A stretch of DNA of 64,000 nucleotides, from the NCBI RefSeq assembly GCF_011764445.1, contig NZ_BLPG01000001.1, positions 8,237,316-8,301,315 on the forward strand, given 5' to 3'. The notes under the pieces are model-generated. The model saw only the letters and a program-made list of their open reading frames with translations, ran no database searches and was not told where the DNA came from. The first letter of the stretch is position 1. Each line of letters opens with the position of its first letter. Shown piece by piece: positions 1 through 64,000 of this stretch. The position numbers were made by a program, and so were the translations under genes. The DNA is from Phytohabitans rumicis (GTDB lineage: Bacteria; Actinomycetota; Actinomycetes; Mycobacteriales; Micromonosporaceae).

Positions 1-848
1 ACCTGTACAGCGGCCGGCCCGCCGCCTTCGAGGCGCCATCGGTGCGGTACGCCGACTTCATCGCCGCCGAGCAGGCGTCGCTGGAGTCCACGCAGGACAG
101 TCAATACTGGAAGGACGTCGTCGACGCGTACGCCCCGTGCGTCCTGCCCCCGGACTGGGGCGACGGGCCGGACGCGCCGCGCGCGGACCTCAAGCTGCCG
201 ATCGTCTTCCGCGACATCGAGGACAGGCTGCGGGCGCTCGCCACCGACACGGGCACGTCGTTCAAGGCGGTCCTGCTCGCCGCCCACCTCAAGGTGTTGA
301 GCACGGTCACCAGCGAGCCCGCGTTCCACACCGGCGTGCTCTACAGCGCCCGCCCGGAGGCGCCCGGCGCCGAGCGGGTGTACGGCATGTACCTCAACAC
401 GCTCCCGTTCGCCCACGACGGCAGCGCCCGGACGTGGCGGGAGCTGGTCCGCCAGGTCTTCGCCCGGGAGGCCGAGGTGTACGCCCACCGCCGCTACCCG
501 CTGCCGGCGATCCAGCGGCAGGCGGGCGGCCACCGGCTCTTCGACATCATGTTCCGCTACCAGGACTTCCACCAGGTCGACACCGGCCGGGTCGACGTCC
601 GGGCCGGGGCCGGCGAGGGCTCCAATGAGTTCACCCTGTCCATCGCCACCCAGCCCGGGTTCCTGGTGCTGCGGGCGATCAGCAACGGGCTCAACCGGGC
701 CGGCGCGGAGCGGCTGGCCGGCACCTACCGGGCGGTGCTGGAGGCGATGGCCGCCGACCCGGACGGCGACGCGCGGGCCGCGTACCTGTCCGAGCCCGAC
801 AAGGCACGGCTCCTGCAGGACTGGAACGACACCGAGGTGGAGTGGTGA
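1..848 (+). CDS. NRPS condensation domain, C-terminal part (5' end outside window)
   Basis: The reading frame is open from base 3 and ends at TGA 846-848. The protein carries the second half of a condensation domain, which joins the growing peptide to the next amino acid: the stretch around YGMYLNTLPF matches the conserved region near the solvent channel, and FDIMFRYQDF the segment after it. The catalytic HHxxxDG motif would lie upstream of the window. It ends WNDTEVEW, which is the usual start of a C-to-A linker. The next gene is in the same frame three codons on, so the two may once have been, or may really be, one module. Domain call is firm; whether the stop is real is open. Confidence 0.85.
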   Translation, partial: LYSGRPAAFEAPSVRYADFIAAEQASLESTQDSQYWKDVVDAYAPCVLPPDWGDGPDAPRADLKLPIVFRDIEDRLRALATDTGTSFKAVLLAAHLKVLSTVTSEPAFHTGVLYSARPEAPGAERVYGMYLNTLPFAHDGSARTWRELVRQVFAREAEVYAHRRYPLPAIQRQAGGHRLFDIMFRYQDFHQVDTGRVDVRAGAGEGSNEFTLSIATQPGFLVLRAISNGLNRAGAERLAGTYRAVLEAMAADPDGDARAAYLSEPDKARLLQDWNDTEVEW

Positions 849-851
849 GTC

Positions 852-3593
852 ATGGCTGAGCGCAGGTGCGTCCACGAGGTGTTCGCCGCCGTCGCGGCGG
901 AGCGGCCCGGCGCGGTCGCGGTCCGGTCGGGGGCCGTCGAGGTCAGCTACGGCGAGTTGGAGGCGCGGGCCAACCGGTACGCGCACCACCTGCGCGCCAC
1001 GGGTGTCGGGCCGGAGTCGCCCGTCGGCGTGCTGGTGAGCCGCGGCCCGGAGACGCTCGCCGTGCTGTTGGGCGTGTGGAAGGCCGGCGGCTGCTACCTG
1101 CCGCTGGACGCCGACCTGCCGCCCGAACGCCTCGGCTACATGCTCGCCGCGGCCGGCGCGCGGGTCGTGGTGACCGAGTCCACCCACGCCGGCCTGCTCG
1201 CCGACGTGTACGGCGGCGAGTACGTGTGGGCCGACACCGTGGCGGACGGGCCCACCACCGCGCCGCCGCCCACAGTGGACCAGGGCGCGCTCGCGTACAC
1301 GCTGTTCACCTCCGGCTCGACCGGGCGGCCCAAGGGCGTCCAGGTCACCCACCGGTCGCTGCTCAACCTGCTCTTCTCGATGCGGGTCCGGTTCCGCGCC
1401 ACCCCGGAGCACGCCTGGCTGGCGGCGACCTCCCTGTCGTTCGACATCTCCCTGGCCGAGCTGTGCCTGCCGCTGGTCAGCGGCGGCCGGGTGGTGCTGG
1501 CCGGGGACGGCGAGGCCGGCGACGGGGCCGCCATGCTCGACCTGATCGACCGGCACGGCGTGACCCACGTCCAGGCCACGCCCGCCGGCTGGAAGCTGCT
1601 CGTCGAGGCCGGCTTCGACCACCGCCCGGTCGTCGCGGTCACCACCGGCGAGGCGTGCCCGCCCGGCCTCGCCCGCGACCTGCGCCGCCGGGTGTCCACA
1701 CTGGTCGACCTGTACGGCCCGACCGAGACCACCATCTGGTCCACCGGCTGGGACGTGGCGGGCGACCTCACCACCGTCCCCATCGGACGCCCGATCCACA
1801 ACACCCGCGTGTACGTCCTCGACGGCAACTTCCAGCCGGTCGCGGTCGGCGTGGTCGGCGAGCTGTTCATCGGCGGGGACGGGGTGGCCCGCGGCTACGT
1901 GGGACGCCCCGAGCTGACCGCCGAGCGGTTCCTGCCCGAGCCGTACGGCCCGCACCCGGGCGCGCGCATGTACCGCACCGGCGACCTGGTGCGCTTCCGC
2001 CCCGACGGGGAACTGGAGTACCTCGGCCGCGCCGACCACCAGGTGAAGATCCGCGGCTACCGGATCGAGTTGGGCGAGATCGAGGAGCGGCTGCTGCGCC
2101 AGCCCGAGGTGCGCGACGCGGTGGTCGTCGCCCGGGAGGACGGCGCCGGGGACAAGTGGCTCGCCGCGTACGTGGTGGGCCACGAGGGCAAGCAGGTCGA
2201 GCACGCGCGGCTGCGGGAGTTCCTCGCCGAGTCGCTGCCGCCGTACATGGTGCCGGCCGCGTTCGTGGTGCTCGACGCGTTGCCGCTCAACGCCGCCGGC
2301 AAGGTGGACCGCCGGGCGCTGCCCGCGCCGGACCGCGCCGCCCTCGTCGCCGACCGCGAGTACGTCGCACCGCGCACGCCCACCGAGCGGTCCATGGTGG
2401 ACATCTGCGTCCGGGTGCTCGGCGTGGCCCAGGTGGGCGTGCGGGACCGGCTCGTCGACCTCGGCGCCGACTCGATGCGGATCGTGCACGTGCTCGCGGC
2501 GGCCCGGCAGGCGGGGCTCCCGCTGACCCTGCGGATGCTGCTGGACAACGAGACCATCGAGGAGCTGGCGGTCGCGTGCGGCGACGGCGTGACCACCGAA
2601 CCGGTGCCGGCGCCGCGCCCCCGGCGTACGGCCTTCGACGCCGGGCGGGCCATCTCCGTCGCGATGGAGCTGCACGCGGTCCCCGGGGCCACCGTCGCGC
2701 ACATCGAGGACGGCGAGATCACGTCCGTCCAGACCTACGGGGTACGCTCCGCCGCCGAACCCCGGCCGGTGACGATGCGTACCCCGTTCCAGGCCGGGTC
2801 GATCAGCAAGCACGTGACCGCGTTCCTGGTGCTGCGCCTGGTGGACGACGGCGTGCTCGCACTGGACCGGGACGTCAACCACTACCTCGCCCGGCCGCTC
2901 GCCGCACCGCCGGGCAGCGGCTGGTCCGCCAGCCTCCGGCACTGCCTGGCCAACCTGTCCGGCATCGCCGAGACGCCCGCCACCTGGTACGCGCCGCCGG
3001 ACCCCGTCCCGCCCCTTTCCGACGTACTCGATGGGATTGGTCTGGCTCATCAGCCCGGTGCGGAATTCCGTAAGTCCGGCGGGCAGTGGGCCGTGCTGCA
3101 GCAGCTCTTGACCGACGTGACCGGCGAGCCGTTCGCGGACCTGGCGTCGCGGCTGGTCTTCTCCCCGCTCGGCATGCGGGACAGCGGCTTCGCGCCGCCG
3201 CTCGGGCACGCGGTGGGCCACGAGGGCGGGCGGCCGCTGGACGGCGGCTACCGCTCCCGCCCGGCGGTGGCCGGCAGCGGCCTGTGGTCCACGGCCGGCG
3301 ACCTCGCGCAGCTCGCGGTCGAGGTGCGCCGGGCCCAGCACGGCGAGTCGGCGCTGCTGTCGGCGGTGTCCGCGCGGGTGATGCTGACCGAGGCACACCC
3401 GGGCAGCTTCTATGGCCTGGGCACGGTGGTGGACTACACCCGGCCGGATCCGGAGATTGGCCACAATGGACAGACGCCGGGCTACCGGGCGATGTCGGCG
3501 ATCCGACTCGGCTCGGGCGCGGGCTGCGTGGTGCTGACCAACGCCGACTCCGGCAAGGAGATCCACAAGGTGGTCGTCAACGCGGTCACCTAA
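852..3593 (+). CDS. NRPS adenylation-PCP protein with C-terminal beta-lactamase-fold (PBP-type thioesterase-like) domain
   Basis: 913 aa. The adenylation domain (about 15-490) has A3 [10 protein letters not shown] (near 153), A4 FDIS (D198), A5 YGPTE (288), A7 YRTGD, A8 [13 protein letters not shown] and A10 NAAGKVDR. Aligning by eye to GrsA gives the pocket D-I-A-Q-V-T-L-I-W, closest in memory to glycine-type codes (weak inference). A carrier domain follows with phosphopantetheine Ser541 in LGADSM. Residues about 600-913 are a serine hydrolase with S650-I-S-K653 and HNG near the end, so probably the release/cyclisation domain. The usual catalytic Tyr (YxG/YSN) is Lys741 here (RKSGGQW). ATG is preceded by GAGGTGGA. 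No MbtH or TE gene is in the window. Confidence 0.88.
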
Positions 3594-3678
3594 GGGTTCG
3601 TGTCAGGGTTCCGTCTGGGGAACCTCCGGATGTATCGGGGCGACGCTGAGAGGACTCTGTGTGTCATAGAGAAGGGCG

Positions 3679-3927
3679 GTGAGCGCGATGACCGAGACCA
3701 CCCGGGCGGAGGCCCTGTTCGCCAGCGACCTGCAGCCCTCCGACCGGCCGACGCCCGCGCAGGTGGCGCGCGCGATCCGGGCGAGCCTGCTGAGCCGTGG
3801 CGGCGCCAGGGGGTGCGCGGCCGTGCTGGCCGCCGAGTACGGCGAGCACCCGGAGGCGGCCGCGATCCGCATGCGCTGGGCCCTGGAACTGCTCACCCCG
3901 GACGCCGTTCCGGCGCTCGCCGCCTGA
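3679..3927 (+). CDS. Small conserved hypothetical protein
   Basis: 82 aa from GTG at 3679 (AGAAGG lies just upstream); an ATG at 3688 is an alternative start. I do not recognise a named domain. It is acidic to neutral, with no signal peptide or membrane segment, and is mostly predicted helix (PAQVARAIRASLL, AAAIRMRWALELL). It lies between the NRPS gene and the PadR regulator, in the same direction, ending about 10 bases before the PadR operator. Codon usage is like its neighbours, so it is likely a real gene. Confidence 0.55.
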   Translation: MSAMTETTRAEALFASDLQPSDRPTPAQVARAIRASLLSRGGARGCAAVLAAEYGEHPEAAAIRMRWALELLTPDAVPALAA

Positions 3928-3938
3928 CCCGTTTACAT

Positions 3939-3974
3939 CTCTAGATAACGGTTGTAGATTACCGTTATCTAGAG
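3939..3974 (+). promoter_or_regulatory. Perfect 14-bp inverted repeat, likely PadR operator
   Basis: CTCTAGATAACGGT at 3939-3952 is repeated in inverse at 3961-3974 with an 8-base spacer. The right arm overlaps the Shine-Dalgarno (AGAGGAGG) of the PadR gene at 3985. PadR regulators commonly bind such dyads and repress their own operon, so binding here would block transcription or initiation of the regulator and the exporter downstream. It is strikingly AT-rich for this DNA. Confidence 0.75.
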
Positions 3975-3984
3975 GAGGTGCGGG

Positions 3985-4497
3985 GTGCGCGAAGCGATGC
4001 TGGCGCTGCTGGCCAAGGAGCCGGCGCACGGCTATGAGCTGCGACAACGGTTGACACGGGCGCTCGGGTCGGTCGGCGAGGTGCTCAACCCCGGCCAGAT
4101 CTACGTGACCCTGTCCCGCCTGGAAAAGGCCGGGCTCGTGCGTGGCGTCCAGGTGGAGCAGAGCGCGGCCCCCGACAAGAAGGTGTACGAGGTGACCCCG
4201 GCCGGCCGGGACCACGTCGCCGGCTGGCTGATGGACTCCGCCTGGCCCAAGGTGGCACCCACCGAGTTCCACCTCAAGCTGGTGGCCGCCGCGGCCACCG
4301 GGCTGGCCGATCCGGTGGCGCTGATCGACGCCCAGCGCCGCGACCTGCTGCGCCGGCTCCGCGAGGTGCAGCGGATCGCGCAGGCCGAGCCGGCCGGCAG
4401 CGACGGCGCGCTGATCCTGGAGGGCAGCGCCCTGCGGTTGCAAGCCGACATCCGCTGGCTCGAAGCCTGCGAGCAGCGGTGGACGTCCGGTGAGTGA
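3985..4497 (+). CDS. PadR family transcriptional regulator
   Basis: 170 aa from GTG, 11 bases after the operator dyad. The N-terminal winged helix (about 1-75) has the PadR pattern MLALLAKEPAHGYEL, then IYVTLSRLEKAGLV and KKVYEVTPAG. The C-terminal half is a helical dimerisation region of PadR type with long amphipathic helices (RRDLLRRLREVQRIAQ). The ABC exporter genes start about 105 bases downstream on the same strand, a common PadR arrangement in which the regulator senses a compound and controls its efflux. Confidence 0.9.
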   Translation: MREAMLALLAKEPAHGYELRQRLTRALGSVGEVLNPGQIYVTLSRLEKAGLVRGVQVEQSAAPDKKVYEVTPAGRDHVAGWLMDSAWPKVAPTEFHLKLVAAAATGLADPVALIDAQRRDLLRRLREVQRIAQAEPAGSDGALILEGSALRLQADIRWLEACEQRWTSGE

Positions 4498-4602
4498 GCG
4501 AGCTGGCGCGGCGGCGTCTGGACTGAGGAGCGCAGCGACGAGGGAAGACGTCGCCTTTGGCGCCGCGCGAGCGAACGAACCCAGGACGTCGAGGAGGCCC
4601 GG

Positions 4603-5340
4603 ATGAGCGCGGTTGTCGAGGCGATGGGGTTGAGCCGGTTCTACCCGGGAGACGGGGCTCCGGTGCGGGCGGTCGACGGCGTGGACCTGGTCATCGAGCA
4701 GGGCGAGTCGGTCTCGGTGATGGGGCCGAGCGGCTGCGGCAAGTCGACGCTGCTGCACCTGCTCGGCGGGCTGGAGCGGCCCACCGCCGGCGCGGTGGCG
4801 ATCGCCGGCCAGCGGGCCGACAAACTCTCCGAAGCGGCGTGGGCGCGGTTGCGCCGGCGCAGCATCGGGTTCGTGTTCCAGGCGTTCCACCTGGTCGACG
4901 AGCTGTCCGCGGTGGAAAACGTCGAGCTGCCCGCGCTGCTGGTCGGCGCCTCGCGGCGGGCGGCCCGCAAGCGGGCGCTGGAGCTGCTGGAGCGCCTCGG
5001 CGTCGCGGACCGCGCGAGCCACCTGCCCGACCGGCTCTCCGGCGGCCAGCGGCAGCGGGTGGCGCTGGCCCGGGCCCTGGTCAACGAGCCGCTGCTGGTG
5101 CTGGCCGACGAGCCCACCGGCAACCTGGACAGCCACGCGACCAGCGAGATCCTCAAGCTCTTCGCCGGGCTCCGCGAGGCGCGGCAGACGCTGCTGCTGG
5201 TCACGCACGACCCGCGGGCGGCCGCCACCGCCGACCGGCTGCTCACCATGCGCGACGGCGAGATCGTCGAGGACACCCCGCTCGACGGCGGCGTGTCGCG
5301 GCAGGCCGTGCTCGCCCAGATCGCCGGCTGGGACGCGTAG
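4603..5340 (+). CDS. ABC transporter ATP-binding protein (MacB/LolD type)
   Basis: 245 aa. Walker A GPSGCGKST (about 43-51), signature LSGGQRQRVALARAL, Walker [14 protein letters not shown] and the switch His in VTHD are all intact. The sequence is of the exporter class that pairs with FtsX-like permeases. ATG follows GGAGG. The permease gene starts two bases after its stop, so the two are surely one transporter, probably under the upstream PadR protein. Confidence 0.93.
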   Translation: MSAVVEAMGLSRFYPGDGAPVRAVDGVDLVIEQGESVSVMGPSGCGKSTLLHLLGGLERPTAGAVAIAGQRADKLSEAAWARLRRRSIGFVFQAFHLVDELSAVENVELPALLVGASRRAARKRALELLERLGVADRASHLPDRLSGGQRQRVALARALVNEPLLVLADEPTGNLDSHATSEILKLFAGLREARQTLLLVTHDPRAAATADRLLTMRDGEIVEDTPLDGGVSRQAVLAQIAGWDA

Positions 5341-5342
5341 CC

Positions 5343-7175
5343 ATGCGGGCCACGAGTCGACTGGTGACCCGCCTGGCCTGGCGCAACCTGCGCCACCGGC
5401 CCGGCCAGGCCGCCCTGCTGCTGCTCGCCCTGTGCCTGGCCACCAGCACCCTCAGCGTGGCGCTCGCGGTCCGGGGCGCCGGCGACAACGCCTGGGAACG
5501 GGTGTGGCACGCCACCAACGGTGCCCACGTGTCCGCCTTCCTGGCGTACGACCCGGATGACCCGCCGGCCGAGGCGGAGCTGGCGCGGGCCCGCGCGGAC
5601 CTGGTCGCCCTGGCCACCGCTCCCGGCGTGGTCGCCACCAGCGGACCCTGGACCGAGCTGGTCACCACCGGCGAGATCGGCGGTGACACCAGGGAGGTCG
5701 AGGTCCTGGTGCGCCGGTCCGAGCCGGCCGCGGTCGGCCAGCCGCTGCTCACCGCGGGCCAGTGGCTGGACGGCGGCGACGGGGTGGTGCTGGAGGACGG
5801 GCTGGCCTCGACCATGAAGGTGCGGCCCGGCGACACCGTCACGATCGCGGGCCACCGCCTGCCCGTACGCGGGGTCGCGACGAGCGTCGCCATCGGCCGG
5901 TTCCCGATGTACCAGCCGGCGCGGATCTGGGTCAGCGAGTCCGTCGGCGGCCGGGTCCAGGCGACCGGCGCCCGGTCCTTCGCCTCCTCGATCGAGCTGC
6001 GCCTGGCCCACCAGGGCGACGCGGCCGCGTTCGTGGCCGCCCGCGGCGGGGCAGAGCTGGGCCCGTCCTTCTATGTCGGACTGTCCACTTGGGAGCAAAG
6101 GCGGGACGCCTCGCACGATGACATGACGGCGTTCGCGGTGGCGATGCTGAGCATCGGCATCCTGCTCGCGGGGCTGACCATCGCCACCGCCGCCGTGCTG
6201 GTCGCCGGGCGGATGGCCAGCCAGATCCGGCAGGTCGGCACGCTCAAGGCGGTGGGCGTCACCCCGGGGCAGGTGACCGCCGTGCTGCTCGCGGAGTACC
6301 TGGCCCTGGCGGGCATCGCCGCGGCGGTGGGCATCGCCGCCGGGCAGGCGCTTTCTCCGGCGCTGGCGGGCGACTTCTCGCGCAGCCTCTACGGCGCCCC
6401 GCAGGCCCCGCCGGTCACCTGGACCCGGGCCGCCGCCGTCGCCGGCATCGCCATCGCCGTGGTGCTGCTGGCCACGGTACGGCCGGCGCTGCGCGGGGCA
6501 CGGCACAGCACGCTGCGATCCCTCACCACGACCGCCCGGCCACCCCGCCGGGCCAGCCGCCTCGCCCAGTGGGGGAGCCGGGCCGGCCTGCCGCTGCCGG
6601 TAGTCCTCGGACTGCGTTCGGCGCTGCGCCGTCCCGGGCGCGCGGTCGCCAACGCCGCCGGCCTCAGCCTCGGCGTCGCCATGGTGATGATCGGTCTCGC
6701 GCTGGACAAGGGCATCCAGGACTTCCTGGCGGAGCAGGCGCCCGACACCAGCGCGGTCAGCCGCGAGATCACCGCGCGGGCCATCGACCAACTCGTCACG
6801 CTGGTGTACGCCGGAGCCGGCCTGCTGATCGCGCTGGCGGCGGTCAACGCGGTCGTCGTCGCCGTCTTCGCGGCCCGGGACAGCGCCCGCAACCACGCCA
6901 TCCTGCGTACCGTCGGGGCCACCCCGCGCCAGACCGTGGTCGCCTTCGTGGTCGCCCAACTCGGCGGGTGCCTGCTCGCCTGCGCCGCCGGCATCCCGCT
7001 CGGCGTACTGCTCTTCACCCTCGTGGGCGGCGAGGACCTGACCCCGATCAACCTGCCCGCCACCACGTACGCCGCGGTGGCCGTGGTGGTGCCGCTGGCG
7101 TACGCGGCGATCGTGGCGGTACCGGCGCGCCTGCTGAGCCGCCGCCCGGTCACCCCGCTGCTGGCGTACGAGTGA
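5343..7175 (+). CDS. ABC transporter permease, FtsX-like
   Basis: 610 aa from ATG 5343, two bases after the ATPase stop. It begins with LAWRNLRHRPGQAALLLLAL, the usual first membrane segment of FtsX permeases, followed by an extracytoplasmic domain (about 45-265) and three membrane helices near 270-385. A second FtsX unit follows (RSALRRPGRAVANAAGLSLG at about 425, then three helices to the end). This duplicated layout is typical of actinobacterial peptide or antibiotic exporters. The substrate is unknown; closeness to the NRPS genes makes peptide export a guess only. Confidence 0.9.
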   Translation: MRATSRLVTRLAWRNLRHRPGQAALLLLALCLATSTLSVALAVRGAGDNAWERVWHATNGAHVSAFLAYDPDDPPAEAELARARADLVALATAPGVVATSGPWTELVTTGEIGGDTREVEVLVRRSEPAAVGQPLLTAGQWLDGGDGVVLEDGLASTMKVRPGDTVTIAGHRLPVRGVATSVAIGRFPMYQPARIWVSESVGGRVQATGARSFASSIELRLAHQGDAAAFVAARGGAELGPSFYVGLSTWEQRRDASHDDMTAFAVAMLSIGILLAGLTIATAAVLVAGRMASQIRQVGTLKAVGVTPGQVTAVLLAEYLALAGIAAAVGIAAGQALSPALAGDFSRSLYGAPQAPPVTWTRAAAVAGIAIAVVLLATVRPALRGARHSTLRSLTTTARPPRRASRLAQWGSRAGLPLPVVLGLRSALRRPGRAVANAAGLSLGVAMVMIGLALDKGIQDFLAEQAPDTSAVSREITARAIDQLVTLVYAGAGLLIALAAVNAVVVAVFAARDSARNHAILRTVGATPRQTVVAFVVAQLGGCLLACAAGIPLGVLLFTLVGGEDLTPINLPATTYAAVAVVVPLAYAAIVAVPARLLSRRPVTPLLAYE

Positions 7176-7219
7176 GGTGACCCGCTGGCGCGCCCGGCGC
7201 CAGCGGGCCATTGAGGACG

Positions 7220-7962
7220 CTACAGGGCACGCCAGAGGGCGGGGACGTTTGGCGGCTCCCACCCCGGCAGCGAGGTGTGCGCCTGGATGCACTGATACGT
7301 CCGGCCGCCGTACGTGACCCGGGCGCCGACCGCGTACGCCACGTATGGCGCCCAGGTGCCGCCCGGCTGCGGGGCGCTGGTGGTCGGGTTGGGGTTGGGT
7401 GTGCTGGGTGACGGCGTCGGGGGTTGGGGCTCGGGCTGGTGCTGCCGCCGCCGACCTGCAGGTCGACGCAGGCGTAGAACGCCATGGGGGTGTCCGCGAT
7501 GTTCCAGATGGCGAGCACCGTCTGCCGCCCGCTGGGCAGGCCGCTGACCGTGTGCGACAAGGTGAACGGCGGTTGCTGGTTGCCCTGGTCGAACTGCGCG
7601 ATCCGCTGGTTGCCGATGTAGTACTCCCAGGTGGTGGTGCGGTGCGCCGCGGTCAGCCGCCAATTGAACGTCACGGTGCTGCCGACGGAGGTGGCGGGGA
7701 AGCGGGAGCTGTCGTTGAGCACCGCGAACTGCGCCAGCCCGCCGTTGCAGCTGCGCAGCCCCTTGGGCCCTTCGACGCTCTGCGGCTCGTACTGGATGGG
7801 CCCGCAGTTGGCCACGCGCCCGGTGGCGCACATGTCCTGCCGGCTCGGTGGCGACGTGATCCAGCCGTGCCCGGCGGCTGGGCTCGACGGCAACGCGACC
7901 AGCACCAACGGCACGGCCGCGATGCCGCCGGCGATGGCCGCCACCCTTCTGCGTAGGTTCAT
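7220..7962 (-). pseudogene. AA10 lytic polysaccharide monooxygenase with CBM5/12-type domain, frameshifted
   Basis: Secreted copper enzyme that breaks chitin by oxidation. The first 31 residues are a signal peptide; the mature protein would begin at His32 (HGWITSPPSRQ), which with His107 (TAAHRTTTWEYY) forms the copper-binding histidine brace. IQYEPQSVEG marks the chitin-active type. A Pro/Ser/Thr linker leads to a chitin-binding module (WAPYVAYAVGARVTYGG) that lies in another frame. One extra base in the G run 7419-7423 joins them into 247 aa with a fluent linker, so I think the gene is intact in the organism. AT-rich DNA at 8020-8070 lies upstream. Confidence 0.85.
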
Positions 7963-8036
7963 ATACCGCTCCTTCCGGACGGTTCGGACGTTGGTGGCAG
8001 GAGGCTACATCGGCCCGTTCCTATTTGTAAATATTG

Positions 8037-8065
8037 TTAAGAGAAGATGCGCACACTACTCTTAA
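8037..8065. promoter_or_regulatory. AT-rich inverted repeat between divergent LPMO and DUF305 genes
   Basis: TTAAGAG at 8037-8043 is matched by CTCTTAA at 8059-8065, inside a 50-base AT-rich stretch (about 8021-8076) that stands out from the GC-rich surroundings. A second overlapping pair (GAAGAT/ATCTTC, 8043-8070) is possible. The site lies between two divergent genes, so it is a candidate shared promoter and operator. No regulator gene is adjacent. Confidence 0.4.
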
Positions 8066-8089
8066 TCTTCTTTACGATTAGGAGTCTCG

Positions 8090-8653
8090 ATGTCGCGGTG
8101 GCTTCTCCTGTCACTCCTGCTGCTCGTTGGCTGCTCCGCGGCCCCCGCCGCCCGCCCGTCCACTTCGGACCCGCCAGCGGCGGCGACCGACGTGATGTTC
8201 CTGCAGATGCTGTTGCCACACCACCGGCAGGGCGTGGAACTGGCCGGGCTCGGCCGCACCCGTGGCACCCGCACCGACCTGACCCTCCTGGCCGCCGCGA
8301 TCGAGTCCACCCAGCGCGACGAGGTCGAGACGATGTCCGGCTGGCTGCGCGAGGCCGGCGCCCCGGAAACCGCCCCGCCGGCCACGGACGGCGCCGACCC
8401 GCACGCGGCGCACGGCGGGCTGCCCGGCACCAGCGCCGTCGAGATCGCCGCGCTGCACGCCTCCACCGGAACGGAGTTCGAGCGCCGCTTCCTGACCACG
8501 ATGATGTCCCACCAGGGCGACGCCATCCGCCTGGCCAAAATGGAGCTCGCGAGCGGCAAAGACCCCCGCATCCGCGCCTTCGCCACCCGCATAGAACTCT
8601 CCCGCGTGGCCCAGCTGGAGCAAATGCAACACCTGCTCGACACCGCCACCTAG
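8090..8653 (+). CDS. DUF305 lipoprotein
   Basis: 187 aa. A short hydrophobic leader ends in the lipobox LLVGCS, so the protein is anchored outside the membrane. Two repeated helical units carry the DUF305 metal-site pattern: FLQMLLPHHRQGVELA near 43 and TTMMSHQGDAIRLAKME near 140, with His and Met residues. Members of this ferritin-like family have been linked to copper handling or oxidative stress. The neighbouring divergent gene is a copper enzyme (LPMO), which may or may not be a meaningful link. ATG follows TTAGGAGTCTCG. Confidence 0.85.
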   Translation: MSRWLLLSLLLLVGCSAAPAARPSTSDPPAAATDVMFLQMLLPHHRQGVELAGLGRTRGTRTDLTLLAAAIESTQRDEVETMSGWLREAGAPETAPPATDGADPHAAHGGLPGTSAVEIAALHASTGTEFERRFLTTMMSHQGDAIRLAKMELASGKDPRIRAFATRIELSRVAQLEQMQHLLDTAT

Positions 8654-8676
8654 GTGCGTCGTGGCATGGTGGGTGT

Positions 8677-9654
8677 GTGGGGCAGCCTGTCTTCGTATGT
8701 GGGTGCCCGCGGTCCGGGACCACGTTGGTGCAGCTCATGCTGCACGCGCACGCCAGGATCGCGATTCCGCCGGAGACCCGGTTCGTGCTGGAGGCGTACC
8801 GGGCCCGGCGCGCGTTCGGAGACCTGCGCGAGAGCGGCGCCCGCCGGGCACTGGCCCGGTGGATCGTCGACCGGCCGGAGACGCGGTTCGCGGACCTCGG
8901 CCTATCGGCCGAGGAGACTATCGAGGAGATCACCGCCGGGCCGCCCACGCTGGGCTCCGCGCTGGCCATCCCACTTCAGGGGTACGCCCAGCGGTTCGGC
9001 AAGTCGCGGTGGGGTGACAAGCGACCCGCGTACGTCACCAACCTCCCGGCGCTGGCACGGCTCTTCCCGGACGCCCTGTTCGTACACGTGATCCGGGACG
9101 GGCGGGACTGCGTCGCCTCCCTCAAACAGATGCCGTGGCACCGGACCGGCATCTACCAGGCGATCTCGGCGTGGGCGCAGGCGGTGGACCACGGCCGGTG
9201 GGCGGCCCGGGTCCTGGGTCCCGGCGCCTACCACGAGATCCGGTACGAGCGGCTGGTCACCAACGTCGGGCCGGAACTGGCCGCGCTGTGCCGCTTCCTG
9301 CACGAGGAGTACGACCCGGCGATGACCGACCCGGCCGCGCTCGCCACGCTTGCCGTGCCGGACCGGAAGTCCTGGCACGCCCGTACCCGCTCGGCGATCG
9401 GCCCCGACCGGATCGGCCGCTGGCGGTCCATCCTCGAACCCTGGGAAGCCGGCCTGTGCGAGGCGGTGCTCGGCGGGCGGCTACGGTCGCTGGGCTACCC
9501 GCTCACCGGCGCGCCCCCGCCCCCGGCGGTGCACCGGCTGCGCTACGAACGGGTGGCCGCCCGCCACCGGCTCGCCCCGCTCCGCCGACTCGCGATCCGC
9601 GGCCACGACCGCCTCCCGCTGACAACCCCGCTCGCCTACCGCCCGTGCGACTAA
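8677..9654 (+). CDS. Sulfotransferase family protein
   Basis: 325 aa from GTG 8677 (GGTGGG just upstream); the frame stays open further upstream but overlaps the DUF305 gene. The PAPS-binding loop CPRSGTTLVQ is at about 9-18 and the second PAPS motif VIRDGRDCVASL near 133, as in sulfotransferases of the Sulfotransfer_3 type that move sulfate from PAPS to sugars, lipids or small molecules. The C-terminal part (EPWEAGLCEAVLGGRLRSLGY) is the usual end of the fold. The acceptor is unknown. The stop is followed by a 780-base noncoding tract with three family A palindromes. Confidence 0.85.
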   Translation: MGQPVFVCGCPRSGTTLVQLMLHAHARIAIPPETRFVLEAYRARRAFGDLRESGARRALARWIVDRPETRFADLGLSAEETIEEITAGPPTLGSALAIPLQGYAQRFGKSRWGDKRPAYVTNLPALARLFPDALFVHVIRDGRDCVASLKQMPWHRTGIYQAISAWAQAVDHGRWAARVLGPGAYHEIRYERLVTNVGPELAALCRFLHEEYDPAMTDPAALATLAVPDRKSWHARTRSAIGPDRIGRWRSILEPWEAGLCEAVLGGRLRSLGYPLTGAPPPPAVHRLRYERVAARHRLAPLRRLAIRGHDRLPLTTPLAYRPCD

Positions 9655-9794
9655 CCCCGTACCCACGCCCAGCTCACCCCGTACCCCCTCCCGCCCCGAC
9701 CCTCGCACGGCGGCCCTCGCACGGCGGCCCTCGCACGGCGGCCCTTGCGGCCCGGCTCCGCGCGGCGGCCGCTCGCGGCGCGGCCCCCGCGCCG

Positions 9795-9895
9795 CGTCGA
9801 TCAAGGACTTTGCCGTCGATCAAGGGCAAACGGTCGTGCTTCGATCTCCAAACCACGGCCGTATGCCCTTGATCGACGGCGAAGTCCTTGATCGC
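9795..9895. repeat. Family A palindromic element, copy 1
   Basis: Nested inverted repeat: outer arms CGTCGATCAAGG.../...CCTTGATCG and inner arms GATCAAGGGCAAACGGTCGTG-like and CACGGCCGTATGCCCTTGATC-like, each read in the opposite sense. The central stretch reads TTCGATCTCCAAA (reverse orientation). It lies in a GC-rich noncoding tract (9655-10435) between the sulfotransferase gene and the end of the binding-protein gene; the tract also has degenerate direct repeats such as CTCGCACGGCGGCC at 9714-9742. Confidence 0.85.
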
Positions 9896-10008
9896 GGCGT
9901 GCGGGCCGAGGGCGGGGCGCGGTGGGCGAGTGGCGCGGGTCCGCGCGGCGGCGGCTCGCGGCGTGGATCACGTGCCGTGGCCCGTGCGGCCCGGGCCCTT
10001 GCGGCGTG

Positions 10009-10111
10009 CGTCGATCAAGGATTTCCGCGTCGATCAAGGGCGGATGGTCGTGGTTTGGAGATCGAAGCACGGCCGTATGCCCTTGATCGGCGGCGTGGTC
10101 CTTGATCGACG
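10009..10111. repeat. Family A palindromic element, copy 2
   Basis: Full 103-bp form with both outer arms (CGTCGATCAAGG at the left, CCTTGATCGACG at the right). The centre reads TTTGGAGATCGAAG (forward). Left inner box GGGCGGATGGTCGTG and right inner box (inverse) GGGCATACGGCCGTG differ, so the inner stem is not perfectly paired. The DNA before copies 2 and 3 is similar (GCGGCGTGCGTCGATC), so these two may be a local duplication. Confidence 0.88.
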
Positions 10112-10228
10112 CGGCGTGCGGGCCGAGGGCCGGCGCGCGGTGGGCGACTGGCGTGGGTCCGCGCGGCGGCGGCCCGCGTGCCGTGGCCCGCGTGCCGTGG
10201 CCCGCGCGGCGCGGGCCTTCGCGGCGTG

Positions 10229-10331
10229 CGTCGATCAAGGATTTCCGCGTCGATCAAGGGCATACGGCCGTGGTTTGGAGATCGAAGCACGACCATTCGC
10301 CCTTGATCGACGGCGAAGTCCTTGATCGACG
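10229..10331. repeat. Family A palindromic element, copy 3
   Basis: Full 103-bp form, forward centre TTTGGAGATCGAAG. Its left half is nearly the same as copy 2, while its right inner box (CACGACCATTCGCCC) is different from copy 2. This shows that left and right arms of different copies do not vary together. Confidence 0.88.
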
Positions 10332-10435
10332 CACGCCAGCGGGAGGCGCGAAGCGCGCGGCGGAGGCGGGAGGCGCGGGGCGGGAGGCGGGAGGCGGGAG
10401 GGTGGGCGTGAGGATTGTGTGGGGTGGTGGTGGGG

Positions 10436-11376
10436 TTACGGGCGGTAGCGGGACGGAGGGGAGGAGGGGCGGGGCCTAGGGTGGGGGCTAGCCAGCGGGT
10501 GTACAGGGCGGTCCAGGTGCCGTTGGCGCGCAGGTCGTCGAGGACGCCGTTGACGAAGCGGACGAAGTCGGGCGCCGTGCGGGAGAACGCCAACCCGTGC
10601 GGCTCGTCGGTGAAGCGCGGCCCGACGATCCTGGTGGTCGGGTCCTGGGCGGCCAGGCCGGCGAGCACGTTGTCGGTGGTGGAGATGGCGTCCACCTGGC
10701 CCTGCTGGAGCAGCACCAGGCAGTCGGTCCAGTCGACGGCGGAGATGGCGACCGGCTTCGACGGCGCGTCGATGACGGCCTGGATCGAGGTGGTGTTCGC
10801 GGCCGAGCAGACGCGCTTGCCGCCCAGGTCGTCGATGCCCTTGACGGTGGAGCCTTCCGGCACCAGTACGCGCTGGCCGGAGTCCAGGTAGTTGGTGGAG
10901 AACTCGACCAGCTCGCGGCGCGCGCAGGTGATCGTCATCGAGTTGGCGACCAGGTCGACCTGGCCGTTGACCGCGGTGAGCCGTTCCGCCTGGGTGACCA
11001 CCCGGTACTGCACCTTCTCGGCGTCGCCGAAGATGGCCTTGGCGATCTCGCGTACCAGGTCGATGTCGAAGCCGGCCAGCTTGCCGGTGAACGGGTCGCG
11101 GAAGCCGAACAGGTAGTTGTTCTGGTCGACGCCGGCGATCAGCCGGCCGCGCGCCCGGATCTTCTCCACAGTGGAGCCATCGGTGCCGTCCGGGCGCAGG
11201 CTGGCCCGCGGATCGCAGGCCGGCTCGGGCGGCACGGCGCTCGGCGCGACCGCCGGGTCGCGGACGCCCAGCGGCACCGGCGGCTGTGCTGAGGAATCCA
11301 CAGGGGACACCGGGCGGCCGGGGGAGCAGGCGCCGAGGAGAAGCGCGACGGCCGCGACCCACAGCACTCGGAACAT
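10436..11376 (-). CDS. Extracytoplasmic amino-acid binding lipoprotein (GlnH/GluB type), frameshifted near its end
   Basis: Lipoprotein (LLLGACS lipobox at about 11-17) with a full periplasmic-binding-protein fold of the glutamate/glutamine class (RLIAGVDQNNYLFGFRDP, GFDIDLVREIAKAIFG, ANSMTITCARRELVEFS). It is the third gene after a response regulator and histidine kinase, so it may feed a ligand signal to that kinase; no permease genes are adjacent. As written, the frame runs on to 10015 through palindromic repeats. One extra base in the G run 10458-10461 gives the usual GlnH ending (LGPAPPP...RYRP) at 10436 and 313 aa, which I prefer. Confidence 0.82.
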
Positions 11377-11385
11377 CGCCCCAGG

Positions 11386-12528
11386 CTAGATCGACGGCGC
11401 AAATCGGGGGAGGGTGACCCGCACCGCCAGGCCGCCGCCGTCCCGGGGTTCGGCGGTCACCTCGCCGCCGTGCGCCCGGGCGACCGCGCGGACGATGGAC
11501 AGGCCCAGGCCGGCGCCGCGGTCGTGGCTGACCCGCTCGGTGCCGTACCGGCGGAAGGGCTCGAAGAGGCCGGGTACCTCGTACCGGGGGACGACCGGGC
11601 CGGTGTTGGTGACGGTGAGCTCGACGAGGCCGTTCGGCAGCGCGCGGCAGGCCACCCGGACCCAGCCGTCGGGCTTGGTGTTGTGCCGGATGCCGTTCTC
11701 CACCAGGTTCTGCACGAGCCGTTCCAGCAGCACCGCGTCGCCGAGCGTGACCGCCTCCGCGGTCTCGGCACCGACGGTGATGCCGTCCGGCTCGGCCTGG
11801 GAGACCGTGTGCTCGACGATGTCGGCCAGGTCGACCGGTGCCTGGTCGACCAGCTCGTTTTCCGAGCGGGCCAGCAGGAGCAGCCCGTTGATGAGCCGCT
11901 CGTGCCGGGCGTTGATGTCCAGCAGCATGTCGGTGAGCTGCCGGACCTCGGGCGTGGTGGCGGTGCGGTGGGCGGCGTATTCGAGCACCGCCCGGCCCAG
12001 GGTCAGCGGGGTGCGCAGTTCGTGCGAGGCGTTCGCGACGAAGCGCCGCTGGCCGTCGAAGGAGCGGTCGAGGCGTTCGATCATCGCGTCGAACATGTCG
12101 GCCAGCTCCTTGACCTCGTCGCGCGGGCCGGGGAGCGCGATCCGCTCGTGCAGGCCGCGGTCGGCGGCGGGCGCGGCGGCGATCCGCCGGGCGGTGTCGG
12201 TGATGCGGTGCAGCGGGTGCAGCGCCCGCCCGGCGAGCAGCCAGCTGAAGGCGACGCCGACGGCGGTGACCACGATGAGTGCGATGCCGCCCTGGGTGAG
12301 CAGGTCGTGCAGCGCGGTCTCGCGTAGCTTGTCCGGCAGGTCGGCGGCGGAGTAGTACGCGTCGAGCGGGTCGGTGCCGTCGATCGGGCCGGTCTTGGTG
12401 GCCAGGATCTTCACCCCGCTGCGCCGCCCGACCAGGACGTACGTCAGAGCCAGCAGCACGGTGCCGGCGGCGAGCAGGAGCGCGCCGTACAGGACGGTGA
12501 GGCGGGTGCGTAGCGTCAAACGGCTCAT
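11386..12528 (-). CDS. Two-component sensor histidine kinase
   Basis: 380 aa. Two membrane helices (about 10-32 and 80-100) flank a short 45-residue external loop. A HAMP linker, the phospho-accepting box NASHELRTPLTL (His near 169) and the ATPase boxes (NLVENGIRHN, DRGAGLGLSIV) follow, all complete. Its ATG overlaps the stop of the response regulator by four bases (ATGA), so the two are translationally coupled. The small external loop suggests that the downstream binding lipoprotein might do the sensing. Confidence 0.92.
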   Translation of the reverse strand: MSRLTLRTRLTVLYGALLLAAGTVLLALTYVLVGRRSGVKILATKTGPIDGTDPLDAYYSAADLPDKLRETALHDLLTQGGIALIVVTAVGVAFSWLLAGRALHPLHRITDTARRIAAAPAADRGLHERIALPGPRDEVKELADMFDAMIERLDRSFDGQRRFVANASHELRTPLTLGRAVLEYAAHRTATTPEVRQLTDMLLDINARHERLINGLLLLARSENELVDQAPVDLADIVEHTVSQAEPDGITVGAETAEAVTLGDAVLLERLVQNLVENGIRHNTKPDGWVRVACRALPNGLVELTVTNTGPVVPRYEVPGLFEPFRRYGTERVSHDRGAGLGLSIVRAVARAHGGEVTAEPRDGGGLAVRVTLPRFAPSI

Positions 12529-13181
12529 TGGATCCGATATCCTTCACCCGGGATCGTTTCGACAACCGCGGGGTCGCCGAGCTTGCGGCGCAGCTTGAGG
12601 ATCGTCACCCGGACCGCGGCGGTGAACGGGTCGGCGTGCTCGTCCCACACCTTCTCCAGCAGCTGCTCGGCGCTCACCACCGCCCCCTCGGCACGCATCA
12701 GCTCCGCCAGCATCGCGAACTCCTTGCGGGACAGCGGGACGTACCGGCCGTGCCGGTACACCTCCCGGCGGGGCAGGTCGAGCGTGATACCGGCCCGGGT
12801 CAGCACCGGCGGCGCCGCCGGGCGCGAGCGCCGGCCCAGCGCCAGCACGCGGGCCGCCAGTTCCGGAAACGCGAACGGCTTGGGCAGGTAGTCGTCGGCG
12901 CCGAGGGACAGGCCGGCGACCCGGTCGCCCACCTCGGCGGCCGCGGTCAGCATCAGCACCCGGGTGTCCGCCCGGGAGTCGACCACCGCCCGGCACACGT
13001 CGTCGCCGTGCACGATGGGCAGGTCCCGGTCGAGCACGACCACGTCGTAGTCGTTCACGGCCAGCCGTTCCAGCGCGGCGTCGCCGTCGTACACGATGTC
13101 CACGGCGTGGGCCTCGCCCCGCAGCCACCGCGCGATCACGTCGGCGAGCAGCCGCTCGTCCTCCACCACCAGTACGCGCAT
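12525..13181 (-). CDS. Two-component response regulator, OmpR family
   Basis: 218 aa from ATG 13181; the frame is open further upstream but this start gives the canonical MRVLVVEDE beginning. The receiver domain has the acidic pair ED at 8-9, phospho-acceptor Asp in VVVLDRDLP (near 51) and Lys in YLPKPF. The C-terminal winged helix (RREVYRHGRYVPLSRKEF, VTILKLRRKLG, IPGEGYRIQ) binds DNA. First gene of a leftward operon RR-HK-binding lipoprotein, facing away from the export operon at 13303. The dyad at 13217-13247 is a likely target. Confidence 0.93.
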   Translation of the reverse strand: MRVLVVEDERLLADVIARWLRGEAHAVDIVYDGDAALERLAVNDYDVVVLDRDLPIVHGDDVCRAVVDSRADTRVLMLTAAAEVGDRVAGLSLGADDYLPKPFAFPELAARVLALGRRSRPAAPPVLTRAGITLDLPRREVYRHGRYVPLSRKEFAMLAELMRAEGAVVSAEQLLEKVWDEHADPFTAAVRVTILKLRRKLGDPAVVETIPGEGYRIQ

Positions 13182-13216
13182 GAGATCAATAATTACCCAC
13201 CGTGATGTTCTCTCCG

Positions 13217-13247
13217 CGTTAAGGCCGGCGGAAACCGCCCGGTAACG
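13217..13247. promoter_or_regulatory. Imperfect dyad in divergent promoter region
   Basis: CGTTA at 13217-13221 and TAACG at 13243-13247 enclose GGCGG and CCGCC, giving a dyad between the divergent response-regulator operon and the MacB-type export operon. The 121-base gap holds the promoters of both. A shared operator for the two-component system is a reasonable guess, which would make the exporter its target. Confidence 0.4.
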
Positions 13248-13302
13248 CCCCGCCGCGTGTACTGCCTCCCGACACCGACATCGGTTGTGGAGGAGAAACG
13301 AC

Positions 13303-13845
13303 GTGTTGAGACGACGCATTGCTTGGACGATCGCCGCGCTGGCGCTCGCCCTGGGACCCGCGGCCTGCGGGGGCGAGGACGGCGGCGACGGCATCGCCAC
13401 CGCCGGCGGTGCCAGCGGCGGCCCGAGCGCCAGCGCCAGCGCCGCGGCCGGGAACGCGGACGAGCAGAACCTGAAGTTCGTGGAGTGCATGCGGGGCGAG
13501 GGCATCGAGATGGAGGACCCGGAGCCCGGCGGCGGCACCCAGATCCGGATCCGCGGCGGCGACCCGGCGAAGGCGGACGCCGCGATGCAGAAGTGCCGCC
13601 AGTATCTGCCCAACGGCGGCGAGCAGACCCGGATGAGCCCCGAGGACATCGAAAAGGCCCGCCAGTACTCCAAGTGCATGCGCGACAACGGCGTGCCGGC
13701 GTTCCCCGACCCCGACCCGGAGACCGGCGGCATCATGCTGCGGGCCGGGCCGGACAGCGGCCTCGACCCGAACTCGGCGGAGTTCGCCGCGGCCCAGAAG
13801 AAGTGCGAGCAGCTGCGCCCGCGCCGGCCCGGGAGTGGCGGATGA
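13303..13845 (+). CDS. Small lipoprotein of export operon
   Basis: 180 aa from GTG 13303, placed 8 bases after GGAGGAG. Signal peptide with lipobox GPAACGG. Behind a Ser/Ala/Gly-rich tether lie two similar units with Cys-Met pairs ([16 protein letters not shown] and [16 protein letters not shown]) and further Cys residues (QKCRQY, KKCEQL), which suggests two disulfide-linked repeats. The family is common in actinobacteria next to MacB-type exporters but has no known role. Its stop overlaps the ATG of the adaptor gene. Confidence 0.75.
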
Positions 13846-14915
13846 GCCGGCGACGGCGGCGGGCCCCGGTGGCGCTGGCGGCCGGCGTCGCGGTGGTCGC
13901 GGTCGGCGGCGCGGCGGCGGCCACCGGATTCGGCGGCGGCGACGCGGGTACGGCGGGGAGCAGCGCGCTGCCACCCGCCACCTCCACGGTGCAGAAGTCC
14001 ACATTGGTGGATGCCGATACCGTGGACGGCACCCTCGGCTACGGCACCGAGACGGCGGTGACCGGCCGGCTCGGCGGCACGGTGACCTGGCTGCCCGAGG
14101 AGGGTGCCACCGTACGGCCGGGCCAGAAGCTGTACACGGTGGACGACAAGCCGGTCCTGCTGATGCGCGGCACCCTGCCCATGTACCGCAACCTGGCGCC
14201 GGGCGTCGAGGGCACGGACGTCAAGCAGTTCGAGCAGAACCTGTCCGCCCTCGGGTACGACGGGTTCACCGTGGACGACGAGTACACCGACTCGACCGCC
14301 GCGGCGGTCGAGGAGTGGCAGGAGGATCTAGGCCTGCCGGAGACCGGCGTGGTGGAGCCCGGCCGGATCGTGTACGCGCCAGGGACCGTGCGGGTGTACG
14401 ACGTCCAAGCGCAGGTCGGCGCCGGCGCGGGCCCCGGCCAGCAGGTGCTCGCGCTGACCGGCACCACCCGGGTGGTCACCGTCGAGCTGGACATCGACCA
14501 GCAACGCCTCGCGGCCAAGGGCAGCGCGGTGTCGGTGGAGCTGCCGGACGGCAAGACGGTGCCGGGCAAGGTGTCCGATGTGGACACCATCATCGACCTC
14601 GGGTCGGGTGGCGCGGGCAACGACGAGCCGGAGACCAAGCTGGAGGTCACCGTCGCGCTGACCGACCAGAAGAGCCTCGGCACGCTCGACCGGGCCACAG
14701 TGGACGTCACGTTCACCGCCGAGAAGCGCGAGGGAGTGCTCAGCGTGCCGGTGTCGGCCCTGCTCGCGCTGGCCGAGGGCGGGTACGGCGTCCAGGTGGT
14801 CGAGGGCACGGGCACCCGCATCGTGCCGGTCGAGGTGGGCATGTTCTCGGGCGGCCGGGTGGAGGTGCGCGGCGAGGGCCTGGCCGAGGGCATGACCGTG
14901 GGCACCGCCTCATGA
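13842..14915 (+). CDS. Membrane-fusion (HlyD-like) adaptor with peptidoglycan-binding domain
   Basis: 357 aa. One N-terminal membrane helix (about 8-30), then a lipoyl/barrel half-motif ([30 protein letters not shown]), an inserted peptidoglycan-binding type 1 domain (about 118-175: [35 protein letters not shown]) and a C-terminal beta-barrel. Such adaptors bridge MacB-type permeases to the cell wall in Gram-positive bacteria. ATG overlaps the previous stop and the next ATG overlaps its own stop, so the operon is tightly coupled. Confidence 0.85.
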
Positions 14916-15577
14916 CCGCCCACGTCTTGGAGCTCGACGACGTGACGAAGACGTACCCGGGCGGGGTCGCGGCCGTGCGCGGTGTCTGCCTGGCGGTCGG
15001 CCGCGGCGAGCTCGTGGCGATCGTCGGCCCGTCCGGGTCCGGGAAGTCCACGATGCTGCACCTGATCGGCACGCTGGACCGGCCGTCGTCCGGGACGGTA
15101 CGCGTCGACGGGTACGACGTGGCCCGGCTGACCGACCGGCAGCTGTCCGCGCTGCGGGCGTCCCGGATCGGGTTCGTGTTCCAGCAGTTCCACCTCGGCG
15201 CGGGGGTTCCCGCCGTGGACAACGTCGCCGACGGCCTGCTCTACACCGGCGTGCCCCGGCGGGAACGGCGGCGGCGGGCGGCCGCCGCGCTGGAGCGGGT
15301 GGGCCTGGCGCACCGGCTGGAGCACCGTCCACATGAGATGTCCGGCGGGGAGCGGCAGCGGGTCGCGATCGCTCGGGCGGTCGTGGGGGAGCCGGCGCTG
15401 CTGCTGGCCGACGAGCCCACCGGCAACCTCGACTCCGCCTCCGGGGCGGCGGTGATGGGCCTGCTGCGTGAGCTCAACGCCGCCGGCACCACGGTCGTCG
15501 TGATCACCCATGACCGGGAGATCGCGGCGAGCCTGCCGCGCCAGGTGGGCATGCGTGACGGGCAGGTGGAGTCGTGA
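14912..15577 (+). CDS. ABC transporter ATP-binding protein (MacB type)
   Basis: 221 aa. Walker [10 protein letters not shown] near 39, signature [15 protein letters not shown], Walker [14 protein letters not shown] and VITHD are intact. It is the energy subunit of the 13.3-16.8 kb exporter. The ATG overlaps the adaptor stop (ATGA) and its own stop overlaps the GTG of the permease (GTGA). Confidence 0.93.
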
Positions 15578-16773
15578 GTGAGATGAAGCCGGCACGGTTG
15601 GCGTTCGCGGACGTGGTCCGGGTGGGCGGCGCCGGCCTGCGCACCCGCCCGTTGCGCGCGGTCCTTTCGGCGCTGGGCATCGCGATCGGCATCGCCGCGA
15701 TGATCGCGGTGGTCGGGGTGTCCACGTCCAGCCGTGCGGACCTGGCGCGGACGCTGGAGCAGCTGGGCACCAACCTGCTCACCGCCGGGCCGGGCAACGA
15801 CCTGTTCGGCGAGCCGGCCACCTTGCCCACCGAGTCGATCGAGATGATCGGGCGGATCGGCCCGGTGACGGCGGTGTCCGCGACCGGCCGGGTGCCGGAC
15901 GCGAAGGTGTACCGCTCGGACCGGATCCCGGAGATCGAGACGAACGGCCTGCTGTGCGTGGCCGCCCGCCTCGACCTGCTGTCCACAGTGGGCGCCACGG
16001 TCGCCAACGGCACGTGGTTCAACGCGGCGACGGCGAAGTACCCGGCCGTCGTGCTCGGCAGCACGGCCGCGGCCCGGTTGGGCGTCGGCGCCGCGGGCGA
16101 GGACGTCCAGGTGTACGTCGGCGGGAAGTGGTTCACGGTGCTGGGCGTGCTCGCCCCGGTGGCGCTGGCGCCGGAGCTGGACACGGCCGCGCTGCTGGGC
16201 TGGCCGGCAGCGGAGTCCTATCTGGACTTCGACGGGCACCCGACGACCGTCTACACGCGCGCCAACGAGCCGGCCGTCGAGGCCGTACGCGAGGTGCTGG
16301 CGGCCACCGCGAACCCGGAGGCGCCCAGCGAGGTCAAGGTGTCCCGGCCGTCCGACGCGCTCGCCGCGAAGCAGGCCGCCGACCGGGCGTTCACCGGCCT
16401 GCTGCTCGGTTTGGGCGCGGTGGCCCTGCTGGTGGGCGGCGTCGGCGTGGCGAACACGATGGTGATCTCGGTGCTCGAACGGCGGGCCGAGATCGGGCTG
16501 CGCCGCTCGCTGGGGGCGACCCGGGGCCAGATCCGGGTGCAGTTCCTGGCCGAGTCGCTGCTGCTGTCGGCGCTCGGCGGGGCCGGCGGGGTGGCACTGG
16601 GCATCGCGGTCACCACCGCGTACGCCACCACGCAGGACTGGCCGACCGTGGTGCCGCCGTGGGCGATGGCAGGCGGGGTCGGCGCCACGCTGTTCATCGG
16701 CGCGCTCGCCGGGCTGTACCCGGCGATCCGGGCCGCGCGGCTGGCCCCCACGGAGGCGCTGGCGACGCCGTAG
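15574..16773 (+). CDS. ABC transporter permease (MacB/FtsX type)
   Basis: 399 aa. One membrane helix at about 28-50 after [18 protein letters not shown], a large extracytoplasmic MacB_PCD domain (about 50-265) and three C-terminal helices (about 272-395). [19 protein letters not shown] and [16 protein letters not shown] are the classic FtsX C-terminal motifs. Last gene of the coupled lipoprotein-adaptor-ATPase-permease operon. It ends seven bases before the end of the convergent kinase gene. Confidence 0.92.
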
Positions 16774-16780
16774 AAAGCCG

Positions 16781-18730
16781 TCACGAACCGGGCCGGCGGG
16801 GGAGCCAGAACTCCACTTCGGTGCCCTCGCCGGGCCGGCTCGTGACCGTGGTGGCGCCGCCGAGGTCGGCGATCCGGCCGCGCATCGACTGGGCCACGCC
16901 CAGCCGGCCGGCCTCGGCGGCCTCCGCCAACCGCCCCTCCGGGATGCCGAGCCCGTCGTCGCGCACGGTCACGCGTACCCCGTCCGGCTCGTCCTCGACG
17001 AGCACCCACGCCTGCGCCGTCGGCCCGGCGTGCCGGGCCACGTTGTCCAGCGCGGCCGCGACCGCCGCGCGGACCTCCTGGGCGGCGTGCGCCGGCAGGT
17101 CGACGGCGTTGGCGGGGACGGCGAAGTGGACGGTGGGCGAGGCCAGGTCGGCCAGTGCCGTGCGCAGGTCCGCGCGGTCCCGGCCGCCGCCCGGTGCCGC
17201 CTCGCTGCTGATCAACGTGCGCAGCGCCGCCTCCTGGTCGCCCGCGAGCTCGGCCAGCTCGGTGCCGCGCTCGCCCAGTTCGGGACCGTGCCGCTGCATG
17301 AGCGCGAGCACCTGCAGCACGCCGTCGTGGATCGGCCGGGCGAGCCTGTTCCGCTCGGCCTCGGCCGCCTCCCGGCGTACCAGTTCGGTCATCCGGCGCT
17401 CGGCCCGGCGGGCCGCGAAAAGCTCGGCCAGGGCGAGCCCGCCGAGGCCGGCCGCGGCGACCAGCATCAGGGTCGCGGACGAGGTGATGTGGCGCACCGG
17501 TTCGAGGACGTCCGACGCGTACCCGCCGGCGGCGTCCAGGTAGGTGACCTGCAGGAGCTGCTGGCCGCCGAGCGTCATCGCGGCGACGACGAAGCCGAGC
17601 ACGGCCGGTGCGGCGCCGCGCTTGGCCAGCACCGGCGTGACGGCGCCGATGAGCGCGGTCGCGGTCGCGGCGATCAGGATGAGCAGGAGCGCGCCGACCA
17701 GTTCCGTGCGGCGGGTGACCAGCTTCTCCGGATCGCCGGACGTGCCGGCGTAGAGGATGAAGCACACCGCCGCGGCCAGCACGGCGAGCGCCGCGGCGAT
17801 CGGTATCCGCCAGCGCAGGGCCGCGGCGACCGCGCCCAGGGCCACGCCCGCCAGCGCCGCGAACCACCGCGTCGGGTGCGCCATGGCCAGCGCGAACGCG
17901 GCGAGGAGCAGCGGCGCGACGAGGGCGACCTGGGCGACGGCGGCGGTGAGCCCGCCGGCCAGCGACCAGGCGCCGGCGGCGGCCGCGAGGATGACGGCGG
18001 CCACCAGGATGGCCAGGCCGATGGCGGCCAGCAGGGCGCGCGGGTGCCGGTAGAGGCTGCCCGGCATGAGGTCCAGGATCCGTTCGGTACGCCCCGAGGT
18101 GAGCAGCCACGCGAACACGCCGACGCCGGCCGCGAGCCCGCCGGCCAGCACGTACCGGGACCGCTGCCAGCCCCAACCGCTCAGCCCCGCGTCCGGATCC
18201 CCATCGCGGTACGCGACAAGGGCCGGGATCGCGCCGGCCAGGCCCACCACGGTCAGCACCGCGTGGGACGCCTTCAGCCCGGGTGGCATGGTCAGCCACA
18301 CGGCGCCGACCTGGAACGCGCCGAAGAGCTGCGCGCCGGCGGCGGTACCCCCGACGGCCGCGCCCCACCCGACGTCACCGCCGCGTACCAGTGACTGGGC
18401 GGCGGCCAGCACACCGATCAGCGCCAGCGGTACGGCGGCGCGCTGCAGGTAGCTGACCGACACGCCGCCGGGCCAGGAGGACAGCTCGGCGGCCAGCCGG
18501 GGCAGGCTCAGCAGCCCGGCGGCGAGCAGCAGGTACGGCCAGAAGCGCAGCAGGCACAGCCCGGCCAGGGCGGCCACCGTCGACACGAGCAGCGGCTTCC
18601 ACCAGCCGGGGTCCCCGTTGCTGGCCAGTGTCGGCCCCAGGAACGGGGTGTACATCTGGTAGCCCGGCGAGGCGGCCACGGCGAGGAGGGCGCAGCCGGA
18701 CAGACCCGCGACGGCGGTGGGTAAACGCAT
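16781..18730 (-). CDS. Membrane sensor histidine kinase, NarL/DesK-like class
   Basis: 649 aa. About ten hydrophobic segments fill residues 1-420. The kinase part starts near 430 with a HisKA_3-like box LARPIHDGVLQVLALM (His near 465), then the ATPase domain (RVTVRDDGLGIPEGRL, RLGVAQSMRGRI, RPGEGTEVEFWLP). Kinases of this class normally pair with a NarL-type regulator, but none lies in the window, so it is an orphan here. It is convergent with the exporter operon. Confidence 0.85.
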   Translation of the reverse strand: MRLPTAVAGLSGCALLAVAASPGYQMYTPFLGPTLASNGDPGWWKPLLVSTVAALAGLCLLRFWPYLLLAAGLLSLPRLAAELSSWPGGVSVSYLQRAAVPLALIGVLAAAQSLVRGGDVGWGAAVGGTAAGAQLFGAFQVGAVWLTMPPGLKASHAVLTVVGLAGAIPALVAYRDGDPDAGLSGWGWQRSRYVLAGGLAAGVGVFAWLLTSGRTERILDLMPGSLYRHPRALLAAIGLAILVAAVILAAAAGAWSLAGGLTAAVAQVALVAPLLLAAFALAMAHPTRWFAALAGVALGAVAAALRWRIPIAAALAVLAAAVCFILYAGTSGDPEKLVTRRTELVGALLLILIAATATALIGAVTPVLAKRGAAPAVLGFVVAAMTLGGQQLLQVTYLDAAGGYASDVLEPVRHITSSATLMLVAAAGLGGLALAELFAARRAERRMTELVRREAAEAERNRLARPIHDGVLQVLALMQRHGPELGERGTELAELAGDQEAALRTLISSEAAPGGGRDRADLRTALADLASPTVHFAVPANAVDLPAHAAQEVRAAVAAALDNVARHAGPTAQAWVLVEDEPDGVRVTVRDDGLGIPEGRLAEAAEAGRLGVAQSMRGRIADLGGATTVTSRPGEGTEVEFWLPRRPGS

Positions 18731-19062
18731 GCCGGAGATCTTCTTCGATCCGGCGCTCCGGCGACAGTGCCCAAATACTCAGACGCGGCCTAAGTACTTT
18801 TCATCAGGCCCGGGACAGAGTAACGTCCGCACCGGCCAATCTTTCCTCTGATTGACCTAAAGTTCAGAGCTTCGCAACCGAAGTTACTCCCGCACCGGCA
18901 TCCGAGGCCCGATGGCAAGGGCCTCGCGCACCCGGATCCGGCGCGGGTGGGCCTGCGGACGCGGCGCTCTCTCCCCGTCGGCCGTTGGCACCAGCCGGCG
19001 AAACGCCTGGTCACCGTGACCGGGCGCTCGCCCGTACGCCCGACCGAGGAGGCGTCCCCACC
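18731..19062. other. Intergenic region, no gene seen
   Basis: 332 bases between the divergent kinase and isomerase genes. The left part (about 18770-18890) is AT-richer than the surroundings, with a loose inverted pair GAGTAACGTC (18817-18826) and GAAGTTACTC (18879-18890 region), and probably holds both promoters. A GAGGAGG ribosome-binding site for the isomerase is at 19046-19052. No coding pattern is evident. Confidence 0.4.
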
Positions 19063-20013
19063 ATGTGCTTCACCCACTCCGCTTCATCGCACCCATCTGT
19101 GAGCCGCCGCGGCGTGCTGCGCGCCGCCACCGTCGGCGCCGCTGCCGTCGGCGCGGCCGGCCTGCTCGCGACCCCCGCCCAGGCCGGCGGATCGGGGCAC
19201 GGCGGCGGCTCCCGTCGCATCTCGAACGACCGGATCAGCGTCCAGCTCTACACCCTGCGGGACCAGCTCGCGATCGACCTCGACGGCACGCTCGCGGCGC
19301 TGCGCCAGATCGGGTACCGGAAGGTCGAGGCCGCGGGATTCGTCGGGCGCACCGCCACGCAGTTCCGGGCCGCGCTCGACAAGGCCGGCCTGCGCGCCAC
19401 CTCCGGGCACTTCGGCATCCCGCAGCCGTTCGACGCGGCCGCGTGGCAGGCCACGCTCGCCGACGCCCGCACGCTCGGCAGCCGGTACATCGTGCACCCG
19501 TTCTTCGGGCTCGACTTCTCCAACGGGCAGCCGGTCCGCTCCTCGGCCACCTACCGGGCGTTCGCCCGCGACCTCAACCGCGCCGGGGCGCTGGCGAAGA
19601 AGTCCGGCCTCCAGTTCGGGTACCACAACCACCACTTCGAGTTCTTCCGGCTGGACGGCGGCTCGCGCACCGGCTTCGACGTCCTGGTCGAGGAGACCGA
19701 CCCGGACCTCGTGCACCTGGAGGTGGACCTCTTCTGGGCCACCCGCGGCGCGCACGACCCGGTCGACATCATCAAGGCCAACAAGGGCCGGGTCCGGCAG
19801 TTCCACGTCAAGGACCTCAACGCGAACGGCAGCTTCGAGGACGCCGGGCAGGGCCTCATCGACTTCCCGCGGATCTTCGCGCACGAGAAGGAGGCGGGCC
19901 TGGCCGAGTTCATCGTGGAGCGCGACGACGCCGGCACGGCACCCCGTACACCGGCCGACGCGCTGAAGACCGCCAAGGTCGCCTTCGACTACCTCGCGGC
20001 CGTCCGGTACTAA
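19063..20013 (+). CDS. Secreted sugar phosphate isomerase/epimerase-like TIM-barrel protein
   Basis: 316 aa from ATG 19063 (GAGGAGG ten bases upstream). The N-terminus is a Tat signal (SRRGVLRAATVGAAAVGAAG), so it is exported folded. The body is an AP-endonuclease-2/xylose-isomerase-like barrel: ISVQLYTLRD, metal or substrate residues in GYHNHHFEFF (near 195), LEVDLFWATRG and QFHVKDLN. Members act on sugars or cyclitols; this one is likely extracytoplasmic. The sugar dehydrogenase gene starts 10 bases after its stop, so the two form an operon for oxidising sugars outside the cell. Confidence 0.87.
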   Translation: MCFTHSASSHPSVSRRGVLRAATVGAAAVGAAGLLATPAQAGGSGHGGGSRRISNDRISVQLYTLRDQLAIDLDGTLAALRQIGYRKVEAAGFVGRTATQFRAALDKAGLRATSGHFGIPQPFDAAAWQATLADARTLGSRYIVHPFFGLDFSNGQPVRSSATYRAFARDLNRAGALAKKSGLQFGYHNHHFEFFRLDGGSRTGFDVLVEETDPDLVHLEVDLFWATRGAHDPVDIIKANKGRVRQFHVKDLNANGSFEDAGQGLIDFPRIFAHEKEAGLAEFIVERDDAGTAPRTPADALKTAKVAFDYLAAVRY

Positions 20014-20023
20014 GGGCGCGGGC

Positions 20024-22098
20024 ATGAGAAGACTAGCCATCCCGGTCGCGCTGGCGCTGGTCGCCGGCGCCCTGACCGCGACCCCGCCACGGCCGGCGGC
20101 GCCACGGGCGCCACCACGCCGCCGCCGGACAGCAGCTTCCAGAAGGTCACCCTGAACGACTTCCCGGGCGAGCCGATGAGCCTCGCCATCCTGCCGGACA
20201 ACCGGGTCCTGCACACCGCGCGCACCGGCGAGGTCCGCATCCACGACCCGCGCACCGGCCTGAACGTGCTCGCCGCCGACGTCCCGGTGTACCAGCACGA
20301 CGAGGAGGGCCTGCAGGGCATCGCGATCGACCCGGACTTCGCCCGGAACAAGTGGGTCTACCTGTACTACTCGCCGCCGCTCAACACGCCGACCGACGAC
20401 CCGGCCACGCCGGACGTGAACGAGGGCGACGCGCCCACCGACGGAACGGCGGCCGACTGGGCGCCGTACCGGGGCGTACTGCGGCTGTCCCGGTTCAAGC
20501 TCGACGGCAACACGCTGCGGCTGGGCACCGAGCAGCGCATCATCGACGTACCCGTGGACCGGGGCATCTGCTGCCACGTCGGCGGCCAGGTCGACTTCGA
20601 CGGCAAGGGCAACCTCTATCTGTCCACAGGGGACGACTCGAACCCGTTCTCCTCGGGCGGCTACGCGCCGCTCGACGAGCGCGCGACCCGGCACCCCGCG
20701 TTCGACGCGCAGCGCACCTCGGCCAACACCAACGACCTGCGGGGCAAGCTGCTGCGCATCCGGGTCAAGCCGGGCGGCGGCTACACCATCCCGGCGGGCA
20801 ACCTCTTCAAGCCGGGTACGCCCAAGACCCGACCGGAGGTCTACGCGATGGGCCTGCGCAACCCGTTCCGCTTCGCGGTGGACCGGGCCAGCGGCGACGT
20901 GTACCTCGGCGACTACTCACCCGACGCGGGCCAGGCCGATCCGGCCCGCGGCCCGGCGGGGCAGGGCCGCTGGCTGCTCGTCGACCGGCCGGCGAACTAC
21001 GGCTGGCCGTACTGCGCGGCGCCCGACAAGCCGTACGTCGACTACGACTTCGCCACCGGGCAGTCCGGGGCACCGTTCGACTGCCGGCGCCCGGTGAACG
21101 ACTCGCCGCGCAACACCGGCCTGCGCGCGCTACCGCCGGTGGCGCAGGCGGACGTGGCGTACTCCTATGGGGCGTCGGCGCAGTTCCCGCAGCTCGGCGT
21201 CGGCGGCATCGGCCCGATGGGCGGGCCGGCGTACGACTACGACGCGCGCAGCCGGTCCCGGATCAAGTGGCCGGCCTATTACGACGGCGCCCCGCTCTTC
21301 TACGAGTGGACCCGCGACTACGTCAAGGAGTTCCGGCTCGACCGGCACGGCCAGGTACGGGACATCCGGCCGGTGCTGCCGTCGGTCGTGTTCGACAACC
21401 CGATGGACCTGGAGTTCGGCCCGGACGGCGCGCTCTACGTCCTGGAGTACGGCGACGGGTTCTTCTCCGAGAACCCGGACGCGCAGCTGGCCCGGATCGA
21501 CTTCGTCCGGGGCAACCGCACCCCGGAGCCGAAGATCAGCGCCAACCCGCTGGCCGGCCTCGCCCCGCTGACGGTCACGTTCTCCAGCGCGGGCACCGTC
21601 GACGCCGACGGGGACGCGCTGAGGTACGCCTGGGACTTCGACGCGAACGGCACCGTCGACTCCACCGCGCCGAACCCGACGTACACCTACACCGCGAACG
21701 GCGAGTACCGGCCGACGCTGAAGGTCACCGACAGCACCGGACGGTCGGCCTCGGCCGAGCTGCCGTTCATGGTCGGCCCGCGGGCCCCGGTCGTCACGCT
21801 GGTCAAGCCGGTGGCCACCCAGCCGTTCCAGTTCGGCCAGCAGATCGAGTACGAGGTCAGCGTCCTCGACGACACCCCGACCGACTGCGCGAACGTCACC
21901 GTGACCTTCATCCTGGGCCATGACCAGCACGGGCACCCGATCTCCACCGCGACCGGGTGCACCGGCACCATCGACACGACCATCGACGACCACGGGGGAG
22001 CGGAGAACCTCTTCGCCGTGTTCGTCGCCTCGTACACGGACAACGGCACCCCGCCGCAGACCGGCACCGCCCAGGTGATCCTGGACCCAACCCCCTAG
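20024..22098 (+). CDS. Secreted PQQ-type sugar dehydrogenase with PKD domain, frameshifted in the signal region
   Basis: The six-bladed glucose/sorbosone dehydrogenase propeller begins near 20130 (EGLQGIAIDPDF, GICCHVGGQVDFDGKGNLYLSTGDD, YAMGLRNPFRFAVD, NYGWPYCA, FGPDGALYVLEYGDG), followed by a PKD domain (GDALRYAWDFDANGTVDS...TYTANGEYRPTLKVTD) and a short C-terminal beta domain. A signal peptide starts at ATG 20024 (MRRLAIPVALALVAGALTA) in another frame; one extra C in the run 20082-20085 joins them to 691 aa. The ATG at 20176 would give a leaderless enzyme without the first strands. Likely acts with the upstream isomerase. Confidence 0.83.
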
Positions 22099-22108
22099 CT
22101 TCTTTGGA

Positions 22109-22162
22109 GTGATCAAGGCGTCCTTCAAGTCGTTGGGACAACTTGAAGGACGCCTTGATCAC
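22109..22162. terminator. Perfect 22-bp hairpin between convergent genes
   Basis: The arm starting GTGATCAAGGCGTCCTTCAA at 22109-22130 is repeated exactly in inverse at 22141-22162, with a 10-base loop. It follows the dehydrogenase stop by 10 bases and covers the stop codon (TGA, 22159-22161) of the convergent methyltransferase. There is no T-tract, as usual for actinobacterial terminators. It contains GATCAAGG, the core of family A, but is otherwise different. Confidence 0.7.
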
Positions 22163-22971
22163 GGGACGGGGACGCGGGCGACGGCGCCGTAGCCCAATGG
22201 GCGCGCGACGTCGCCCGCCTCGTCCGCCGAGTCCGGCCGCCAGTCCGGCAGGAACGCCACGCCCGGCTCGACCAGCTCCAGGCCCTGGAACCAGGCGCCG
22301 ATCTCGTCCCGGGTACGGACGTAGACGTGCTCGTTGGCCTGGGCGTACGCGGCGACCAGGCGGGCGACCTGGGCGCGCAGCTCGGGGTCGGCGTGCTCGT
22401 CGGCGATGTGCGAGATGGTCAGGTAGCTGCCCGGTGCGAGCTGGCTCCGGTACGCGGCGACCAGCTCCTCGGGCCGGTCCTGCGGGCCGATGAAGAGCAG
22501 CAGCCCCACGATCAGCAGCCCGATCGGCTGGCTGAAGTCGAGCAGCGCGCGGGTCTCCGGGTGCTCCAGCACGGCCGCCACGTCGCGCACGTCCGCCTGG
22601 ATGATCGTCGCGTGTGGATTGCCCTCCAGCAGGGTCTTGGCGTACTTGTACGCGACCGGCTCGTAGTCCACATAGACCACTCGCGCGTCCGGCACCCGCT
22701 GCTGGGCGATCTCGTGCACGTTGCCCACGGTGGGGATGCCCGAGCCGAGGTCGAGGAACTGGCGGATGCCCTGGTCGAGCTGGAAGCGCACGGCCCGTTG
22801 CAGGAACGATCGGTTGAGGCGGGTCACCTGCGGCACCGAGGGTGCGATGGTCAGCACCTGGTCGGCGAACGCCCGGTCGACCGCGAAGTTGTGCGCCCCG
22901 CCCAGAAAGTAGTCGTACGCCCGGGCGGCGCTGGGGATGTCGACGTCGAACTCCTTGGGACCGTAACTCAT
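22159..22971 (-). CDS. DUF574 SAM-dependent methyltransferase
   Basis: 270 aa. The family signature is clear: PSAARAYDYFLGGAHNFAVDR at the start, FLDLGSGIPTVGNVHE (SAM-binding loop, near 92), VVYVDYEPVAYKYA and HISHIADEH-like LTISHIADEHAD. These stand-alone methyltransferases are present in many copies in Streptomyces and Micromonosporaceae, often beside regulators; their substrates are mostly unknown. It is monocistronic and convergent with the dehydrogenase gene. Confidence 0.92.
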   Translation of the reverse strand: MSYGPKEFDVDIPSAARAYDYFLGGAHNFAVDRAFADQVLTIAPSVPQVTRLNRSFLQRAVRFQLDQGIRQFLDLGSGIPTVGNVHEIAQQRVPDARVVYVDYEPVAYKYAKTLLEGNPHATIIQADVRDVAAVLEHPETRALLDFSQPIGLLIVGLLLFIGPQDRPEELVAAYRSQLAPGSYLTISHIADEHADPELRAQVARLVAAYAQANEHVYVRTRDEIGAWFQGLELVEPGVAFLPDWRPDSADEAGDVARPLGYGAVARVPVP

Positions 22972-23049
22972 CGCGGCAGTCTAACCCTTGAAAATTGGCG
23001 TCATATACCGGAGCATCAATGAAGGAAACCTTCTACCTGGAGGTCCTCA

Positions 23050-24201
23050 ATGCTGCGTCGTGCCGCCCTGGTCCTCGGCCTACTCCTCGCCGTCCTGCTG
23101 GTGCCATCGCCGGCCGTCGCGGCCACCGCCCTGACCGCCGCCAACTTCCGCCTGCAAGCCACCGCCTACTCAGGACTGATCGACGACCTGGACGCCGCGC
23201 TGCCGAACGTGAGCGTGCCGGGCGTCGTGGCCGACGGCAACCGCGTCGCCACCTCGTGCTCGCCCGGCGCGTCCAACCGGCTCGCCTCGTTCTGCTGGAA
23301 CAGCGGCGACAACGGCGTGACGTACTGGATCCCGCAGGGCATCACGACGACCGCGGACGCGTACGACGCCGGCACGTACGAGGGTGCCACCGCGATCCTG
23401 GTGAGCTGGTACGACGACGGCACCGACGGGGTCGACCGCGGCGTGCGGGTCTCCTTTGTGGACTACTCCACGCCGTCCGCGCCCACGTACCGGCACGTGC
23501 TGCTGGTCGAGCCGTACACCCGCACCGACGGGCGGGCCTCGTTCCGGGCCGTCAACGTCCACGCCGGCGGCATGTTCTGGTACGGCCACTACCTGTACGT
23601 CGCGTCCACCAGCCTCGGGTTCCGGGTCTTCGACATGCGGCACATCTGGCAGGCCGGCACCACGAACGATGCGCTCATCGGCTGGCAGTCGGACGGCACC
23701 TACCAGGCGTACGGCTACAAGTACGTGCTGCCGCAGGTCTTCACGTACGCCCGCTCCACCGCCGGCGGGTACGCCAACCTCACGTTCTCGTTCGCCTCGC
23801 TCGACCGCACCAGCACGCCGGACAGCGTCATCGTCGGCGAGTACGCCTACCCCGGCACCGGTACCCGGCTGGTGCGATTCCCCATCGACTACACGACCCG
23901 GATGCTGACCGAGTCCACCGACGGCTACGCGCACGCCACCCAGGCGTACGACGTGTCGGTCACCAGCATGCAGGGCGCCACCGCCATCAACGGCACGTAC
24001 TATCTGTCCACAAGCGATGGTGACGCCAACAAGGGCGACCTGGCCACGTTCACGCCCGGCGGGTCCGTGGTCATGCACACCGACAACCTGCCGATCGGGC
24101 CGGAGGACGTGTCGTACTGGCGGGACAAGGACCAGCTGTGGTCGCTGACTGAGTACGCAGGCAGCCGTTCGGTCTTCGCGGTGCGCGCGTCCGCGTACTA
24201 G
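23050..24201 (+). CDS. Secreted protein of unknown function
   Basis: 383 aa. Sec signal peptide (MLRRAALVLGLLLAVLLVPSPAVAA). The mature part is rich in Tyr, Thr and Ser and has repeated beta patterns (HVLLVEPY, HYLYVASTSLGFRVFDMRHIWQ, TYYLSTSDGD, VSYWRDKDQLWSLTEY), which suggests a beta-propeller. I do not recognise a catalytic motif. GGAGGT lies six bases before ATG. An upstream GAAGG-AAA-CCTTC dyad at 23021-23033 could be regulatory. Its TAG stop is formed by the target TA plus the first G of the hairpin element at 24201. Confidence 0.75.
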   Translation: MLRRAALVLGLLLAVLLVPSPAVAATALTAANFRLQATAYSGLIDDLDAALPNVSVPGVVADGNRVATSCSPGASNRLASFCWNSGDNGVTYWIPQGITTTADAYDAGTYEGATAILVSWYDDGTDGVDRGVRVSFVDYSTPSAPTYRHVLLVEPYTRTDGRASFRAVNVHAGGMFWYGHYLYVASTSLGFRVFDMRHIWQAGTTNDALIGWQSDGTYQAYGYKYVLPQVFTYARSTAGGYANLTFSFASLDRTSTPDSVIVGEYAYPGTGTRLVRFPIDYTTRMLTESTDGYAHATQAYDVSVTSMQGATAINGTYYLSTSDGDANKGDLATFTPGGSVVMHTDNLPIGPEDVSYWRDKDQLWSLTEYAGSRSVFAVRASAY

Positions 24202-24364
24202 GGGCGTGTCTGATGGATCTTGTGGGTGCGAGGCGAGGTCCAGGCGGCGTCCGGTGGTGCCGGGCGGAAGGTCGCATACCGGTGTTGTATGCGGCCTTTC
24301 GACCGGTGCCGCTGGTCGTCGTCTGGGCCCGCCGCAGCCCCACAGAGATCCATCAGACACGCCC
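24201..24364. mobile_element. MITE-like hairpin element with 26-bp terminal inverted repeats and TA target duplication
   Basis: The left end GGGGCGTGTCTGATGGATCT and right end (inverse) GGGCGTGTCTGATGGATCTC continue for about 26 bp with one indel. TA flanks both sides (24199-24200 and 24365-24366), as expected for IS630/mariner-like insertion. The inside also pairs (GGAAGGTCGCATAC with GTATGCGGCCTTTC), so the whole 164 bases can fold into one hairpin. It encodes no transposase. It lies between two convergent genes and ends inside both stop codons. Confidence 0.75.
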
Positions 24365-25005
24365 TAACGCTTGGGGGCCCAGCGGCCGACGACGGCCGCG
24401 ACCACCGACACCAGATAGAGCTGTCCGACGACGGCCTCGGTGACCACGACCGCGCGGGCCACCCCGGAGACCGGCACGATGTCGCCGAACCCGGTCGTCG
24501 TCAGGGTGATGACGCTGAAGTAGAGGAACGCGGAGGCGTCGGCCGGGTCGGTCACCCCGTCCAGATACGGGTTGCCCAGCGTGGCGGCCAGGAACTGGTG
24601 CAGGCTGGAGTAGAGCAGCGCCAGCAGCAGGTACGTCGCGAGCGCACCGTTCACGGTGTACACGTCGACCCGCCGGCGCTGCCAGAGCGCCTGGAGGATC
24701 GCCGCGATCGTCGCGGCCACCAGCGCGGTCAGCGCCGCGTTGGTCAGCGCGATGCTCACCCGCTCGTTGCCCAGCAGGATGGCGACCACGCTGACCGCGA
24801 AGGCGGCGACCGCGCCGGCGATCGAGGCCCGCACCCAGCGGTGCCGGGGGCCGGCGAGTCCGGTCGCCGCCACCAGCAAGCCGCCGAGGAGCAGCGCGCG
24901 GACCGGACCCACCACGCTGCGCTCGCCGGCCGCGATGATCAAGACATATAGGACGACGATCGCCACCAGCATGGCCCCAAAACGCGGCGTCCGGACCTCT
25001 TCCAC
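24364..25005 (-). CDS. Two-pore-domain-type potassium channel subunit (Ion_trans_2)
   Basis: 213 aa from GTG 25005; ATG 24972 would give 202 aa. Six hydrophobic segments; the last two (about 150-172 and 185-207) flank a pore loop with the selectivity filter TLTTTGFGDIVP, a TTGFGD variant of TVGYG. No regulatory RCK domain follows. It lies head to head with the ligase gene, 24 bases apart, so both promoters overlap. Its TAG stop is completed by the last base of the adjacent MITE. Confidence 0.85.
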   Translation of the reverse strand: MEEVRTPRFGAMLVAIVVLYVLIIAAGERSVVGPVRALLLGGLLVAATGLAGPRHRWVRASIAGAVAAFAVSVVAILLGNERVSIALTNAALTALVAATIAAILQALWQRRRVDVYTVNGALATYLLLALLYSSLHQFLAATLGNPYLDGVTDPADASAFLYFSVITLTTTGFGDIVPVSGVARAVVVTEAVVGQLYLVSVVAAVVGRWAPKR

Positions 25006-25029
25006 CCAAGTCAGGGTACGTCCAGCAGA

Positions 25030-26109
25030 ATGGGGTTCATGGAGCTTCCGATCATGCCGCCGGTCCAACCGATGCTGGCCAAGTCGGTCAAGGACCTGCC
25101 GGCCGGAGCGATGAGCTTCGAGCCGAAGTGGGACGGCTTCCGGTCGATCATCTTCCGTGACGGCGGCGAGGTGGAGATCGGCAGCCGCAACGAAAAGCCG
25201 ATGACCCGGTACTTCCCGGAGGTCGTCGAGGCGGCCCTGGCCAACCTGCCGCCCCGGTGTGTCGTGGACGGCGAGATCATCTTGATCGCGCCCTCGGGTG
25301 ACCGGCTCGACTTCGAGCTGCTCCAGCAGCGGATCCACCCCGCGGCGAGCCGGGTGAAGATGCTGTCCGAGCAGACGCCCGCCCGGTTTGTCGCGTTCGA
25401 CCTGCTCGCGCTCGGCGACGTCGACTGGACCGGCCGGCCGTTCGCCGAGCGCCGGGCCGCGCTGGAGGAGGCCCTCGCCGGCGCCTCCGCGCCCGTACAC
25501 GTGACACCCGCGACCATCGACCGGGAGATCGCCCAGCGTTGGTTCCACCAGTTCGAGGGCGCCGGGCTGGACGGCGTGGTCGCCAAGCCGCTCGACGGTG
25601 CGTACGAACCGGACAAAAGGGTCATGTTCAAGGTCAAGCACGAGCGCACCGCCGACTGCGTGGTCGCCGGATACCGGGTGCACAAGAGCGGCCCGGACCG
25701 GATCGGGTCGCTCCTGCTCGGCCTCTACAACACCGCGGGCGAGCTGGCCAGCGTCGGCGTGATCGGGGCGTTCCCGCTGGCCCGGCGCGCCGAGCTCTTC
25801 GAGGAGATGCAGCCGCTGGTGACCACGTTCGACGACCACCCGTGGGCGTGGGCCAAGCAGGAAGAGGGCACCCGCACCCCGCGCAACGCCGAGGGCAGCC
25901 GCTGGGCCGCAGGCAAGGACCTGTCGTTCACGCCGCTGCGCCCCGAGCGGGTGGTGGAGGTCCGGTACGACCACATGGAGGGCATCCGGTTCCGCCACAC
26001 CGCCCAGTTCGTCCGCTGGCGCCCCGACCGCGAGCCGAAGTCGTGCACCTACGAGCAGCTCGAGGAGCCAGTCAACTTCGACCTCGCCGACGTGCTGGGG
26101 GCCCGCTAG
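25030..26109 (+). CDS. ligC: ATP-dependent DNA ligase, LigC type
   Basis: 359 aa from ATG 25030 (ATG 25039 is as good). The adenylated Lys is in FEPKWDGFR (K33), the nucleotidyltransferase motifs continue with CVVDGEII, FDLLAL, LDGVVAKPLDGAYEP and MFKVKHERTADCVV, and an OB-fold follows (LLGLYNTAGELASVGVIGAF). LigC-type ligases join single-strand breaks and act as back-ups in repair and end joining. There is no Ku, primase or LigD nearby. Downstream lie a family B and a family A repeat. Confidence 0.9.
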   Translation: MGFMELPIMPPVQPMLAKSVKDLPAGAMSFEPKWDGFRSIIFRDGGEVEIGSRNEKPMTRYFPEVVEAALANLPPRCVVDGEIILIAPSGDRLDFELLQQRIHPAASRVKMLSEQTPARFVAFDLLALGDVDWTGRPFAERRAALEEALAGASAPVHVTPATIDREIAQRWFHQFEGAGLDGVVAKPLDGAYEPDKRVMFKVKHERTADCVVAGYRVHKSGPDRIGSLLLGLYNTAGELASVGVIGAFPLARRAELFEEMQPLVTTFDDHPWAWAKQEEGTRTPRNAEGSRWAAGKDLSFTPLRPERVVEVRYDHMEGIRFRHTAQFVRWRPDREPKSCTYEQLEEPVNFDLADVLGAR

Positions 26110-26189
26110 AGACGTCTCGCGGTGGGGGGTCAGGAAACTCAAAGATGGTGAGCTGCCGCGACGTCCGTCGTGGCAGCCCAAAACTCGAT

Positions 26190-26276
26190 CCCTAGATCGA
26201 CGCCGACCTGCGGTGATCATGGTCTTAGCGGCGTGGGAAAGGGCTCTCCCTGGCGCTAGGCCCATGGTCACCGCCG
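26190..26276. repeat. Family B palindromic element, copy 1
   Basis: Starts CCTAGATCGACGCCGACCTG, then an inverted repeat: GCGGTGATCATGG at 26210-26222 against CCATGGTCACCGC at 26262-26274, with the stem extended by CTTAG/CTAGG. The copy at 49745-49830 matches it closely, including 32 identical leading bases. It lies in the 350-base gap (26110-26458) between the ligase and stress-protein genes, which holds no gene. Confidence 0.82.
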
Positions 26277-26300
26277 TAGGCGGTGGCCCGCGCGCCGCTC

Positions 26301-26390
26301 CGTCGATCAAGGACTTCTGCGTCGATCAAGGGCATATGGCCGTGGATTGGAGATCAAAGCACGACCGTTCGCCCTTGATCGACGGCAAAG
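26301..26390. repeat. Family A palindromic element, copy 4 (short form)
   Basis: Left outer and both inner arms are present (CGTCGATCAAGGACTTC; GATCAAGGGCATATGG; CCTTGATCGACGG), centre ATTGGAGATCAAAG forward. The right outer arm is lost just after CGGCAAAG and replaced by GGGG, the same break point as copies 5 and 8. Confidence 0.85.
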
Positions 26391-26458
26391 GGGGTCGCGC
26401 CCCCGGGGCGCGGCCAGCGCGCTCCGCGCGGGCAGTCGGCGCCGCGCGAAGGGGCGGG

Positions 26459-27271
26459 TCAGACGGGGGAGGAGTAGCGCGGGCCGGCTGGGAGGCGGAT
26501 CTTGGTGGGGCCGGGGACGTGGCGGGTGCGGGACACGAGCACCGGGCACTCGGCGTGCCGGAGTACCGCCTGGGTCACCGGGCCGAGCAGGGTCTGCCGC
26601 AAGCCTTGAGCCCCCACGACCACCAACTGCGCGTCGGCCGACGCCTCGATCAGGGCCTGGTCGGCGGGGCCGTCCACCTCGCGGTGCTCCACGGGCAGAC
26701 TGCCCAGGTCGCCGAGCCGCTCGGTGCACGGTGCGCCCTGGGCGTGCAGGACGACGAGGCCGGTCTGCCGGCGGCGCGCCTCTTCGACCGCGGTCTCCAA
26801 GCCGACCGCGGCGTCCGCCGAGCCGTCGACGCCGACGACCACCGGGCCGGTACGGTCGTCGCCGCGTACGCACAGGACGGGACCGGCCGCGCGCGCCGCG
26901 ACCTGGAACGACACCGCGTCCGTCTGGTCGCCGGACCGGGCGGGGTCGTGCGCGCGCAGGACCAGGAGCGCGGACTTGGACGCCGTCCGCAGCAAGATCT
27001 GGGTCGGGTCGCCGTCGACCACCTCGGCGGAGATGTCGAGGTCAGGGTGCTCGGCCTCGGCCCACGCCGCCGCCTCTTCCACGGTCCGTTCGGCGTGCTC
27101 GCGCTCCTCGCCGGTGCTGCCCGGGGGCAGTTCCAGCGGCCACACGAATGCGTGGACGATGCGCAGCGGTCTTCCGGTCAGCGCCGCCGTGCGAGCCGCC
27201 AGGCGCACCGCGCCCGCGTCCTCGGCCAGATCCTTGACACCTACCGCAACGGGCGCCTCACCCATGTCCAT
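26459..27271 (-). CDS. Universal stress protein, tandem two-domain
   Basis: 270 aa with two UspA domains (about 7-135 and 142-260). The second has GVDGSADAAVGLETA and the ATP-loop-like VVGAQGLRQTLLGPVTQAVLRHAECPVLV; the first has a weaker loop. Tandem Usp proteins in actinobacteria are often induced in dormancy or low oxygen. It is monocistronic, with repeats on both sides. GTG-free start at ATG 27271. Confidence 0.9.
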   Translation of the reverse strand: MDMGEAPVAVGVKDLAEDAGAVRLAARTAALTGRPLRIVHAFVWPLELPPGSTGEEREHAERTVEEAAAWAEAEHPDLDISAEVVDGDPTQILLRTASKSALLVLRAHDPARSGDQTDAVSFQVAARAAGPVLCVRGDDRTGPVVVGVDGSADAAVGLETAVEEARRRQTGLVVLHAQGAPCTERLGDLGSLPVEHREVDGPADQALIEASADAQLVVVGAQGLRQTLLGPVTQAVLRHAECPVLVSRTRHVPGPTKIRLPAGPRYSSPV

Positions 27272-27396
27272 GACCGCTTACCTCCACGCTGAGGTCTGGC
27301 GAAGTACCCCCCGCCCACCCCAGCTAACCCCATGTGACGCCGTCACAACAGCCCGGATGCGAGATCGCGAGCTATCCCACACCAGACCTCAAGACC

Positions 27397-27480
27397 CGAT
27401 CAAGGACTTTCGCCGCGATCAAGGGCAAACGGTCGTGGATTGGAGATCAAAGCACGACCGTTCGCCCTTGATCGACGGAA
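27397..27480. repeat. Family A palindromic element, copy 5 (short form)
   Basis: Left outer arm begins GATCAAGGACTTTCG (its CGTC is changed to GACC), inner arms GGGCAAACGGTCGTG and CACGACCGTTCGCCC, centre ATTGGAGATCAAAG forward. It stops at CGACGGAAAG followed by AGGGG, so the right outer arm is missing. It lies in the 330-base gap before the M36 protease gene; nothing else but a promoter region is seen there. Confidence 0.85.
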
Positions 27481-27565
27481 AGAGGGGGGCGAGGCCGGTG
27501 GCATATCGGTTCGGCCATAGCACGGGGGAAAGGGTGGCGCGGAGCGACGACGAAGAGTATTTAAA

Positions 27566-27583
27566 GATGCAAAGACTTGCATC
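27566..27583. promoter_or_regulatory. Perfect 7-bp dyad upstream of M36 protease gene
   Basis: GATGCAA at 27566-27572 and TTGCATC at 27577-27583 with a four-base spacer, in an AT-rich patch (27555-27585) that ends four bases before the GGAGGGGG ribosome-binding site. It is placed where a repressor would block the protease promoter, or it may be a short 5' hairpin in the mRNA. Confidence 0.45.
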
Positions 27584-27600
27584 AACGGAGGGGGACCGTC

Positions 27601-30453
27601 GTGCGTACGCTAGCCCGAGCGCTCGTCATCGCCGTCGTCGCAGGGGGCCTGCCGGCCCTCGCGGGCACGGCCAGCGCGGCAGCCCCGGCGCCGCGCGACC
27701 TCGGCCTCGCGGGTGAGACCCACGTTTCGCGCGACGTCGACAACCGCGAAGGACGGGCCGCGCCGAGCGCGTTGCAGCGCGGCCTCGCCGGCAACGCCGT
27801 CCGCTTCAACGCATTGGGTACGCCCAGCGCGCTAGGCCCCGCGAGCGATCCGTTGGCCACCGGGCTGCCGACCGAGCCGGAGGCCGCGGCCCGGGCCTAC
27901 CTGGTGCGCAATCAAAGCCTGTTCGGGCTGGACGAGGCAGCCGTAGCGGGCCTGGAAGCGATCCTGGTGCAGCCGGTCGGCAAGGGTGCGGTGGTCACCC
28001 TGCGGCAGCGCTTCGGCGACCTGCCGGCCGGGCCCGACGGACTGGTGACGGTGCTGGTCAGCGGCGGCGACGCCATCCGGGTCACCTCGTCGCTGTCGCG
28101 CGACACCGGTGCGCCGGAGGCGGCGACGCTGACCGAGGCCGACGCCGTACGCATCGCGCGCGAGGACATCGGCTCCGGCACGGCATCGGCCAGCGTCAAG
28201 CGGGTGGCCGTGCCCACGCCGCTGGACGGGGCGCGCGCCGCGTACGCGGTGACGCTGACCAACACCGAGGCGGCCGAGCCGATCGCGGTGACCACCTATG
28301 TGGACGGTCGTACGGGCAAGGTGCTGGTCCGCGAGGACCTCGTCGACTTCGACTCGGACAATCCAAAGTGGGCGGTCTTCCCGGCGACGCCCACCCAGCA
28401 GGGGCGCGACACCCGGGTGTTGTGGTGCCTGGAGCAGGTGGGGCGCTGCGTGAAGTCGGTCCGCGACCCGGCTACCGGCCAGGCGTGGGACGTCGACGTC
28501 GCGACCGGCACGCCGACGTTCACCTCGCGCGGCAACTCCGCCGACAACGTGCTCAACCTCGGCGCCGGCAACCCGGCCGTGCCCGCGACGCCGAGCCTGA
28601 CCCGGGACTACGTCTACCCGTTCACGGACCAGTGGCGGGCGGCCCGCTGCAACCCGGCGGTCTTCACATCGGCGCAGCGCAACGACGCCGACGCCGCGAT
28701 CGCCAACCTCTTCGCGATGCACAACCGGATGCACGACTGGTCGTACAACCTGGGCTTCACCGAGTCGGCGTGGAACATGCAGCTGGTCAACCTCTCCGGC
28801 GAGGGCCTGGGCGGCGACCCCGAGCAGGGCCGGGCGCAGGCCAACGCGCTGGGCGGCAGCCGCAACAACGCCAACCAGGGCACCGGGCGCGACGGCCTGC
28901 CGCCGACCACGAACATGTTCCTGTGGCAGCCGGTCGCCGGCGGCGTGTACCCGCCGTGCGTGGACGGCGACTACGACATGACCGTGATCGGGCACGAGTA
29001 CAGCCACGCGATCACCAACCGGATGATCGCCGGGCCGGACAGCGGCATCGGGTCGGCGCAGGGCCAGGCGATGGGCGAGTCGTGGAGCGACATGCTGGCC
29101 GCCGAGTACCTGTACGAGTACGGCTTCCGGGCACCCGGCGACAGCCCGTTCGTCACCGGTGCGTACGTCACCGGCAACACCACCACCGGCATCCGCAACT
29201 ACGACTCGTCCAAGAGCCCGCTGAACTACTCCGACGTCGGCTACGACCTCGTCGGGCAGCAGGTGCACGCGGACGGTGAGATCTGGAGCGCGACCAACAT
29301 CCGGCTGCGCGCCGCGTTCGTCAAGAAGTACGGGAACGGCACGCCCTCGTTGCAGGCCCGCTGCGCCGACGGCCTGGTCGAGGTCACCGCCTGCCCGGGC
29401 AACCGGCGCTGGGTGCAGTTGCTCTTCGACTCGTTCCTGCTCCAGGCGAGCAGCCAGGTCAGCATGGTGGACATGCGCGACAACATGCTGGCCGCCGACC
29501 TGGTCCGCTTCGGCGGGGAAAACCAGGAACTGATGTGGAACGCCTTCGCCGAGGCGGGCATGGGGCAGGACGCGGTGAGCGGCCCGGGCGACGCGGACCC
29601 GACGCCGAGCTTCGCCTCGCCGTACGCGGAGAACGCCACCGTCACGCTCCGCCCGGTGGGTGACGCCGAGGGCGCGCCGATCCGGCTCTACGTCGGCGCG
29701 TACGAGGCGCGGGCCATGCCGGTCGCCGACACCGACCCGGAGACCGACCTGCCGGACACCTTCCAGATCATCCCGGGTACGCGGTTCCAGATGGTCGCGG
29801 CCGGCCCCGGCTATGGACACCGGAAGTTCGAGATGTTGTTCCTGCCGGGGCGTACCCAGGAATTGCGCTTGAACCTGCCGCGCAACCTGGCGTCCGCCAC
29901 CGGCGGCGCCGCGGTCTCCGGTCCGGGGGTGAACGCCGACAAGCTCATCGACGACACCGAGGCGACGAACTGGGTCTCGACCGACGGCGTCGCCGGCCGC
30001 ACGCTGACCGTCGACCTCGCGGGCGAGGGCCGGCAGCTGGTCAGCGTCGTGAACGTCAGCGCCCTGCTCCGCCCGCAGATCACCAGCGACGCCGATCCCA
30101 TCGTGCAGAACAGGTTCAGCGCGCTGCGGTCGTTCGCGGTATGGGCCTGCGACGCGACGAGGGCCGACTGCACCACGGACGCCGGCTACCGGCGGGTCTA
30201 CCGCAGCGAGTCGAACGCGTTCCCGGCGGGTGCGTTCCGCCCGACGGCGCCGTCGCTCAACCTGCGGACGTTCCGCTTCAACCCGGTGCACGCCACGCAC
30301 CTGCGCCTGGAGGTGCTGGCCAGCCAGTGCACCGGCGGCCCGCTGTACGCCGGTGAGCAGGACGCCGACCCGGCCGCGGCGACGGACTGCACGACGGCGA
30401 GCCCGTTCGCGACGTACGTCCGGGTGGCCGAGTTCCAGGCGTTCACGCGGTAG
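27601..30453 (+). CDS. Secreted M36 (fungalysin) family metalloprotease with discoidin-like C-terminal domain
   Basis: 950 aa from GTG 27601, six bases after GGAGGGGG. Signal peptide (LVIAVVAGGLPALAGTASAA), FTP-type propeptide (about 50-230), then the M36 catalytic domain with zinc motif H465-E-Y-S-H469 (TVIGHEYSHAITNRM) and MGESWSDMLAAEYL carrying the third ligand. The last part (about 760-950: LASATGGAAVSGPGVNADKLIDD, NWVSTDGVAGRTLTVDL, ATHLRLEVL) is an F5/8-type-C-like binding domain. It likely degrades extracellular protein after self-cleavage of the propeptide. Confidence 0.92.
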   Translation: MRTLARALVIAVVAGGLPALAGTASAAAPAPRDLGLAGETHVSRDVDNREGRAAPSALQRGLAGNAVRFNALGTPSALGPASDPLATGLPTEPEAAARAYLVRNQSLFGLDEAAVAGLEAILVQPVGKGAVVTLRQRFGDLPAGPDGLVTVLVSGGDAIRVTSSLSRDTGAPEAATLTEADAVRIAREDIGSGTASASVKRVAVPTPLDGARAAYAVTLTNTEAAEPIAVTTYVDGRTGKVLVREDLVDFDSDNPKWAVFPATPTQQGRDTRVLWCLEQVGRCVKSVRDPATGQAWDVDVATGTPTFTSRGNSADNVLNLGAGNPAVPATPSLTRDYVYPFTDQWRAARCNPAVFTSAQRNDADAAIANLFAMHNRMHDWSYNLGFTESAWNMQLVNLSGEGLGGDPEQGRAQANALGGSRNNANQGTGRDGLPPTTNMFLWQPVAGGVYPPCVDGDYDMTVIGHEYSHAITNRMIAGPDSGIGSAQGQAMGESWSDMLAAEYLYEYGFRAPGDSPFVTGAYVTGNTTTGIRNYDSSKSPLNYSDVGYDLVGQQVHADGEIWSATNIRLRAAFVKKYGNGTPSLQARCADGLVEVTACPGNRRWVQLLFDSFLLQASSQVSMVDMRDNMLAADLVRFGGENQELMWNAFAEAGMGQDAVSGPGDADPTPSFASPYAENATVTLRPVGDAEGAPIRLYVGAYEARAMPVADTDPETDLPDTFQIIPGTRFQMVAAGPGYGHRKFEMLFLPGRTQELRLNLPRNLASATGGAAVSGPGVNADKLIDDTEATNWVSTDGVAGRTLTVDLAGEGRQLVSVVNVSALLRPQITSDADPIVQNRFSALRSFAVWACDATRADCTTDAGYRRVYRSESNAFPAGAFRPTAPSLNLRTFRFNPVHATHLRLEVLASQCTGGPLYAGEQDADPAAATDCTTASPFATYVRVAEFQAFTR

Positions 30454-30472
30454 TCATTGGCCCATTGCAGGT

Positions 30473-30511
30473 GGCGGTGGATTGGCCTAGTTGCTGGGCC
30501 AATCCACCGCC
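30473..30511. terminator. Perfect 15-bp hairpin
   Basis: GGCGGTGGATTGGCC at 30473-30487 and its exact inverse at 30497-30511, nine-base loop. It begins 20 bases after the protease stop and ends 14 bases before the ATG of the next gene, so it may terminate the protease transcript or act as an operator or mRNA leader structure for the AhpD-like gene. Confidence 0.6.
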
Positions 30512-30524
30512 TAGCGTGAACCGC

Positions 30525-30983
30525 ATGACGCATGTATCCCGGATGGATTTCGACGCGCTGGCCCCCGCGTTCAGCAGGGCGATGAACCGGCTCGACGCCG
30601 CTGCCGCCGACGGCGACCTGGAACGGTCGCTGCGCGAGCTGGTCCGCATCCACGCCTCGCAGCTCAACGGCTGCGCGTACTGCATCGACATGCACGCCAA
30701 GGACGCGCGGGCCGCCGGCGAGACCGAGCAGCGGATCTACGCGCTGCCGGCCTGGCGGGAGACGCCTTACTTCACCGAGCGGGAGCGGGCCGCCCTCGCC
30801 CTGACCGAGGCCGTCACCGTGCCGACCCGCGCTGGCGTCCCCGACGACGTGTACGCCGACGCGGCCAAGCACTTCGCGGAGGGCGAGCTGGCTCAGCTCA
30901 TCTCCGTTATCGTCACCATCAACGCGTGGAACCGGATCGGCGTGGCCGCTCGACCCTGGGAGCCGGGGTCGTACCAGCCCTGA
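30525..30983 (+). CDS. Carboxymuconolactone decarboxylase/AhpD-like protein
   Basis: 152 aa from ATG 30525. The redox motif is NGCAYCIDMHAKDA (CxxC at about 49-52 with the following His), typical of AhpD-like alkylhydroperoxidases that reduce peroxides with a thiol partner. The rest (ERERAALALTEAVT, LAQLISVIVTINAWNRIG) is the conserved helical CMD fold. It ends 26 bases before the next gene, with which it may be co-transcribed. Confidence 0.9.
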   Translation: MTHVSRMDFDALAPAFSRAMNRLDAAAADGDLERSLRELVRIHASQLNGCAYCIDMHAKDARAAGETEQRIYALPAWRETPYFTERERAALALTEAVTVPTRAGVPDDVYADAAKHFAEGELAQLISVIVTINAWNRIGVAARPWEPGSYQP

Positions 30984-31009
30984 CCGCCGGCTGGCCGAGG
31001 GGGAGGCCC

Positions 31010-32047
31010 GTGGACCGCGACATCCTGAACGAGGCGTACGAGCGGCTGCGGCACGCCGGGCCGGAGTGGGGCGAGGACACGCTCACCAACCACGGGCCGA
31101 TGGCGGTGGAGGTCCTCGTCCGGCGCGGCCACGCGGACGAGGTGCACGGCTGGCTCGACGCGTACATCCGCCGGCTGGACGACCTGCCTGCCCCCGGCGA
31201 CCGGGTCACCGGCCAGAACTGGCCGGAGGCGCTCGGCGACATCCGGCGGATCGGCGACTGGACCGCGTACCTGACCAGTGCGGCCGGCGACCAGCCGTGG
31301 CGGGACCTGCTCGTCACCTGGTGGCCGCGCCTGCTGCCGGGCATCGCGGCCGGCGCCACCCACGGCGTGATCCGGGTCAGCCACGCCGTGCGCGCGCTGC
31401 TGGCCGGCGACGAGAGCCCGGAAGCGGTCACCGAGCTGGCGCACGGGCTGGCGTTCTGGGCGGCCCGGTCCACGGCCGTCCCCGGCGCCGCCGTGCCCGC
31501 CGGGTCGCTGGACGCCGCCGAGGCGCTCGCCGGGGTGCCACGCGTCGCCGCCCAACGGGGCCCGGTCGCCGCCCGCTTCGGCCAGCTCACCGCCACCGCG
31601 GGCTGGTCCGGGTCGCTCGCGGCGCTGCGCGCGCCCGCCGGCCCGGAGGACACCCGCGCCATCCTCGCCGACCTGGTGACCGCGGCGACGCTGGCCTACG
31701 GCACGCACGGGCACGCCAGCCCCGTACTGCTGGTGCACACCGCGACCGCGCCGAACGCCGTACTCCATTGCCTGCCGGCGCTGCCGACGCAGCTATGGTC
31801 GCCGAGCCTGGCCGCGGTGTGGGCGGCGAGCGCCGCGATCACCTCGGGCTGGGCTCCAGGGGAGGCTGCGCCGGAGCCCGCCGCGGACGCCGCCGACATC
31901 GTGGACCGGGCCGCCGCGCACGGCGACGAGCACGTCATCAAGTTCGCGGACACGGCCGCCGAGGTGTACGACCGCACCGGCGACACCCGTGCGCTCGGCG
32001 CCGCCCTGCGCGCCGGCGAACTGCTGCCGCGAGTGGCGCGTCAGTAG
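31010..32047 (+). CDS. Questin oxidase-like protein (DUF4243)
   Basis: 345 aa from GTG 31010 after GGGGGAGG. The family marks are an early TNHGPMAVEVL and the central GATHGVIRVSHAVRALL, with conserved His residues (LVHTATAPNAV, AHGDEHVIKFADTAAEVYD near the end). Fungal relatives open anthraquinone rings by a Baeyer-Villiger-like oxidation; the bacterial substrate is unknown. The stop overlaps the convergent diguanylate cyclase gene by seven bases. Confidence 0.8.
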   Translation: MDRDILNEAYERLRHAGPEWGEDTLTNHGPMAVEVLVRRGHADEVHGWLDAYIRRLDDLPAPGDRVTGQNWPEALGDIRRIGDWTAYLTSAAGDQPWRDLLVTWWPRLLPGIAAGATHGVIRVSHAVRALLAGDESPEAVTELAHGLAFWAARSTAVPGAAVPAGSLDAAEALAGVPRVAAQRGPVAARFGQLTATAGWSGSLAALRAPAGPEDTRAILADLVTAATLAYGTHGHASPVLLVHTATAPNAVLHCLPALPTQLWSPSLAAVWAASAAITSGWAPGEAAPEPAADAADIVDRAAAHGDEHVIKFADTAAEVYDRTGDTRALGAALRAGELLPRVARQ

Positions 32048-33870
32048 GAGCTTGCCGAGAGGTAGCGGCCCTTGCCGGCGTGCTTGACGGTGTACATCGC
32101 CGCGTCGGCGTCGCGCAGCAGGGTGTCCACGTGCGCGCCGGTGCCGACCGCGATCCCGATGCTCGCCCGGATGGCCAGCTCGTGCCCGTCGACGTACACG
32201 GGCTCGGTGAACGCGTTCAGGATCTGTCCGGCGACCGAGCAGGCCACCCCGTGCGACGTCGCCGGGAGCAGCACCGCGAACTCGTCGCCGCCCAGCCGCG
32301 CGACCGTGTCGGTGGGCAGCACGCACCGGCGCAGCCGCTCGGCGACCGCCACCAGGAGCCCGTCGCCGACGTGGTGGCCGAGCAGGTCGTTCACCGGCTT
32401 GAAGTCATCGAGGTCGATGGCGAGGATCGCCATCGTGGTGTCCGCGTGCGGCGCCTGGGCGGCGACCAGGTGCACCTGCTCGTCGAAGAGCGCCCGGTTG
32501 GCCAGCCTGGTCAGGGTGTCGTGCGTCGCGTCGTAGCGCAGCCGCTCCTGTAGGTGCCGCTCCTCGGTCACGTCCCGGGCGTTCACGATGACCCCGGCGA
32601 CGCTGGCGTCGTCGAGCAGGTTGGTGGCGACGAGCTGGAGCCAGCGCCAGGAGCCGTCGGTGCGCCGGGCGCGGAGCTGGGCGGTCGCGCTGGCCCGGGG
32701 GTGGGCCGACAGCTGCCCGCCCAGCCGGTCGGCGACGGACCGGTCGTCGGGGTGGAGCAGGTCGCGCAGGTCGATACCCTCGGTCGCCGACGCCGTGATG
32801 CCGAGGACGCGCTCCACCGCCGGGCTGGCGTACGTAACCCGCCCGGACTGGTCGACCACCAGCGCGATGTCCGAGGCGTACTGGACGATGGAGCGGAAGC
32901 GCTTCTCCTGCTGGGCATTGTCGGTGAAGGCCACGCTCTGCCGGATCACCACGAGCGCGGTGATCCCGATGACGCCGAGCACGACGCCCCAGGCGCGTAC
33001 GCCCGGGCCGGTGCCGGCGAGCGAGGCGATGAGGAGCAGTTGGCTGGCGCCCACCGCGATGTACGGCAGCCGGCTGTACTGGCGTTTGCGCAGCGTGAGG
33101 CCGCTCGGGTTGGTGCGCATCTGGAGCTGCTGGATGCGCGGGGTGGCGGCCAGCAGGAAGCACGGCAGCAGCCGGGCCACCATGATCAGCTCTGGGTGCG
33201 ACGAATCGGCCACGATCGAGTTCAACGACATGCCGATGCCCATCGAGCCCGCGCTCACCACCCCGGCCACGCCGGCCTGGATCGTGAACGGCGCGCTGCC
33301 GCTCAGCAGCAGCTTGCACATCGCGAACACGGACACCAGCATCAGCCCGGAGCCGACCAGCGCCACGATGATCTGCGTGGTGGTCTGCGGCCCGTCACCG
33401 CTCATCGACAGGTACCAGGCGAACACCGCCGCCGCGCACATGACCGTGGCGGCGTCGAGCCACAGCCGGAGCCGTTCCCGGCCGGTGGCGTGGATCGGGT
33501 GGGTGAGCATCACCCAGACGATGCAGGCCACGCCGGTGGCGACCAGGACCGTCTGCGCCGTCCCGCTGGCGGCTGTGTCTTCGTCGCCACCGAACGTCAG
33601 CACCGTCTGAACCAGATCACCGAGGGTGAAGAAGATGCCGCCGATGGCGGTGCCGCGCCAGAAGCGGCGGACCGACCGGTCGATCCCGGGCGCCCCGGCG
33701 ATCTGCCACGACAACCAGAAAAAGACCACGTCAAGCGCGGTCTGTACCAGCCAGGAGACGGTGTCCGGGGCGGGCCCCAGCAGGACCCAGGCGGTGGCGA
33801 GCAGGGCCGTGCCAGCGAGCGCGACCAGCACCGGGTCGCGTGCCATCGACGGTCTGGACGCTTCGGCCAC
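32041..33870 (-). CDS. Membrane diguanylate cyclase with PAS domain
   Basis: 609 aa from GTG 33870 (GGGGAG upstream). Eight to nine membrane segments (about 12-305) form a sensory module, then a PAS domain (about 325-445: VQYASDIALVVDQSGRVTYASPAVERVLG, WRWLQLVATNLLDD) and a GGDEF domain (about 450-609) with intact LGGDEFAVLL. The position of the RxxD inhibitory site reads LPTD, so product feedback by c-di-GMP is probably lost. No EAL domain. It makes the second messenger c-di-GMP, which controls development in mycelial actinobacteria. Confidence 0.92.
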   Translation of the reverse strand: MAEASRPSMARDPVLVALAGTALLATAWVLLGPAPDTVSWLVQTALDVVFFWLSWQIAGAPGIDRSVRRFWRGTAIGGIFFTLGDLVQTVLTFGGDEDTAASGTAQTVLVATGVACIVWVMLTHPIHATGRERLRLWLDAATVMCAAAVFAWYLSMSGDGPQTTTQIIVALVGSGLMLVSVFAMCKLLLSGSAPFTIQAGVAGVVSAGSMGIGMSLNSIVADSSHPELIMVARLLPCFLLAATPRIQQLQMRTNPSGLTLRKRQYSRLPYIAVGASQLLLIASLAGTGPGVRAWGVVLGVIGITALVVIRQSVAFTDNAQQEKRFRSIVQYASDIALVVDQSGRVTYASPAVERVLGITASATEGIDLRDLLHPDDRSVADRLGGQLSAHPRASATAQLRARRTDGSWRWLQLVATNLLDDASVAGVIVNARDVTEERHLQERLRYDATHDTLTRLANRALFDEQVHLVAAQAPHADTTMAILAIDLDDFKPVNDLLGHHVGDGLLVAVAERLRRCVLPTDTVARLGGDEFAVLLPATSHGVACSVAGQILNAFTEPVYVDGHELAIRASIGIAVGTGAHVDTLLRDADAAMYTVKHAGKGRYLSASSY

Positions 33871-33983
33871 CCTCTCCCCTCGCGGCGGACCCGGAAAAAC
33901 GGGATTCCCGGATCATGACACTACCAACCGTGACCGCCGTCAAGGAGCCGCGCGGCCATCCCTGCGCTCCGTCCGTCGGGTGA

Positions 33984-34325
33984 TCATGAAGTTGTCGTCG
34001 AGTCCGAGCCGGAAACGGGGGACACGTTCATGATCATTTGGCCGGATTCTTCGCGGACCGGGTAGGTGCGCAGCGCTAGGTGGGGGGTGGTTTGGCAGTG
34101 GCCGGTCTCTAGGGCGAAGACGTGTTGGTGTAAGGGGCAGATCACCACCTTGGCGTCGATGAGGCCGTCGGCGAGCGGGCCGCCGGCGTGCGGGCAGACC
34201 GCGGACACCGCCCGCAGCTCGCCGGTACGCAGCCGGAAGACGGCGACCATCTCGTCGCCGACCGCGTACGCCCGGCCCTCGCCGACGGGCAGCTCGTCGA
34301 CCGGGCCGAGCCGGTAGGTGGTCAC
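33984..34325 (-). CDS. nirD: Nitrite reductase small subunit (Rieske type)
   Basis: 113 aa from GTG 34325, whose GTGA overlaps the nirB stop. It keeps all Rieske [2Fe-2S] ligands: Cys44-Pro-His46 and Cys63-x2-His66 (AVCPHAGGPLADG, VICPLHQHVF). NirD partners NirB to reduce nitrite to ammonium with NADH in the cytoplasm. Last gene of the three-gene leftward operon. Confidence 0.93.
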   Translation of the reverse strand: MTTYRLGPVDELPVGEGRAYAVGDEMVAVFRLRTGELRAVSAVCPHAGGPLADGLIDAKVVICPLHQHVFALETGHCQTTPHLALRTYPVREESGQMIMNVSPVSGSDSTTTS

Positions 34326-36769
34326 GATCCCTCCCGGACCGGCACGAGCGGCAGCACGCGCAGCGGCAGCGCGGTGCGGAACTGCCCGGGCGTCGCCGGC
34401 TCGGCGCCCTCCTTCCACGGATCCCGGTACGCCGCGACGGCCGCCGCCATCCGTGCGTCGAGCCCGTCGGCGTCCTCCTCCAGGGCCGCGCGCAGCCGGT
34501 CGAGCCCGATCCGCGGCACGAACGCGTACGTGCGCTCCAGCCAGTTCGCGTTCTCCCGGTAGTACTGCAGGAAGCGGCCGGTCAGCGCCATCACGTCGGC
34601 CGGACTGTCCACCGTGGCCAGCAGGTCACCCTTGCGCACGTGCGCCCCGGCGGCCCCACCGACGTAGACCTCCCACTTGCCGCCGTCGATCGCCACCACC
34701 CCGAGGTCCTTCACGTACGCCTCGGCGCAGTTGCGGGGGCACCCCGTGACCGCGAGCTTCAGCTTCGCCGGCGCCTCCAGCCCTTGGAAGCGCGACTCGA
34801 TGGCGATGCCCAGCGCGGTCGAGTCGCCGACGCCGTACCGGCAGAAGTCGCTGCCGACGCAGGTCTTCACGGTCCGGAAGCTCTTGCCGTAGGCGTACCC
34901 GGACGGCATGTCGAGGTCGGCCCAGACCTTCGGCAGGTCCTCCTTGCGGATGCCGAGCAGGTCGATGCGCTGCCCGCCGGTGAGCTTGACCAGCGGCACC
35001 TGGTACTTGTCGGCCACGTCGGCGATCCGGCGCAACTGGTCCGGCGTGGTGCAGCCGCCCTTCATCTGCGGTACGACGGAGAACGTGCCGTCCTTCTGGA
35101 TGTTGGCGTGCACGCGGTCGTTGATGAACCGGGCGCCGCGCTCGTCGACGTACTCGTCGCCCCACATCATGCGCAGCAGCGACACCAGGCCCATCTTGCT
35201 CTTCGCGTCCTCCGCGCCGCCGGCCAGCGCGTCGAACACCGCCGAGACGCTGCGCAGCCCGCCGGCCCGGATCGCCGCCATCAGCTCCGGCTTCTTCAGG
35301 GGTACGCCCGGCACGTACCAGCTCGCCGACTCGTCCTCCTCGACGGCGCCGTCCGCGGCCCACTCGACGATCTGCGCGATCAGCGACTTGCAGGAGCCGC
35401 AGCCCTTGCCGGCGCGGGTCGCGTCCATCACCCCGCTGACCGTCTTCAGTCCACCATGGACGGTGGCGACCAGGTCGCCCTTGGACACGCCGTTGCAGTT
35501 GCACACCTGGGCCGCGTCGTCGAGTTCGGCGGCGGACTCCTGCGCCGGTGGCGCGCCGAGGTCGAAGAGCAGCCGGACCCGCTCCTCCGGCAGCGGCCAA
35601 CCGCGGTCGAACGCCTGCAGGAGGAACGCCACCTTGCTGACGTCGCCGAGCAGCGTCGCGCCGACCAGCCGGCCGTCCCGGATGACCACACTCTTGTAGA
35701 CGCCGCGCCGCGGCTCGGCGAACACGACGAACTCGTCGTCGTCGCGCTCCGGCGCGGTGACCCCCATGGCGGCCACGTCGACCCCGGCCACCTTGAGCTT
35801 CGTGGCCGTCCGCGAGCCGTGGTACGCCGCCTTCGGGTTCGCGCCGCTCACGTGGTCGGCGAGCACCCGGGCCTGCTCCCACAGCGGCGCCACCAGGCCG
35901 TACGTCTGACCGCGGTGCTGCACGCACTCACCCACGGCGTAGATGTCCGGCTCGTCCAGCACCCGCATCTGGTCGTCGACGACGAGGCCCCGCTCCACCG
36001 GCAGCCCGCTCACCTCGGCCAGGTCCACGTTGGGTCGGATGCCGGCCGCGACCACCACCATGTCGCACGGCAGGGTCCGGCCGTCGGCGAGGCGTACCCC
36101 GGTGACGGCGTCCCTGCCCAGGATGGCCGCCGTCCTCGCGTTGACCTCGACCGCGATGCCGAGCTTCTGCACGCACCGGCGTAGGATCGCCCCGCCCTGC
36201 TCGTCGAGTTGCGCGTTCATCAGGTGAGTGGGGGAGTGCACGAGGGTCACCTCGACGCCGTACTGCTGCAGGCCGCGGGCCGCCTCCAGGCCGAGCAGCC
36301 CGCCGCCGATCACCACCGCCCGGTCGTGGTCGTGCGCGTACCGGATCATCGCGCGGGTGTCGTCGAGCGTGCGGAACGCGAAGACGCCCTGGTGGAAACC
36401 GCGCCGCGGGTGGTGCATCCCGTCGATCGGCGGCACGTACGGCCGGCTGCCGGTGGCGATGACCAGCTTGTCGTACGGCGTGACCGAGCCGTCGTCCGCC
36501 CGCACCGTCCGGGCGAACCGGTCGATCCGCGTCACCTGTACGCCGGCGCGCAGGTCGATGCCGTTTTCCGCGTACCAGGGCAGGCTGTTGAGGAAGATGT
36601 CCGCCTCGTCCTCGGCCCCGGAGAGCACATTGGACAGCAGGATCCGGTTGTAGTTGCCGTACGGCTCGGCCCCGAACATGGTGATGGCGAACCGGTCGCT
36701 GCGGGCCAGGATCTCCTCGACCGTGCGGGCGCCGGCCATCCCGTTGCCGACGACGACGAGTCTGTCCAT
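34322..36769 (-). CDS. nirB: Nitrite reductase [NAD(P)H] large subunit
   Basis: 815 aa from ATG 36769. FAD/NAD domain (about 1-300: VVVGNGMAGARTVEE, VVIGGGLLGLEAARGL, YAVGECVQHRG), BFD-like [2Fe-2S] domain (CNCNGVSKGDL... KGCGSCK near 417-455), then the siroheme/[4Fe-4S] nitrite reductase domain with TCVGSDFC and TGCPRNC. All cofactor cysteines are present. It assimilates nitrite to ammonium. The nitrate reductase gene is not in the window. Confidence 0.96.
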   Translation of the reverse strand: MDRLVVVGNGMAGARTVEEILARSDRFAITMFGAEPYGNYNRILLSNVLSGAEDEADIFLNSLPWYAENGIDLRAGVQVTRIDRFARTVRADDGSVTPYDKLVIATGSRPYVPPIDGMHHPRRGFHQGVFAFRTLDDTRAMIRYAHDHDRAVVIGGGLLGLEAARGLQQYGVEVTLVHSPTHLMNAQLDEQGGAILRRCVQKLGIAVEVNARTAAILGRDAVTGVRLADGRTLPCDMVVVAAGIRPNVDLAEVSGLPVERGLVVDDQMRVLDEPDIYAVGECVQHRGQTYGLVAPLWEQARVLADHVSGANPKAAYHGSRTATKLKVAGVDVAAMGVTAPERDDDEFVVFAEPRRGVYKSVVIRDGRLVGATLLGDVSKVAFLLQAFDRGWPLPEERVRLLFDLGAPPAQESAAELDDAAQVCNCNGVSKGDLVATVHGGLKTVSGVMDATRAGKGCGSCKSLIAQIVEWAADGAVEEDESASWYVPGVPLKKPELMAAIRAGGLRSVSAVFDALAGGAEDAKSKMGLVSLLRMMWGDEYVDERGARFINDRVHANIQKDGTFSVVPQMKGGCTTPDQLRRIADVADKYQVPLVKLTGGQRIDLLGIRKEDLPKVWADLDMPSGYAYGKSFRTVKTCVGSDFCRYGVGDSTALGIAIESRFQGLEAPAKLKLAVTGCPRNCAEAYVKDLGVVAIDGGKWEVYVGGAAGAHVRKGDLLATVDSPADVMALTGRFLQYYRENANWLERTYAFVPRIGLDRLRAALEEDADGLDARMAAAVAAYRDPWKEGAEPATPGQFRTALPLRVLPLVPVREGS

Positions 36770-36770
36770 A

Positions 36771-37118
36771 TCAGACCTCCACCAGCCCGAGGTCGACCAC
36801 GATCCAGCCGGCGGACCCGGTCGGCGCGGCGAGGTACAACTCGACGACCGTGCCGCCGTCGAGGTCCTCGACCACCCGCAGCGGCACGTGCACATCGCCC
36901 TTGGCCCCGATCGGGAAGTACCGCATCGGCCTGCCGTCCCGCATCAGCACGATGTAGACCAGGTCGTCGATGCCGTTGCCGCCGCGGAAGTACACCGGCT
37001 GGGTGACGGCACCGGGCGGCACCGTGTACGTGAGCGCGGCGTCGAGCGGGAAGGGCGACTCGAGCCCCTTCCCCTCGAACGGGAATACGCCCTGGAGAAA
37101 ACGCGGAGTCGACTGCAT
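36771..37118 (-). CDS. Conserved hypothetical protein, first gene of the nirBD operon
   Basis: 115 aa. It has no signal or membrane segment and is all-beta in appearance (ALTYTVPPGAVTQPVYFRGGNG, VYIVLMRDGRPMRYFPIG, GTVVELYLAAPTGSAGWIVVDLGL). I do not recognise the family. It ends one base before the nirB ATG and must be co-transcribed with nirBD, so a role in nitrite reductase assembly, regulation or nitrogen sensing is a fair guess and no more. Confidence 0.7.
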   Translation of the reverse strand: MQSTPRFLQGVFPFEGKGLESPFPLDAALTYTVPPGAVTQPVYFRGGNGIDDLVYIVLMRDGRPMRYFPIGAKGDVHVPLRVVEDLDGGTVVELYLAAPTGSAGWIVVDLGLVEV

Positions 37119-37163
37119 CCACCGAGCGTGGGACGCCCCAGTTTCGCCTGCGTGACGCGCTGG

Positions 37164-38055
37164 TTACCGTCGTCGGGCTCGACTTCGCAGCGCCGCGCGC
37201 ACCTCCTCGACGAACCCCGCGAAGTCGTCGCGCAGGCGCTGGGCGGTCACGTGCAGGACGACCCAGTCCGCGCCCAGCACCCGGTTGAGCCGCCGGCGAT
37301 CGCGGTGCAGCTGGTCACTTGCCGCGTGCCACGTGCCGTCGTCCTCGACCGCGATCTTGTACGCCGGCCACGCGAGGTCGACCCGGGCCACGAACGCGCC
37401 GTCCCGCTCGATCACGTACTGGGTGACCGGTCGGGGCAGGCCGGCCTGGACCAGCCGGACCCGCAGGCGGCTCTCCGGCGGCGACTCGGCCCCGGGATCC
37501 ACGAGGGTGGCCGCCGTGATCAGGCGGCGCCAGCCTCGCGTGCCCCGCTTGCCGCGGGCGTAGGTCTCCAGGTCCGCGACGGTGACCAGGCGGCGCCGGA
37601 CCAGGATATCGAGCAGCACGACCGTCTCCACCACGTCGAGCCACTGGGCCAGATCCCAGCAGGTCCGCACCGGCGTCGTGACCCGTACGCCGTTCAGGTC
37701 ACGCACGTCCGCCTCGGCCAGATCGGCCGAGTGGATGGCGAGGCCGCGCACCGGGCCGAACCGGGACCGCCGGGGTACGACGACCTCGATCGCGTTGGCG
37801 GCGTCGCCCGCGCCGTAGAGGGCGGCCGCGGACCGCCCGGCGACGGCGCCGTCGGCCGGCAGCAGGTACCGGCACACGGCCAGGCAGCGGTCCCGGTGGG
37901 TGATCGCCAGCGACGCGTCGGCGTAGATCCCGCGAAACAGCGACCGCCACGCGCCGCTGCGCAGCTCCGTCGGTGAGCAGGTTGCGCCGCAGCGCATTGC
38001 GTCCGAGAAAGATCTTCCCAACGAGCGCGGCCGGTCGCCGTGGTGCCTTGTGCAT
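37164..38055 (-). pseudogene. AbiEi-antitoxin-like/DUF559 domain protein, frameshifted near the start
   Basis: The body has an AbiEi-type winged-helix region (ELRSGAWRSLFRGIYADA, GAVAGRSAAALYGAG, ADVRDLNGVRVTTPVRTCWDLAQW) and a C-terminal DUF559 nuclease-like domain (RVDLAWPAYKIAVEDDGTWHA, RRRLNRVLGADWVVLHVTA). The true start seems to be ATG 38055 (MHKAPRRPAALVGKIFLGRN) in another frame; adding two C bases near 37966-37970 gives the family-typical LLTPTELRSGAWR and about 297 aa. Such proteins are very common singletons in actinobacteria and their role is unclear. No paired toxin gene is visible. Confidence 0.75.
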
Positions 38056-38119
38056 GGCGGCAGACTCCCGCACTCGGGACCGCGCCGCTGCCCCGGCACG
38101 CAATGTCGGGATCTTGGGC

Positions 38120-40410
38120 CTACACCCCCACGGGGGTGCTCGCCCACGCGCGTAGCTGGTCCTCGGTGGGGGCGACGACGTTGCGTGGCATCGCCCGCGA
38201 CTGGAGCCGCTGTGCGAGGTGGCGGCCGTCGTTGGTCAGGTGGATGTTCAGTTGGGCCAGGGTGGAGACGTTTTCGGCCGCGAGCAGGTCGGTCCACTCC
38301 AGCGCCCGGTCGGCCTCGGGACACGCCGTGGCGAGCCGGGCCAGGCCGCGCAGCGAAGCCACCTTGGCCACGGACTCCTCCAACGTTTTGGCCAACTCGT
38401 CGTCGGGCGGCGTTCCGTTGGCCAGTTGCGCTGGAAGATGGATGCCGATGGCGGCCAGCCGGCTCGCGAATGGCCGGAAGACCGACGAGTTCTCCAGCAT
38501 CCGGCGGCCGTCGGTGAGCCTGATGAACTCCGGGTGGCCCCGCAGCGAGACGAACGACGGGTCGCCCGGCGCCGCCTTACGCAGCCTGTCGAGTCCCAAC
38601 GCCAACCGCAGGTCCTGAAGGGCAAGGAGGGTGAAGCCGGACTCCGCTGCGTTGCAGGCGCGGTCGTAGTAGGTCTTCGGCGTCATGCCCGACTCGTCGA
38701 TCCAACCGTCAACGGCTGTCAGCTCGCTCTCTTCGATCCTGCGCCGACGGACCAGATACCACACCAGGAGCGCGGCAACCGGTCTCATCTCGGCGAAGAA
38801 TTCGGCCGTCCGCCGGGACAGCTCGGGGGATACGCGAGGCTGTCGACCAGCCGTACTGCCGGTCCCGTGGCGCGGTCCCAGGCGGCCTCGCGCCGCATGC
38901 CATTGGCGAGCGACGCGCAGTTGAGGTATGCCGCCGTGCGTGCGTACAGCACGCGCAGGTGTAGTGCCGGATACGGTTTGGCTGCGCTCTCCATCGTTCC
39001 GAGTTGGATGCCCAGCTCCGAGTAGATGGAGGGCTTGTCGCCGGCAAGGAGATCGAATCGCGCGATGAGGTAGCCGAGGCGGGCGGCCTGGTTGCCGGGA
39101 TCTTCCCGCACAGCGCGCGCGTAGAGCTCGACCGCCCGCGGCCCGCGGCCCTTGACGGCAGCCTCGCTCGCGAGCACCTGCTGAGCCAGTGACCGCCAGC
39201 GGCTCGCGCCGTTCAGCCCCACCTCCAGAGAGGTGTACGCCTTGGCGAGGTGCAGCAGGACGAAGGCCGCCGCCGCGGTGAGCAGGTCCCGGTCCTTGGC
39301 CGGCGCGGTGGTCAGCGTGGCTCGGTCGATGGTGATGGCCTCCACGAGATGCCCGTTGCGGCGCAGCTCGACCGCGGCCGTGTCTTTGTCGACAATGGAC
39401 ACCTTGGCGTGCCAGGGGGTGGATGGCGCGAGCAGTTCGAGCGCCTTGACCGCCATGGACACCCACTTGCCGCCGGGCAGCGTCGTGAGGTCCTTGATCG
39501 GCAGGTCGGTCATGTCGGTGCCCAGCGGGATCTCCAACCCGCGCGGCGGGTCGCTGCCGAGGGCGGAGAGCCTGCCGACGAAGTACGCGGTGCCGGGCCC
39601 GTCCGCGGCGCCCTCGGCGTCGAACACCTCCACCCGCATGCGCATCCGCAGCGCGAACCAGTCTGCTAGCCAGTAGCCACCGAACGCGGCTAAGGGGGCG
39701 GCCAGCGCCAGCATGACCAGCGCGAAGCCCAAATGGAGCACCGAGGCGGCGGCGCACAGGGCGGCCGCCGCCACGACGAACACGACGTCCTGCAGCCCGA
39801 CCTCGGGTGGCTTGGGCCGGGGACCTGTCGGCACCCACCGCGTGATGGTCCGGGCCAGCACCACGAGTACGAGGAAGACGACGGCGAACACCAGCGCCGG
39901 CGGGACGAGCGATGGAAGCCAGGCGTTCCGGCGGGCGTCCCAGATCTCGGCGCGCGCGGACCATGGCACGACCCGCTGGTACGGTGCCTTGCCGGGTCCG
40001 GGACTGAGCGCGACGGCGTGGCGCAACCCCGCGACCGCGTCGGTGTTCCCGGCGTCCTTGCTCAGGGCGAGCGCGTACCACTCGTGGGCGTGTTGGTAGT
40101 CGCCGGCGGCCAGCGCGTTGTCGCCGCGGTCGACCGCCCAGGCGGCCTCGGCCCGCTGTTGCGCGACCTGGCGCTGCCCGGCCGCGACGCACTCGACCGG
40201 CTCGTTGGGCCGATCGGTCGGGGGCTTCGTGGCCAGCACTGCCTTGTACCCGGCTTCGGCCTGCGAAAGCAGGCCCTGCGTGGCGAGGCTGTCGGGGCCC
40301 GTGCATGAGCCGGCGAGAGCGTTAAGGGTCACCTTGTTGTCGGGGCCTGAGCAGCCACTGAGTGCGGCGGCGACCAGGGCGGCGGCGACAAGGACACGGT
40401 TCGTCCTCAT
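38120..40410 (-). CDS. Large membrane lipoprotein with TPR-like repeats, frameshifted
   Basis: Signal peptide with lipobox ALSGCSG, TPR-like helices (about 45-125: QAEAGYKAVLATK, AAGDYQHAHEWYALALSKD), two or three membrane helices (about 165-250), a long soluble part and more TPR-like helices (GPRAVELYARAVREDPGN). The frame breaks at 38825-38829; one extra base in this G run joins LAYPPELSRRTAEFF and gives 763 aa ending at 38120. I do not recognise the family. It stands alone, facing the convergent-direction DUF559 gene on the same strand, and may be a cell-envelope scaffold. Confidence 0.65.
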
Positions 40411-40496
40411 CTAGTCATGATCGCGACCTGGCCATGCGCGGGAGGGGAAAGCCGGAGATCGAATCATCTGTCTTTTCTGCGTTCTGACGCTCGGCC

Positions 40497-40525
40497 TTGA
40501 CAGTGCCTCGAAACATTCATAGTCT
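40497..40525 (+). promoter_or_regulatory. Sigma-70-like promoter of the rhamnogalacturonan lyase gene
   Basis: TTGACA at 40497-40502 and TAGTCT at 40520-40525 with a 17-base spacer, 38 bases before the ATG at 40563. This is an unusually good match to the housekeeping consensus in such GC-rich DNA. The next 20 bases hold GGAACGTTTCA, possibly part of an operator. Confidence 0.55.
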
Positions 40526-40562
40526 CCCATGGATTGGAACGTTTCACTCATTGGAGACGACC

Positions 40563-42845
40563 ATGAAACGCTGGCTGGCCGCGCTCACCGCGAGCACGCT
40601 CCTCCTGTTCGGACCGGCACCCGCCGCCGCCCACGGGGACGGTGGCCCGCGCCTCGAGCGCCTCGACCGGGGCCTCGTCGCCGCGACCACCAGCGAGGGA
40701 GTGTTTCTGAGCTGGCGGCTGCTCGGCCACGAGGCCACCGGACACTCCGCCACCGGCCTGACCGGCGCCGACTTCCGGGTCTACCGCGACGGCAAGCGGA
40801 TCGCCACGGTCACCGACAGCACCAACTACCTCGACCGCGAGGCGGCGCCCGGCGCCACGTACCAGGTCGCGGCCGTCGTCCGTGGCGCCGAGGTCAACCG
40901 CAGCGCGGCCGTTTCGCCCTGGTCCGGCACCCACTACGACCTGCCGCTGCGCAAGCCGGCCGACGGCGTCACCCCGACCGGCGAGGCGTACACCTATGCG
41001 GCCAACGACATGAGCGTCGGCGACGTGGACGGCGACGGGCAGTACGAGTACGTGGTCAAGTGGGACCCGTCGAACTCCAAGGACGTCTCCCAGGTCGGCT
41101 ACACCGGCCCGGTCTACATCGACGCGTACGAGGCGGACGGCCGGCTCCTCTACCGCATCGACCTCGGCGTCAACGTCCGCGCCGGCGCGCACTACACGCA
41201 GTTCCTGGTGTACGACTTCGACGGCGACGGCCGGGCCGAGATGATGCTCAAGACCGCACCCGGCACCAAGGTCATCCGGTACGCCGCGGACGGCACCGTC
41301 GCGTCCGAGCGCTACGTCACGATGCCGAAGAAGGACGTGCTGGCCGGCTACTCGCACGCCGACGACTACCGGCTCAGCGCGGCCGGCTACTACGAGCACG
41401 TGGTCCAGATGTTCCTGGGCTGGCACGAGCACCCCGAGGTGCTGGCCGGGCGGTGGCCGGCAACCCTGGAAGCGGCCTTCGGCATGGCGCCCACGTACGC
41501 GTACCCGCTGTCCCGGGCCGACGCCGAGGCGCTCGCCACCCACTTCATCGACGTGTACGCCCCGAGCCGCAGCGCCCGCAACGTCCTGCGCAACTTCCAG
41601 GGGTTCATTGTGGACGGTCCGGAGTACCTGACCGTCTTCGAGGGCGCCACCGGCCGGGAGTTGCAGACCATCCCGTACAAGCCGGGGCGGCACGACGACG
41701 GCCTCATGTGGGGCGACTACGCGATGGCCCGGATCGAGCCGGGCAACCGCGTGGACCGGTTCCTGTCCGGCGTGGCGTACCTGGACGGCAAGCACCCGTC
41801 GGCCGTCTTCGCCCGCGGCTACTACACCCGTACGACGCTCGTCGCGTACCGCTGGAACGGCAAGCGGCTCGTCGAGGACTGGTTCGTCGACAGCGGCTGG
41901 GTGCCGATGACGAACCCGTTCAACGACGGGCCGCACGGGCGGGACGGGTTGGATCCGGCGTTTGCGACGATCACCACGCAGGGGGCGCACTCGCTGAGCG
42001 TGGCCGACGTCGACGCGGACGGGAAACAGGAGATCATCTACGGCGCGGCCACCATCGACCACGACGGCACCCTGCTGAACAGCTCGTTCGCCGTGATGCC
42101 GCCGGGTAGCGCCACACCGGGCGTGTCCGCCCGCCTCGGCCACGGCGACGCGATGCACGTCACCGACATCGACCCCCAGCGCCCCGGGCTGGAGGTCTAC
42201 ATGGTGCACGAGGGCGGCACGTTCGCGCCGTACGGCCACGCGCTGCGCGACGCCGCCACCGGAGAGGTCATCTTCGGCGACTACACCGGCCGGGACACCG
42301 GGCGCGGCATGGTCGGCGACATCGACCCCGCCGTACCCGGGCTGGAGGTCTGGCCCGCGCTGCCGCCGAACGCGGCGGCCCTCGGCATCGGCACCTTCTC
42401 CGCCGGCGGCGCACTGCTCGCCACCACCACGCCGGGCACCAACCAGAGCATCCGGTGGGCGGCCGACATGACCACCCAGATCGTGACCGGCGCGGCCGGG
42501 ACACCGGTGGAGCTGCCGAAGATCGAGGACTGGCGCCGCGGCGTACTGCTGACCGCCGACGGCACCCTGACCAACAACTTCACCAAGGGCAACCCGAGCC
42601 TGGTCGCCGACGTCTTCGGCGACTGGCGTGAGGAGCTGCTCCTGCGTACGGCCGACAGCACCGCGATCCGCTTCTACCTGAGCACCGAGGTGACGAACCA
42701 CAAGCTCTACACGCTCATGCACGATCCGCAGTACCGGGTCGAGGTGGCGCGGCAGCAGACCACGTACAACCAGCCGTCGTACCCGAGCTTCTACTTCGGC
42801 TCGGACATCGACTGGGCGTTGGTCCCCCTGCACCGCGTACGGTGA
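40563..42845 (+). CDS. Secreted rhamnogalacturonan lyase, PL11 family
   Basis: 760 aa from ATG 40563 (TTGGAGACGACC before it). Signal peptide (MKRWLAALTASTLLLFGPAPAAA). A short beta domain (DRGLVAATTSEGVFLSWRLLG) is followed by the eight-bladed PL11 propeller with calcium-type loops (SVGDVDGDGQYEYVVKWDPS, VYDFDGDGRAEMMLKTAPGT, HSLSVADVDADGKQEIIYGA). It cleaves the rhamnose-galacturonate backbone of pectin by elimination. It fits the other plant or fungal wall functions in the window. MOSC gene follows after four bases but is unlikely to be related. Confidence 0.93.
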   Translation: MKRWLAALTASTLLLFGPAPAAAHGDGGPRLERLDRGLVAATTSEGVFLSWRLLGHEATGHSATGLTGADFRVYRDGKRIATVTDSTNYLDREAAPGATYQVAAVVRGAEVNRSAAVSPWSGTHYDLPLRKPADGVTPTGEAYTYAANDMSVGDVDGDGQYEYVVKWDPSNSKDVSQVGYTGPVYIDAYEADGRLLYRIDLGVNVRAGAHYTQFLVYDFDGDGRAEMMLKTAPGTKVIRYAADGTVASERYVTMPKKDVLAGYSHADDYRLSAAGYYEHVVQMFLGWHEHPEVLAGRWPATLEAAFGMAPTYAYPLSRADAEALATHFIDVYAPSRSARNVLRNFQGFIVDGPEYLTVFEGATGRELQTIPYKPGRHDDGLMWGDYAMARIEPGNRVDRFLSGVAYLDGKHPSAVFARGYYTRTTLVAYRWNGKRLVEDWFVDSGWVPMTNPFNDGPHGRDGLDPAFATITTQGAHSLSVADVDADGKQEIIYGAATIDHDGTLLNSSFAVMPPGSATPGVSARLGHGDAMHVTDIDPQRPGLEVYMVHEGGTFAPYGHALRDAATGEVIFGDYTGRDTGRGMVGDIDPAVPGLEVWPALPPNAAALGIGTFSAGGALLATTTPGTNQSIRWAADMTTQIVTGAAGTPVELPKIEDWRRGVLLTADGTLTNNFTKGNPSLVADVFGDWREELLLRTADSTAIRFYLSTEVTNHKLYTLMHDPQYRVEVARQQTTYNQPSYPSFYFGSDIDWALVPLHRVR

Positions 42846-42849
42846 TGGG

Positions 42850-43512
42850 ATGGTCTCCGCGTTGGTTTCGGTCAACCTCGCTGTGCCGCGCGACAACCCC
42901 GCCAAGGACATCGGCATCACCGGCATCGACAAGCGCCCGGCGGACGGGCCGGTGCAGGTGCGCGGGCCCGGCCCGAAGGGCACCGGGCTCGGCAGCGGCC
43001 TGGTCGGCGACCAGATCTTCGACACCGCCCACCACGGCGGCGACGACCAGGCCCTCTACGCGTACGCCCGGGAGGACCTGGACGATTGGGCGGCCGAACT
43101 GGGGCGGTCGCTGCCCGGCGGCGTCTTCGGGGAGAACCTGACCACCGTCGGCGTCGACGTCACCGGGGCGCTCATCGGGGAGCGCTGGCGGGTCGGCGAC
43201 GAGGTGGTGCTCCAGGTCGTCCTGCCGCGCATCCCGTGCGGGACGTTCGCGAACTGGATGGCCGAGCAGCAGTGGGTCAAGCGGTTCACCATCCGGGCCC
43301 GGCCCGGCGCGTACCTGCGGGTGATCGAGCCGGGGGAGATCCGCGCCGGCGACGCCGTCACCGTCGAACGCCGCCCCGACCACGACGTGACGGTCGGCGT
43401 GACGTTCCGGGCGCTGACCCGGGAGCCCGAGCTGCTGCCCCGGCTCCTCACCGCCGACGACCTCCCCGAGTCGGTCCGCGACCTGGCCCGCCGCCGCATC
43501 GCCGCGCCCTAG
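42850..43512 (+). CDS. MOSC domain protein (YiiM-like)
   Basis: 220 aa from ATG 42850. MOSC beta-barrel with HHGGDDQALYAYAREDLDDW, FGENLTTVGVDVTGALIGERW and the conserved Cys in PRIPCGTFANWM; the C-terminal three-helix extension is the YiiM type (ELLPRLLTADDLPESVRDLA). Relatives use molybdenum cofactor to reduce N-hydroxylated bases. Downstream lie the 17-bp tandem repeats and a family A element. Confidence 0.9.
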   Translation: MVSALVSVNLAVPRDNPAKDIGITGIDKRPADGPVQVRGPGPKGTGLGSGLVGDQIFDTAHHGGDDQALYAYAREDLDDWAAELGRSLPGGVFGENLTTVGVDVTGALIGERWRVGDEVVLQVVLPRIPCGTFANWMAEQQWVKRFTIRARPGAYLRVIEPGEIRAGDAVTVERRPDHDVTVGVTFRALTREPELLPRLLTADDLPESVRDLARRRIAAP

Positions 43513-43526
43513 ACCGTTCCCGTCGC

Positions 43527-43620
43527 GCCGCTGGCGTCGGCGCCCCGCTGGCGTCCGCGCGCCGCTGGTGTCCGCGGGCCGCTGGTGTCCGCGGGCCGCT
43601 GGTGTCCGCGGGCCGCTGGC
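43527..43620. repeat. 17-bp tandem repeat array
   Basis: The unit GCCGCTGGTGTCCGCGG is repeated three times without change from 43561 to 43611, with diverged units on both sides (GCCGCTGGCGTCGGCGC before, GCCGCTGGCGGCGGCC after). It lies just before family A copy 6, in a 278-base gap without a gene. Confidence 0.85.
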
Positions 43621-43626
43621 GGCGGC

Positions 43627-43729
43627 CGTCGATCAAGGACTTCCCCGTCGATCAAGGGCGAACGGCCGTGGTTTGATCTCCGATCCACGACCATTTGCCC
43701 TTGATCGACGGGGAAGTCCTTGATCGACG
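43627..43729. repeat. Family A palindromic element, copy 6
   Basis: Full 103-bp form with both outer arms (CGTCGATCAAGGACTTCCC / GGGAAGTCCTTGATCGACG, perfectly paired here), centre GATCTCC, reverse orientation. After it the DNA is low-complexity GC (GGCGCGGGGAGCGCGC, twice). Confidence 0.88.
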
Positions 43730-43790
43730 CGGCGCGGGGAGCGCGCGCGGCGCGGGGAGCGCGCGCGGGGGTGCCCCGCGAAAGGGGGCG

Positions 43791-44078
43791 CTATGTGCGG
43801 GTCCAGGAGACGGTCAGCTCGTCGCGGGTGGCGAAGCGGACCAGGTGGCCGCCGACCACCTGCTCGACCCGGCCCAGGCCCTCGTCGTTCGCGCTCTCGG
43901 CGCGCAGCACCAGCGCCTCCGGCTCGACCACGAGCGTGCAGGTGCCGAGGTCGGCGAACGTCACCGAGCCGCGTTCGTCGGTCCACTCGGCCTCGGTCTT
44001 GTGGCTGAAGTGCTTGAGGAGCTGTGACATGTACCGCGTGCCGCGAGTGGTCGCGACGCGGGCTTCGGAGGTTGCCAT
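43791..44078 (-). CDS. DUF2218 family protein
   Basis: 95 aa, cytoplasmic. The pattern RYMSQLLKHFSHKTEAEWTDERGSVTF and CTLVVEPEALVLRAESANDEGLGRVEQVVGGHLVRF is typical of DUF2218, a small alpha/beta family that often lies beside siderophore or stress genes and has no proven role. It follows the SRPBCC gene by 9 bases on the same strand, so it is probably the third gene of the ArsR operon. Confidence 0.85.
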   Translation of the reverse strand: MATSEARVATTRGTRYMSQLLKHFSHKTEAEWTDERGSVTFADLGTCTLVVEPEALVLRAESANDEGLGRVEQVVGGHLVRFATRDELTVSWTRT

Positions 44079-44087
44079 GCCGCAAGC

Positions 44088-44561
44088 TTACGAAGTGACC
44101 TTGGCGTACGCCTCCAGCAGCGAGGTCCAGCCGCCGGGACCGCCGACCTGGTCGTGCAGGGACTGGGCGGCGGCGAGCCGGTCCAGGTTGCGGTGCTCCA
44201 GCTCGACCAGGGTCTGCTCGGGGCCGTCCGCGGTGAACCGCACCTCGACCTCGCTCGCGTGGTCGGGATCCGGGTCGTACTGCCACTCGCCGTTGATCTG
44301 CCAGGTCAGGACCAGCCGGTGCGGGGGCTCCCAGGTCAGCACCCGGCCCCAGTCGCACTCGCTGCCGTCGGTGCCGCGTTCGTACCACCGGCCGCCGACG
44401 CGCGGCTCCAGCAGGATCTGCGCCGGATCCGTCTTGCCGATGTGGTACGCGGGCGGCCACCAGCTGTAGAACGAGTCGGTGAAGACGCGGAACGCCCGTT
44501 CGACGGGCACGCCGACGCGTACCGTGCCGCGGATCGGCGGCATCGAAGCCGTACTGCTCAT
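44088..44561 (-). CDS. SRPBCC (AHSA1-like) protein
   Basis: 157 aa. START-like fold of the AHSA1 type: VPVERAFRVFTDSFYSWWPPAYHIG, ILLEPRVGGRWYERGTDGSE, LTWEPPHRLVLTWQINGEW, LVELEHRNLDRL. Its ATG overlaps the ArsR stop by four bases. Such ArsR-SRPBCC pairs are very common in actinobacteria; the SRPBCC partner may bind a small hydrophobic ligand that the regulator responds to. Confidence 0.88.
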   Translation of the reverse strand: MSSTASMPPIRGTVRVGVPVERAFRVFTDSFYSWWPPAYHIGKTDPAQILLEPRVGGRWYERGTDGSECDWGRVLTWEPPHRLVLTWQINGEWQYDPDPDHASEVEVRFTADGPEQTLVELEHRNLDRLAAAQSLHDQVGGPGGWTSLLEAYAKVTS

Positions 44562-44890
44562 GTCTGCTCCTCTGTCTCATCGATGGGAGCCGCCTCGGCG
44601 GCCTTCTGAAAAGCGGTGAGGGCGTCGTCCCAGACGCGGTCGAGGTACGCCCGCAGGGCGGCCACCCCGTCCGGATTGACCCGGTACACCCGGCGGGTGC
44701 CCTCGGCCCGGTCGACGACCAGGCCGCCCTCCTTGAGGACGCGCAGGTGCTGGGACACGGCCGGGCGGCTGACCGGCAGCTCCCGGGCCAGCTCGCCCAC
44801 GGACCGCGGCCCCCGCGCCAGCAGCTCGAAGATCGCGCGGCGGGTCGGGTCGCCGAGCAGGCCCAAGCCGGCATCTCCGTAAGTCCCCAC
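44558..44890 (-). CDS. ArsR family transcriptional regulator
   Basis: 110 aa from GTG 44890, directly next to the palindrome at 44894-44913; the frame is open further upstream but that DNA contains the operator. Winged helix: LLGDPTRRAIFELLARGPRSVGELA, LPVSRPAVSQHLRVLKEGGLV, EGTRRVYRVNPDGV. No metal-binding cysteines. The start so near the palindrome suggests a leaderless or very short leader mRNA. Confidence 0.9.
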   Translation of the reverse strand: MGTYGDAGLGLLGDPTRRAIFELLARGPRSVGELARELPVSRPAVSQHLRVLKEGGLVVDRAEGTRRVYRVNPDGVAALRAYLDRVWDDALTAFQKAAEAAPIDETEEQT

Positions 44891-44893
44891 GAA

Positions 44894-44913
44894 CCGTAAG
44901 TCTAGACTTACGG
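44894..44913. promoter_or_regulatory. Perfect 20-bp palindrome, likely ArsR operator
   Basis: CCGTAAGTCTAGACTTACGG is a gapless perfect palindrome four bases upstream of the ArsR start codon. ArsR-family dimers bind such sites, so autorepression of the ArsR-SRPBCC-DUF2218 operon is very likely. Confidence 0.8.
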
Positions 44914-44937
44914 ATATGTCCGCACAAGGGTGGCCGT

Positions 44938-44998
44938 GTTGATCAGGGATCAGCTCCCACGACACGCCGCAACACCCGCGAGCCATTCCCTGATCAAC
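44938..44998. terminator. Inverted repeat with 12-bp arms
   Basis: GTTGATCAGGGA at 44938-44949 and its exact inverse at 44987-44998, spaced by 37 bases. It lies between the ArsR promoter and the end of the sigma-factor gene (45042), so it could end the sigma-factor transcript or be a mobile palindrome. It resembles but is not family A (GATCAGGG, not GATCAAGG). Confidence 0.5.
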
Positions 44999-45041
44999 GC
45001 GCACAGGCGGCGGAGCCGCCGGGCTGGGCAGCCGGGGAGGG

Positions 45042-45611
45042 CTAGCGTTCGAGGATGCCTTCGGCGGCTAGGCGGTCGGCGATGTTGCTGAGGGCCAGGC
45101 GCAGGCGGGACTTGGCGGTGCCCTCGGGGATGTTCAGCTCGCGGGCGACCTGGCGGTACGTGTGGCCGTGGTAGTAGGCGAGCTGCACGGCCTCCCGTTG
45201 CAGGTCGGGCAGCGCCTGGACGGCCTCGCGCACGACCTTGGTCTCGGTGCGCCAGATGACCGCGTCGTCGACGTCCGGCTGGTCCGGGACGACGGCCCCG
45301 GTCGCGGTGGCGACGGCGTGGTAGCGGGCCCGCGCCTCGCGCCGGCGGGTCCAGTCCAGCGCGCGGCTGCGGGCGAGCATGCACAGCCAGGTGCGCAGCG
45401 CGCCGCGCTCCGGGTCGTACGCCTCGGGAGCCTGCCAGAGGCGGACGAACACGTCCTGGGTGATGTCTTCGGCGGCCGCGGCGTCGTCGGTGATGCGCGC
45501 GGCGAGCACGTGGATGAGGTTGGCCCAGCGGTCGTACGCCTCGGCGAGCGCGTCGTCGTCACCGGCGACGAGCCGTTCGCGCAGCCGCACGTCGGTCTCG
45601 TCCGGCGGCAC
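45042..45611 (-). CDS. ECF RNA polymerase sigma factor (SigK-like)
   Basis: 189 aa. Region 2 (AEAYDRWANLIHVLAARITDD...EDITQDVFVRLWQAPEAYD, RTWLCMLARSRALDWTRRREAR) and region 4 (LPDLQREAVQLAYYHGHTYRQVARELNIPEGTAKSRLRLAL) are complete. It is translated two bases after the stop of the anti-sigma gene, an unusual order because the anti-sigma gene comes first. The target promoters are unknown. Confidence 0.9.
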   Translation of the reverse strand: MPPDETDVRLRERLVAGDDDALAEAYDRWANLIHVLAARITDDAAAAEDITQDVFVRLWQAPEAYDPERGALRTWLCMLARSRALDWTRRREARARYHAVATATGAVVPDQPDVDDAVIWRTETKVVREAVQALPDLQREAVQLAYYHGHTYRQVARELNIPEGTAKSRLRLALSNIADRLAAEGILER

Positions 45612-45613
45612 CC

Positions 45614-46576
45614 TCAGTCACATCCCAGCATCGCGGCCACGCGCAGCACCCCGGCGGAGACGGCCTGGTTGCCGGTCGCGCTGTGCCGGATGGTGTCGGG
45701 ACTGCGCCTGTTCGCGACCAGCCGGGTGAACTCCACCGCGTCCGCCTGGATCGTCACCTCCGCGCCGCCGGGCTGCTCCGCCCCCATCGGGAACGTCCAC
45801 TCGCCGCCCCCTGCACCGTCGAGCACCAGGCGCACGGTGTGGCCGGGGCGGGCGGCGCCGTGCGCGTCGAGCGCGCCGGGGAGCAACTCGATGGCCAGCT
45901 CGACGATGCGGCGCACCTGCTCGGGCGGCGGGGTGGTCTGCCCCTTGCCGATCACCGCGCGGATGTCGTCGAGGTGGATCCAGGTCTCGAAGGCGCGCTG
46001 GACCAGGGCGTCGCGCAGCGGGCGCAGCGGCGGGCGTTGCGAGCTGGCCATCCGTACCGGCTGGTCGAGCACCGCCTCGTCGGCCAGGCCCTCCATGAGC
46101 ACCTGGGTCTGCTCCCACCAGGCGTCCCGCACGCCGGGGCCGGCGGCGGCCGGGATGTCGACCACCCGCAGGCCGAGGTCGGCGGCGAGCATCGCGTCGT
46201 TGCCGGCGAGGTGCGCGACGACGCCGGTGACCGTCTCGTGTCGAGGGTCCGCGCGCTGCCAGTCGTCGGGACGGACACCGTCGAGCAGTCCATCCAGGAG
46301 GGACGCCTGTCCCGCGTACGCCCCGAGGAGCGTGCGGATCAGCGCCGGCGGCCGCTTGGCCCGCGCGGCCGTCAGCGTGCGGTGGCGCAGCCCTTCCGGC
46401 ACCGGCAGGACGCCGTCGAGGCCGAGCCAGCCCGCCGCCGAACGCAGCCGGCGCGCCTCCGCGGCACAGGTCGGGCACGTGTTGAGATGTGCCTCGACCG
46501 CGGCCGCCTCGTCGATCTCACAGGCGTCCAGGGCCCAAGCACCAATCAGGTCGAGCATCTCCGTATGCACATCCAT
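45614..46576 (-). CDS. Zinc-finger anti-sigma factor fused to an MDMPI/DinB-like domain
   Basis: 320 aa from ATG 46576 (GTG 46585 also possible). The N-terminal 60 residues are a ZAS-type anti-sigma finger (Hx3Cx2C in EAHLNTCPTCAAEARRL). The rest is not a membrane anchor but a soluble MDMPI_N/DinB-like domain of mycothiol-dependent enzymes (LLGAYAGQASLLDGLLDGVRPDDW, VTGVVAHLAGNDAMLAADL, RAFETWIHLDDIRAVIG) plus a C-terminal SCP2-like domain (VRLVLDGAGGGEWTF, VEFTRLVANRR). It probably holds the downstream sigma factor and may sense thiol or mycothiol state. Confidence 0.82.
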   Translation of the reverse strand: MDVHTEMLDLIGAWALDACEIDEAAAVEAHLNTCPTCAAEARRLRSAAGWLGLDGVLPVPEGLRHRTLTAARAKRPPALIRTLLGAYAGQASLLDGLLDGVRPDDWQRADPRHETVTGVVAHLAGNDAMLAADLGLRVVDIPAAAGPGVRDAWWEQTQVLMEGLADEAVLDQPVRMASSQRPPLRPLRDALVQRAFETWIHLDDIRAVIGKGQTTPPPEQVRRIVELAIELLPGALDAHGAARPGHTVRLVLDGAGGGEWTFPMGAEQPGGAEVTIQADAVEFTRLVANRRSPDTIRHSATGNQAVSAGVLRVAAMLGCD

Positions 46577-46654
46577 TGCGCTCACCGCAGTCGACGGTAC
46601 CGTGCCTCAGCCAACCGGTCGAGCGGCTCGTCGTCGGCGGCGCCGTAACGGCGC

Positions 46655-47293
46655 CTAGGCGCCGATCGGCTCGGTGAAGTTGTACGGGGGCATCGGGCCG
46701 AACGCGCGTACTCGACATCGACCGTCGAGCGTGCCGTCGACCTCGATCACCCGGTCCAGGAAACTCTCCATCCGGTCCTCGTCGACCAGGAAACTGGCGT
46801 TCAACACGCAGCCTTCGACCGGCGGGCCCTCCGCGCCGCGTACCGCGAAGGGCCGCAACTCGTCCATGACCCGGCGGGCGTCGGCCGCCGCGTGCTGCCG
46901 CGCCATCCGGTCCTCGGCGCGGACCTTCACGTTGACCTCGGCCCGCCCGGTGACCTGCGCCAGGGCGTCGAGGTGCCGGCCAGCCGCGCGCCGCAGCTCG
47001 GCGCGCAACTGCTCCTCGTCCGGCGCGACCACCCCGAAGCGCATCGGCAGCACCGGCCCGAGCTGCCACAGGCAGTCCAGCACGAGCTGGTGCGCGAGCA
47101 GGTCGCGGCGCCTGGCGCGCAGCTGCGTGGGGGCCGGGGCGACGACCGCGGCCGTGGCGCCGGCCGGCACCCGCCGGACCAGCGCGTCCGGCCCGCCGAC
47201 GCCGACCAGGTCGGTCAGGCGACGGTACGGGTGCTCCGCCGCCACGACCCCGAAGACGTAGACCGCCATGTGCCTCTCCTCGTCGCCGGTCAT
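46655..47293 (-). CDS. GvpL/GvpF family protein
   Basis: 212 aa; ATG 47293 overlaps the stop of the upstream gene (ATGA). Two linked alpha/beta halves typical of GvpF/L: AVYVFGVVAAEHP at the start, then VLPMRFGVVAPDEEQLRAEL, EVNVKVRAED and YNFTEPIG at the end. Gas vesicle proteins of this family sit at the vesicle shell during assembly. There is no gvpA or other gas vesicle gene in the window, so this pair may be an orphan or have another job. Confidence 0.85.
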   Translation of the reverse strand: MTGDEERHMAVYVFGVVAAEHPYRRLTDLVGVGGPDALVRRVPAGATAAVVAPAPTQLRARRRDLLAHQLVLDCLWQLGPVLPMRFGVVAPDEEQLRAELRRAAGRHLDALAQVTGRAEVNVKVRAEDRMARQHAAADARRVMDELRPFAVRGAEGPPVEGCVLNASFLVDEDRMESFLDRVIEVDGTLDGRCRVRAFGPMPPYNFTEPIGA

Positions 47294-48033
47294 CGGGTCC
47301 GCTCCTCGGTGAAGTGGAACGCCGGGCGCGGACCGTCCACATCGAGCCAGAGTTCACTGTCCAGTTCGGACTCACGCAGCTCCCGGGCCGACTCCCGGAA
47401 GCTGGTCTCGTCCGCCCGCGCCACCAGGTAGCGCACGCCGGCCTCGGCCACGCAGGTCTCCCGGGCGTGCCGGGCCAGCGTCCCGTACACGGCCGTCGCC
47501 GCCTTGGCCCACCGTTCCCGCGCCACCTCCCGGGCGCGCACGCTCGCACGCCGGCGCAGCATCCACGCCGTACCCGATGGGGCTGATGGGTCGGCGGCGG
47601 CCGGATCGCCGCGGGGCTCGGCCCCGACGAGCCTGACCGTCCATTCGCCGGCGCCGGCGACCCTGGTCAGGCCCGCGCGCAGGCGCGGCCGCAGCGACTC
47701 CAGGACGAGCAGCACGTCGGCGCGGGTGGCACACAGCGCGCCGAAGCGCAGCGGCAGCACCGACGCCTGCGCGAACACCTCCTCCACCACCTGGTGGTGC
47801 CCGCGCACGGCCCGCGCCAGCCAGCCGTCCGCGCTCATGTCCGCCTCCGCCTGGGCACCCCGGAAGGCCGCCAGGTCCACGGGGGCGGCGACCGCCGCCA
47901 GGTCCGCGGACACCAGCAGTTGCGCGGGTACGCCGTCGATGCCGGACGGCGCGGCCACCGCTGGTACGTCGTCGCCGGCGATGACGGCATAGACGTACCA
48001 GCCTGAGTCCCCACTCACTTCCGTAGTACGCAC
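47290..48033 (-). CDS. GvpL/GvpF family protein
   Basis: 247 aa. Same family as the next gene: WYVYAVIAGDDVPAV, VLPLRFGALCATRADVLLVLESL, GEWTVRLVGAE, ending RPAFHFTEE. The two genes overlap by four bases and are probably a partner pair. The N-terminal half and the end align to the downstream paralogue, but the middle is longer and more basic (RRRASVRAREVARERW). Confidence 0.82.
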   Translation of the reverse strand: MRTTEVSGDSGWYVYAVIAGDDVPAVAAPSGIDGVPAQLLVSADLAAVAAPVDLAAFRGAQAEADMSADGWLARAVRGHHQVVEEVFAQASVLPLRFGALCATRADVLLVLESLRPRLRAGLTRVAGAGEWTVRLVGAEPRGDPAAADPSAPSGTAWMLRRRASVRAREVARERWAKAATAVYGTLARHARETCVAEAGVRYLVARADETSFRESARELRESELDSELWLDVDGPRPAFHFTEERTR

Positions 48034-48086
48034 GCCCCCGGGTGGTGGATGACGGCCTTGACATGGGGCGGTGTCTGGGCGTACAA

Positions 48087-48116
48087 AACCAATAGGTTAT
48101 AAAACTAAGAGGTTAT
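48087..48116 (+). promoter_or_regulatory. Candidate ArsR operator with direct and inverted repeats
   Basis: AACC-AATA-GGTT (48087-48098) is an inverted repeat, and AGGTTAT occurs twice (48094-48100 and 48110-48116). The AT-rich site lies in the 88-base gap between the divergent GvpL/F operon and the ArsR gene and ends five bases before the ArsR ATG. Confidence 0.5.
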
Positions 48117-48121
48117 CGAAG

Positions 48122-48451
48122 ATGACGACAGACCTGCTCGACGCCACCTTCGCCGCGCTCGCCGACCCGACGCGGCGGGCGATCCTGGCCCGGCTGGCAT
48201 CCGGAGCGGCTACGGTGACGGAATTGGCCGCGCCGTTCGAGATGAGCCAGCCGGCGATCTCCAAGCACCTCAAGGTGCTGGAACGGGCCGGCCTCGTCTC
48301 CCGCGGCCGGGACGCGCAGCGCCGCCCCTGCCGGCTGGAGGCGCGCCCGCTCAAGGCGGCCGTCGACTGGCTGGAGGACTACCGCGGCTACTGGGAGGAG
48401 TCCTACCAGCGCCTCGACGCGCTGCTCAGCGAACTGAAGGACCACTCATGA
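48122..48451 (+). CDS. ArsR family transcriptional regulator
   Basis: 109 aa from ATG 48122; upstream DNA is the operator. Winged helix with FAALADPTRRAILARLASGAATVTELA, FEMSQPAISKHLKVLERAGLV, and the C-terminal WLEDYRGYWEESYQRLDALLSELK, the usual type that partners SRPBCC genes. Its stop overlaps the SRPBCC ATG (ATGA). Confidence 0.92.
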   Translation: MTTDLLDATFAALADPTRRAILARLASGAATVTELAAPFEMSQPAISKHLKVLERAGLVSRGRDAQRRPCRLEARPLKAAVDWLEDYRGYWEESYQRLDALLSELKDHS

Positions 48452-48941
48452 CCGGCTCGCTCACCGTGACCACCCCGTCCGACCGGGAGATCGTGCTGCG
48501 GCGGGACTTCGACGCACCCCGGCCCTTGGTGTACGCCGCGTTCACGACGCCCGACCTGCTCACCCGGTGGTACGGCGCGCGCGGCTGGCACCTCGTCGAC
48601 TGCGAGATCGACCTGCGCGTCGGCGGCGCGTGGCGGTTCGTCTCCCAGGGGCCCGGCGGCGCGCGGATGGGCCAAAGCGGCGTCTACCGCGTGGTCGACC
48701 CGCCCGAGCGGCTCGTCTACACCGAGATGTTCGACGACCAGTCGTACCCGGGGAGTCGCTGATCAGCCACGAGTTCACCGAACGGGACGGCCGGACGCTT
48801 TTGACCAGCACGATCCTGTACGCGACCCGGGAGGGCCGCGACAAAGTCCTCACCTATCCGATGGCGCGCGGCGCCGGCGAGAGCTTCGACCGCCTCGCCG
48901 AGGTGCTCGCGCTCACCCATGTAGAAGGAGAAGCGCCATGA
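48448..48941 (+). pseudogene. SRPBCC (AHSA1-like) protein, frameshifted
   Basis: First part VTTPSDREIVLRRDFDAPRPLV, RWYGARGWHLVDCEIDLRVGGAWRF, VDPPERLVYTEMFDDQSYPG; second part, in another frame, ESLISHEFTERDGRTLLTSTILY. One extra G in the run 48750-48753 joins them at SYPGESLISH to give 164 aa, the normal length for the family, so I believe the gene works. Coupled to the ArsR gene before it and to the VOC gene after it (four-base overlaps at each side). Confidence 0.85.
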
Positions 48942-49345
48942 ACTGGACCCTGGAAGTCGTCATCGTGCCCGTGTCCGATGTGGACCGCGCCAAGGCGTTC
49001 TACGCCGACCAACTCGGCTTCACCGTCGACCACGACACCGTGATCAGCGACGACGCCCGCATCGTCCAGCTCACCCCGCCGGGCTCGGGCTGCTCGGTCG
49101 TGATCGGCAAGGGCGTCGTGCCGGACATGCCGCCCGGGTCGCTGCGCGGCCTGCAGCTGGTGGTCTCGGACCTGCACAAGGCGCGCGCCCAGCTCGTCGA
49201 GCGCGGCGTCGAGGTCAGCGAGATCCAGAAGCTCGGTGAGAGCCCGACACCGACTCCGGATCCGCTCGACAACGTCGGTTTCCTCTTCTTCGCCGACCCA
49301 GACGGCAACGCCTGGGCCGTCCAACAAATCAGCACCCGCCCCTGA
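48938..49345 (+). CDS. VOC family (glyoxalase-like) protein
   Basis: 135 aa, one betaalphabetabetabeta pair: VPVSDVDRAKAFYADQLGFTVDHD and LVVSDLHKARAQLVERGVEV, ending FLFFADPDGNAWAVQQI. Such proteins bind metals or small molecules and often give resistance or do isomerase or dioxygenase chemistry. Third gene of the ArsR-SRPBCC-VOC operon. A noncoding repeat island of about 775 bases follows. Confidence 0.9.
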   Translation: MNWTLEVVIVPVSDVDRAKAFYADQLGFTVDHDTVISDDARIVQLTPPGSGCSVVIGKGVVPDMPPGSLRGLQLVVSDLHKARAQLVERGVEVSEIQKLGESPTPTPDPLDNVGFLFFADPDGNAWAVQQISTRP

Positions 49346-49379
49346 CCTGCTCGCCTCGGCGCTTTTGCGCGGGGCTTTG

Positions 49380-49463
49380 CGTCGATCAAGGGCAAATGGT
49401 CGTGCTTTGATCTCCAATCCGCGGCCGTTTGCCCTTGATCGGCAGGGAATCCCTTGATCGACG
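49380..49463. repeat. Family A palindromic element, copy 7 (short form)
   Basis: This copy lacks the left outer arm: it begins CTTTGCGTCGATCAAGGG, so it is the mirror form of copies 4, 5 and 8. The right outer arm is altered (CAGGGAATCCCTTGATCGACG), centre GATCTCC reverse. First element of the 49.4-50.3 kb palindrome island. Confidence 0.85.
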
Positions 49464-49611
49464 TGCCTCGGCGGCGGGGTGGCCCCGGTCGGGCCTTGCC
49501 GCGTGAGGGGGCGCCCGCAAGGCCGGGTAGTCAAGAGGTCGCCGAAGGTGTCAAGGGTCGCTCCCTTGGGTTTGACCGCTCGTCATGGCCGGCCGATCTC
49601 GGGTCCGCGTG

Positions 49612-49657
49612 AACGTGAAGGATGTGGGTCGTTGGGGCGACTCGGATCCTTCACGTT
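49612..49657. repeat. Family D hairpin, copy 1
   Basis: AACGTGAAGGAT at 49612-49623 pairs with ATCCTTCACGTT at 49646-49657, and GGGTCG with CGACTC inside. A related copy is at 60688-60733. Confidence 0.75.
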
Positions 49658-49692
49658 GATGCCGATCCCTTGCCGGCGTTGGGGCCGCCGAA

Positions 49693-49754
49693 TCGATCTA
49701 GGAACTATCGTGGGTATAAATCGGACTCGATACCCACGATTCTTCCTAGATCGA
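49693..49754. repeat. Family E hairpin, 25-bp arms
   Basis: TCGATCTAGGAACTATCGTG... at 49693-49717 pairs with the inverse at 49730-49754, two mismatches, 12-base loop. AT-rich for this DNA. It runs into the family B copy that begins CCTAGATCGACG, and a remnant of the same junction (CTCGATCCCTAGATCGACG) is seen at 26184-26202, so E and B may be parts of one larger element. Confidence 0.75.
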
Positions 49755-49830
49755 CGCCGACCTGCGGTGATCATGGGCTTAGCGGCGGGGAACGGGGCTC
49801 TTCGTGCCGCTAGGCCCATGGTCACCGCCT
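49745..49830. repeat. Family B palindromic element, copy 2
   Basis: GCGGTGATCATGGGCTTAGC at 49764-49783 pairs with GCTAGGCCCATGGTCACCGC at 49809-49828. It matches the 26190-26276 copy over its full length with changes mainly in the loop. Confidence 0.82.
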
Positions 49831-49927
49831 TGGGTAGCCGTCCGCGTGATCGGGGCGAGGCGCGGCTACTGGCGCTGTCTGCGCCTGACGGGGGCCGGTT
49901 CTCTTAACTACCCGGCCTTGAGGGGCG

Positions 49928-50021
49928 CCCCTGTGGGGCGATCCTGGGTGAGTAGGGCTCCCCTATGCAGCACAGGGCGGGTATAGGGGAGCCCTACTCA
50001 CGTCGGATCGCCCCACAGGGG
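49928..50021. repeat. Family C long hairpin, copy 1
   Basis: Two nested perfect stems: CCCCTGTGGGGCGATCC (49928-49944) with 50005-50021, and GTGAGTAGGGCTCCCCTAT (49948-49966) with 49983-50001; 36 paired bases, 16-base loop. The inner motif recurs at 60799-60852. The two stems are joined by three-base bulges of unlike sequence. Confidence 0.85.
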
Positions 50022-50116
50022 ACCCCTTTTGGGGCGCGGGAGCGCGGGGCACCGTCCGCGCGGGGTCGCGTCCGCGGCTCCCGTGGAGCGCGGCTCGCGC
50101 CCACCCCGCACCGCGC

Positions 50117-50200
50117 GCCGATCAAGGAAATCCGCGTCGATCAAGGGCAAACGGCCGTGGATTGGAGATCAAAGCACGACCATTTGCCCTTGATCGACGC
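50117..50200. repeat. Family A palindromic element, copy 8 (short form)
   Basis: Left outer arm CCGATCAAGGAAATCC, inner arms GGGCAAACGGCCGTG and CACGACCATTTGCCC, centre ATTGGAGATCAAAG forward. The right outer arm is missing, with the break at CGACGCAGAAG. The broken end seeds the tandem repeats that follow. Confidence 0.85.
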
Positions 50201-51069
50201 AGAAGAGGGGCAGAAGCGACGCAGAAGAGGGGCAGAAGCGACGCAGAAGCGACGCAGAAGCGGGGCAGAGGGGTAGCGGCAGCGGCGCGAGGGAGCGGGC
50301 TAGGGGTGGGGTGGTGGTTGGCGGCTCGGGCGGCTCGGCCGGCGCGGTATTCGGCGACCATCAGGTCGGTCAGCTCCTGTTGGGAGGTTTCCGAGGTGGG
50401 CTTGTCGAACGTGATGGCGCCGTGTTGCAGGACGTTGACGCGGTCGCAGACCTGGAGGACCTGGGCGTAGTTGTGGGCGATGATGATGATCGACACCTCG
50501 CCGCGTGCTTTGAGGTCGGTGATCAGGTCGAGGATGAGCGAGCCCTCTTTGGCGCCCATGGCGGCGAGCGGCTCGTCCAGTAGCAGGATGCGGGCGTCGG
50601 AGTAGACGGAGCGGGCCACCGCGATCGCCTGGCGCTGGCCGCCGGAGAGCTTGGCCACCTCGACCGAGACGTCCGGGATGTCGACGCCCATGTCGTCCAG
50701 TTGCTGCTTGGCGAGCCGCCGCATGAGCCGGTTGTTGAGCAGGGGCCACCGTACGCGTTCCCGGTTGAGGAACATGTTGTGGTAGACGGACAGCTCGTTG
50801 ACCAGGGCGAGGTCCTGGTAGACGGTGTCGATGCCGACCGACCGGGCGTGCTCGACGCTGCGGAGCACGAGCTCTTCGCCGTTCACGAATATCTGGCCGC
50901 TGTCGGGGCGGTGGAAGCCGCAGAGGATCTTGATGAGGGTGGACTTTCCGGCGCCGTTGTCGCCGATGAGGCCGAGCACCTCGCCCTTGTCGAGGCGGAG
51001 GTTGACGTCCCGGAGGGCGGTGAGGGCGCCGAACCTCTTGGCGATGCCCTCGACTCGCAAGGCTTCCAC
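50122..51069 (-). CDS. Sugar ABC transporter ATP-binding protein, end probably frameshifted
   Basis: Start GTG 51069 after AGGAGG. A single ABC domain of the ribose/xylose class: GDNGAGKSTLI (Walker A), KLSGGQRQAIAVARSV, ARILLLDEPLAAMG (the usual ETA is LAA), IIIIAHNYAQ with His switch. This class is about 255 aa. As written the frame runs to 50122 and adds about 60 residues from tandem repeats and family A copy 8. One extra base in the G runs 50303-50311 would stop it at 50300 with 256 aa, the normal size; I prefer that end. Confidence 0.85.
   Translation of the reverse strand: MEALRVEGIAKRFGALTALRDVNLRLDKGEVLGLIGDNGAGKSTLIKILCGFHRPDSGQIFVNGEELVLRSVEHARSVGIDTVYQDLALVNELSVYHNMFLNRERVRWPLLNNRLMRRLAKQQLDDMGVDIPDVSVEVAKLSGGQRQAIAVARSVYSDARILLLDEPLAAMGAKEGSLILDLITDLKARGEVSIIIIAHNYAQVLQVCDRVNVLQHGAITFDKPTSETSQQELTDLMVAEYRAGRAARAANHHPTPSPLPRAAAATPLPRFCVASASLLPLFCVASAPLLRRSRANGRALISNPRPFALDRRGFP
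50196..50261. repeat. 22/11-bp tandem repeat grown from the end of family A copy 8
   Basis: Two 22-base units GACGCAGAAGAGGGGCAGAAGC... (50196-50217, 50218-50239) then two 11-base units GACGCAGAAGC (50240-50261). The first GACGCAGAAG is the truncated arm of copy 8 itself. As written, the reading frame of the ABC ATPase gene on the other strand passes through it. Confidence 0.8.
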
Positions 51070-51158
51070 TGTGCCTCCTGGCTCGCTCGGTCGCGCGGCG
51101 CTGAACGCGCCGCCTTCGCTCCTCGGTCCAGGCGCCGCCGCGCCAGCTTCCTCGCTCA

Positions 51159-52172
51159 CTAGGTCCTCCCGGCGCGGCGCAGGCGGGACAGGTACTGGTT
51201 GGCGATCATCGAGACGAGGATCGCGATGCCCTGGATGAGGAAGAACGAGTTGGCGCTGATCCCGAGCAGGTTGAACCCATTTTGCAACTCCGCCAGCACC
51301 AGCATGCCGAGCAGCGCGCCGATCACGGTGCCGGAGCCGCCGGCCAGGGCAGTGCCGCCGATGACGGCGGCGGCGATCGCGGTGAACGTGATGCGGGTGC
51401 CCCCGCCGATGTTCGGGTCGATCGAGTTGATCCGGAAGGCTTCCATGATTCCGGCGAACGCCCCGAGCACGCTGGCGATCATGAAGTTGCCGGTCTTGAT
51501 GCGGGTGGCGCGGATGCCGGCCTCGGTGGCGCCGAGCAGGTTGCCGCCGACGGAGACGGTGTGCAGGCCCCATCGGGTCTGGGTGAGCACGATGTGGAAC
51601 ATCCCGACGATGAGCAGACACCAGGCCAGGCTGGCCCAGTCGCCGGCGCCGAGCCACGTCTGGATGTTGCCCTTGGTCGGCTCGGGGATCGCCACCGGGT
51701 ACGCGTGCGACGTGGTGAGGAGCACGCCGTACAGCAGGTAGAACATGCCGAGGGTGGTGACGAACGACGGTACTCGCAGCTTGATGGTGATGAAGCCGTT
51801 GACGAACCCGATCCCGGCGGCGACCGCGAGGGCGAGCAGGATGGCCGGGATCGCGGGGATGGAGTAGAAGTCGATCGCGTAGTGCATCAGGTACGGGGCC
51901 AGCGCGGCGACCATCCCGACCGATACGTCGATCTCGCCGGAGACGAGCAGCAGCACGATGCCCACCGCCACGATCGCCGTCGGCGCGGTGGCCTGGGCGA
52001 TGTTTCGCAGGTTGTCCGTGGACAGGAAGATCGGGGTGGACGCTTGGAAGTAGACCACCAGGCCGATCGCCACGAGCAGCACGCTGGCTTCGCGGCGGCG
52101 CAGGAAGGCGTCTGCGGCGGACCGGAGCAGCCGCGCCCGCCCGGTCGGTGTGGCGACGACGGTATCGCTCAT
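51159..52172 (-). CDS. Sugar ABC transporter permease (ribose/xylose type)
   Basis: 337 aa with about nine membrane helices. GEIDVSVGMVAALAPYL, GFVNGFITIKLRVPSFVTTLGMF and NSIDPNIGGGTRITFTAIAAAVIGGTALAGGSGTVIGALLG are the classic RbsC/XylH motifs. Follows the binding-protein gene by 66 bases in a leftward operon mutarotase-binding protein-permease-ATPase. Confidence 0.93.
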   Translation of the reverse strand: MSDTVVATPTGRARLLRSAADAFLRRREASVLLVAIGLVVYFQASTPIFLSTDNLRNIAQATAPTAIVAVGIVLLLVSGEIDVSVGMVAALAPYLMHYAIDFYSIPAIPAILLALAVAAGIGFVNGFITIKLRVPSFVTTLGMFYLLYGVLLTTSHAYPVAIPEPTKGNIQTWLGAGDWASLAWCLLIVGMFHIVLTQTRWGLHTVSVGGNLLGATEAGIRATRIKTGNFMIASVLGAFAGIMEAFRINSIDPNIGGGTRITFTAIAAAVIGGTALAGGSGTVIGALLGMLVLAELQNGFNLLGISANSFFLIQGIAILVSMIANQYLSRLRRAGRT

Positions 52173-52238
52173 CGAGCCCCTTAAAGTCTGGGCGCCGGGC
52201 GCCGCCAGCGGGAGCGGCGCCCGGCGGTGGGAAACGGC

Positions 52239-53372
52239 TCAGCCGTGGGCGATTGGACCGGAGCGTTCGACCAGCTTCGGCGCGGTGTCCGAACCCTCGT
52301 ACCTGGTCTTGGAGTTCTGGTACGGGTCGACGTTGTCCTTGGTGACGAAGAGCAGACCGGTGTTGGTCTGCGTGGGCGAGATCAGCCCACCGGAGAGCTT
52401 GTAGAGGTAGAGGGCGAAGACCGGCAGGAAGCCTTGCAGGTACGGCTGCTGGTCGATGGTGTAGTCGAGGTCGCCCGCCTTGACCGCGGCCAGGGTTTCC
52501 GGCACGAGGTCGAAGCCGCCGGCCACCTTGAGGCCCTTGTCGCGCAGCTTGTACTTGCCGACGGTCTGCCCGACGCTCTGGGTCGAGCCGGCGTCGACGG
52601 CGAGCAGGCCGGCGACGTTCTGGTGGCCCTGCACGTACGCGTCGATGATGGACAGACCCTGGGTGACGTCGGCGTTGGTGGCCACGGCGGTGAAGTTGAC
52701 GGGCTTGCCGGAGTCCTTGAACGCCTGCTGCGCGCCGTCGATCCGCGGTTGGATGTTGAGCTGTCCGGGCGTCGCGATGAAGCCGGCGACGTCGCCCGAG
52801 TCGATCTGGGTCAGCGCCCGCTGCCCAAGCGCGTACCCGGATTCGTAAAGCCCTTGCCCGATGTAGGCGAGCCGGTTGGTGCCCACGTCGTCGCGGGCGC
52901 CGTCGGCGTTGTAGGACACGACCGGGATGCCGGCATCGAGGGCCTTGTCGACCGGCCCTCGGAACGCGGCCTTGTCGACCACGGCCAGGGCGATGCCGTC
53001 GGCGTTCGAGCTGATCGCCGTGTTGGTGGCGTCGACCATCTCGGCGACGACCGAGTTGACCGAGCCGGTCCACTGGTACTCGGCTCCGAGGAGTTTGCAC
53101 GCGTCCTCGGCGCCGTACTGGGTGGGGGTGAAGAACGGGTTCGTCGTCACGTGGCAGACGAACACGAACTTCCACTTTGGAGTCTTCGGGAAGTTTCCGA
53201 ACGCGTCCGAACTGGTTGGTTCGTCTTCGGCGCAGGCAGTGAGCAGCGCCGAGGCGGCCAGCGAGGCGCTGGCGAGGCCCGTGCCGGCGAGGAGCCGGCG
53301 GCGGGTGACGGGGCTCAGATCAAGCCGCTCCACGGCCTCTTCGACCTTGGGATGGATCTTTCTCATGGTCAC
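52239..53372 (-). CDS. Sugar ABC transporter substrate-binding lipoprotein
   Basis: 377 aa from GTG 53372 (overlaps the mutarotase stop) or ATG 53366. Twin-arginine signal and lipobox together (VTRRRLLAGTGLASASLAASALLTAC), so it is folded before export and lipid-anchored. Type I periplasmic-binding fold of the ribose/galactose class: SSNADGIALAVVDKAAFRGPVDKALDAGIPVVSYNAD, GFIATPGQLNIQPRIDGAQQAF, DYTIDQQPYLQGFLPVFALYL. The ligand is likely a pentose, hexose or sugar alcohol. Confidence 0.92.
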   Translation of the reverse strand: MTMRKIHPKVEEAVERLDLSPVTRRRLLAGTGLASASLAASALLTACAEDEPTSSDAFGNFPKTPKWKFVFVCHVTTNPFFTPTQYGAEDACKLLGAEYQWTGSVNSVVAEMVDATNTAISSNADGIALAVVDKAAFRGPVDKALDAGIPVVSYNADGARDDVGTNRLAYIGQGLYESGYALGQRALTQIDSGDVAGFIATPGQLNIQPRIDGAQQAFKDSGKPVNFTAVATNADVTQGLSIIDAYVQGHQNVAGLLAVDAGSTQSVGQTVGKYKLRDKGLKVAGGFDLVPETLAAVKAGDLDYTIDQQPYLQGFLPVFALYLYKLSGGLISPTQTNTGLLFVTKDNVDPYQNSKTRYEGSDTAPKLVERSGPIAHG

Positions 53373-54535
53373 CGTCCGGTGCTGAACTGATAGATCGTGG
53401 TGGTCTGGTAGGTCTGCCCAGGCCGCAACACGGTGGTGGGGAAGTTCGGGTGGTTCGGCGAGTCGGGGTAGTGCTGGGTCTCCAGCGCGAACCCGTCGCC
53501 CTGCCGGTACATCCGGCCGCTCGTGCCGATCAGCGTGCCGTCCAGGAAGTTGCCGGCGTAGAACTGGATGCCCGGCTCGGTGGTGTAGATGGTCAGCACC
53601 CGGCCGCTGCTCTTCTCGACCACGCGCGCCGCGAGTTCGAGCTTGGTGAACGTGTTGTCGCGGCGGTCCAGCACCCAGTTGTGGTCGTACCCGCGGCCGA
53701 TCACCAACTGCTCGAAGCCGCCGTCCCGGTTGCGGGCCCCGATCGCCGTGGGCTTGGTGAAGTCCATGGGCGTACCGGCCACCGGGTCGAGCGTGCCGGT
53801 CGGGATGAGTGTCGGGTCGACGGGGGTGTAGCGCTTGGCCTTCAGGTACAGCAGGTGGTTGTCGATCGTGCCCGCGCCCTCACCGGCGAGGTTGAAGTAG
53901 GCGTGGTTGGTCAGGTTCACCACGGTCGGCTTGTCGGTGGTGGCCTTGTAGTCCATCCGGATGCCGTTGGTCTTGGTCAGCGTGTAGGTGACCCGGCTGC
54001 GCAGCGTGCCCGGGTACCCCTGGTCGCCGTCCGGGCTGGTGAACGTCATGACCAGCCCCACTTCGCCGTTGCGCTTGAACGGCGTGGTCGCCCAAATGTG
54101 CTTGTCGAAGCCGACCGTGCCGCCGTGCAGGCTGTTCGGCGCGTTGTTGATCGGCAGCTGGTACGCCTGTCCGTCCAGCGTGAACTGCCCGTTGGCGATG
54201 CGGTTGGCGTAGCGGCCGGTGATGCAGCCGAAGTACGGGCTCTTGGCCACGTAGTCGGGCAGGTTGTCGAAGCCGAGGGTGACGTTGGCCTTGCGGCCCT
54301 TGCGATCCGGTACCTCGATGCTCTGCAGGATGCCGCCGTAGGTGAGGATGCGCACCCGCATCCGCCCGTTCGAGAGTGTGTAGCGGTGCACCTGGCCTTC
54401 GGGGGTGCTGCCCCAGGCTTCCTTGGTGATGCTGGGGCTCGCGTAGGCGCTGCTGCTGTTAGCGTTAACTAGGCCGGCCGCGAGAACACAGATCGCTACT
54501 GCCCCGACCCGTCCGATCAATCGCACGGCGTTCAT
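53369..54535 (-). CDS. Secreted aldose 1-epimerase (galactose mutarotase)
   Basis: 388 aa. Signal peptide (AVAICVLAAGLVNANSSSAYA). GalM fold with LTYGGILQSIEVPDR, TGRYANRIANGQF, NHAYFNLAGEG (catalytic His), and Glu in IYTTEPGIQFYAGN. It interconverts alpha and beta sugar anomers, here outside the cell. As the first gene of the sugar ABC operon it may give the binding protein its preferred anomer. ATG 54535; the 256-base gap upstream holds the promoters of this operon and of the glutathione peroxidase gene. Confidence 0.92.
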   Translation of the reverse strand: MNAVRLIGRVGAVAICVLAAGLVNANSSSAYASPSITKEAWGSTPEGQVHRYTLSNGRMRVRILTYGGILQSIEVPDRKGRKANVTLGFDNLPDYVAKSPYFGCITGRYANRIANGQFTLDGQAYQLPINNAPNSLHGGTVGFDKHIWATTPFKRNGEVGLVMTFTSPDGDQGYPGTLRSRVTYTLTKTNGIRMDYKATTDKPTVVNLTNHAYFNLAGEGAGTIDNHLLYLKAKRYTPVDPTLIPTGTLDPVAGTPMDFTKPTAIGARNRDGGFEQLVIGRGYDHNWVLDRRDNTFTKLELAARVVEKSSGRVLTIYTTEPGIQFYAGNFLDGTLIGTSGRMYRQGDGFALETQHYPDSPNHPNFPTTVLRPGQTYQTTTIYQFSTGR

Positions 54536-54791
54536 GAATCCCCTCCGCGTGCGTATTTCGTGCGCTATTGAGCTGGAAGATGACGCATTTGCTGAGAGCT
54601 GCCGGCGGCTCGTGGTGCGGGTGCCGAGGACACTAAGGCCCCCACGTCACAGTCGCGAAACGCGAGCGCCACGTCCGAGTAACGAAATTTCCAAGGGGCA
54701 TACGTATTCATCGGACTTTTGCGGGGTGGTGGAGGGGTCGTGTGACCACCGACACGAGCCCGGTGGCGGCCTTCGCGGGGATGATGGCGCC

Positions 54792-55277
54792 ATGACGATC
54801 TATGACATCCCGGTCCGCACCCTCGGCGGGCAGGAGGCATCCCTCGACGCGTACCGCGGAAAGGCGTTGCTCATCGTGAACGTGGCCTCGAAGTGCGGGC
54901 TCACCCCGCAGTACGCCGCGCTGGAAGAGCTGCACGAGAAGTACGCGGATCGCGGGTTCAGCGTGCTCGGCGTGCCGTGCAACCAGTTCGCCGGGCAGGA
55001 GCCGGGCACCGCCGAGGAGATCGCCGAGTTCTGCTCGACGACGTACGGCGTGACGTTCCCGCTGCTGGAGAAGGCGGACGTGAACGGCGCCGGCCGGCAC
55101 CCGCTCTACACCCTGCTGACCGAGGCGCAGGACGCCGACGGGGACGCCGGCGACGTGCGGTGGAACTTCGAGAAGTTCCTCGTGTCGCCGCAGGGCGAGA
55201 TCGTCGGCCGGTTCCGGCCGGCCACCGCGCCCGACGAGCCGGTGCTCGTCGAGGCGGTGGAGCGGGCCCTGCCGTAG
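54792..55277 (+). CDS. Glutathione peroxidase family protein
   Basis: 161 aa from ATG 54792. Catalytic Cys35 in NVASKCGLTPQY, Gln in GVPCNQFAGQEPG and Trp in VRWNFEKFLV complete the GPx active site. As actinobacteria use mycothiol, this Cys-GPx is probably thioredoxin-dependent. The stop is five bases from the end of the convergent lipoprotein gene. Confidence 0.93.
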   Translation: MTIYDIPVRTLGGQEASLDAYRGKALLIVNVASKCGLTPQYAALEELHEKYADRGFSVLGVPCNQFAGQEPGTAEEIAEFCSTTYGVTFPLLEKADVNGAGRHPLYTLLTEAQDADGDAGDVRWNFEKFLVSPQGEIVGRFRPATAPDEPVLVEAVERALP

Positions 55278-55282
55278 CGGAC

Positions 55283-56209
55283 TCAGTACGAGTACTTCTC
55301 CGCCTTGCCGCCGCCGGGGGTGATCGCGAACCAGACGTCGCCCACCCCGTGACCGGCCGTCTGGCCCAGCTTCAGGTCCTTGTGGAAGTAGTACAGCGGC
55401 CAGCCCTTCAGGGTGAGCTGCTTGGTGCCGTCGGGCCGGGTGACCGTGCCGACCAGGTCCTTGTCGATCCCGGCCTCGACCCGCACGCCGTTCGGGGCGA
55501 GGACGGGCTCCCACTTGTTGAGGCAGGCGCCGACGCAGGTGGTCTTCGACGGGGCGTTGTCGTCATTCTCGAAGCGGTAGATCGTGCGGCCCTTGCCGTT
55601 CACGACGACGGCGGGGGAGAACCCGTCGAGCTGCACGACCCGCAGCACCTGCGCCTTCCCGGCGGACGGCGGCTGGGCGGCGCTTTTCGCCGCCTTGCCA
55701 CCCCTCGGTGAGATCGCGAACCAGGCGTCGCCCACGCCGTGCCCGGCGGTCTGGCCCAGCGACAGGTCCTTGTGGAAGTAGTACAGCGGCCAGCCGTTGA
55801 GGGTCAGCTGCTCGGCGCCGTCGGGGCGGGTCACGGTGCCGACCGAGTCCTCCTCGACGCCGGTCCGGATCTCCACGCCGTTCGGGGCGAGCACCGGCTC
55901 CCAGGTCTTGAGGCAGGCGTCCACGCACGTCGTCGCCGGCGGCTTGTTGTCGTCCTTGTCGAAGCGGTAGATCGTGCGGCCCTTGCCGTTAACGACGACC
56001 GGGGAGAAGCCCCTGAGCTGGGCGACTTGCAGGATCTGCGGCTTGCCGGCCGCTGGCGGCGCGGCGCCGATCGCGCCCTCGCCGGCGGCCTGCGCCGGTG
56101 CCTCGGCCGGGGCGGCGGCGGGCTCCGCCGGCCCCAGGGTCGCGCACGCCGAGAGGCCGGCGGCGGCGATCACGCCGCCCAGGGCAGCAAAAAATCGCGT
56201 GGTGCTCAT
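55283..56209 (-). CDS. SCO0930-like lipoprotein with duplicated secreted repeat
   Basis: 308 aa. Lipobox GLSACAT, an Ala/Pro-rich tether, then two similar 110-residue halves (about 55-165 and 180-305), each with VVVNGKGRTIYRFDKDDN, TTCVDACLKTWEPVLAPNG, TVTRPDGAEQLTLNGWPLYYFHKDLSLGQTAGHGVGDAWFAISP. The repeat (Lipoprotein_15 type) has a CxxxC pair and has been tied to electron transfer or redox in the envelope, without firm proof. Monocistronic. Confidence 0.9.
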   Translation of the reverse strand: MSTTRFFAALGGVIAAAGLSACATLGPAEPAAAPAEAPAQAAGEGAIGAAPPAAGKPQILQVAQLRGFSPVVVNGKGRTIYRFDKDDNKPPATTCVDACLKTWEPVLAPNGVEIRTGVEEDSVGTVTRPDGAEQLTLNGWPLYYFHKDLSLGQTAGHGVGDAWFAISPRGGKAAKSAAQPPSAGKAQVLRVVQLDGFSPAVVVNGKGRTIYRFENDDNAPSKTTCVGACLNKWEPVLAPNGVRVEAGIDKDLVGTVTRPDGTKQLTLKGWPLYYFHKDLKLGQTAGHGVGDVWFAITPGGGKAEKYSY

Positions 56210-56301
56210 TGGACTGACTCCTCAGCATCAGCGGGTACGGCATTGCGGAGGCCCGTTCGCTGCTGGCATAGTCGTCAGGAGCGCCGGGGTGGTGGTGAAG
56301 C

Positions 56302-57252
56302 TTGGATGGCCCCAATACGACCAGCGGCGCCGACCGGTTCACGCGAATTTCCCTCGTTTTCGTGCTCGCCATCGAGTTGCTGCTCGTGGCCGTGATCGTC
56401 GTGATCTTCGTTCCACAGTGGAGCGCCGCCGACCCGGATCCGCGCTACGTCGACGTCGCCGACATGCCGCGTGCCGCCGCCGAGCCGGGGGTCGGCGCGT
56501 ACACCTGGTCGTGCGGGCGCAACGAGGAAGGCCACCGCAACACCGCGAACGTCGTGGTCGCCCCCGGCATCACCGGCCCGCCGCACCACGTCCACGACTA
56601 CATCGGCAACGTCTCCACCGGCGTCGACTCCACCGACGAGAGCCTCGCCGCGGCCGGCACCACCTGCGCCAACGGCGACCGGTCGACGTACTACTGGCCG
56701 GTACTGCGCACCGGCGCCCGCGCCGGGCAGGCCACGCACGGCACCATCCAGGTCGCGACCGCCATCACCTTGACCGTGTACGGCAACCCGGCCGGCCCGG
56801 TGGTGGCGATGCCCCCGCTGTTGCGGGGCACCATGGGCGACGCCAACGCGGCCACCCAGGACAGTGGACTGGCCCGTCCGACGTGGACCTGCACGGGTGC
56901 GCCGGACCGGCGGGGTGAGCGCTACCCGCGCTGCGACCGCGGCGACCGGGTCGTGCGCGTCTTCGACTTCCCGAGCTGCTGGGACGGCCGGCGTACGGAC
57001 AGCCCGAACCACCGCGCCCACCTCGTCTTCCCGGTGGTCGGCGGCGCCTGCCCGGCCGGCACGTTCGCGGTGCCCCGGCTGCGGGTAACCCTGGAGTACG
57101 CCCGGCCGGACGGTGATCGGTTCGCCATCGACGCGTTTCCCAACCAGGGCAACAGCCCGCGGACCGACCACGCCTTCTTCGTGAACCTGATGCCCGTACC
57201 GCTGATGGCCAAGATCGTCCGGTGCCTCAACACCGGAGTCGCGTGCGGGTGA
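56302..57252 (+). CDS. DUF1996 domain membrane-anchored protein
   Basis: 316 aa from TTG 56302 (no upstream start is possible because of a stop). One N-terminal membrane helix (about 16-38) and an external domain with the DUF1996 pattern: GPPHHVHDYIGN near 95, STYYWPVL, FPSCWDGRRTDSPNHRAHLVFP and CPAGTFAVPRLRVTLEY. Relatives are common in fungi and actinobacteria. Function unknown, but the conserved His and Cys residues suggest a metal site. Start codon uncertain. Confidence 0.82.
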   Translation: MDGPNTTSGADRFTRISLVFVLAIELLLVAVIVVIFVPQWSAADPDPRYVDVADMPRAAAEPGVGAYTWSCGRNEEGHRNTANVVVAPGITGPPHHVHDYIGNVSTGVDSTDESLAAAGTTCANGDRSTYYWPVLRTGARAGQATHGTIQVATAITLTVYGNPAGPVVAMPPLLRGTMGDANAATQDSGLARPTWTCTGAPDRRGERYPRCDRGDRVVRVFDFPSCWDGRRTDSPNHRAHLVFPVVGGACPAGTFAVPRLRVTLEYARPDGDRFAIDAFPNQGNSPRTDHAFFVNLMPVPLMAKIVRCLNTGVACG

Positions 57253-57309
57253 ACCGATCACGGCGGTTGGCCGTAGTTCGGGTGACTCTCTGGATGAAAG
57301 GGTGGGCGG

Positions 57310-57858
57310 ATGGCGAGGCTACGGCCGCAACCACGTCGGACATCCAGCGACGAGGCGCTGGTCCGGTCGCTGTACGAGGAGCACGGCAAGGCGCTCCTCG
57401 CGTACGTCACCCGGATCACCGGTGATCGGGCGCTGGCGGAGGACGTGCTGCAGGAGACCCTCATCCGGGCCTGGCGGCACGCCGAGACGCTCACCGAGTC
57501 GGCCGGCTCGATCCGGGGCTGGCTCTTCACGGTGGCCCGCAACGTGATGACGGACAAGATGCGCGCGAAGGCGGTACGGCCGGCCGAGGTCGCGGAGTCG
57601 CCGGCCACCGTACCGGTGGAGCGGGACCACGCGGACCGGGTGGTCGACTCGATGGTCGCGCTGGAAGCCCTGGAGCACCTGTCGGAGGAGCACCGCAGCG
57701 TCCTGGTGGAGATCTACTTCCAGGGGCGCAGCGTGGCGGAGACGGCGGAGCACCTCGGCATCCCGGCGGGGACGGTCAAGTCGCGGTCCCACAACGCTCT
57801 GAAGAACCTGCGAGAACTGCTGGTCGGGCGGTCCACCGTCCTGAAAGGGGTGGCCTGA
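57310..57858 (+). CDS. ECF RNA polymerase sigma factor (SigL-like)
   Basis: 182 aa. Region 2 (LYEEHGKALLAYVTRITGDRALAEDVLQETLIRAWRH, IRGWLFTVARNVMTDKMR) and region 4 (LEHLSEEHRSVLVEIYFQGRSVAETAEHLGIPAGTVKSRSHNALKNLRELL) are intact. The stop overlaps the anti-sigma ATG (ATGA), so the pair is balanced by coupled translation. Related factors respond to envelope or oxidative stress. Confidence 0.93.
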   Translation: MARLRPQPRRTSSDEALVRSLYEEHGKALLAYVTRITGDRALAEDVLQETLIRAWRHAETLTESAGSIRGWLFTVARNVMTDKMRAKAVRPAEVAESPATVPVERDHADRVVDSMVALEALEHLSEEHRSVLVEIYFQGRSVAETAEHLGIPAGTVKSRSHNALKNLRELLVGRSTVLKGVA

Positions 57859-58648
57859 TGAGTGCCGAGTCGCACGACACGCAGCTCGGCGCGTACGTGC
57901 TGGGCACCCTGGACCCCGGCGAGCGGCGCGATATCGACGCCCACCTGGCCGGCTGCGCGACCTGCCGCGCCGACCTGGCGGCGCTGGAGGCGGTGAAAGA
58001 CGTGCTCGATGACATCCCGCCCGAGGCGCTGCTGCACGGGCCGCCGGACGCCGACCTGGTGCTCCAGCGGACGCTGCGCCAGGTACGGGTGGAAGCCGCC
58101 GCCGGCGCTGGCCGGCGCTGGGTGCCCGCGGTCGCCGCCGCGGCGGTCCTGCTGGCCGGGGCACTCGGCGCCGGGGTGGCGGTCGGCCGCGGCACCGCAC
58201 CGGGGACGGAGGCCCTGCCCACGCCGGCGCCCACCGTGACCGCGTCGGCCCCGTGCCCGGCACCCGGGTGGGCACCACGCTCGACGCCAGCACCAACGTG
58301 CGGATGACCGCCAAGGTGGTGCCGGCGGCCGGCTGGGTCCGGGTGAACGCCGCGGTCAACGGCATCCCCGCCGGGGAGAACTGCCGGCTCCTCGTGGTCA
58401 GCCGGGACGGCACCCGCGAGATCGCCGCCGGCTGGATCGTCTCCGAGAAGGGCGAGACGGACGGCACCACCCTGGACGGCAGCGCCGCGGTGGACCCCGC
58501 CGACGTGGTAGCCGTAGAGGTCCAAAACACGGAGGGTCGCACCTTCGTCACCCTCCCCTGTAACCCCGCACTCACGAATGTGGATGTCTGTGGCAAGTTG
58601 TCGCAGCGTGCGCGGGGTCGATCACGGAACGTGAGAGATTCTTATTGA
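57858..58648 (+). pseudogene. Membrane anti-sigma factor (RskA/ZAS type), frameshifted
   Basis: Zinc-finger motif Hx3Cx2C (DAHLAGCATCRADLAALEAV), then a membrane helix (about 92-112: VPAVAAAAVLLAGALGAGVAV) and an external beta domain in another frame (VRMTAKVVPAAGWVRVNAAVNG, CRLLVVSRDGTREIAAGWIVSEKG, VAVEVQNTEGRTFVTLPC). One extra C in the run 58249-58252 gives ASAPVPGTRVGTTLD and 263 aa in all, the normal form. It holds the sigma factor until an outside signal leads to its cleavage. Confidence 0.85.
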
Positions 58649-58721
58649 ATACTTTTCTCTCTGTAACGTTCCGCCGAACGTACGTGGCATCTAGCCGTTT
58701 GGCTAAGCAGGATGGGGAACT

Positions 58722-60466
58722 GTGTCTGGCCGTCATCGCATGCGTGAACGCTTCCCTGCGACGGGTGCCCTCGCTGCGGCGGTGGCACTCATCGTCGTCG
58801 TGGGCGGAGCGTGGTTCGGGTATCGGGAGCTAGCCGGGGACAAGTGCTCCGGACAGGTCAAGCTGTCTGTCGCCGCGGCTCCCGAGGTCGCCGCCGACGT
58901 CCGAGCCACCGCTGACCAGTGGGTCGCGGACGGCGCGGCCGTGGGTGGCGTCTGCGTGCAGGTCGACGTCGGCGAGACCAATCCGGTCGACCTCGCCGCC
59001 GCCCTCGCCGCGAAGCACGGCGTGGCCCTCGTCGGCGTGGGCGGCGCGAGCGGCAGCACCGCGATCCCGGACGTGTGGATCTCGGACTCCTCGATCTGGC
59101 TGCAACGGCTGGGTGCGGCGGCGCCCGGGTTCACGCCCACCGACGGCGGGTCGATCGCGCTCAGCCCGGTCGTGGTGGCCATGCCGGAGCCGATCGCGAA
59201 GAACTTCGGCTGGCCGGAGAAGAAGCCCGGCTGGGCCGACATGCTGCAGCAGATCACCACGGGCACCGACCTGCGCGCCGGCATCGTCGAGCCGACCCGC
59301 GACGCGGCCGGCATGTCCGGGCTGCTGTCGCTCGGCGCCGCCGCCAGCGCGGCCGGGGCCAACGCCCAGCAGGCGCAGACCGCCGCGCTCCGCGCGCTGG
59401 CCGTCGGCCGCTCGGCGGTACGCGACGACCTGACCGCCAAGTTCCCGCAGGCGGCCGACGCGGCGTCGATCGCCTCCGGGCTGAGCGTCGCCGCGCTGTC
59501 CGAGGAAGACGTCATCCGCTACAACGCCAAGAAGCCGCCGGTACCGCTGGCCGCGATCTACATCGACCCGGCGCCGGTGCCGCTGGACTACCCGTACGCG
59601 GTGATGCCCGGCACCGACCCGGACCGGACCGCGGCGGCCGAGGCGCTGCACCAGGCGCTGAACGGGGCCGGCTTCCGGGACCGCCTCGGCGCCCTGGGCC
59701 TGCGTGCCCCCGACGGCACCGGCGGGACGGGCTTCGCCGCACCCACGGGTGGGCCGGCGACGGCCGCGTCGTCCGGCGCGAAGGGCGCGGGGCGGCGGCC
59801 CCCGACCCGGCCGCGGTGGACAAGGCCCTGACGACCTGGGCCACGGTGACCGCACCGGCGCGGATGCTCGCCGTGTTCGACATCTCCGGCACGATGCGCG
59901 GGGAGGTGCCCACCGCGGGCGGGGCCAGCCGCATGGAGGTCACCAAGGAGGCGGCTCGGCGCGGGCTGGCGCTCTTCGGCGACGACTGGGCGGTGGGTGT
60001 GTGGGTCTTCTCCACCAACCTCGGCGGCGGCAAGGACTGGCGTGAGCTCGCGGCGATCGGGCCGCTGTCCAGCAACCGCCAGGATCTGATCGCCAAGATC
60101 GGGCAAATCCAGCCGAAGGAGAACGGCGACACCGGCCTGTACGACACGCTCGCCGCGGCGTACGAGACGGTGCAGGACGGCTGGCAGCCCGGCCGGGTCA
60201 ACTCGGTCCTGATCCTCACCGACGGCATCGGCAACGACGACCCCGAAGGTGGCCTGTCACTGCCGGCGCTGCTCAACAAGCTGGAAGACCTGAAGGACGA
60301 GAAGCGGCCCATCCAGGTGATCATCTTGGGGCTGGGCGACGCGGTCAACCGGAGCGCGCTCGACCAGATCACCAAGACCACGGGTGGCGGCGTCCTGGTC
60401 GCCGAGGACCCAGCCAAGATCGGCGAGGCGTTCCTGAAGGGCATCTCCCTCCGCCCCACCAAGTAA
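58722..60466 (+). pseudogene. Substrate-binding-like and von Willebrand factor A domain protein, frameshifted
   Basis: GTG 58722 after GGATGGGGA. One N-terminal helix (about 14-36) anchors a solute-binding-protein-like domain (about 45-345: SVAAAPEVAADVRATADQWVADG, LSPVVVAMPEPIA, YPYAVMPG). A VWA domain with MIDAS DISGTM (VFDISGTMRGEVP), ILTDGIGND and a later Thr lies in another frame. One extra G in the run 59789-59792 gives AKGAGAAAPDPAAVDKAL and 581 aa. This fusion is known in actinobacteria; its ligand is unknown. It may be under the sigma factor just upstream. Confidence 0.85.
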
Positions 60467-60539
60467 CCCTCGGCGCCCGCCCCGCTTCGTTGGGCGGGCG
60501 CCGCCCCGCTCGCGGCGCTTGCGCGCTCCCGCCGCCCTT

Positions 60540-60640
60540 CGTCGATCAAGGCCCTCGCCGTCGATCAAGGGCATACGGCCGTGCTTTGATCTCCAAACCG
60601 CGACCCTTTGCCCTTGATCGACGCGAAAGTCCTTGATCGG
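60540..60640. repeat. Family A palindromic element, copy 9
   Basis: Full form: CGTCGATCAAGGCCCTCGCC on the left, CGCGAAAGTCCTTGATCGG on the right, inner boxes GGGCATACGGCCGTG and CGCGACCCTTTGCCC, centre GATCTCC reverse. First element of the 60.5-61.1 kb island, a 610-base gap without a gene. Confidence 0.86.
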
Positions 60641-60687
60641 TGAGGTGCTGGGGGCGGACGGTCGGGCTGGACCCCGACTGCGGGACT

Positions 60688-60733
60688 TACGTGAAGGATT
60701 CGAGTCGCTCCAGCGACCCAGACCTTTCGCGTT
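60688..60733. repeat. Family D hairpin, copy 2
   Basis: ACGTGAAGGAT at 60689-60699 with GAGTCGCTCCAGCGACCC inside and CCTTTCGCGTTGATGC after. Less well paired than the copy at 49612 but in the same order relative to families A and C. Confidence 0.6.
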
Positions 60734-60798
60734 GATGCGGGGGCAGGTCGCGCCGACAAGCGGCCCGTCCGAAGGGGGCCTCGCTTGGGTGTTGTGGC

Positions 60799-60852
60799 GT
60801 GAGTGGGGCGCCCCTGTACCCGCTCCGGCGTGAACAGGGGTGCCCTACTCAC
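60799..60852. repeat. Family C hairpin, copy 2
   Basis: GTGAGTGGGGCGCCCCTGT at 60799-60817 against ACAGGGGTGCCCTACTCAC at 60834-60852 (two non-Watson-Crick positions). Only the inner stem of copy 1 is kept. Confidence 0.75.
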
Positions 60853-60959
60853 GCGTAGGCCCCCAACAGGGCAGCCCTACTGGGGCGTAGCGCGCGTCCA
60901 CCTGACGCCCGACGAGCCCGAACCATCGTGAGCCCGAGCCCGACGCGCCCGGCGCCTCG

Positions 60960-61054
60960 CCGATCAAGGGAAACCCCGTCGATCAAGGGCAAACGGCCGC
61001 GGATTGGAGATCAAACCGCAGCCGTTTGCCCTTGATCGACGCGAAAGTCCTTGG
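60960..61054. repeat. Family A palindromic element, copy 10
   Basis: Left outer arm CGATCAAGGGAAACCCC, inner boxes GGGCAAACGGCCGCG and CGCAGCCGTTTGCCC, centre ATTGGAGATCAAAC forward. The right outer arm ends AAGTCCTTGGACGGG, with GATC changed to GGAC. It ends 22 bases before the expansin stop codon. Confidence 0.85.
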
Positions 61055-61076
61055 ACGGGCCCGTGGCGGGCGAGGG

Positions 61077-62399
61077 CTATCGCGAGGTGCAGGAGACGTT
61101 GGTCGCCGGCTGGTTCGGGCCGTTCACGATCATGCCGAACGACGTGGTGCCGCCGGCCGATATTGTCCCGTTCCAGGTCTGGTTGGTGGCGGTGACCTGC
61201 TGGCCGGTCTGGGTCGCGACCGCGCTCCATGCCTGGGCCATCCGGGCGGTGCCGGGCAGCGTCAGCGTCACCGTCCAGCCTGTCGTCGGCGCGGTGCCGT
61301 TGTTGCGCACCGTGACGTCGGCCTGGTAGCCGCCGTTCCACGCGCTGGTGATCGTGTACGTCGCCGCGCAACCACCGGCAGGCGGCGGCGAGGAGGAGGG
61401 CGGGGGCGTCGACGGCGGCGGGGACGAAGGCGGGGGCGAGGACGGCGGCGGGGACGTGGGCGTCGAGCCGCTGGTGGTGTAGCTGACCCGCGTGTACGCC
61501 GCGCTGCACTGGGATGAGCACGAGTCCGGCAGCGTGAAGTTGTACACGCGTCCACCGTTGATCAGCGTGTCGGTGATGTCCCGCACCCGGATCTGGAACT
61601 GCGTGCCGCCCGAGGCGGTGCCGCCGATGACGTACGACTGGCCCATGTCGCCGTTCATCTGGGCCCGCTGCCAGGCGCCGTTGGCGAAGTACTCGACGCC
61701 GTGGATGCCGTTCGCGAGGCGGGACACGGAGATGGCCGGCCACCACCGCTGGGCGCCCTGCAGGAAGCCGATCTGGATGTCGCCGGTGTAGTTCGGCGCG
61801 GGCACGAACGACCAGCTGACGTGGCGGTTGTTGTAGTGGTTGGGCAGCAGGTCGCCGACCGGGGCGCCGTTCTTCACGAAGCGGTTCAGCGACGCCTTGG
61901 ACAGGTCCAGGTGGTACGGGTCGTCGCGGCACCACGCGTTCGCGTCGCCGCAGCTGTCCGCGACCAGCATGTTCAGGACCGCGTCGTTGTACGCGTCGGC
62001 GACCCAGGACCCGTTGCGGCAGAACGCCTGGTTGGGTGCGCCGTCGTTGACGCCGGTGCAGAAGTCGCTGATCTTGACCTGGACCCACCGTCCACAGTTG
62101 AGCCCGTTGTTCCAGATGCCGATCTTGGTGGTGTCGGTCACCGGGCGCGGATAGAAGTTGTAGTCGCGCGGTGTGTCGTACACGTTGAGGGCGACGAAGT
62201 CCTGCGTCTCCAACTCGGCCTGGGGCAGCCCGCACCCGCCGTACGGCGAGCCGAGCCCGTCGAAGTAGGTGGAGTTGCCAATCGCCGGGGAGGTGGTGGG
62301 CTCCGGGACGGTGAGCGCACCGGCGGGGCGGTTGACGAGGACGAGGGACAGCGCCAGCAGGGCAGCGGCGCTCAGCGCGGCAAGCACGCGTCTTTTCAT
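61077..62399 (-). CDS. Secreted expansin-like protein with CBM2 cellulose-binding domain
   Basis: 440 aa from ATG 62399 (AAGGACC upstream). Signal peptide (VLAALSAAALLALSLVLVNRPAGA). Expansin-like double-psi barrel (about 40-170: TYFDGLGSPYGGCGLPQAEL, NCGRWVQVKISDFCTG, VADSCGDANAWCRDDPYHLDLSKASLNRF) and a second beta domain (WSFVPAPNYTGDIQIGFLQG). A Pro/Ser linker (TSPPPSSPPPSSPPPS) leads to a C-terminal CBM2 (CAATYTITSAWNGGYQADVTVRNNG, TNQTWNGTISAGGTTSFGMIVNG). It likely loosens plant cellulose without hydrolysis. Confidence 0.88.
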   Translation of the reverse strand: MKRRVLAALSAAALLALSLVLVNRPAGALTVPEPTTSPAIGNSTYFDGLGSPYGGCGLPQAELETQDFVALNVYDTPRDYNFYPRPVTDTTKIGIWNNGLNCGRWVQVKISDFCTGVNDGAPNQAFCRNGSWVADAYNDAVLNMLVADSCGDANAWCRDDPYHLDLSKASLNRFVKNGAPVGDLLPNHYNNRHVSWSFVPAPNYTGDIQIGFLQGAQRWWPAISVSRLANGIHGVEYFANGAWQRAQMNGDMGQSYVIGGTASGGTQFQIRVRDITDTLINGGRVYNFTLPDSCSSQCSAAYTRVSYTTSGSTPTSPPPSSPPPSSPPPSTPPPSSSPPPAGGCAATYTITSAWNGGYQADVTVRNNGTAPTTGWTVTLTLPGTARMAQAWSAVATQTGQQVTATNQTWNGTISAGGTTSFGMIVNGPNQPATNVSCTSR

Positions 62400-62432
62400 G
62401 TCGGTCCTTAGGGAGAACAAGCGCAGGAAGAA

Positions 62433-62732
62433 CTAGCGCAGCGTGAAGCGAGAAGGGGACCGACTCCCATCAATATCGTTCCGCTCCGCTGTCGATGTGT
62501 CAACCCGCCGCCGCGCGAGCGCGGCGAGGCCGATCGCCAGCCACACCAGGTTGAGGCTGGACGAGGGCCAGGCACTGTGGACGATCGCGTTGACCGCCAG
62601 CCCGACCGAGCCGGCGAGGTTGAGTAGCTGGTACGCGGGCCCGGTGGTCAGCCGCCCCGCGGACAGCAAGGCATACGCCAGCAGCAGGCAGCCGGCCCCG
62701 GCCCAGCCGACGGCCTCCACGAAGAGGGTCAC
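62433..62732 (-). CDS. Small membrane protein (CBU_0592-like)
   Basis: 99 aa from GTG 62732. Three membrane helices (about 5-22, 30-50, 57-75: FVEAVGWAGAGCLLLAYALLS, AYQLLNLAGSVGLAVNAIV, SLNLVWLAIGLAALA). The pattern GRL..GPAYQLLNLAGS matches the small CBU_0592 family of unknown role. It is the second gene of the cyclase operon; a 20-bp duplication has separated its start from the cyclase stop. Confidence 0.75.
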   Translation of the reverse strand: MTLFVEAVGWAGAGCLLLAYALLSAGRLTTGPAYQLLNLAGSVGLAVNAIVHSAWPSSSLNLVWLAIGLAALARRRVDTSTAERNDIDGSRSPSRFTLR

Positions 62733-62761
62733 GGAAGCACCAAGAGGGTCAAGGAAGCACC
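62722..62761. repeat. 20-bp direct duplication at a stop-start junction
   Basis: AAGAGGGTCACGGAAGCACC at 62722-62741 and the same 20 bases with one change (C to A) at 62742-62761. On the minus strand the second copy ends the cyclase gene with TGA and the first contains the GTG start of the small membrane protein. Confidence 0.85.
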
Positions 62762-63648
62762 GCGTACGCCCGGACCGGGAAGGTGCCGAAGTCGCGCACC
62801 CGCGGGGGAGCGGCGTGCAGGCGGGCACCGGTCACCGGCACCTGGTCCAGGCCGGTGAGGTGCTCCAGGACGGGTACGCCGGCGGCGAGCAGGATGGAGT
62901 GGGCGGGCCGTTCGCCACCGTCGGTGCTGTCGATGTTGACGGCGTCGATCCCGACCAGCCGCGCACCCGCGTCGACCAGTGCGTTCGCCCCTTCCTCGGT
63001 CAGGAACGGGGCGTCCACCCCGTACTCGGGCGTGCCCCAGTGCCGGTCCCAGCCGGTGTGCAGGAGGACGGCGGCGCCGGCCACATCGTACGGCGCCAGC
63101 GCCTTCGGGCCGATCCCGCGCTCGGTGCCGCCGGCCAGCCGGACCACCACCGCGGGCAGGTCGGCGATCGCGTCCAGCGGGAGGCCGGCGAGGTCGGTGC
63201 CGCCGGCGTACCGGTGATAGGGGCTGTCGAGGTAGGTGCCGGTGTTGCCGACCATGCTGATGCGGCCGATCGTGAATTCGGTGCCCGGCGCGTAGCGGGC
63301 GCGCGAGTCGGCGAAGGTCAGGTGCGGCGTGATCTCCGGGCCGGGCAGGCCGGGGTACGTGGTCATGCCGGCCGTGATCACGTGGCTGAGCTCGACCAGC
63401 CGCCGCGGCCCGGGCGCCGGCGCGGGCCCGCCGCGCGAGCCCTTGTGCGGCTCGGCGAACACCCGCACGCCGCGCAGCCGCACCTCGTCCACCATCAACA
63501 GGCCCAGGTGGCGCACCAGCAGGTCGGCCAGCGCGGCCTCGGTGACATCCGCATCGGGTACGTCCAGCCGGAACCCCTGTGCCTGTAGCCCGCCGCCGTT
63601 GCTGAAGGTGATGTCGGCGTCGAAGGACGCCCGGTATTCGGTGCTCAC
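62749..63648 (-). CDS. Cyclase family protein (kynurenine formamidase-like) with extra N-terminal domain
   Basis: 299 aa from GTG 63648 (GTG 63666 is possible). The C-terminal 220 residues are a metal-dependent cyclase/formamidase: VELSHVITAGMTTYPG, STYLDSP-like GTYLDSPYHRYAGG (metal His), LLHTGWDRHWG and GIDAVNIDS. The first 75 residues (YRASFDADITFSNGGGLQAQGFRLDVPD, MVDEVRLRGVRVF) form a separate small beta domain. It may hydrolyse an amide or lactone. Divergent from the LysR gene, 72 bases apart, which probably controls it. Confidence 0.85.
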   Translation of the reverse strand: MSTEYRASFDADITFSNGGGLQAQGFRLDVPDADVTEAALADLLVRHLGLLMVDEVRLRGVRVFAEPHKGSRGGPAPAPGPRRLVELSHVITAGMTTYPGLPGPEITPHLTFADSRARYAPGTEFTIGRISMVGNTGTYLDSPYHRYAGGTDLAGLPLDAIADLPAVVVRLAGGTERGIGPKALAPYDVAGAAVLLHTGWDRHWGTPEYGVDAPFLTEEGANALVDAGARLVGIDAVNIDSTDGGERPAHSILLAAGVPVLEHLTGLDQVPVTGARLHAAPPRVRDFGTFPVRAYAVLP

Positions 63649-63720
63649 GAGTCGATCGTCGCGCACGCTCGGCGTTCAGTGGTAGCGCATATCTCTTCAT
63701 AGTGCATGTAGTGTTTCTGC

Positions 63721-64000
63721 ATGCCGATCGACCCGCGGCGGCTGGCCGTCCTGCGCGCGGTGGCCGACGCCGGCGGCGTGCTCGCGGCCGCGTCGGTGCT
63801 GCACCTGACCCCGTCGGCGGTCTCGCAACACATCGCCCGGCTGGAGGCGGAGACCGGCGTGACGCTGCTGGACCGGTCCCGGCTGGGCGGCCGGCGGGCC
63901 GCCGGGCTCACCGCCGCCGGGCGGCTGCTGGCCGGCCACGCCGGCCGCCTCGCCGAGGTGCTGGCCGCCGCCGAGCGTGACCTGGCCGCGCTCACCGGCC
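63721..64000 (+). CDS. LysR family transcriptional regulator (3' end outside window)
   Basis: ATG 63721. Only the first 93 residues are seen: the winged helix RRLAVLRAVADAGGVLAAASVLHLTPSAVSQHIARLEAETGVTLLDRS and the start of the linker helix (AAGRLLAGHAGRLAEVLAAAER). The effector domain lies beyond the window. The 72-base gap to the divergent cyclase gene is AT-rich and holds TAGTG twice (63699-63714), where a LysR protein could bind. Confidence 0.9.
   Translation, partial: MPIDPRRLAVLRAVADAGGVLAAASVLHLTPSAVSQHIARLEAETGVTLLDRSRLGGRRAAGLTAAGRLLAGHAGRLAEVLAAAERDLAALTG

Follow-up and report, generated by a model that had tools for sequence, protein, structure and literature searches.

Family A, a dispersed REP-like hairpin at gene 3′ ends of Phytohabitans rumicis that may stop outgoing transcription

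A palindromic element, here called family A, is present in about 510–600 copies in the genome under study (G000), of which 1.26 Mb of sequence were read. We interpret it, with moderate confidence, as a REP-like family of dispersed 3′-end hairpins which most likely stop transcription leaving genes and protect the end of the RNA. Its occurrence was assessed in several ways. The exact 12-mer CGTCGATCAAGG occurs 693 + 640 times in the whole genome, its reversed control not once; the core with exact arms occurs 527 times genome-wide, and the pattern GATCAAGG N28-50 CCTTGATC yields 595 matches. Sampling the main contig at 20 evenly spaced points, 20 kb each, gave 19 copies, which corresponds to ∼510 per genome; individual samples held 0 to 4 copies, and two stretches covering four sampling points held none. 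The more than 1,000 copies per genome proposed in an earlier note on this DNA were thus an approximately twofold over-estimate, and with hundreds of copies genome-wide and forms in relatives the motif is not limited to the 64-kb stretch analyzed there (the window).

All ten palindromes claimed for the window were recovered, well above chance: CGTCGATCAAGG with at most one mismatch matched 33 times, compared with 0.45 expected, and 33 was reached by none of 100 shuffles. Both outer arms are present in copy 1 (9795..9897, − strand; convergent gap), copy 2 (10009..10111, +), copy 3 (10229..10331, +), copy 6 (43627..43729, −; convergent gap), which is the most perfect palindrome of the ten, and copy 9 (60540..60642, −; convergent gap). 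The head-to-head partner of the latter, copy 10 (60958..61060, +), has a degenerate right outer arm. That arm is missing from copy 4 (26301..26403, +; convergent gap), copy 5 (27394..27496, +), the only one of the ten lying in a divergent gap, copy 7 (49361..49463, −; convergent gap), and copy 8 (50116..50218, +). The previously given starts hold to within 1–3 bases for 27397, 50117, and 60960, but 49380 marks the start of the inner arm, because copy 7 has no outer arm at its low-coordinate end.

The core of the element is a 57-bp palindrome, GATCAAGGGC...GGAGATC...GCCCTTGATC, with a paired stem of more than 20 bp and consensus edges CG[TC]CGATC. The asymmetric center GGAGATC is indeed conserved, but it reads so on one strand only, which gives the window copies an orientation (six +, four −). 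In the GGAGATC orientation, and with at most one mismatch allowed, the left outer arm is near-obligatory (97/98 copies), whereas the right one is optional (49/98); of the outer arms thought to be shared, only the left is, and the element is therefore asymmetric, with a sharp left and a variable right edge. Within G000, arms and center show strong sequence conservation, and where positions do vary, the two arms vary independently of each other. In the 30 nt that follow the inner hairpin, a run of at least four T was found in 0/98 copies on the GGAGATC strand and in 3/98 on the GATCTCC strand, which bears out the lack of a T-tract reported before and rules out a canonical intrinsic terminator; a scan for the intrinsic-terminator consensus between 43400 and 61200 returned 6 sites, with 5.3 expected by chance. 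The ratio of G·T to A·C mismatches in the GGAGATC orientation (72:145 in G000 and 22:62 in the relative G001) hinted at GATCTCC as the RNA strand. This signature was not relied on because the mismatches occur at few positions and the predicted RNA stability showed no significant difference between the two strands (p 0.12 and 0.47).

Family A prefers gene 3′ ends and convergent gaps, the latter harboring 38 copies compared with 18.3 expected, and divergent gaps 11 compared with 22.9. The copies are mostly intergenic, as had been noted, but not all of them lie outside genes: three of the ten in the window (starting at 10009, 10229, and 50117) are entered by the 3′ end of an open reading frame, copies 2 and 3 by that of ORF 10015-11277 (−), inside whose 3′ part copy 3 lies, and copy 8 by that of ORF 50122-51060 (−). 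In 864 kb, 14/102 copies overlapped a called gene, always (14/14) at its 3′ side, and 13 of the 14 overlapping ORF stops coincide by position with a TGA inside a TTGATC of the element. The placement is also polar, the nearest gene usually being faced by the right side: 44 of the 52 copies at most 100 nt from an incoming stop share one orientation, and pairs within one gap favor the head-to-head arrangement (−+ 18, ++ 4, −− 4, +− 0). In two small samples polarity was a mere trend (13/19, p 0.17; 16/22, p 0.05). The same polarity is observed toward gene starts, which are faced by 25 of the 82 scored flanks, and toward stops. Orientation by replication strand is not favored, because pairs in the same gap are head-to-head and the oriented pattern occurs in nearly equal numbers across the genome (279 and 276).

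Between gene and hairpin lies a C-rich track, poor in A and G, weakly folding, and often tandemly repeated. In the window, such repeats lie on the side turned toward the gene at copy 1 (14-bp units, 9686..9741), copy 6 (17-bp units, 43524..43625), and copy 8 (11-bp units, 50195..50282), without assigned strand. An excess of C over G of at least 15 per 80 nt characterized 68% of the right flanks, compared with 29% of the left flanks and 1% of 185 controls, and the predicted folding energy of the first 60 nt was −21.5 kcal/mol for the right flank, compared with −33.2 for the left flank and −33.7 for the control. Family A also forms mosaics with other repeats; matches to other palindrome words favor the left (far) side 37:1, which shows that ordered mosaics can arise from the intergenic repeats of a genome of this kind. 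Hairpins of at least 10 pairs were found in 16 of 36 convergent gaps free of family A but in only 9 of 51 stretches between a stop and a copy (coding background, 0.03), so family A seems to take the place of other hairpins in convergent gaps. Some of the hairpins in the A-free gaps are repeats as well.

Relatives of the element sharing its ends and center exist in Micromonospora, Pseudonocardia, and one Micromonosporaceae MAG. Compensatory stem changes were observed in two of these sets, Pseudonocardia and genome G032, and in each case the covariation score was reached by none of 500 shuffles; no covariation was found inside the G000 copies or among 16 Micromonospora copies. Between G000 and G001 the stems changed in concert. 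Exact cores are patchily distributed among congeners (527 and 339 in two, 0–1 in four), and the four with essentially no family A indicate that it is not essential. When 25 gene-end pieces (11 + 14) were used as queries against G001, 14 gave usable matches, 10 gave none, and one (piece 15) was dropped because its match was weak and domain-like only. Family A was present at the same gene end in 4/14 (three gaps), a number in which shared ancestry and preferred targets are not separated, and the G001 orthologue lacked it at the other 10.

Rfam 15, at the gathering score, matched nothing in the window, so a known RNA was discarded, and its 6 matches in 7 further loci were all tRNA, SRP RNA, or c-di-AMP riboswitch. 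Among the matches listed, neither a printed sequence corresponding to the letters of the element nor a title describing family A was found, in agreement with the earlier note, which knew of no described family with this motif. That note's comparison with REPs is of the right kind, because family A is high-copy, dispersed, intergenic, mostly at convergent ends, head-to-head, and T-tract-free; what it overlooked are the asymmetry, the polarity, the C-rich repeat track, the one-sided palindromes, the compensatory relatives, and the further repeated hairpins of convergent gaps without family A. GTAG- and CGTC-tagged REPs are, according to a survey (Di Nocera, 2013; PMC3733652), short high-copy palindromes mainly in convergent and unidirectional gaps near 3′ ends, supplying stop codons and commonly forming head-to-head dimers, the CGTC type without a dedicated transposase; its text does not contain 'actino', 'micromonospora', 'salinispora', or 'frankia'. 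Family A shares the high copy number (527–595 dispersed intergenic palindromes in G000, compared with the >100 expected of a GTAG REP system), the location near 3′ ends, the stop codons, and the head-to-head arrangement. In contrast to these REPs, as far as that source describes them, it has neither an unpaired GTAG foot nor an unpaired CGTC tag with an 8–9-bp stem and a 4–5-nt loop (CGTC is paired in the arm), its stem is far longer than 8–13 bp, and it has a conserved center, gene polarity, and a C-rich lead-in. Another likeness is to the U-lacking ('I-shaped' or Rho-processed) 3′-end hairpins of high-GC actinobacteria, which are stable, U-tract-free, and downstream of genes; of the 535 structured transcript 3′ ends in S. 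clavuligerus, 353 had no U-rich tract (PMC8269248). Those, however, are mapped transcript ends, whereas family A is one conserved sequence copied hundreds of times and known from sequence alone.

Being a stable hairpin at gene 3′ ends, family A qualifies as a 3′-end or termination hairpin in the broad sense. Rho-dependent terminators have rut sites, and family A resembles them in that a C-rich, G-poor, weakly folding lead-in precedes the stable hairpin; Rho-domain proteins are encoded in 4/4 genomes examined. We infer termination at family A, with the C-rich track as the probable loading site of Rho. RNA leaving a gene would expose this track first, where Rho can load; the hairpin would fold next, and there the polymerase would halt, or the 3′ end would be trimmed back and shielded. 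Two copies placed head-to-head would act from both sides and leave a transcription-poor interior, and copies would have spread by some RAYT-independent route. The gene-end placement, the polarity and head-to-head pairs, the C-rich lead-in, the one-sided palindromes, the apparent replacement of other hairpins, the compensatory stems, the encoded Rho, and the U-lacking ends of S. clavuligerus speak for this reading. The 25/82 flanks facing gene starts, where the use of a stop signal is not evident, count against it, and they set family A, at which any action of Rho is putative, apart from Rho-dependent terminators. Also against it are the small samples with no more than a trend in polarity, the lack of covariation inside G000 and among the Micromonospora copies, the similar predicted stability of the two strands, the congeners with essentially no copies, and the 10 of 14 gene ends at which G001 lacks the element. 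A rather unlikely extension is that family A forms portable, outward-facing transcription fences genome-wide: a C-rich Rho-loading track and a GATC-tagged hairpin would turn the same face to any bordering gene, start or stop, pairs would enclose compartments poor in transcription, where other repeats gather, and a trans-acting factor would read the GATCAAGG ends and the GGAGATC center, so that stems changed in concert between lineages of Micromonosporaceae and Pseudonocardia.

The main competitor, doubtful but still to be taken seriously, is that family A is purely selfish, a non-autonomous palindromic repeat which some enzyme copies, with gene ends as sites where insertion is tolerated, and polarity and C-rich repeats as by-products of insertion or decay. 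The patchy distribution among congeners, the concerted stem change between G000 and G001, the sharp left and variable right edges, and the mosaics all suit it. Yet it does not predict the same polarity to starts and stops, the 0/26 tail-to-tail pairs within a gap, or other hairpins in A-free convergent gaps, and traces of transposition are lacking: a scan for target duplications at the 49 copies that have both outer arms (lengths 3–9, edges shifted up to 6, ∼1,180 settings) gave nothing above ∼2 sd, on which ground a MITE was also rejected, and no Y1 transposase was found in 10 of 11 genomes. The latter largely refutes a classical REP/REPIN family mobilized by a RAYT (Y1) transposase, now highly improbable despite the abundance, the intergenic palindromes, and the head-to-head pairs. 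PF01797 had no match in 10 of the 11 genomes examined (G000–G005, G032, and three Micromonospora-type genomes), that is, neither in G000, where the earlier note had likewise seen no transposase, nor in 9/10 relatives, the exception being two fragments in G013; moreover, the GTAG foot is absent and the core measures 57 bp. An improbable alternative is a DNA-level site for a nucleoid, repair, or segregation protein reading the repeated GATCAAGG words and the center. The conserved sequence of arms and center and the independent variation of the two arms inside G000 agree with it, but the compensatory replacement of stems between lineages, the strong gene-end placement with its C-rich lead-in, and the uneven samples argue against it.

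Family A thus looks as if stop signs for transcription had been copied around the genome. With some 500–600 natural replicates of one hairpin, which carry gene polarity and a Rho-type lead-in, it becomes directly testable how transcripts of high-GC actinobacteria are terminated in the absence of U-tracts, and whether signals that stop transcription are able to spread as repeats.

That the window holds ten copies of family A, as an earlier note on this DNA had claimed, proved real. The first reading of the source genome covered 864 kb, made up of the window and 40 further 20-kb stretches (19 of these had been picked for copies already placed there by a model search), and yielded 102 cores with a 37-nt spacer; seven candidates with other spacers were left out of this set. 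Minus two copies without a readable centre and two too close to a stretch end, 98 remained for the profile. Its consensus in GGAGATC orientation is CG[TC]CGATCAAGGAcTTccgCGTCGATCAAGGGCAAAcGGtCGTGGATtGGAGATCAAAGCACGaCCgTttGCCCTTGATCGACG, after which a decayed right outer arm may or may not be present; leftward, conservation ends ∼25 bases beyond the core. The left outer arm was present in 97 of the 98 copies and the right in 49, so that family A is not nested symmetrically: it is a hairpin whose left arm occurs in one additional direct copy. The arms vary independently among the 98 copies. The RNA of copy 6 (43627) is predicted to fold with −86.9 kcal/mol (z −15.9).

Cores with exact arms numbered 527 in the source genome, looser ones 595, and even sampling of the main contig gave 19 copies in 400 kb, which amounts to about 510–600 copies per 10.7-Mb genome. 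The exact core was found 339 times in the congener G001, and 1, 0, 0, and 0 times in the other four. Two stretches of contig C1 were poor in copies: about 0.92–1.76 Mb, with zero exact cores among the matches listed, and 6.96–8.0 Mb, with one copy among the best 150 model matches. Four samples from such stretches (L048, L222, L234, and L235) contained no copies at a GC content of 0.67–0.71.

With genes predicted by a hexamer-based caller of our own (784 genes; coding fraction 84%), family A was found 38 times in convergent gaps (18.3 expected from intergenic space), 36 times in codirectional gaps (43.8 expected), and 11 times in divergent gaps (22.9 expected); 14 of the remaining copies overlapped a called gene and 3 lay at an edge. 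The copy was on the 3′ side of the overlapped gene in all 14 cases, with GGAGATC on the opposite strand in 13. Within the window, nine of the ten copies are at convergent junctions, overlaps with ORF 3′ ends counted in, and one is in a divergent gap. The 3′ parts of the window ORFs 10015–11277 and 50122–51060 traverse family A copies and stop at a TGA within the element; their proteins may carry repeat-encoded tails, the alternative being a gene-calling error.

Orientation was biased as well. At most 100 nt from the incoming stop, the transcript reads GATCTCC in 44/52 copies, farther off in 18/34, and orientation in convergent gaps follows the nearer gene in 42 of 50 copies. By hand count, the right side in codirectional gaps pointed towards the start in 7/7 copies nearer a start, and towards the stop in 20/29 copies nearer a stop. 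Neighbouring copies in the same gap were arranged −+ 18 times, ++ and −− four times each, and +− never. In the even sample, 13/19 copies had their right side towards the nearest gene (P = 0.17), and close pairs were −+ (four) or ++ (one); in G001, 16 of 22 scored copies did (30 found; P = 0.05), and none of eight neighbour pairs less than 1.5 kb apart was +−. From these counts, therefore, the polarity of family A is firmly supported by the large sample, and the two small samples show a trend the same way.

The right flank, read from gene to hairpin, was usable (≥20 nt) in 82/100 copies and was rich in C: 0.51 C, 0.28 G, and 0.065 A when facing 3′ ends (n = 57), and 0.49, 0.24, and 0.10 when facing starts (n = 25), compared with 0.336 C and 0.340 G in control 3′ flanks (n = 185). 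The even sample showed this bias too (0.514 C, 0.274 G), and G001 flanks facing 3′ ends had 0.55 C and 0.28 G. C exceeded G by at least 15 per 80 nt in 68% of the flanks on the right and 29% of those on the left, as against 1% of controls. Mean predicted folding of the first 60 positions was −21.5 kcal/mol for right flanks, −33.2 for left flanks, and −33.7 for controls. Tandem repeats, most commonly with a period of 9–22, occurred in 52/98 right flanks (the stretch scored takes in the right outer arm where present), 26/98 left flanks, and 1/166 control gaps.

The left side is where other palindromes gather. Words of five other families lay 37 times left of family A and once right of it, with one further left-side word in the even sample; such words were present in 22/70 gaps with family A versus 11/358 without it. 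One of the five, word D, was no commoner than its reversed control (23 versus 28 matches), and its five matches with an assignable side were all on the left. In the window, a mosaic at 49500–50030, between the head-to-head copies 7 (49361) and 8 (50116), includes the palindromes GATCATGGGC...GCCCATGGTC and GATCTAGG...CCTAGATC. Stems of at least 10 pairs occurred in 16/36 convergent gaps free of family A versus 9/51 stretches from stop to family A (coding background 0.03), and several of these A-free hairpins are repeats themselves. T1 (GATCAAGGCGTCCTTCAAGTCG...) has four whole copies in 1.26 Mb; a copy at window 22111–22159, between convergent genes about 60 bp apart, accounts for two GATCAAGG words outside family A. 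T2 (AAGGAAGGGCACCTTGTTATGCAAAAAGCGATAACAAGG...) has six whole copies in 1.26 Mb, the hairpin AAGGAAGGGCACCTTGTTATGCAAAAAGCGATAACAAGGTGCCCTTCCTT being located at L017:18428, L021:18326, L035:8552, L225:10057, L227:3971, and L231:6502; the source genome has 40 in all, one from another genus has 44, and the remaining 59 genomes searched have none. Separately, a ∼170-bp element at window 24197–24373 with inverted ends GGGCGTGTCTGATGGATC...GATCCATCAGACACGCCC looks like a MITE; copies 88–92% identical are found at several places in the congeners G003 and G004.

Among 14 gene ends with a usable match in G001, family A occupied the corresponding end, identically oriented, in 4 (three gaps), with stem, flank, and interior differing, and was absent from 10. 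At one gap holding three copies in the source genome (same neighbours by eye), G001 has one hairpin, TGATCAGGGCGTCCC...GGGACGCCCTGATCA. The compared stretches of G002–G005 contained no family A core in the gaps matching copies 4 (26301) and 5 (27394); the gap of copy 4 is long in G004 and short in the other three. In G005 it holds its own hairpin, GTGATCGAAGCTCCC...GGGAGCTTCGATCAC (L052 about 1865–1935), likewise with GATC-tagged ends.

Farther afield, the ends GATCAAGG/CCTTGATC with a GAGATC centre matched in 22/354 genomes of the family, and a scan of named genomes added, among the matches listed, Pseudonocardia and Micromonospora species and single, unrelated-looking matches in other phyla; as the centre was part of both queries, its conservation there is selected for. 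Without it, 46/397 genomes of the order matched, several with singletons resembling coding sequence or chance; counts reached 41 in a genome of the large genus g4, and the reversed control matched once in each of two genomes and nowhere else. In g4, a minority of end pairs carries the centre (e.g., 9/41 in G330). The inner stem of the relatives varies in sequence by lineage, with pairing kept. In 10 Pseudonocardia sequences, nine pairs were altered on both sides (reached by 35/500 shuffles; covariation score 0.326 versus 0.128, reached by 0/500), and in eight sequences of G032, seven were (14/500; 0.281 versus 0.114, 0/500), further pair types in G032 being not unusual (104/500). No covariation excess was seen in 16 Micromonospora copies or the 10 window copies. 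Between the source genome and G001, stem pairs 16–42 and 17–41 are switched, in 24/24 G001 copies.

No published description of family A was found in searches of open-licence literature. Broadly speaking it behaves as REPs do, but it lacks features that define GTAG- and CGTC-type REPs, MITEs, and canonical intrinsic terminators. Structured ends without a U-tract are common in another actinobacterium of high GC content (PMC8269248). We infer that transcription would terminate at family A, that Rho, which is encoded in the genome, would act in this, and that family A would have a copying mechanism. The main difficulty for the termination model is the copies facing gene starts, which would have to stop antisense or divergent transcription. 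Because of its placement, its polarity, its lead-in, and the other hairpins where it is missing, the evidence points to family A acting on the RNA leaving a gene.
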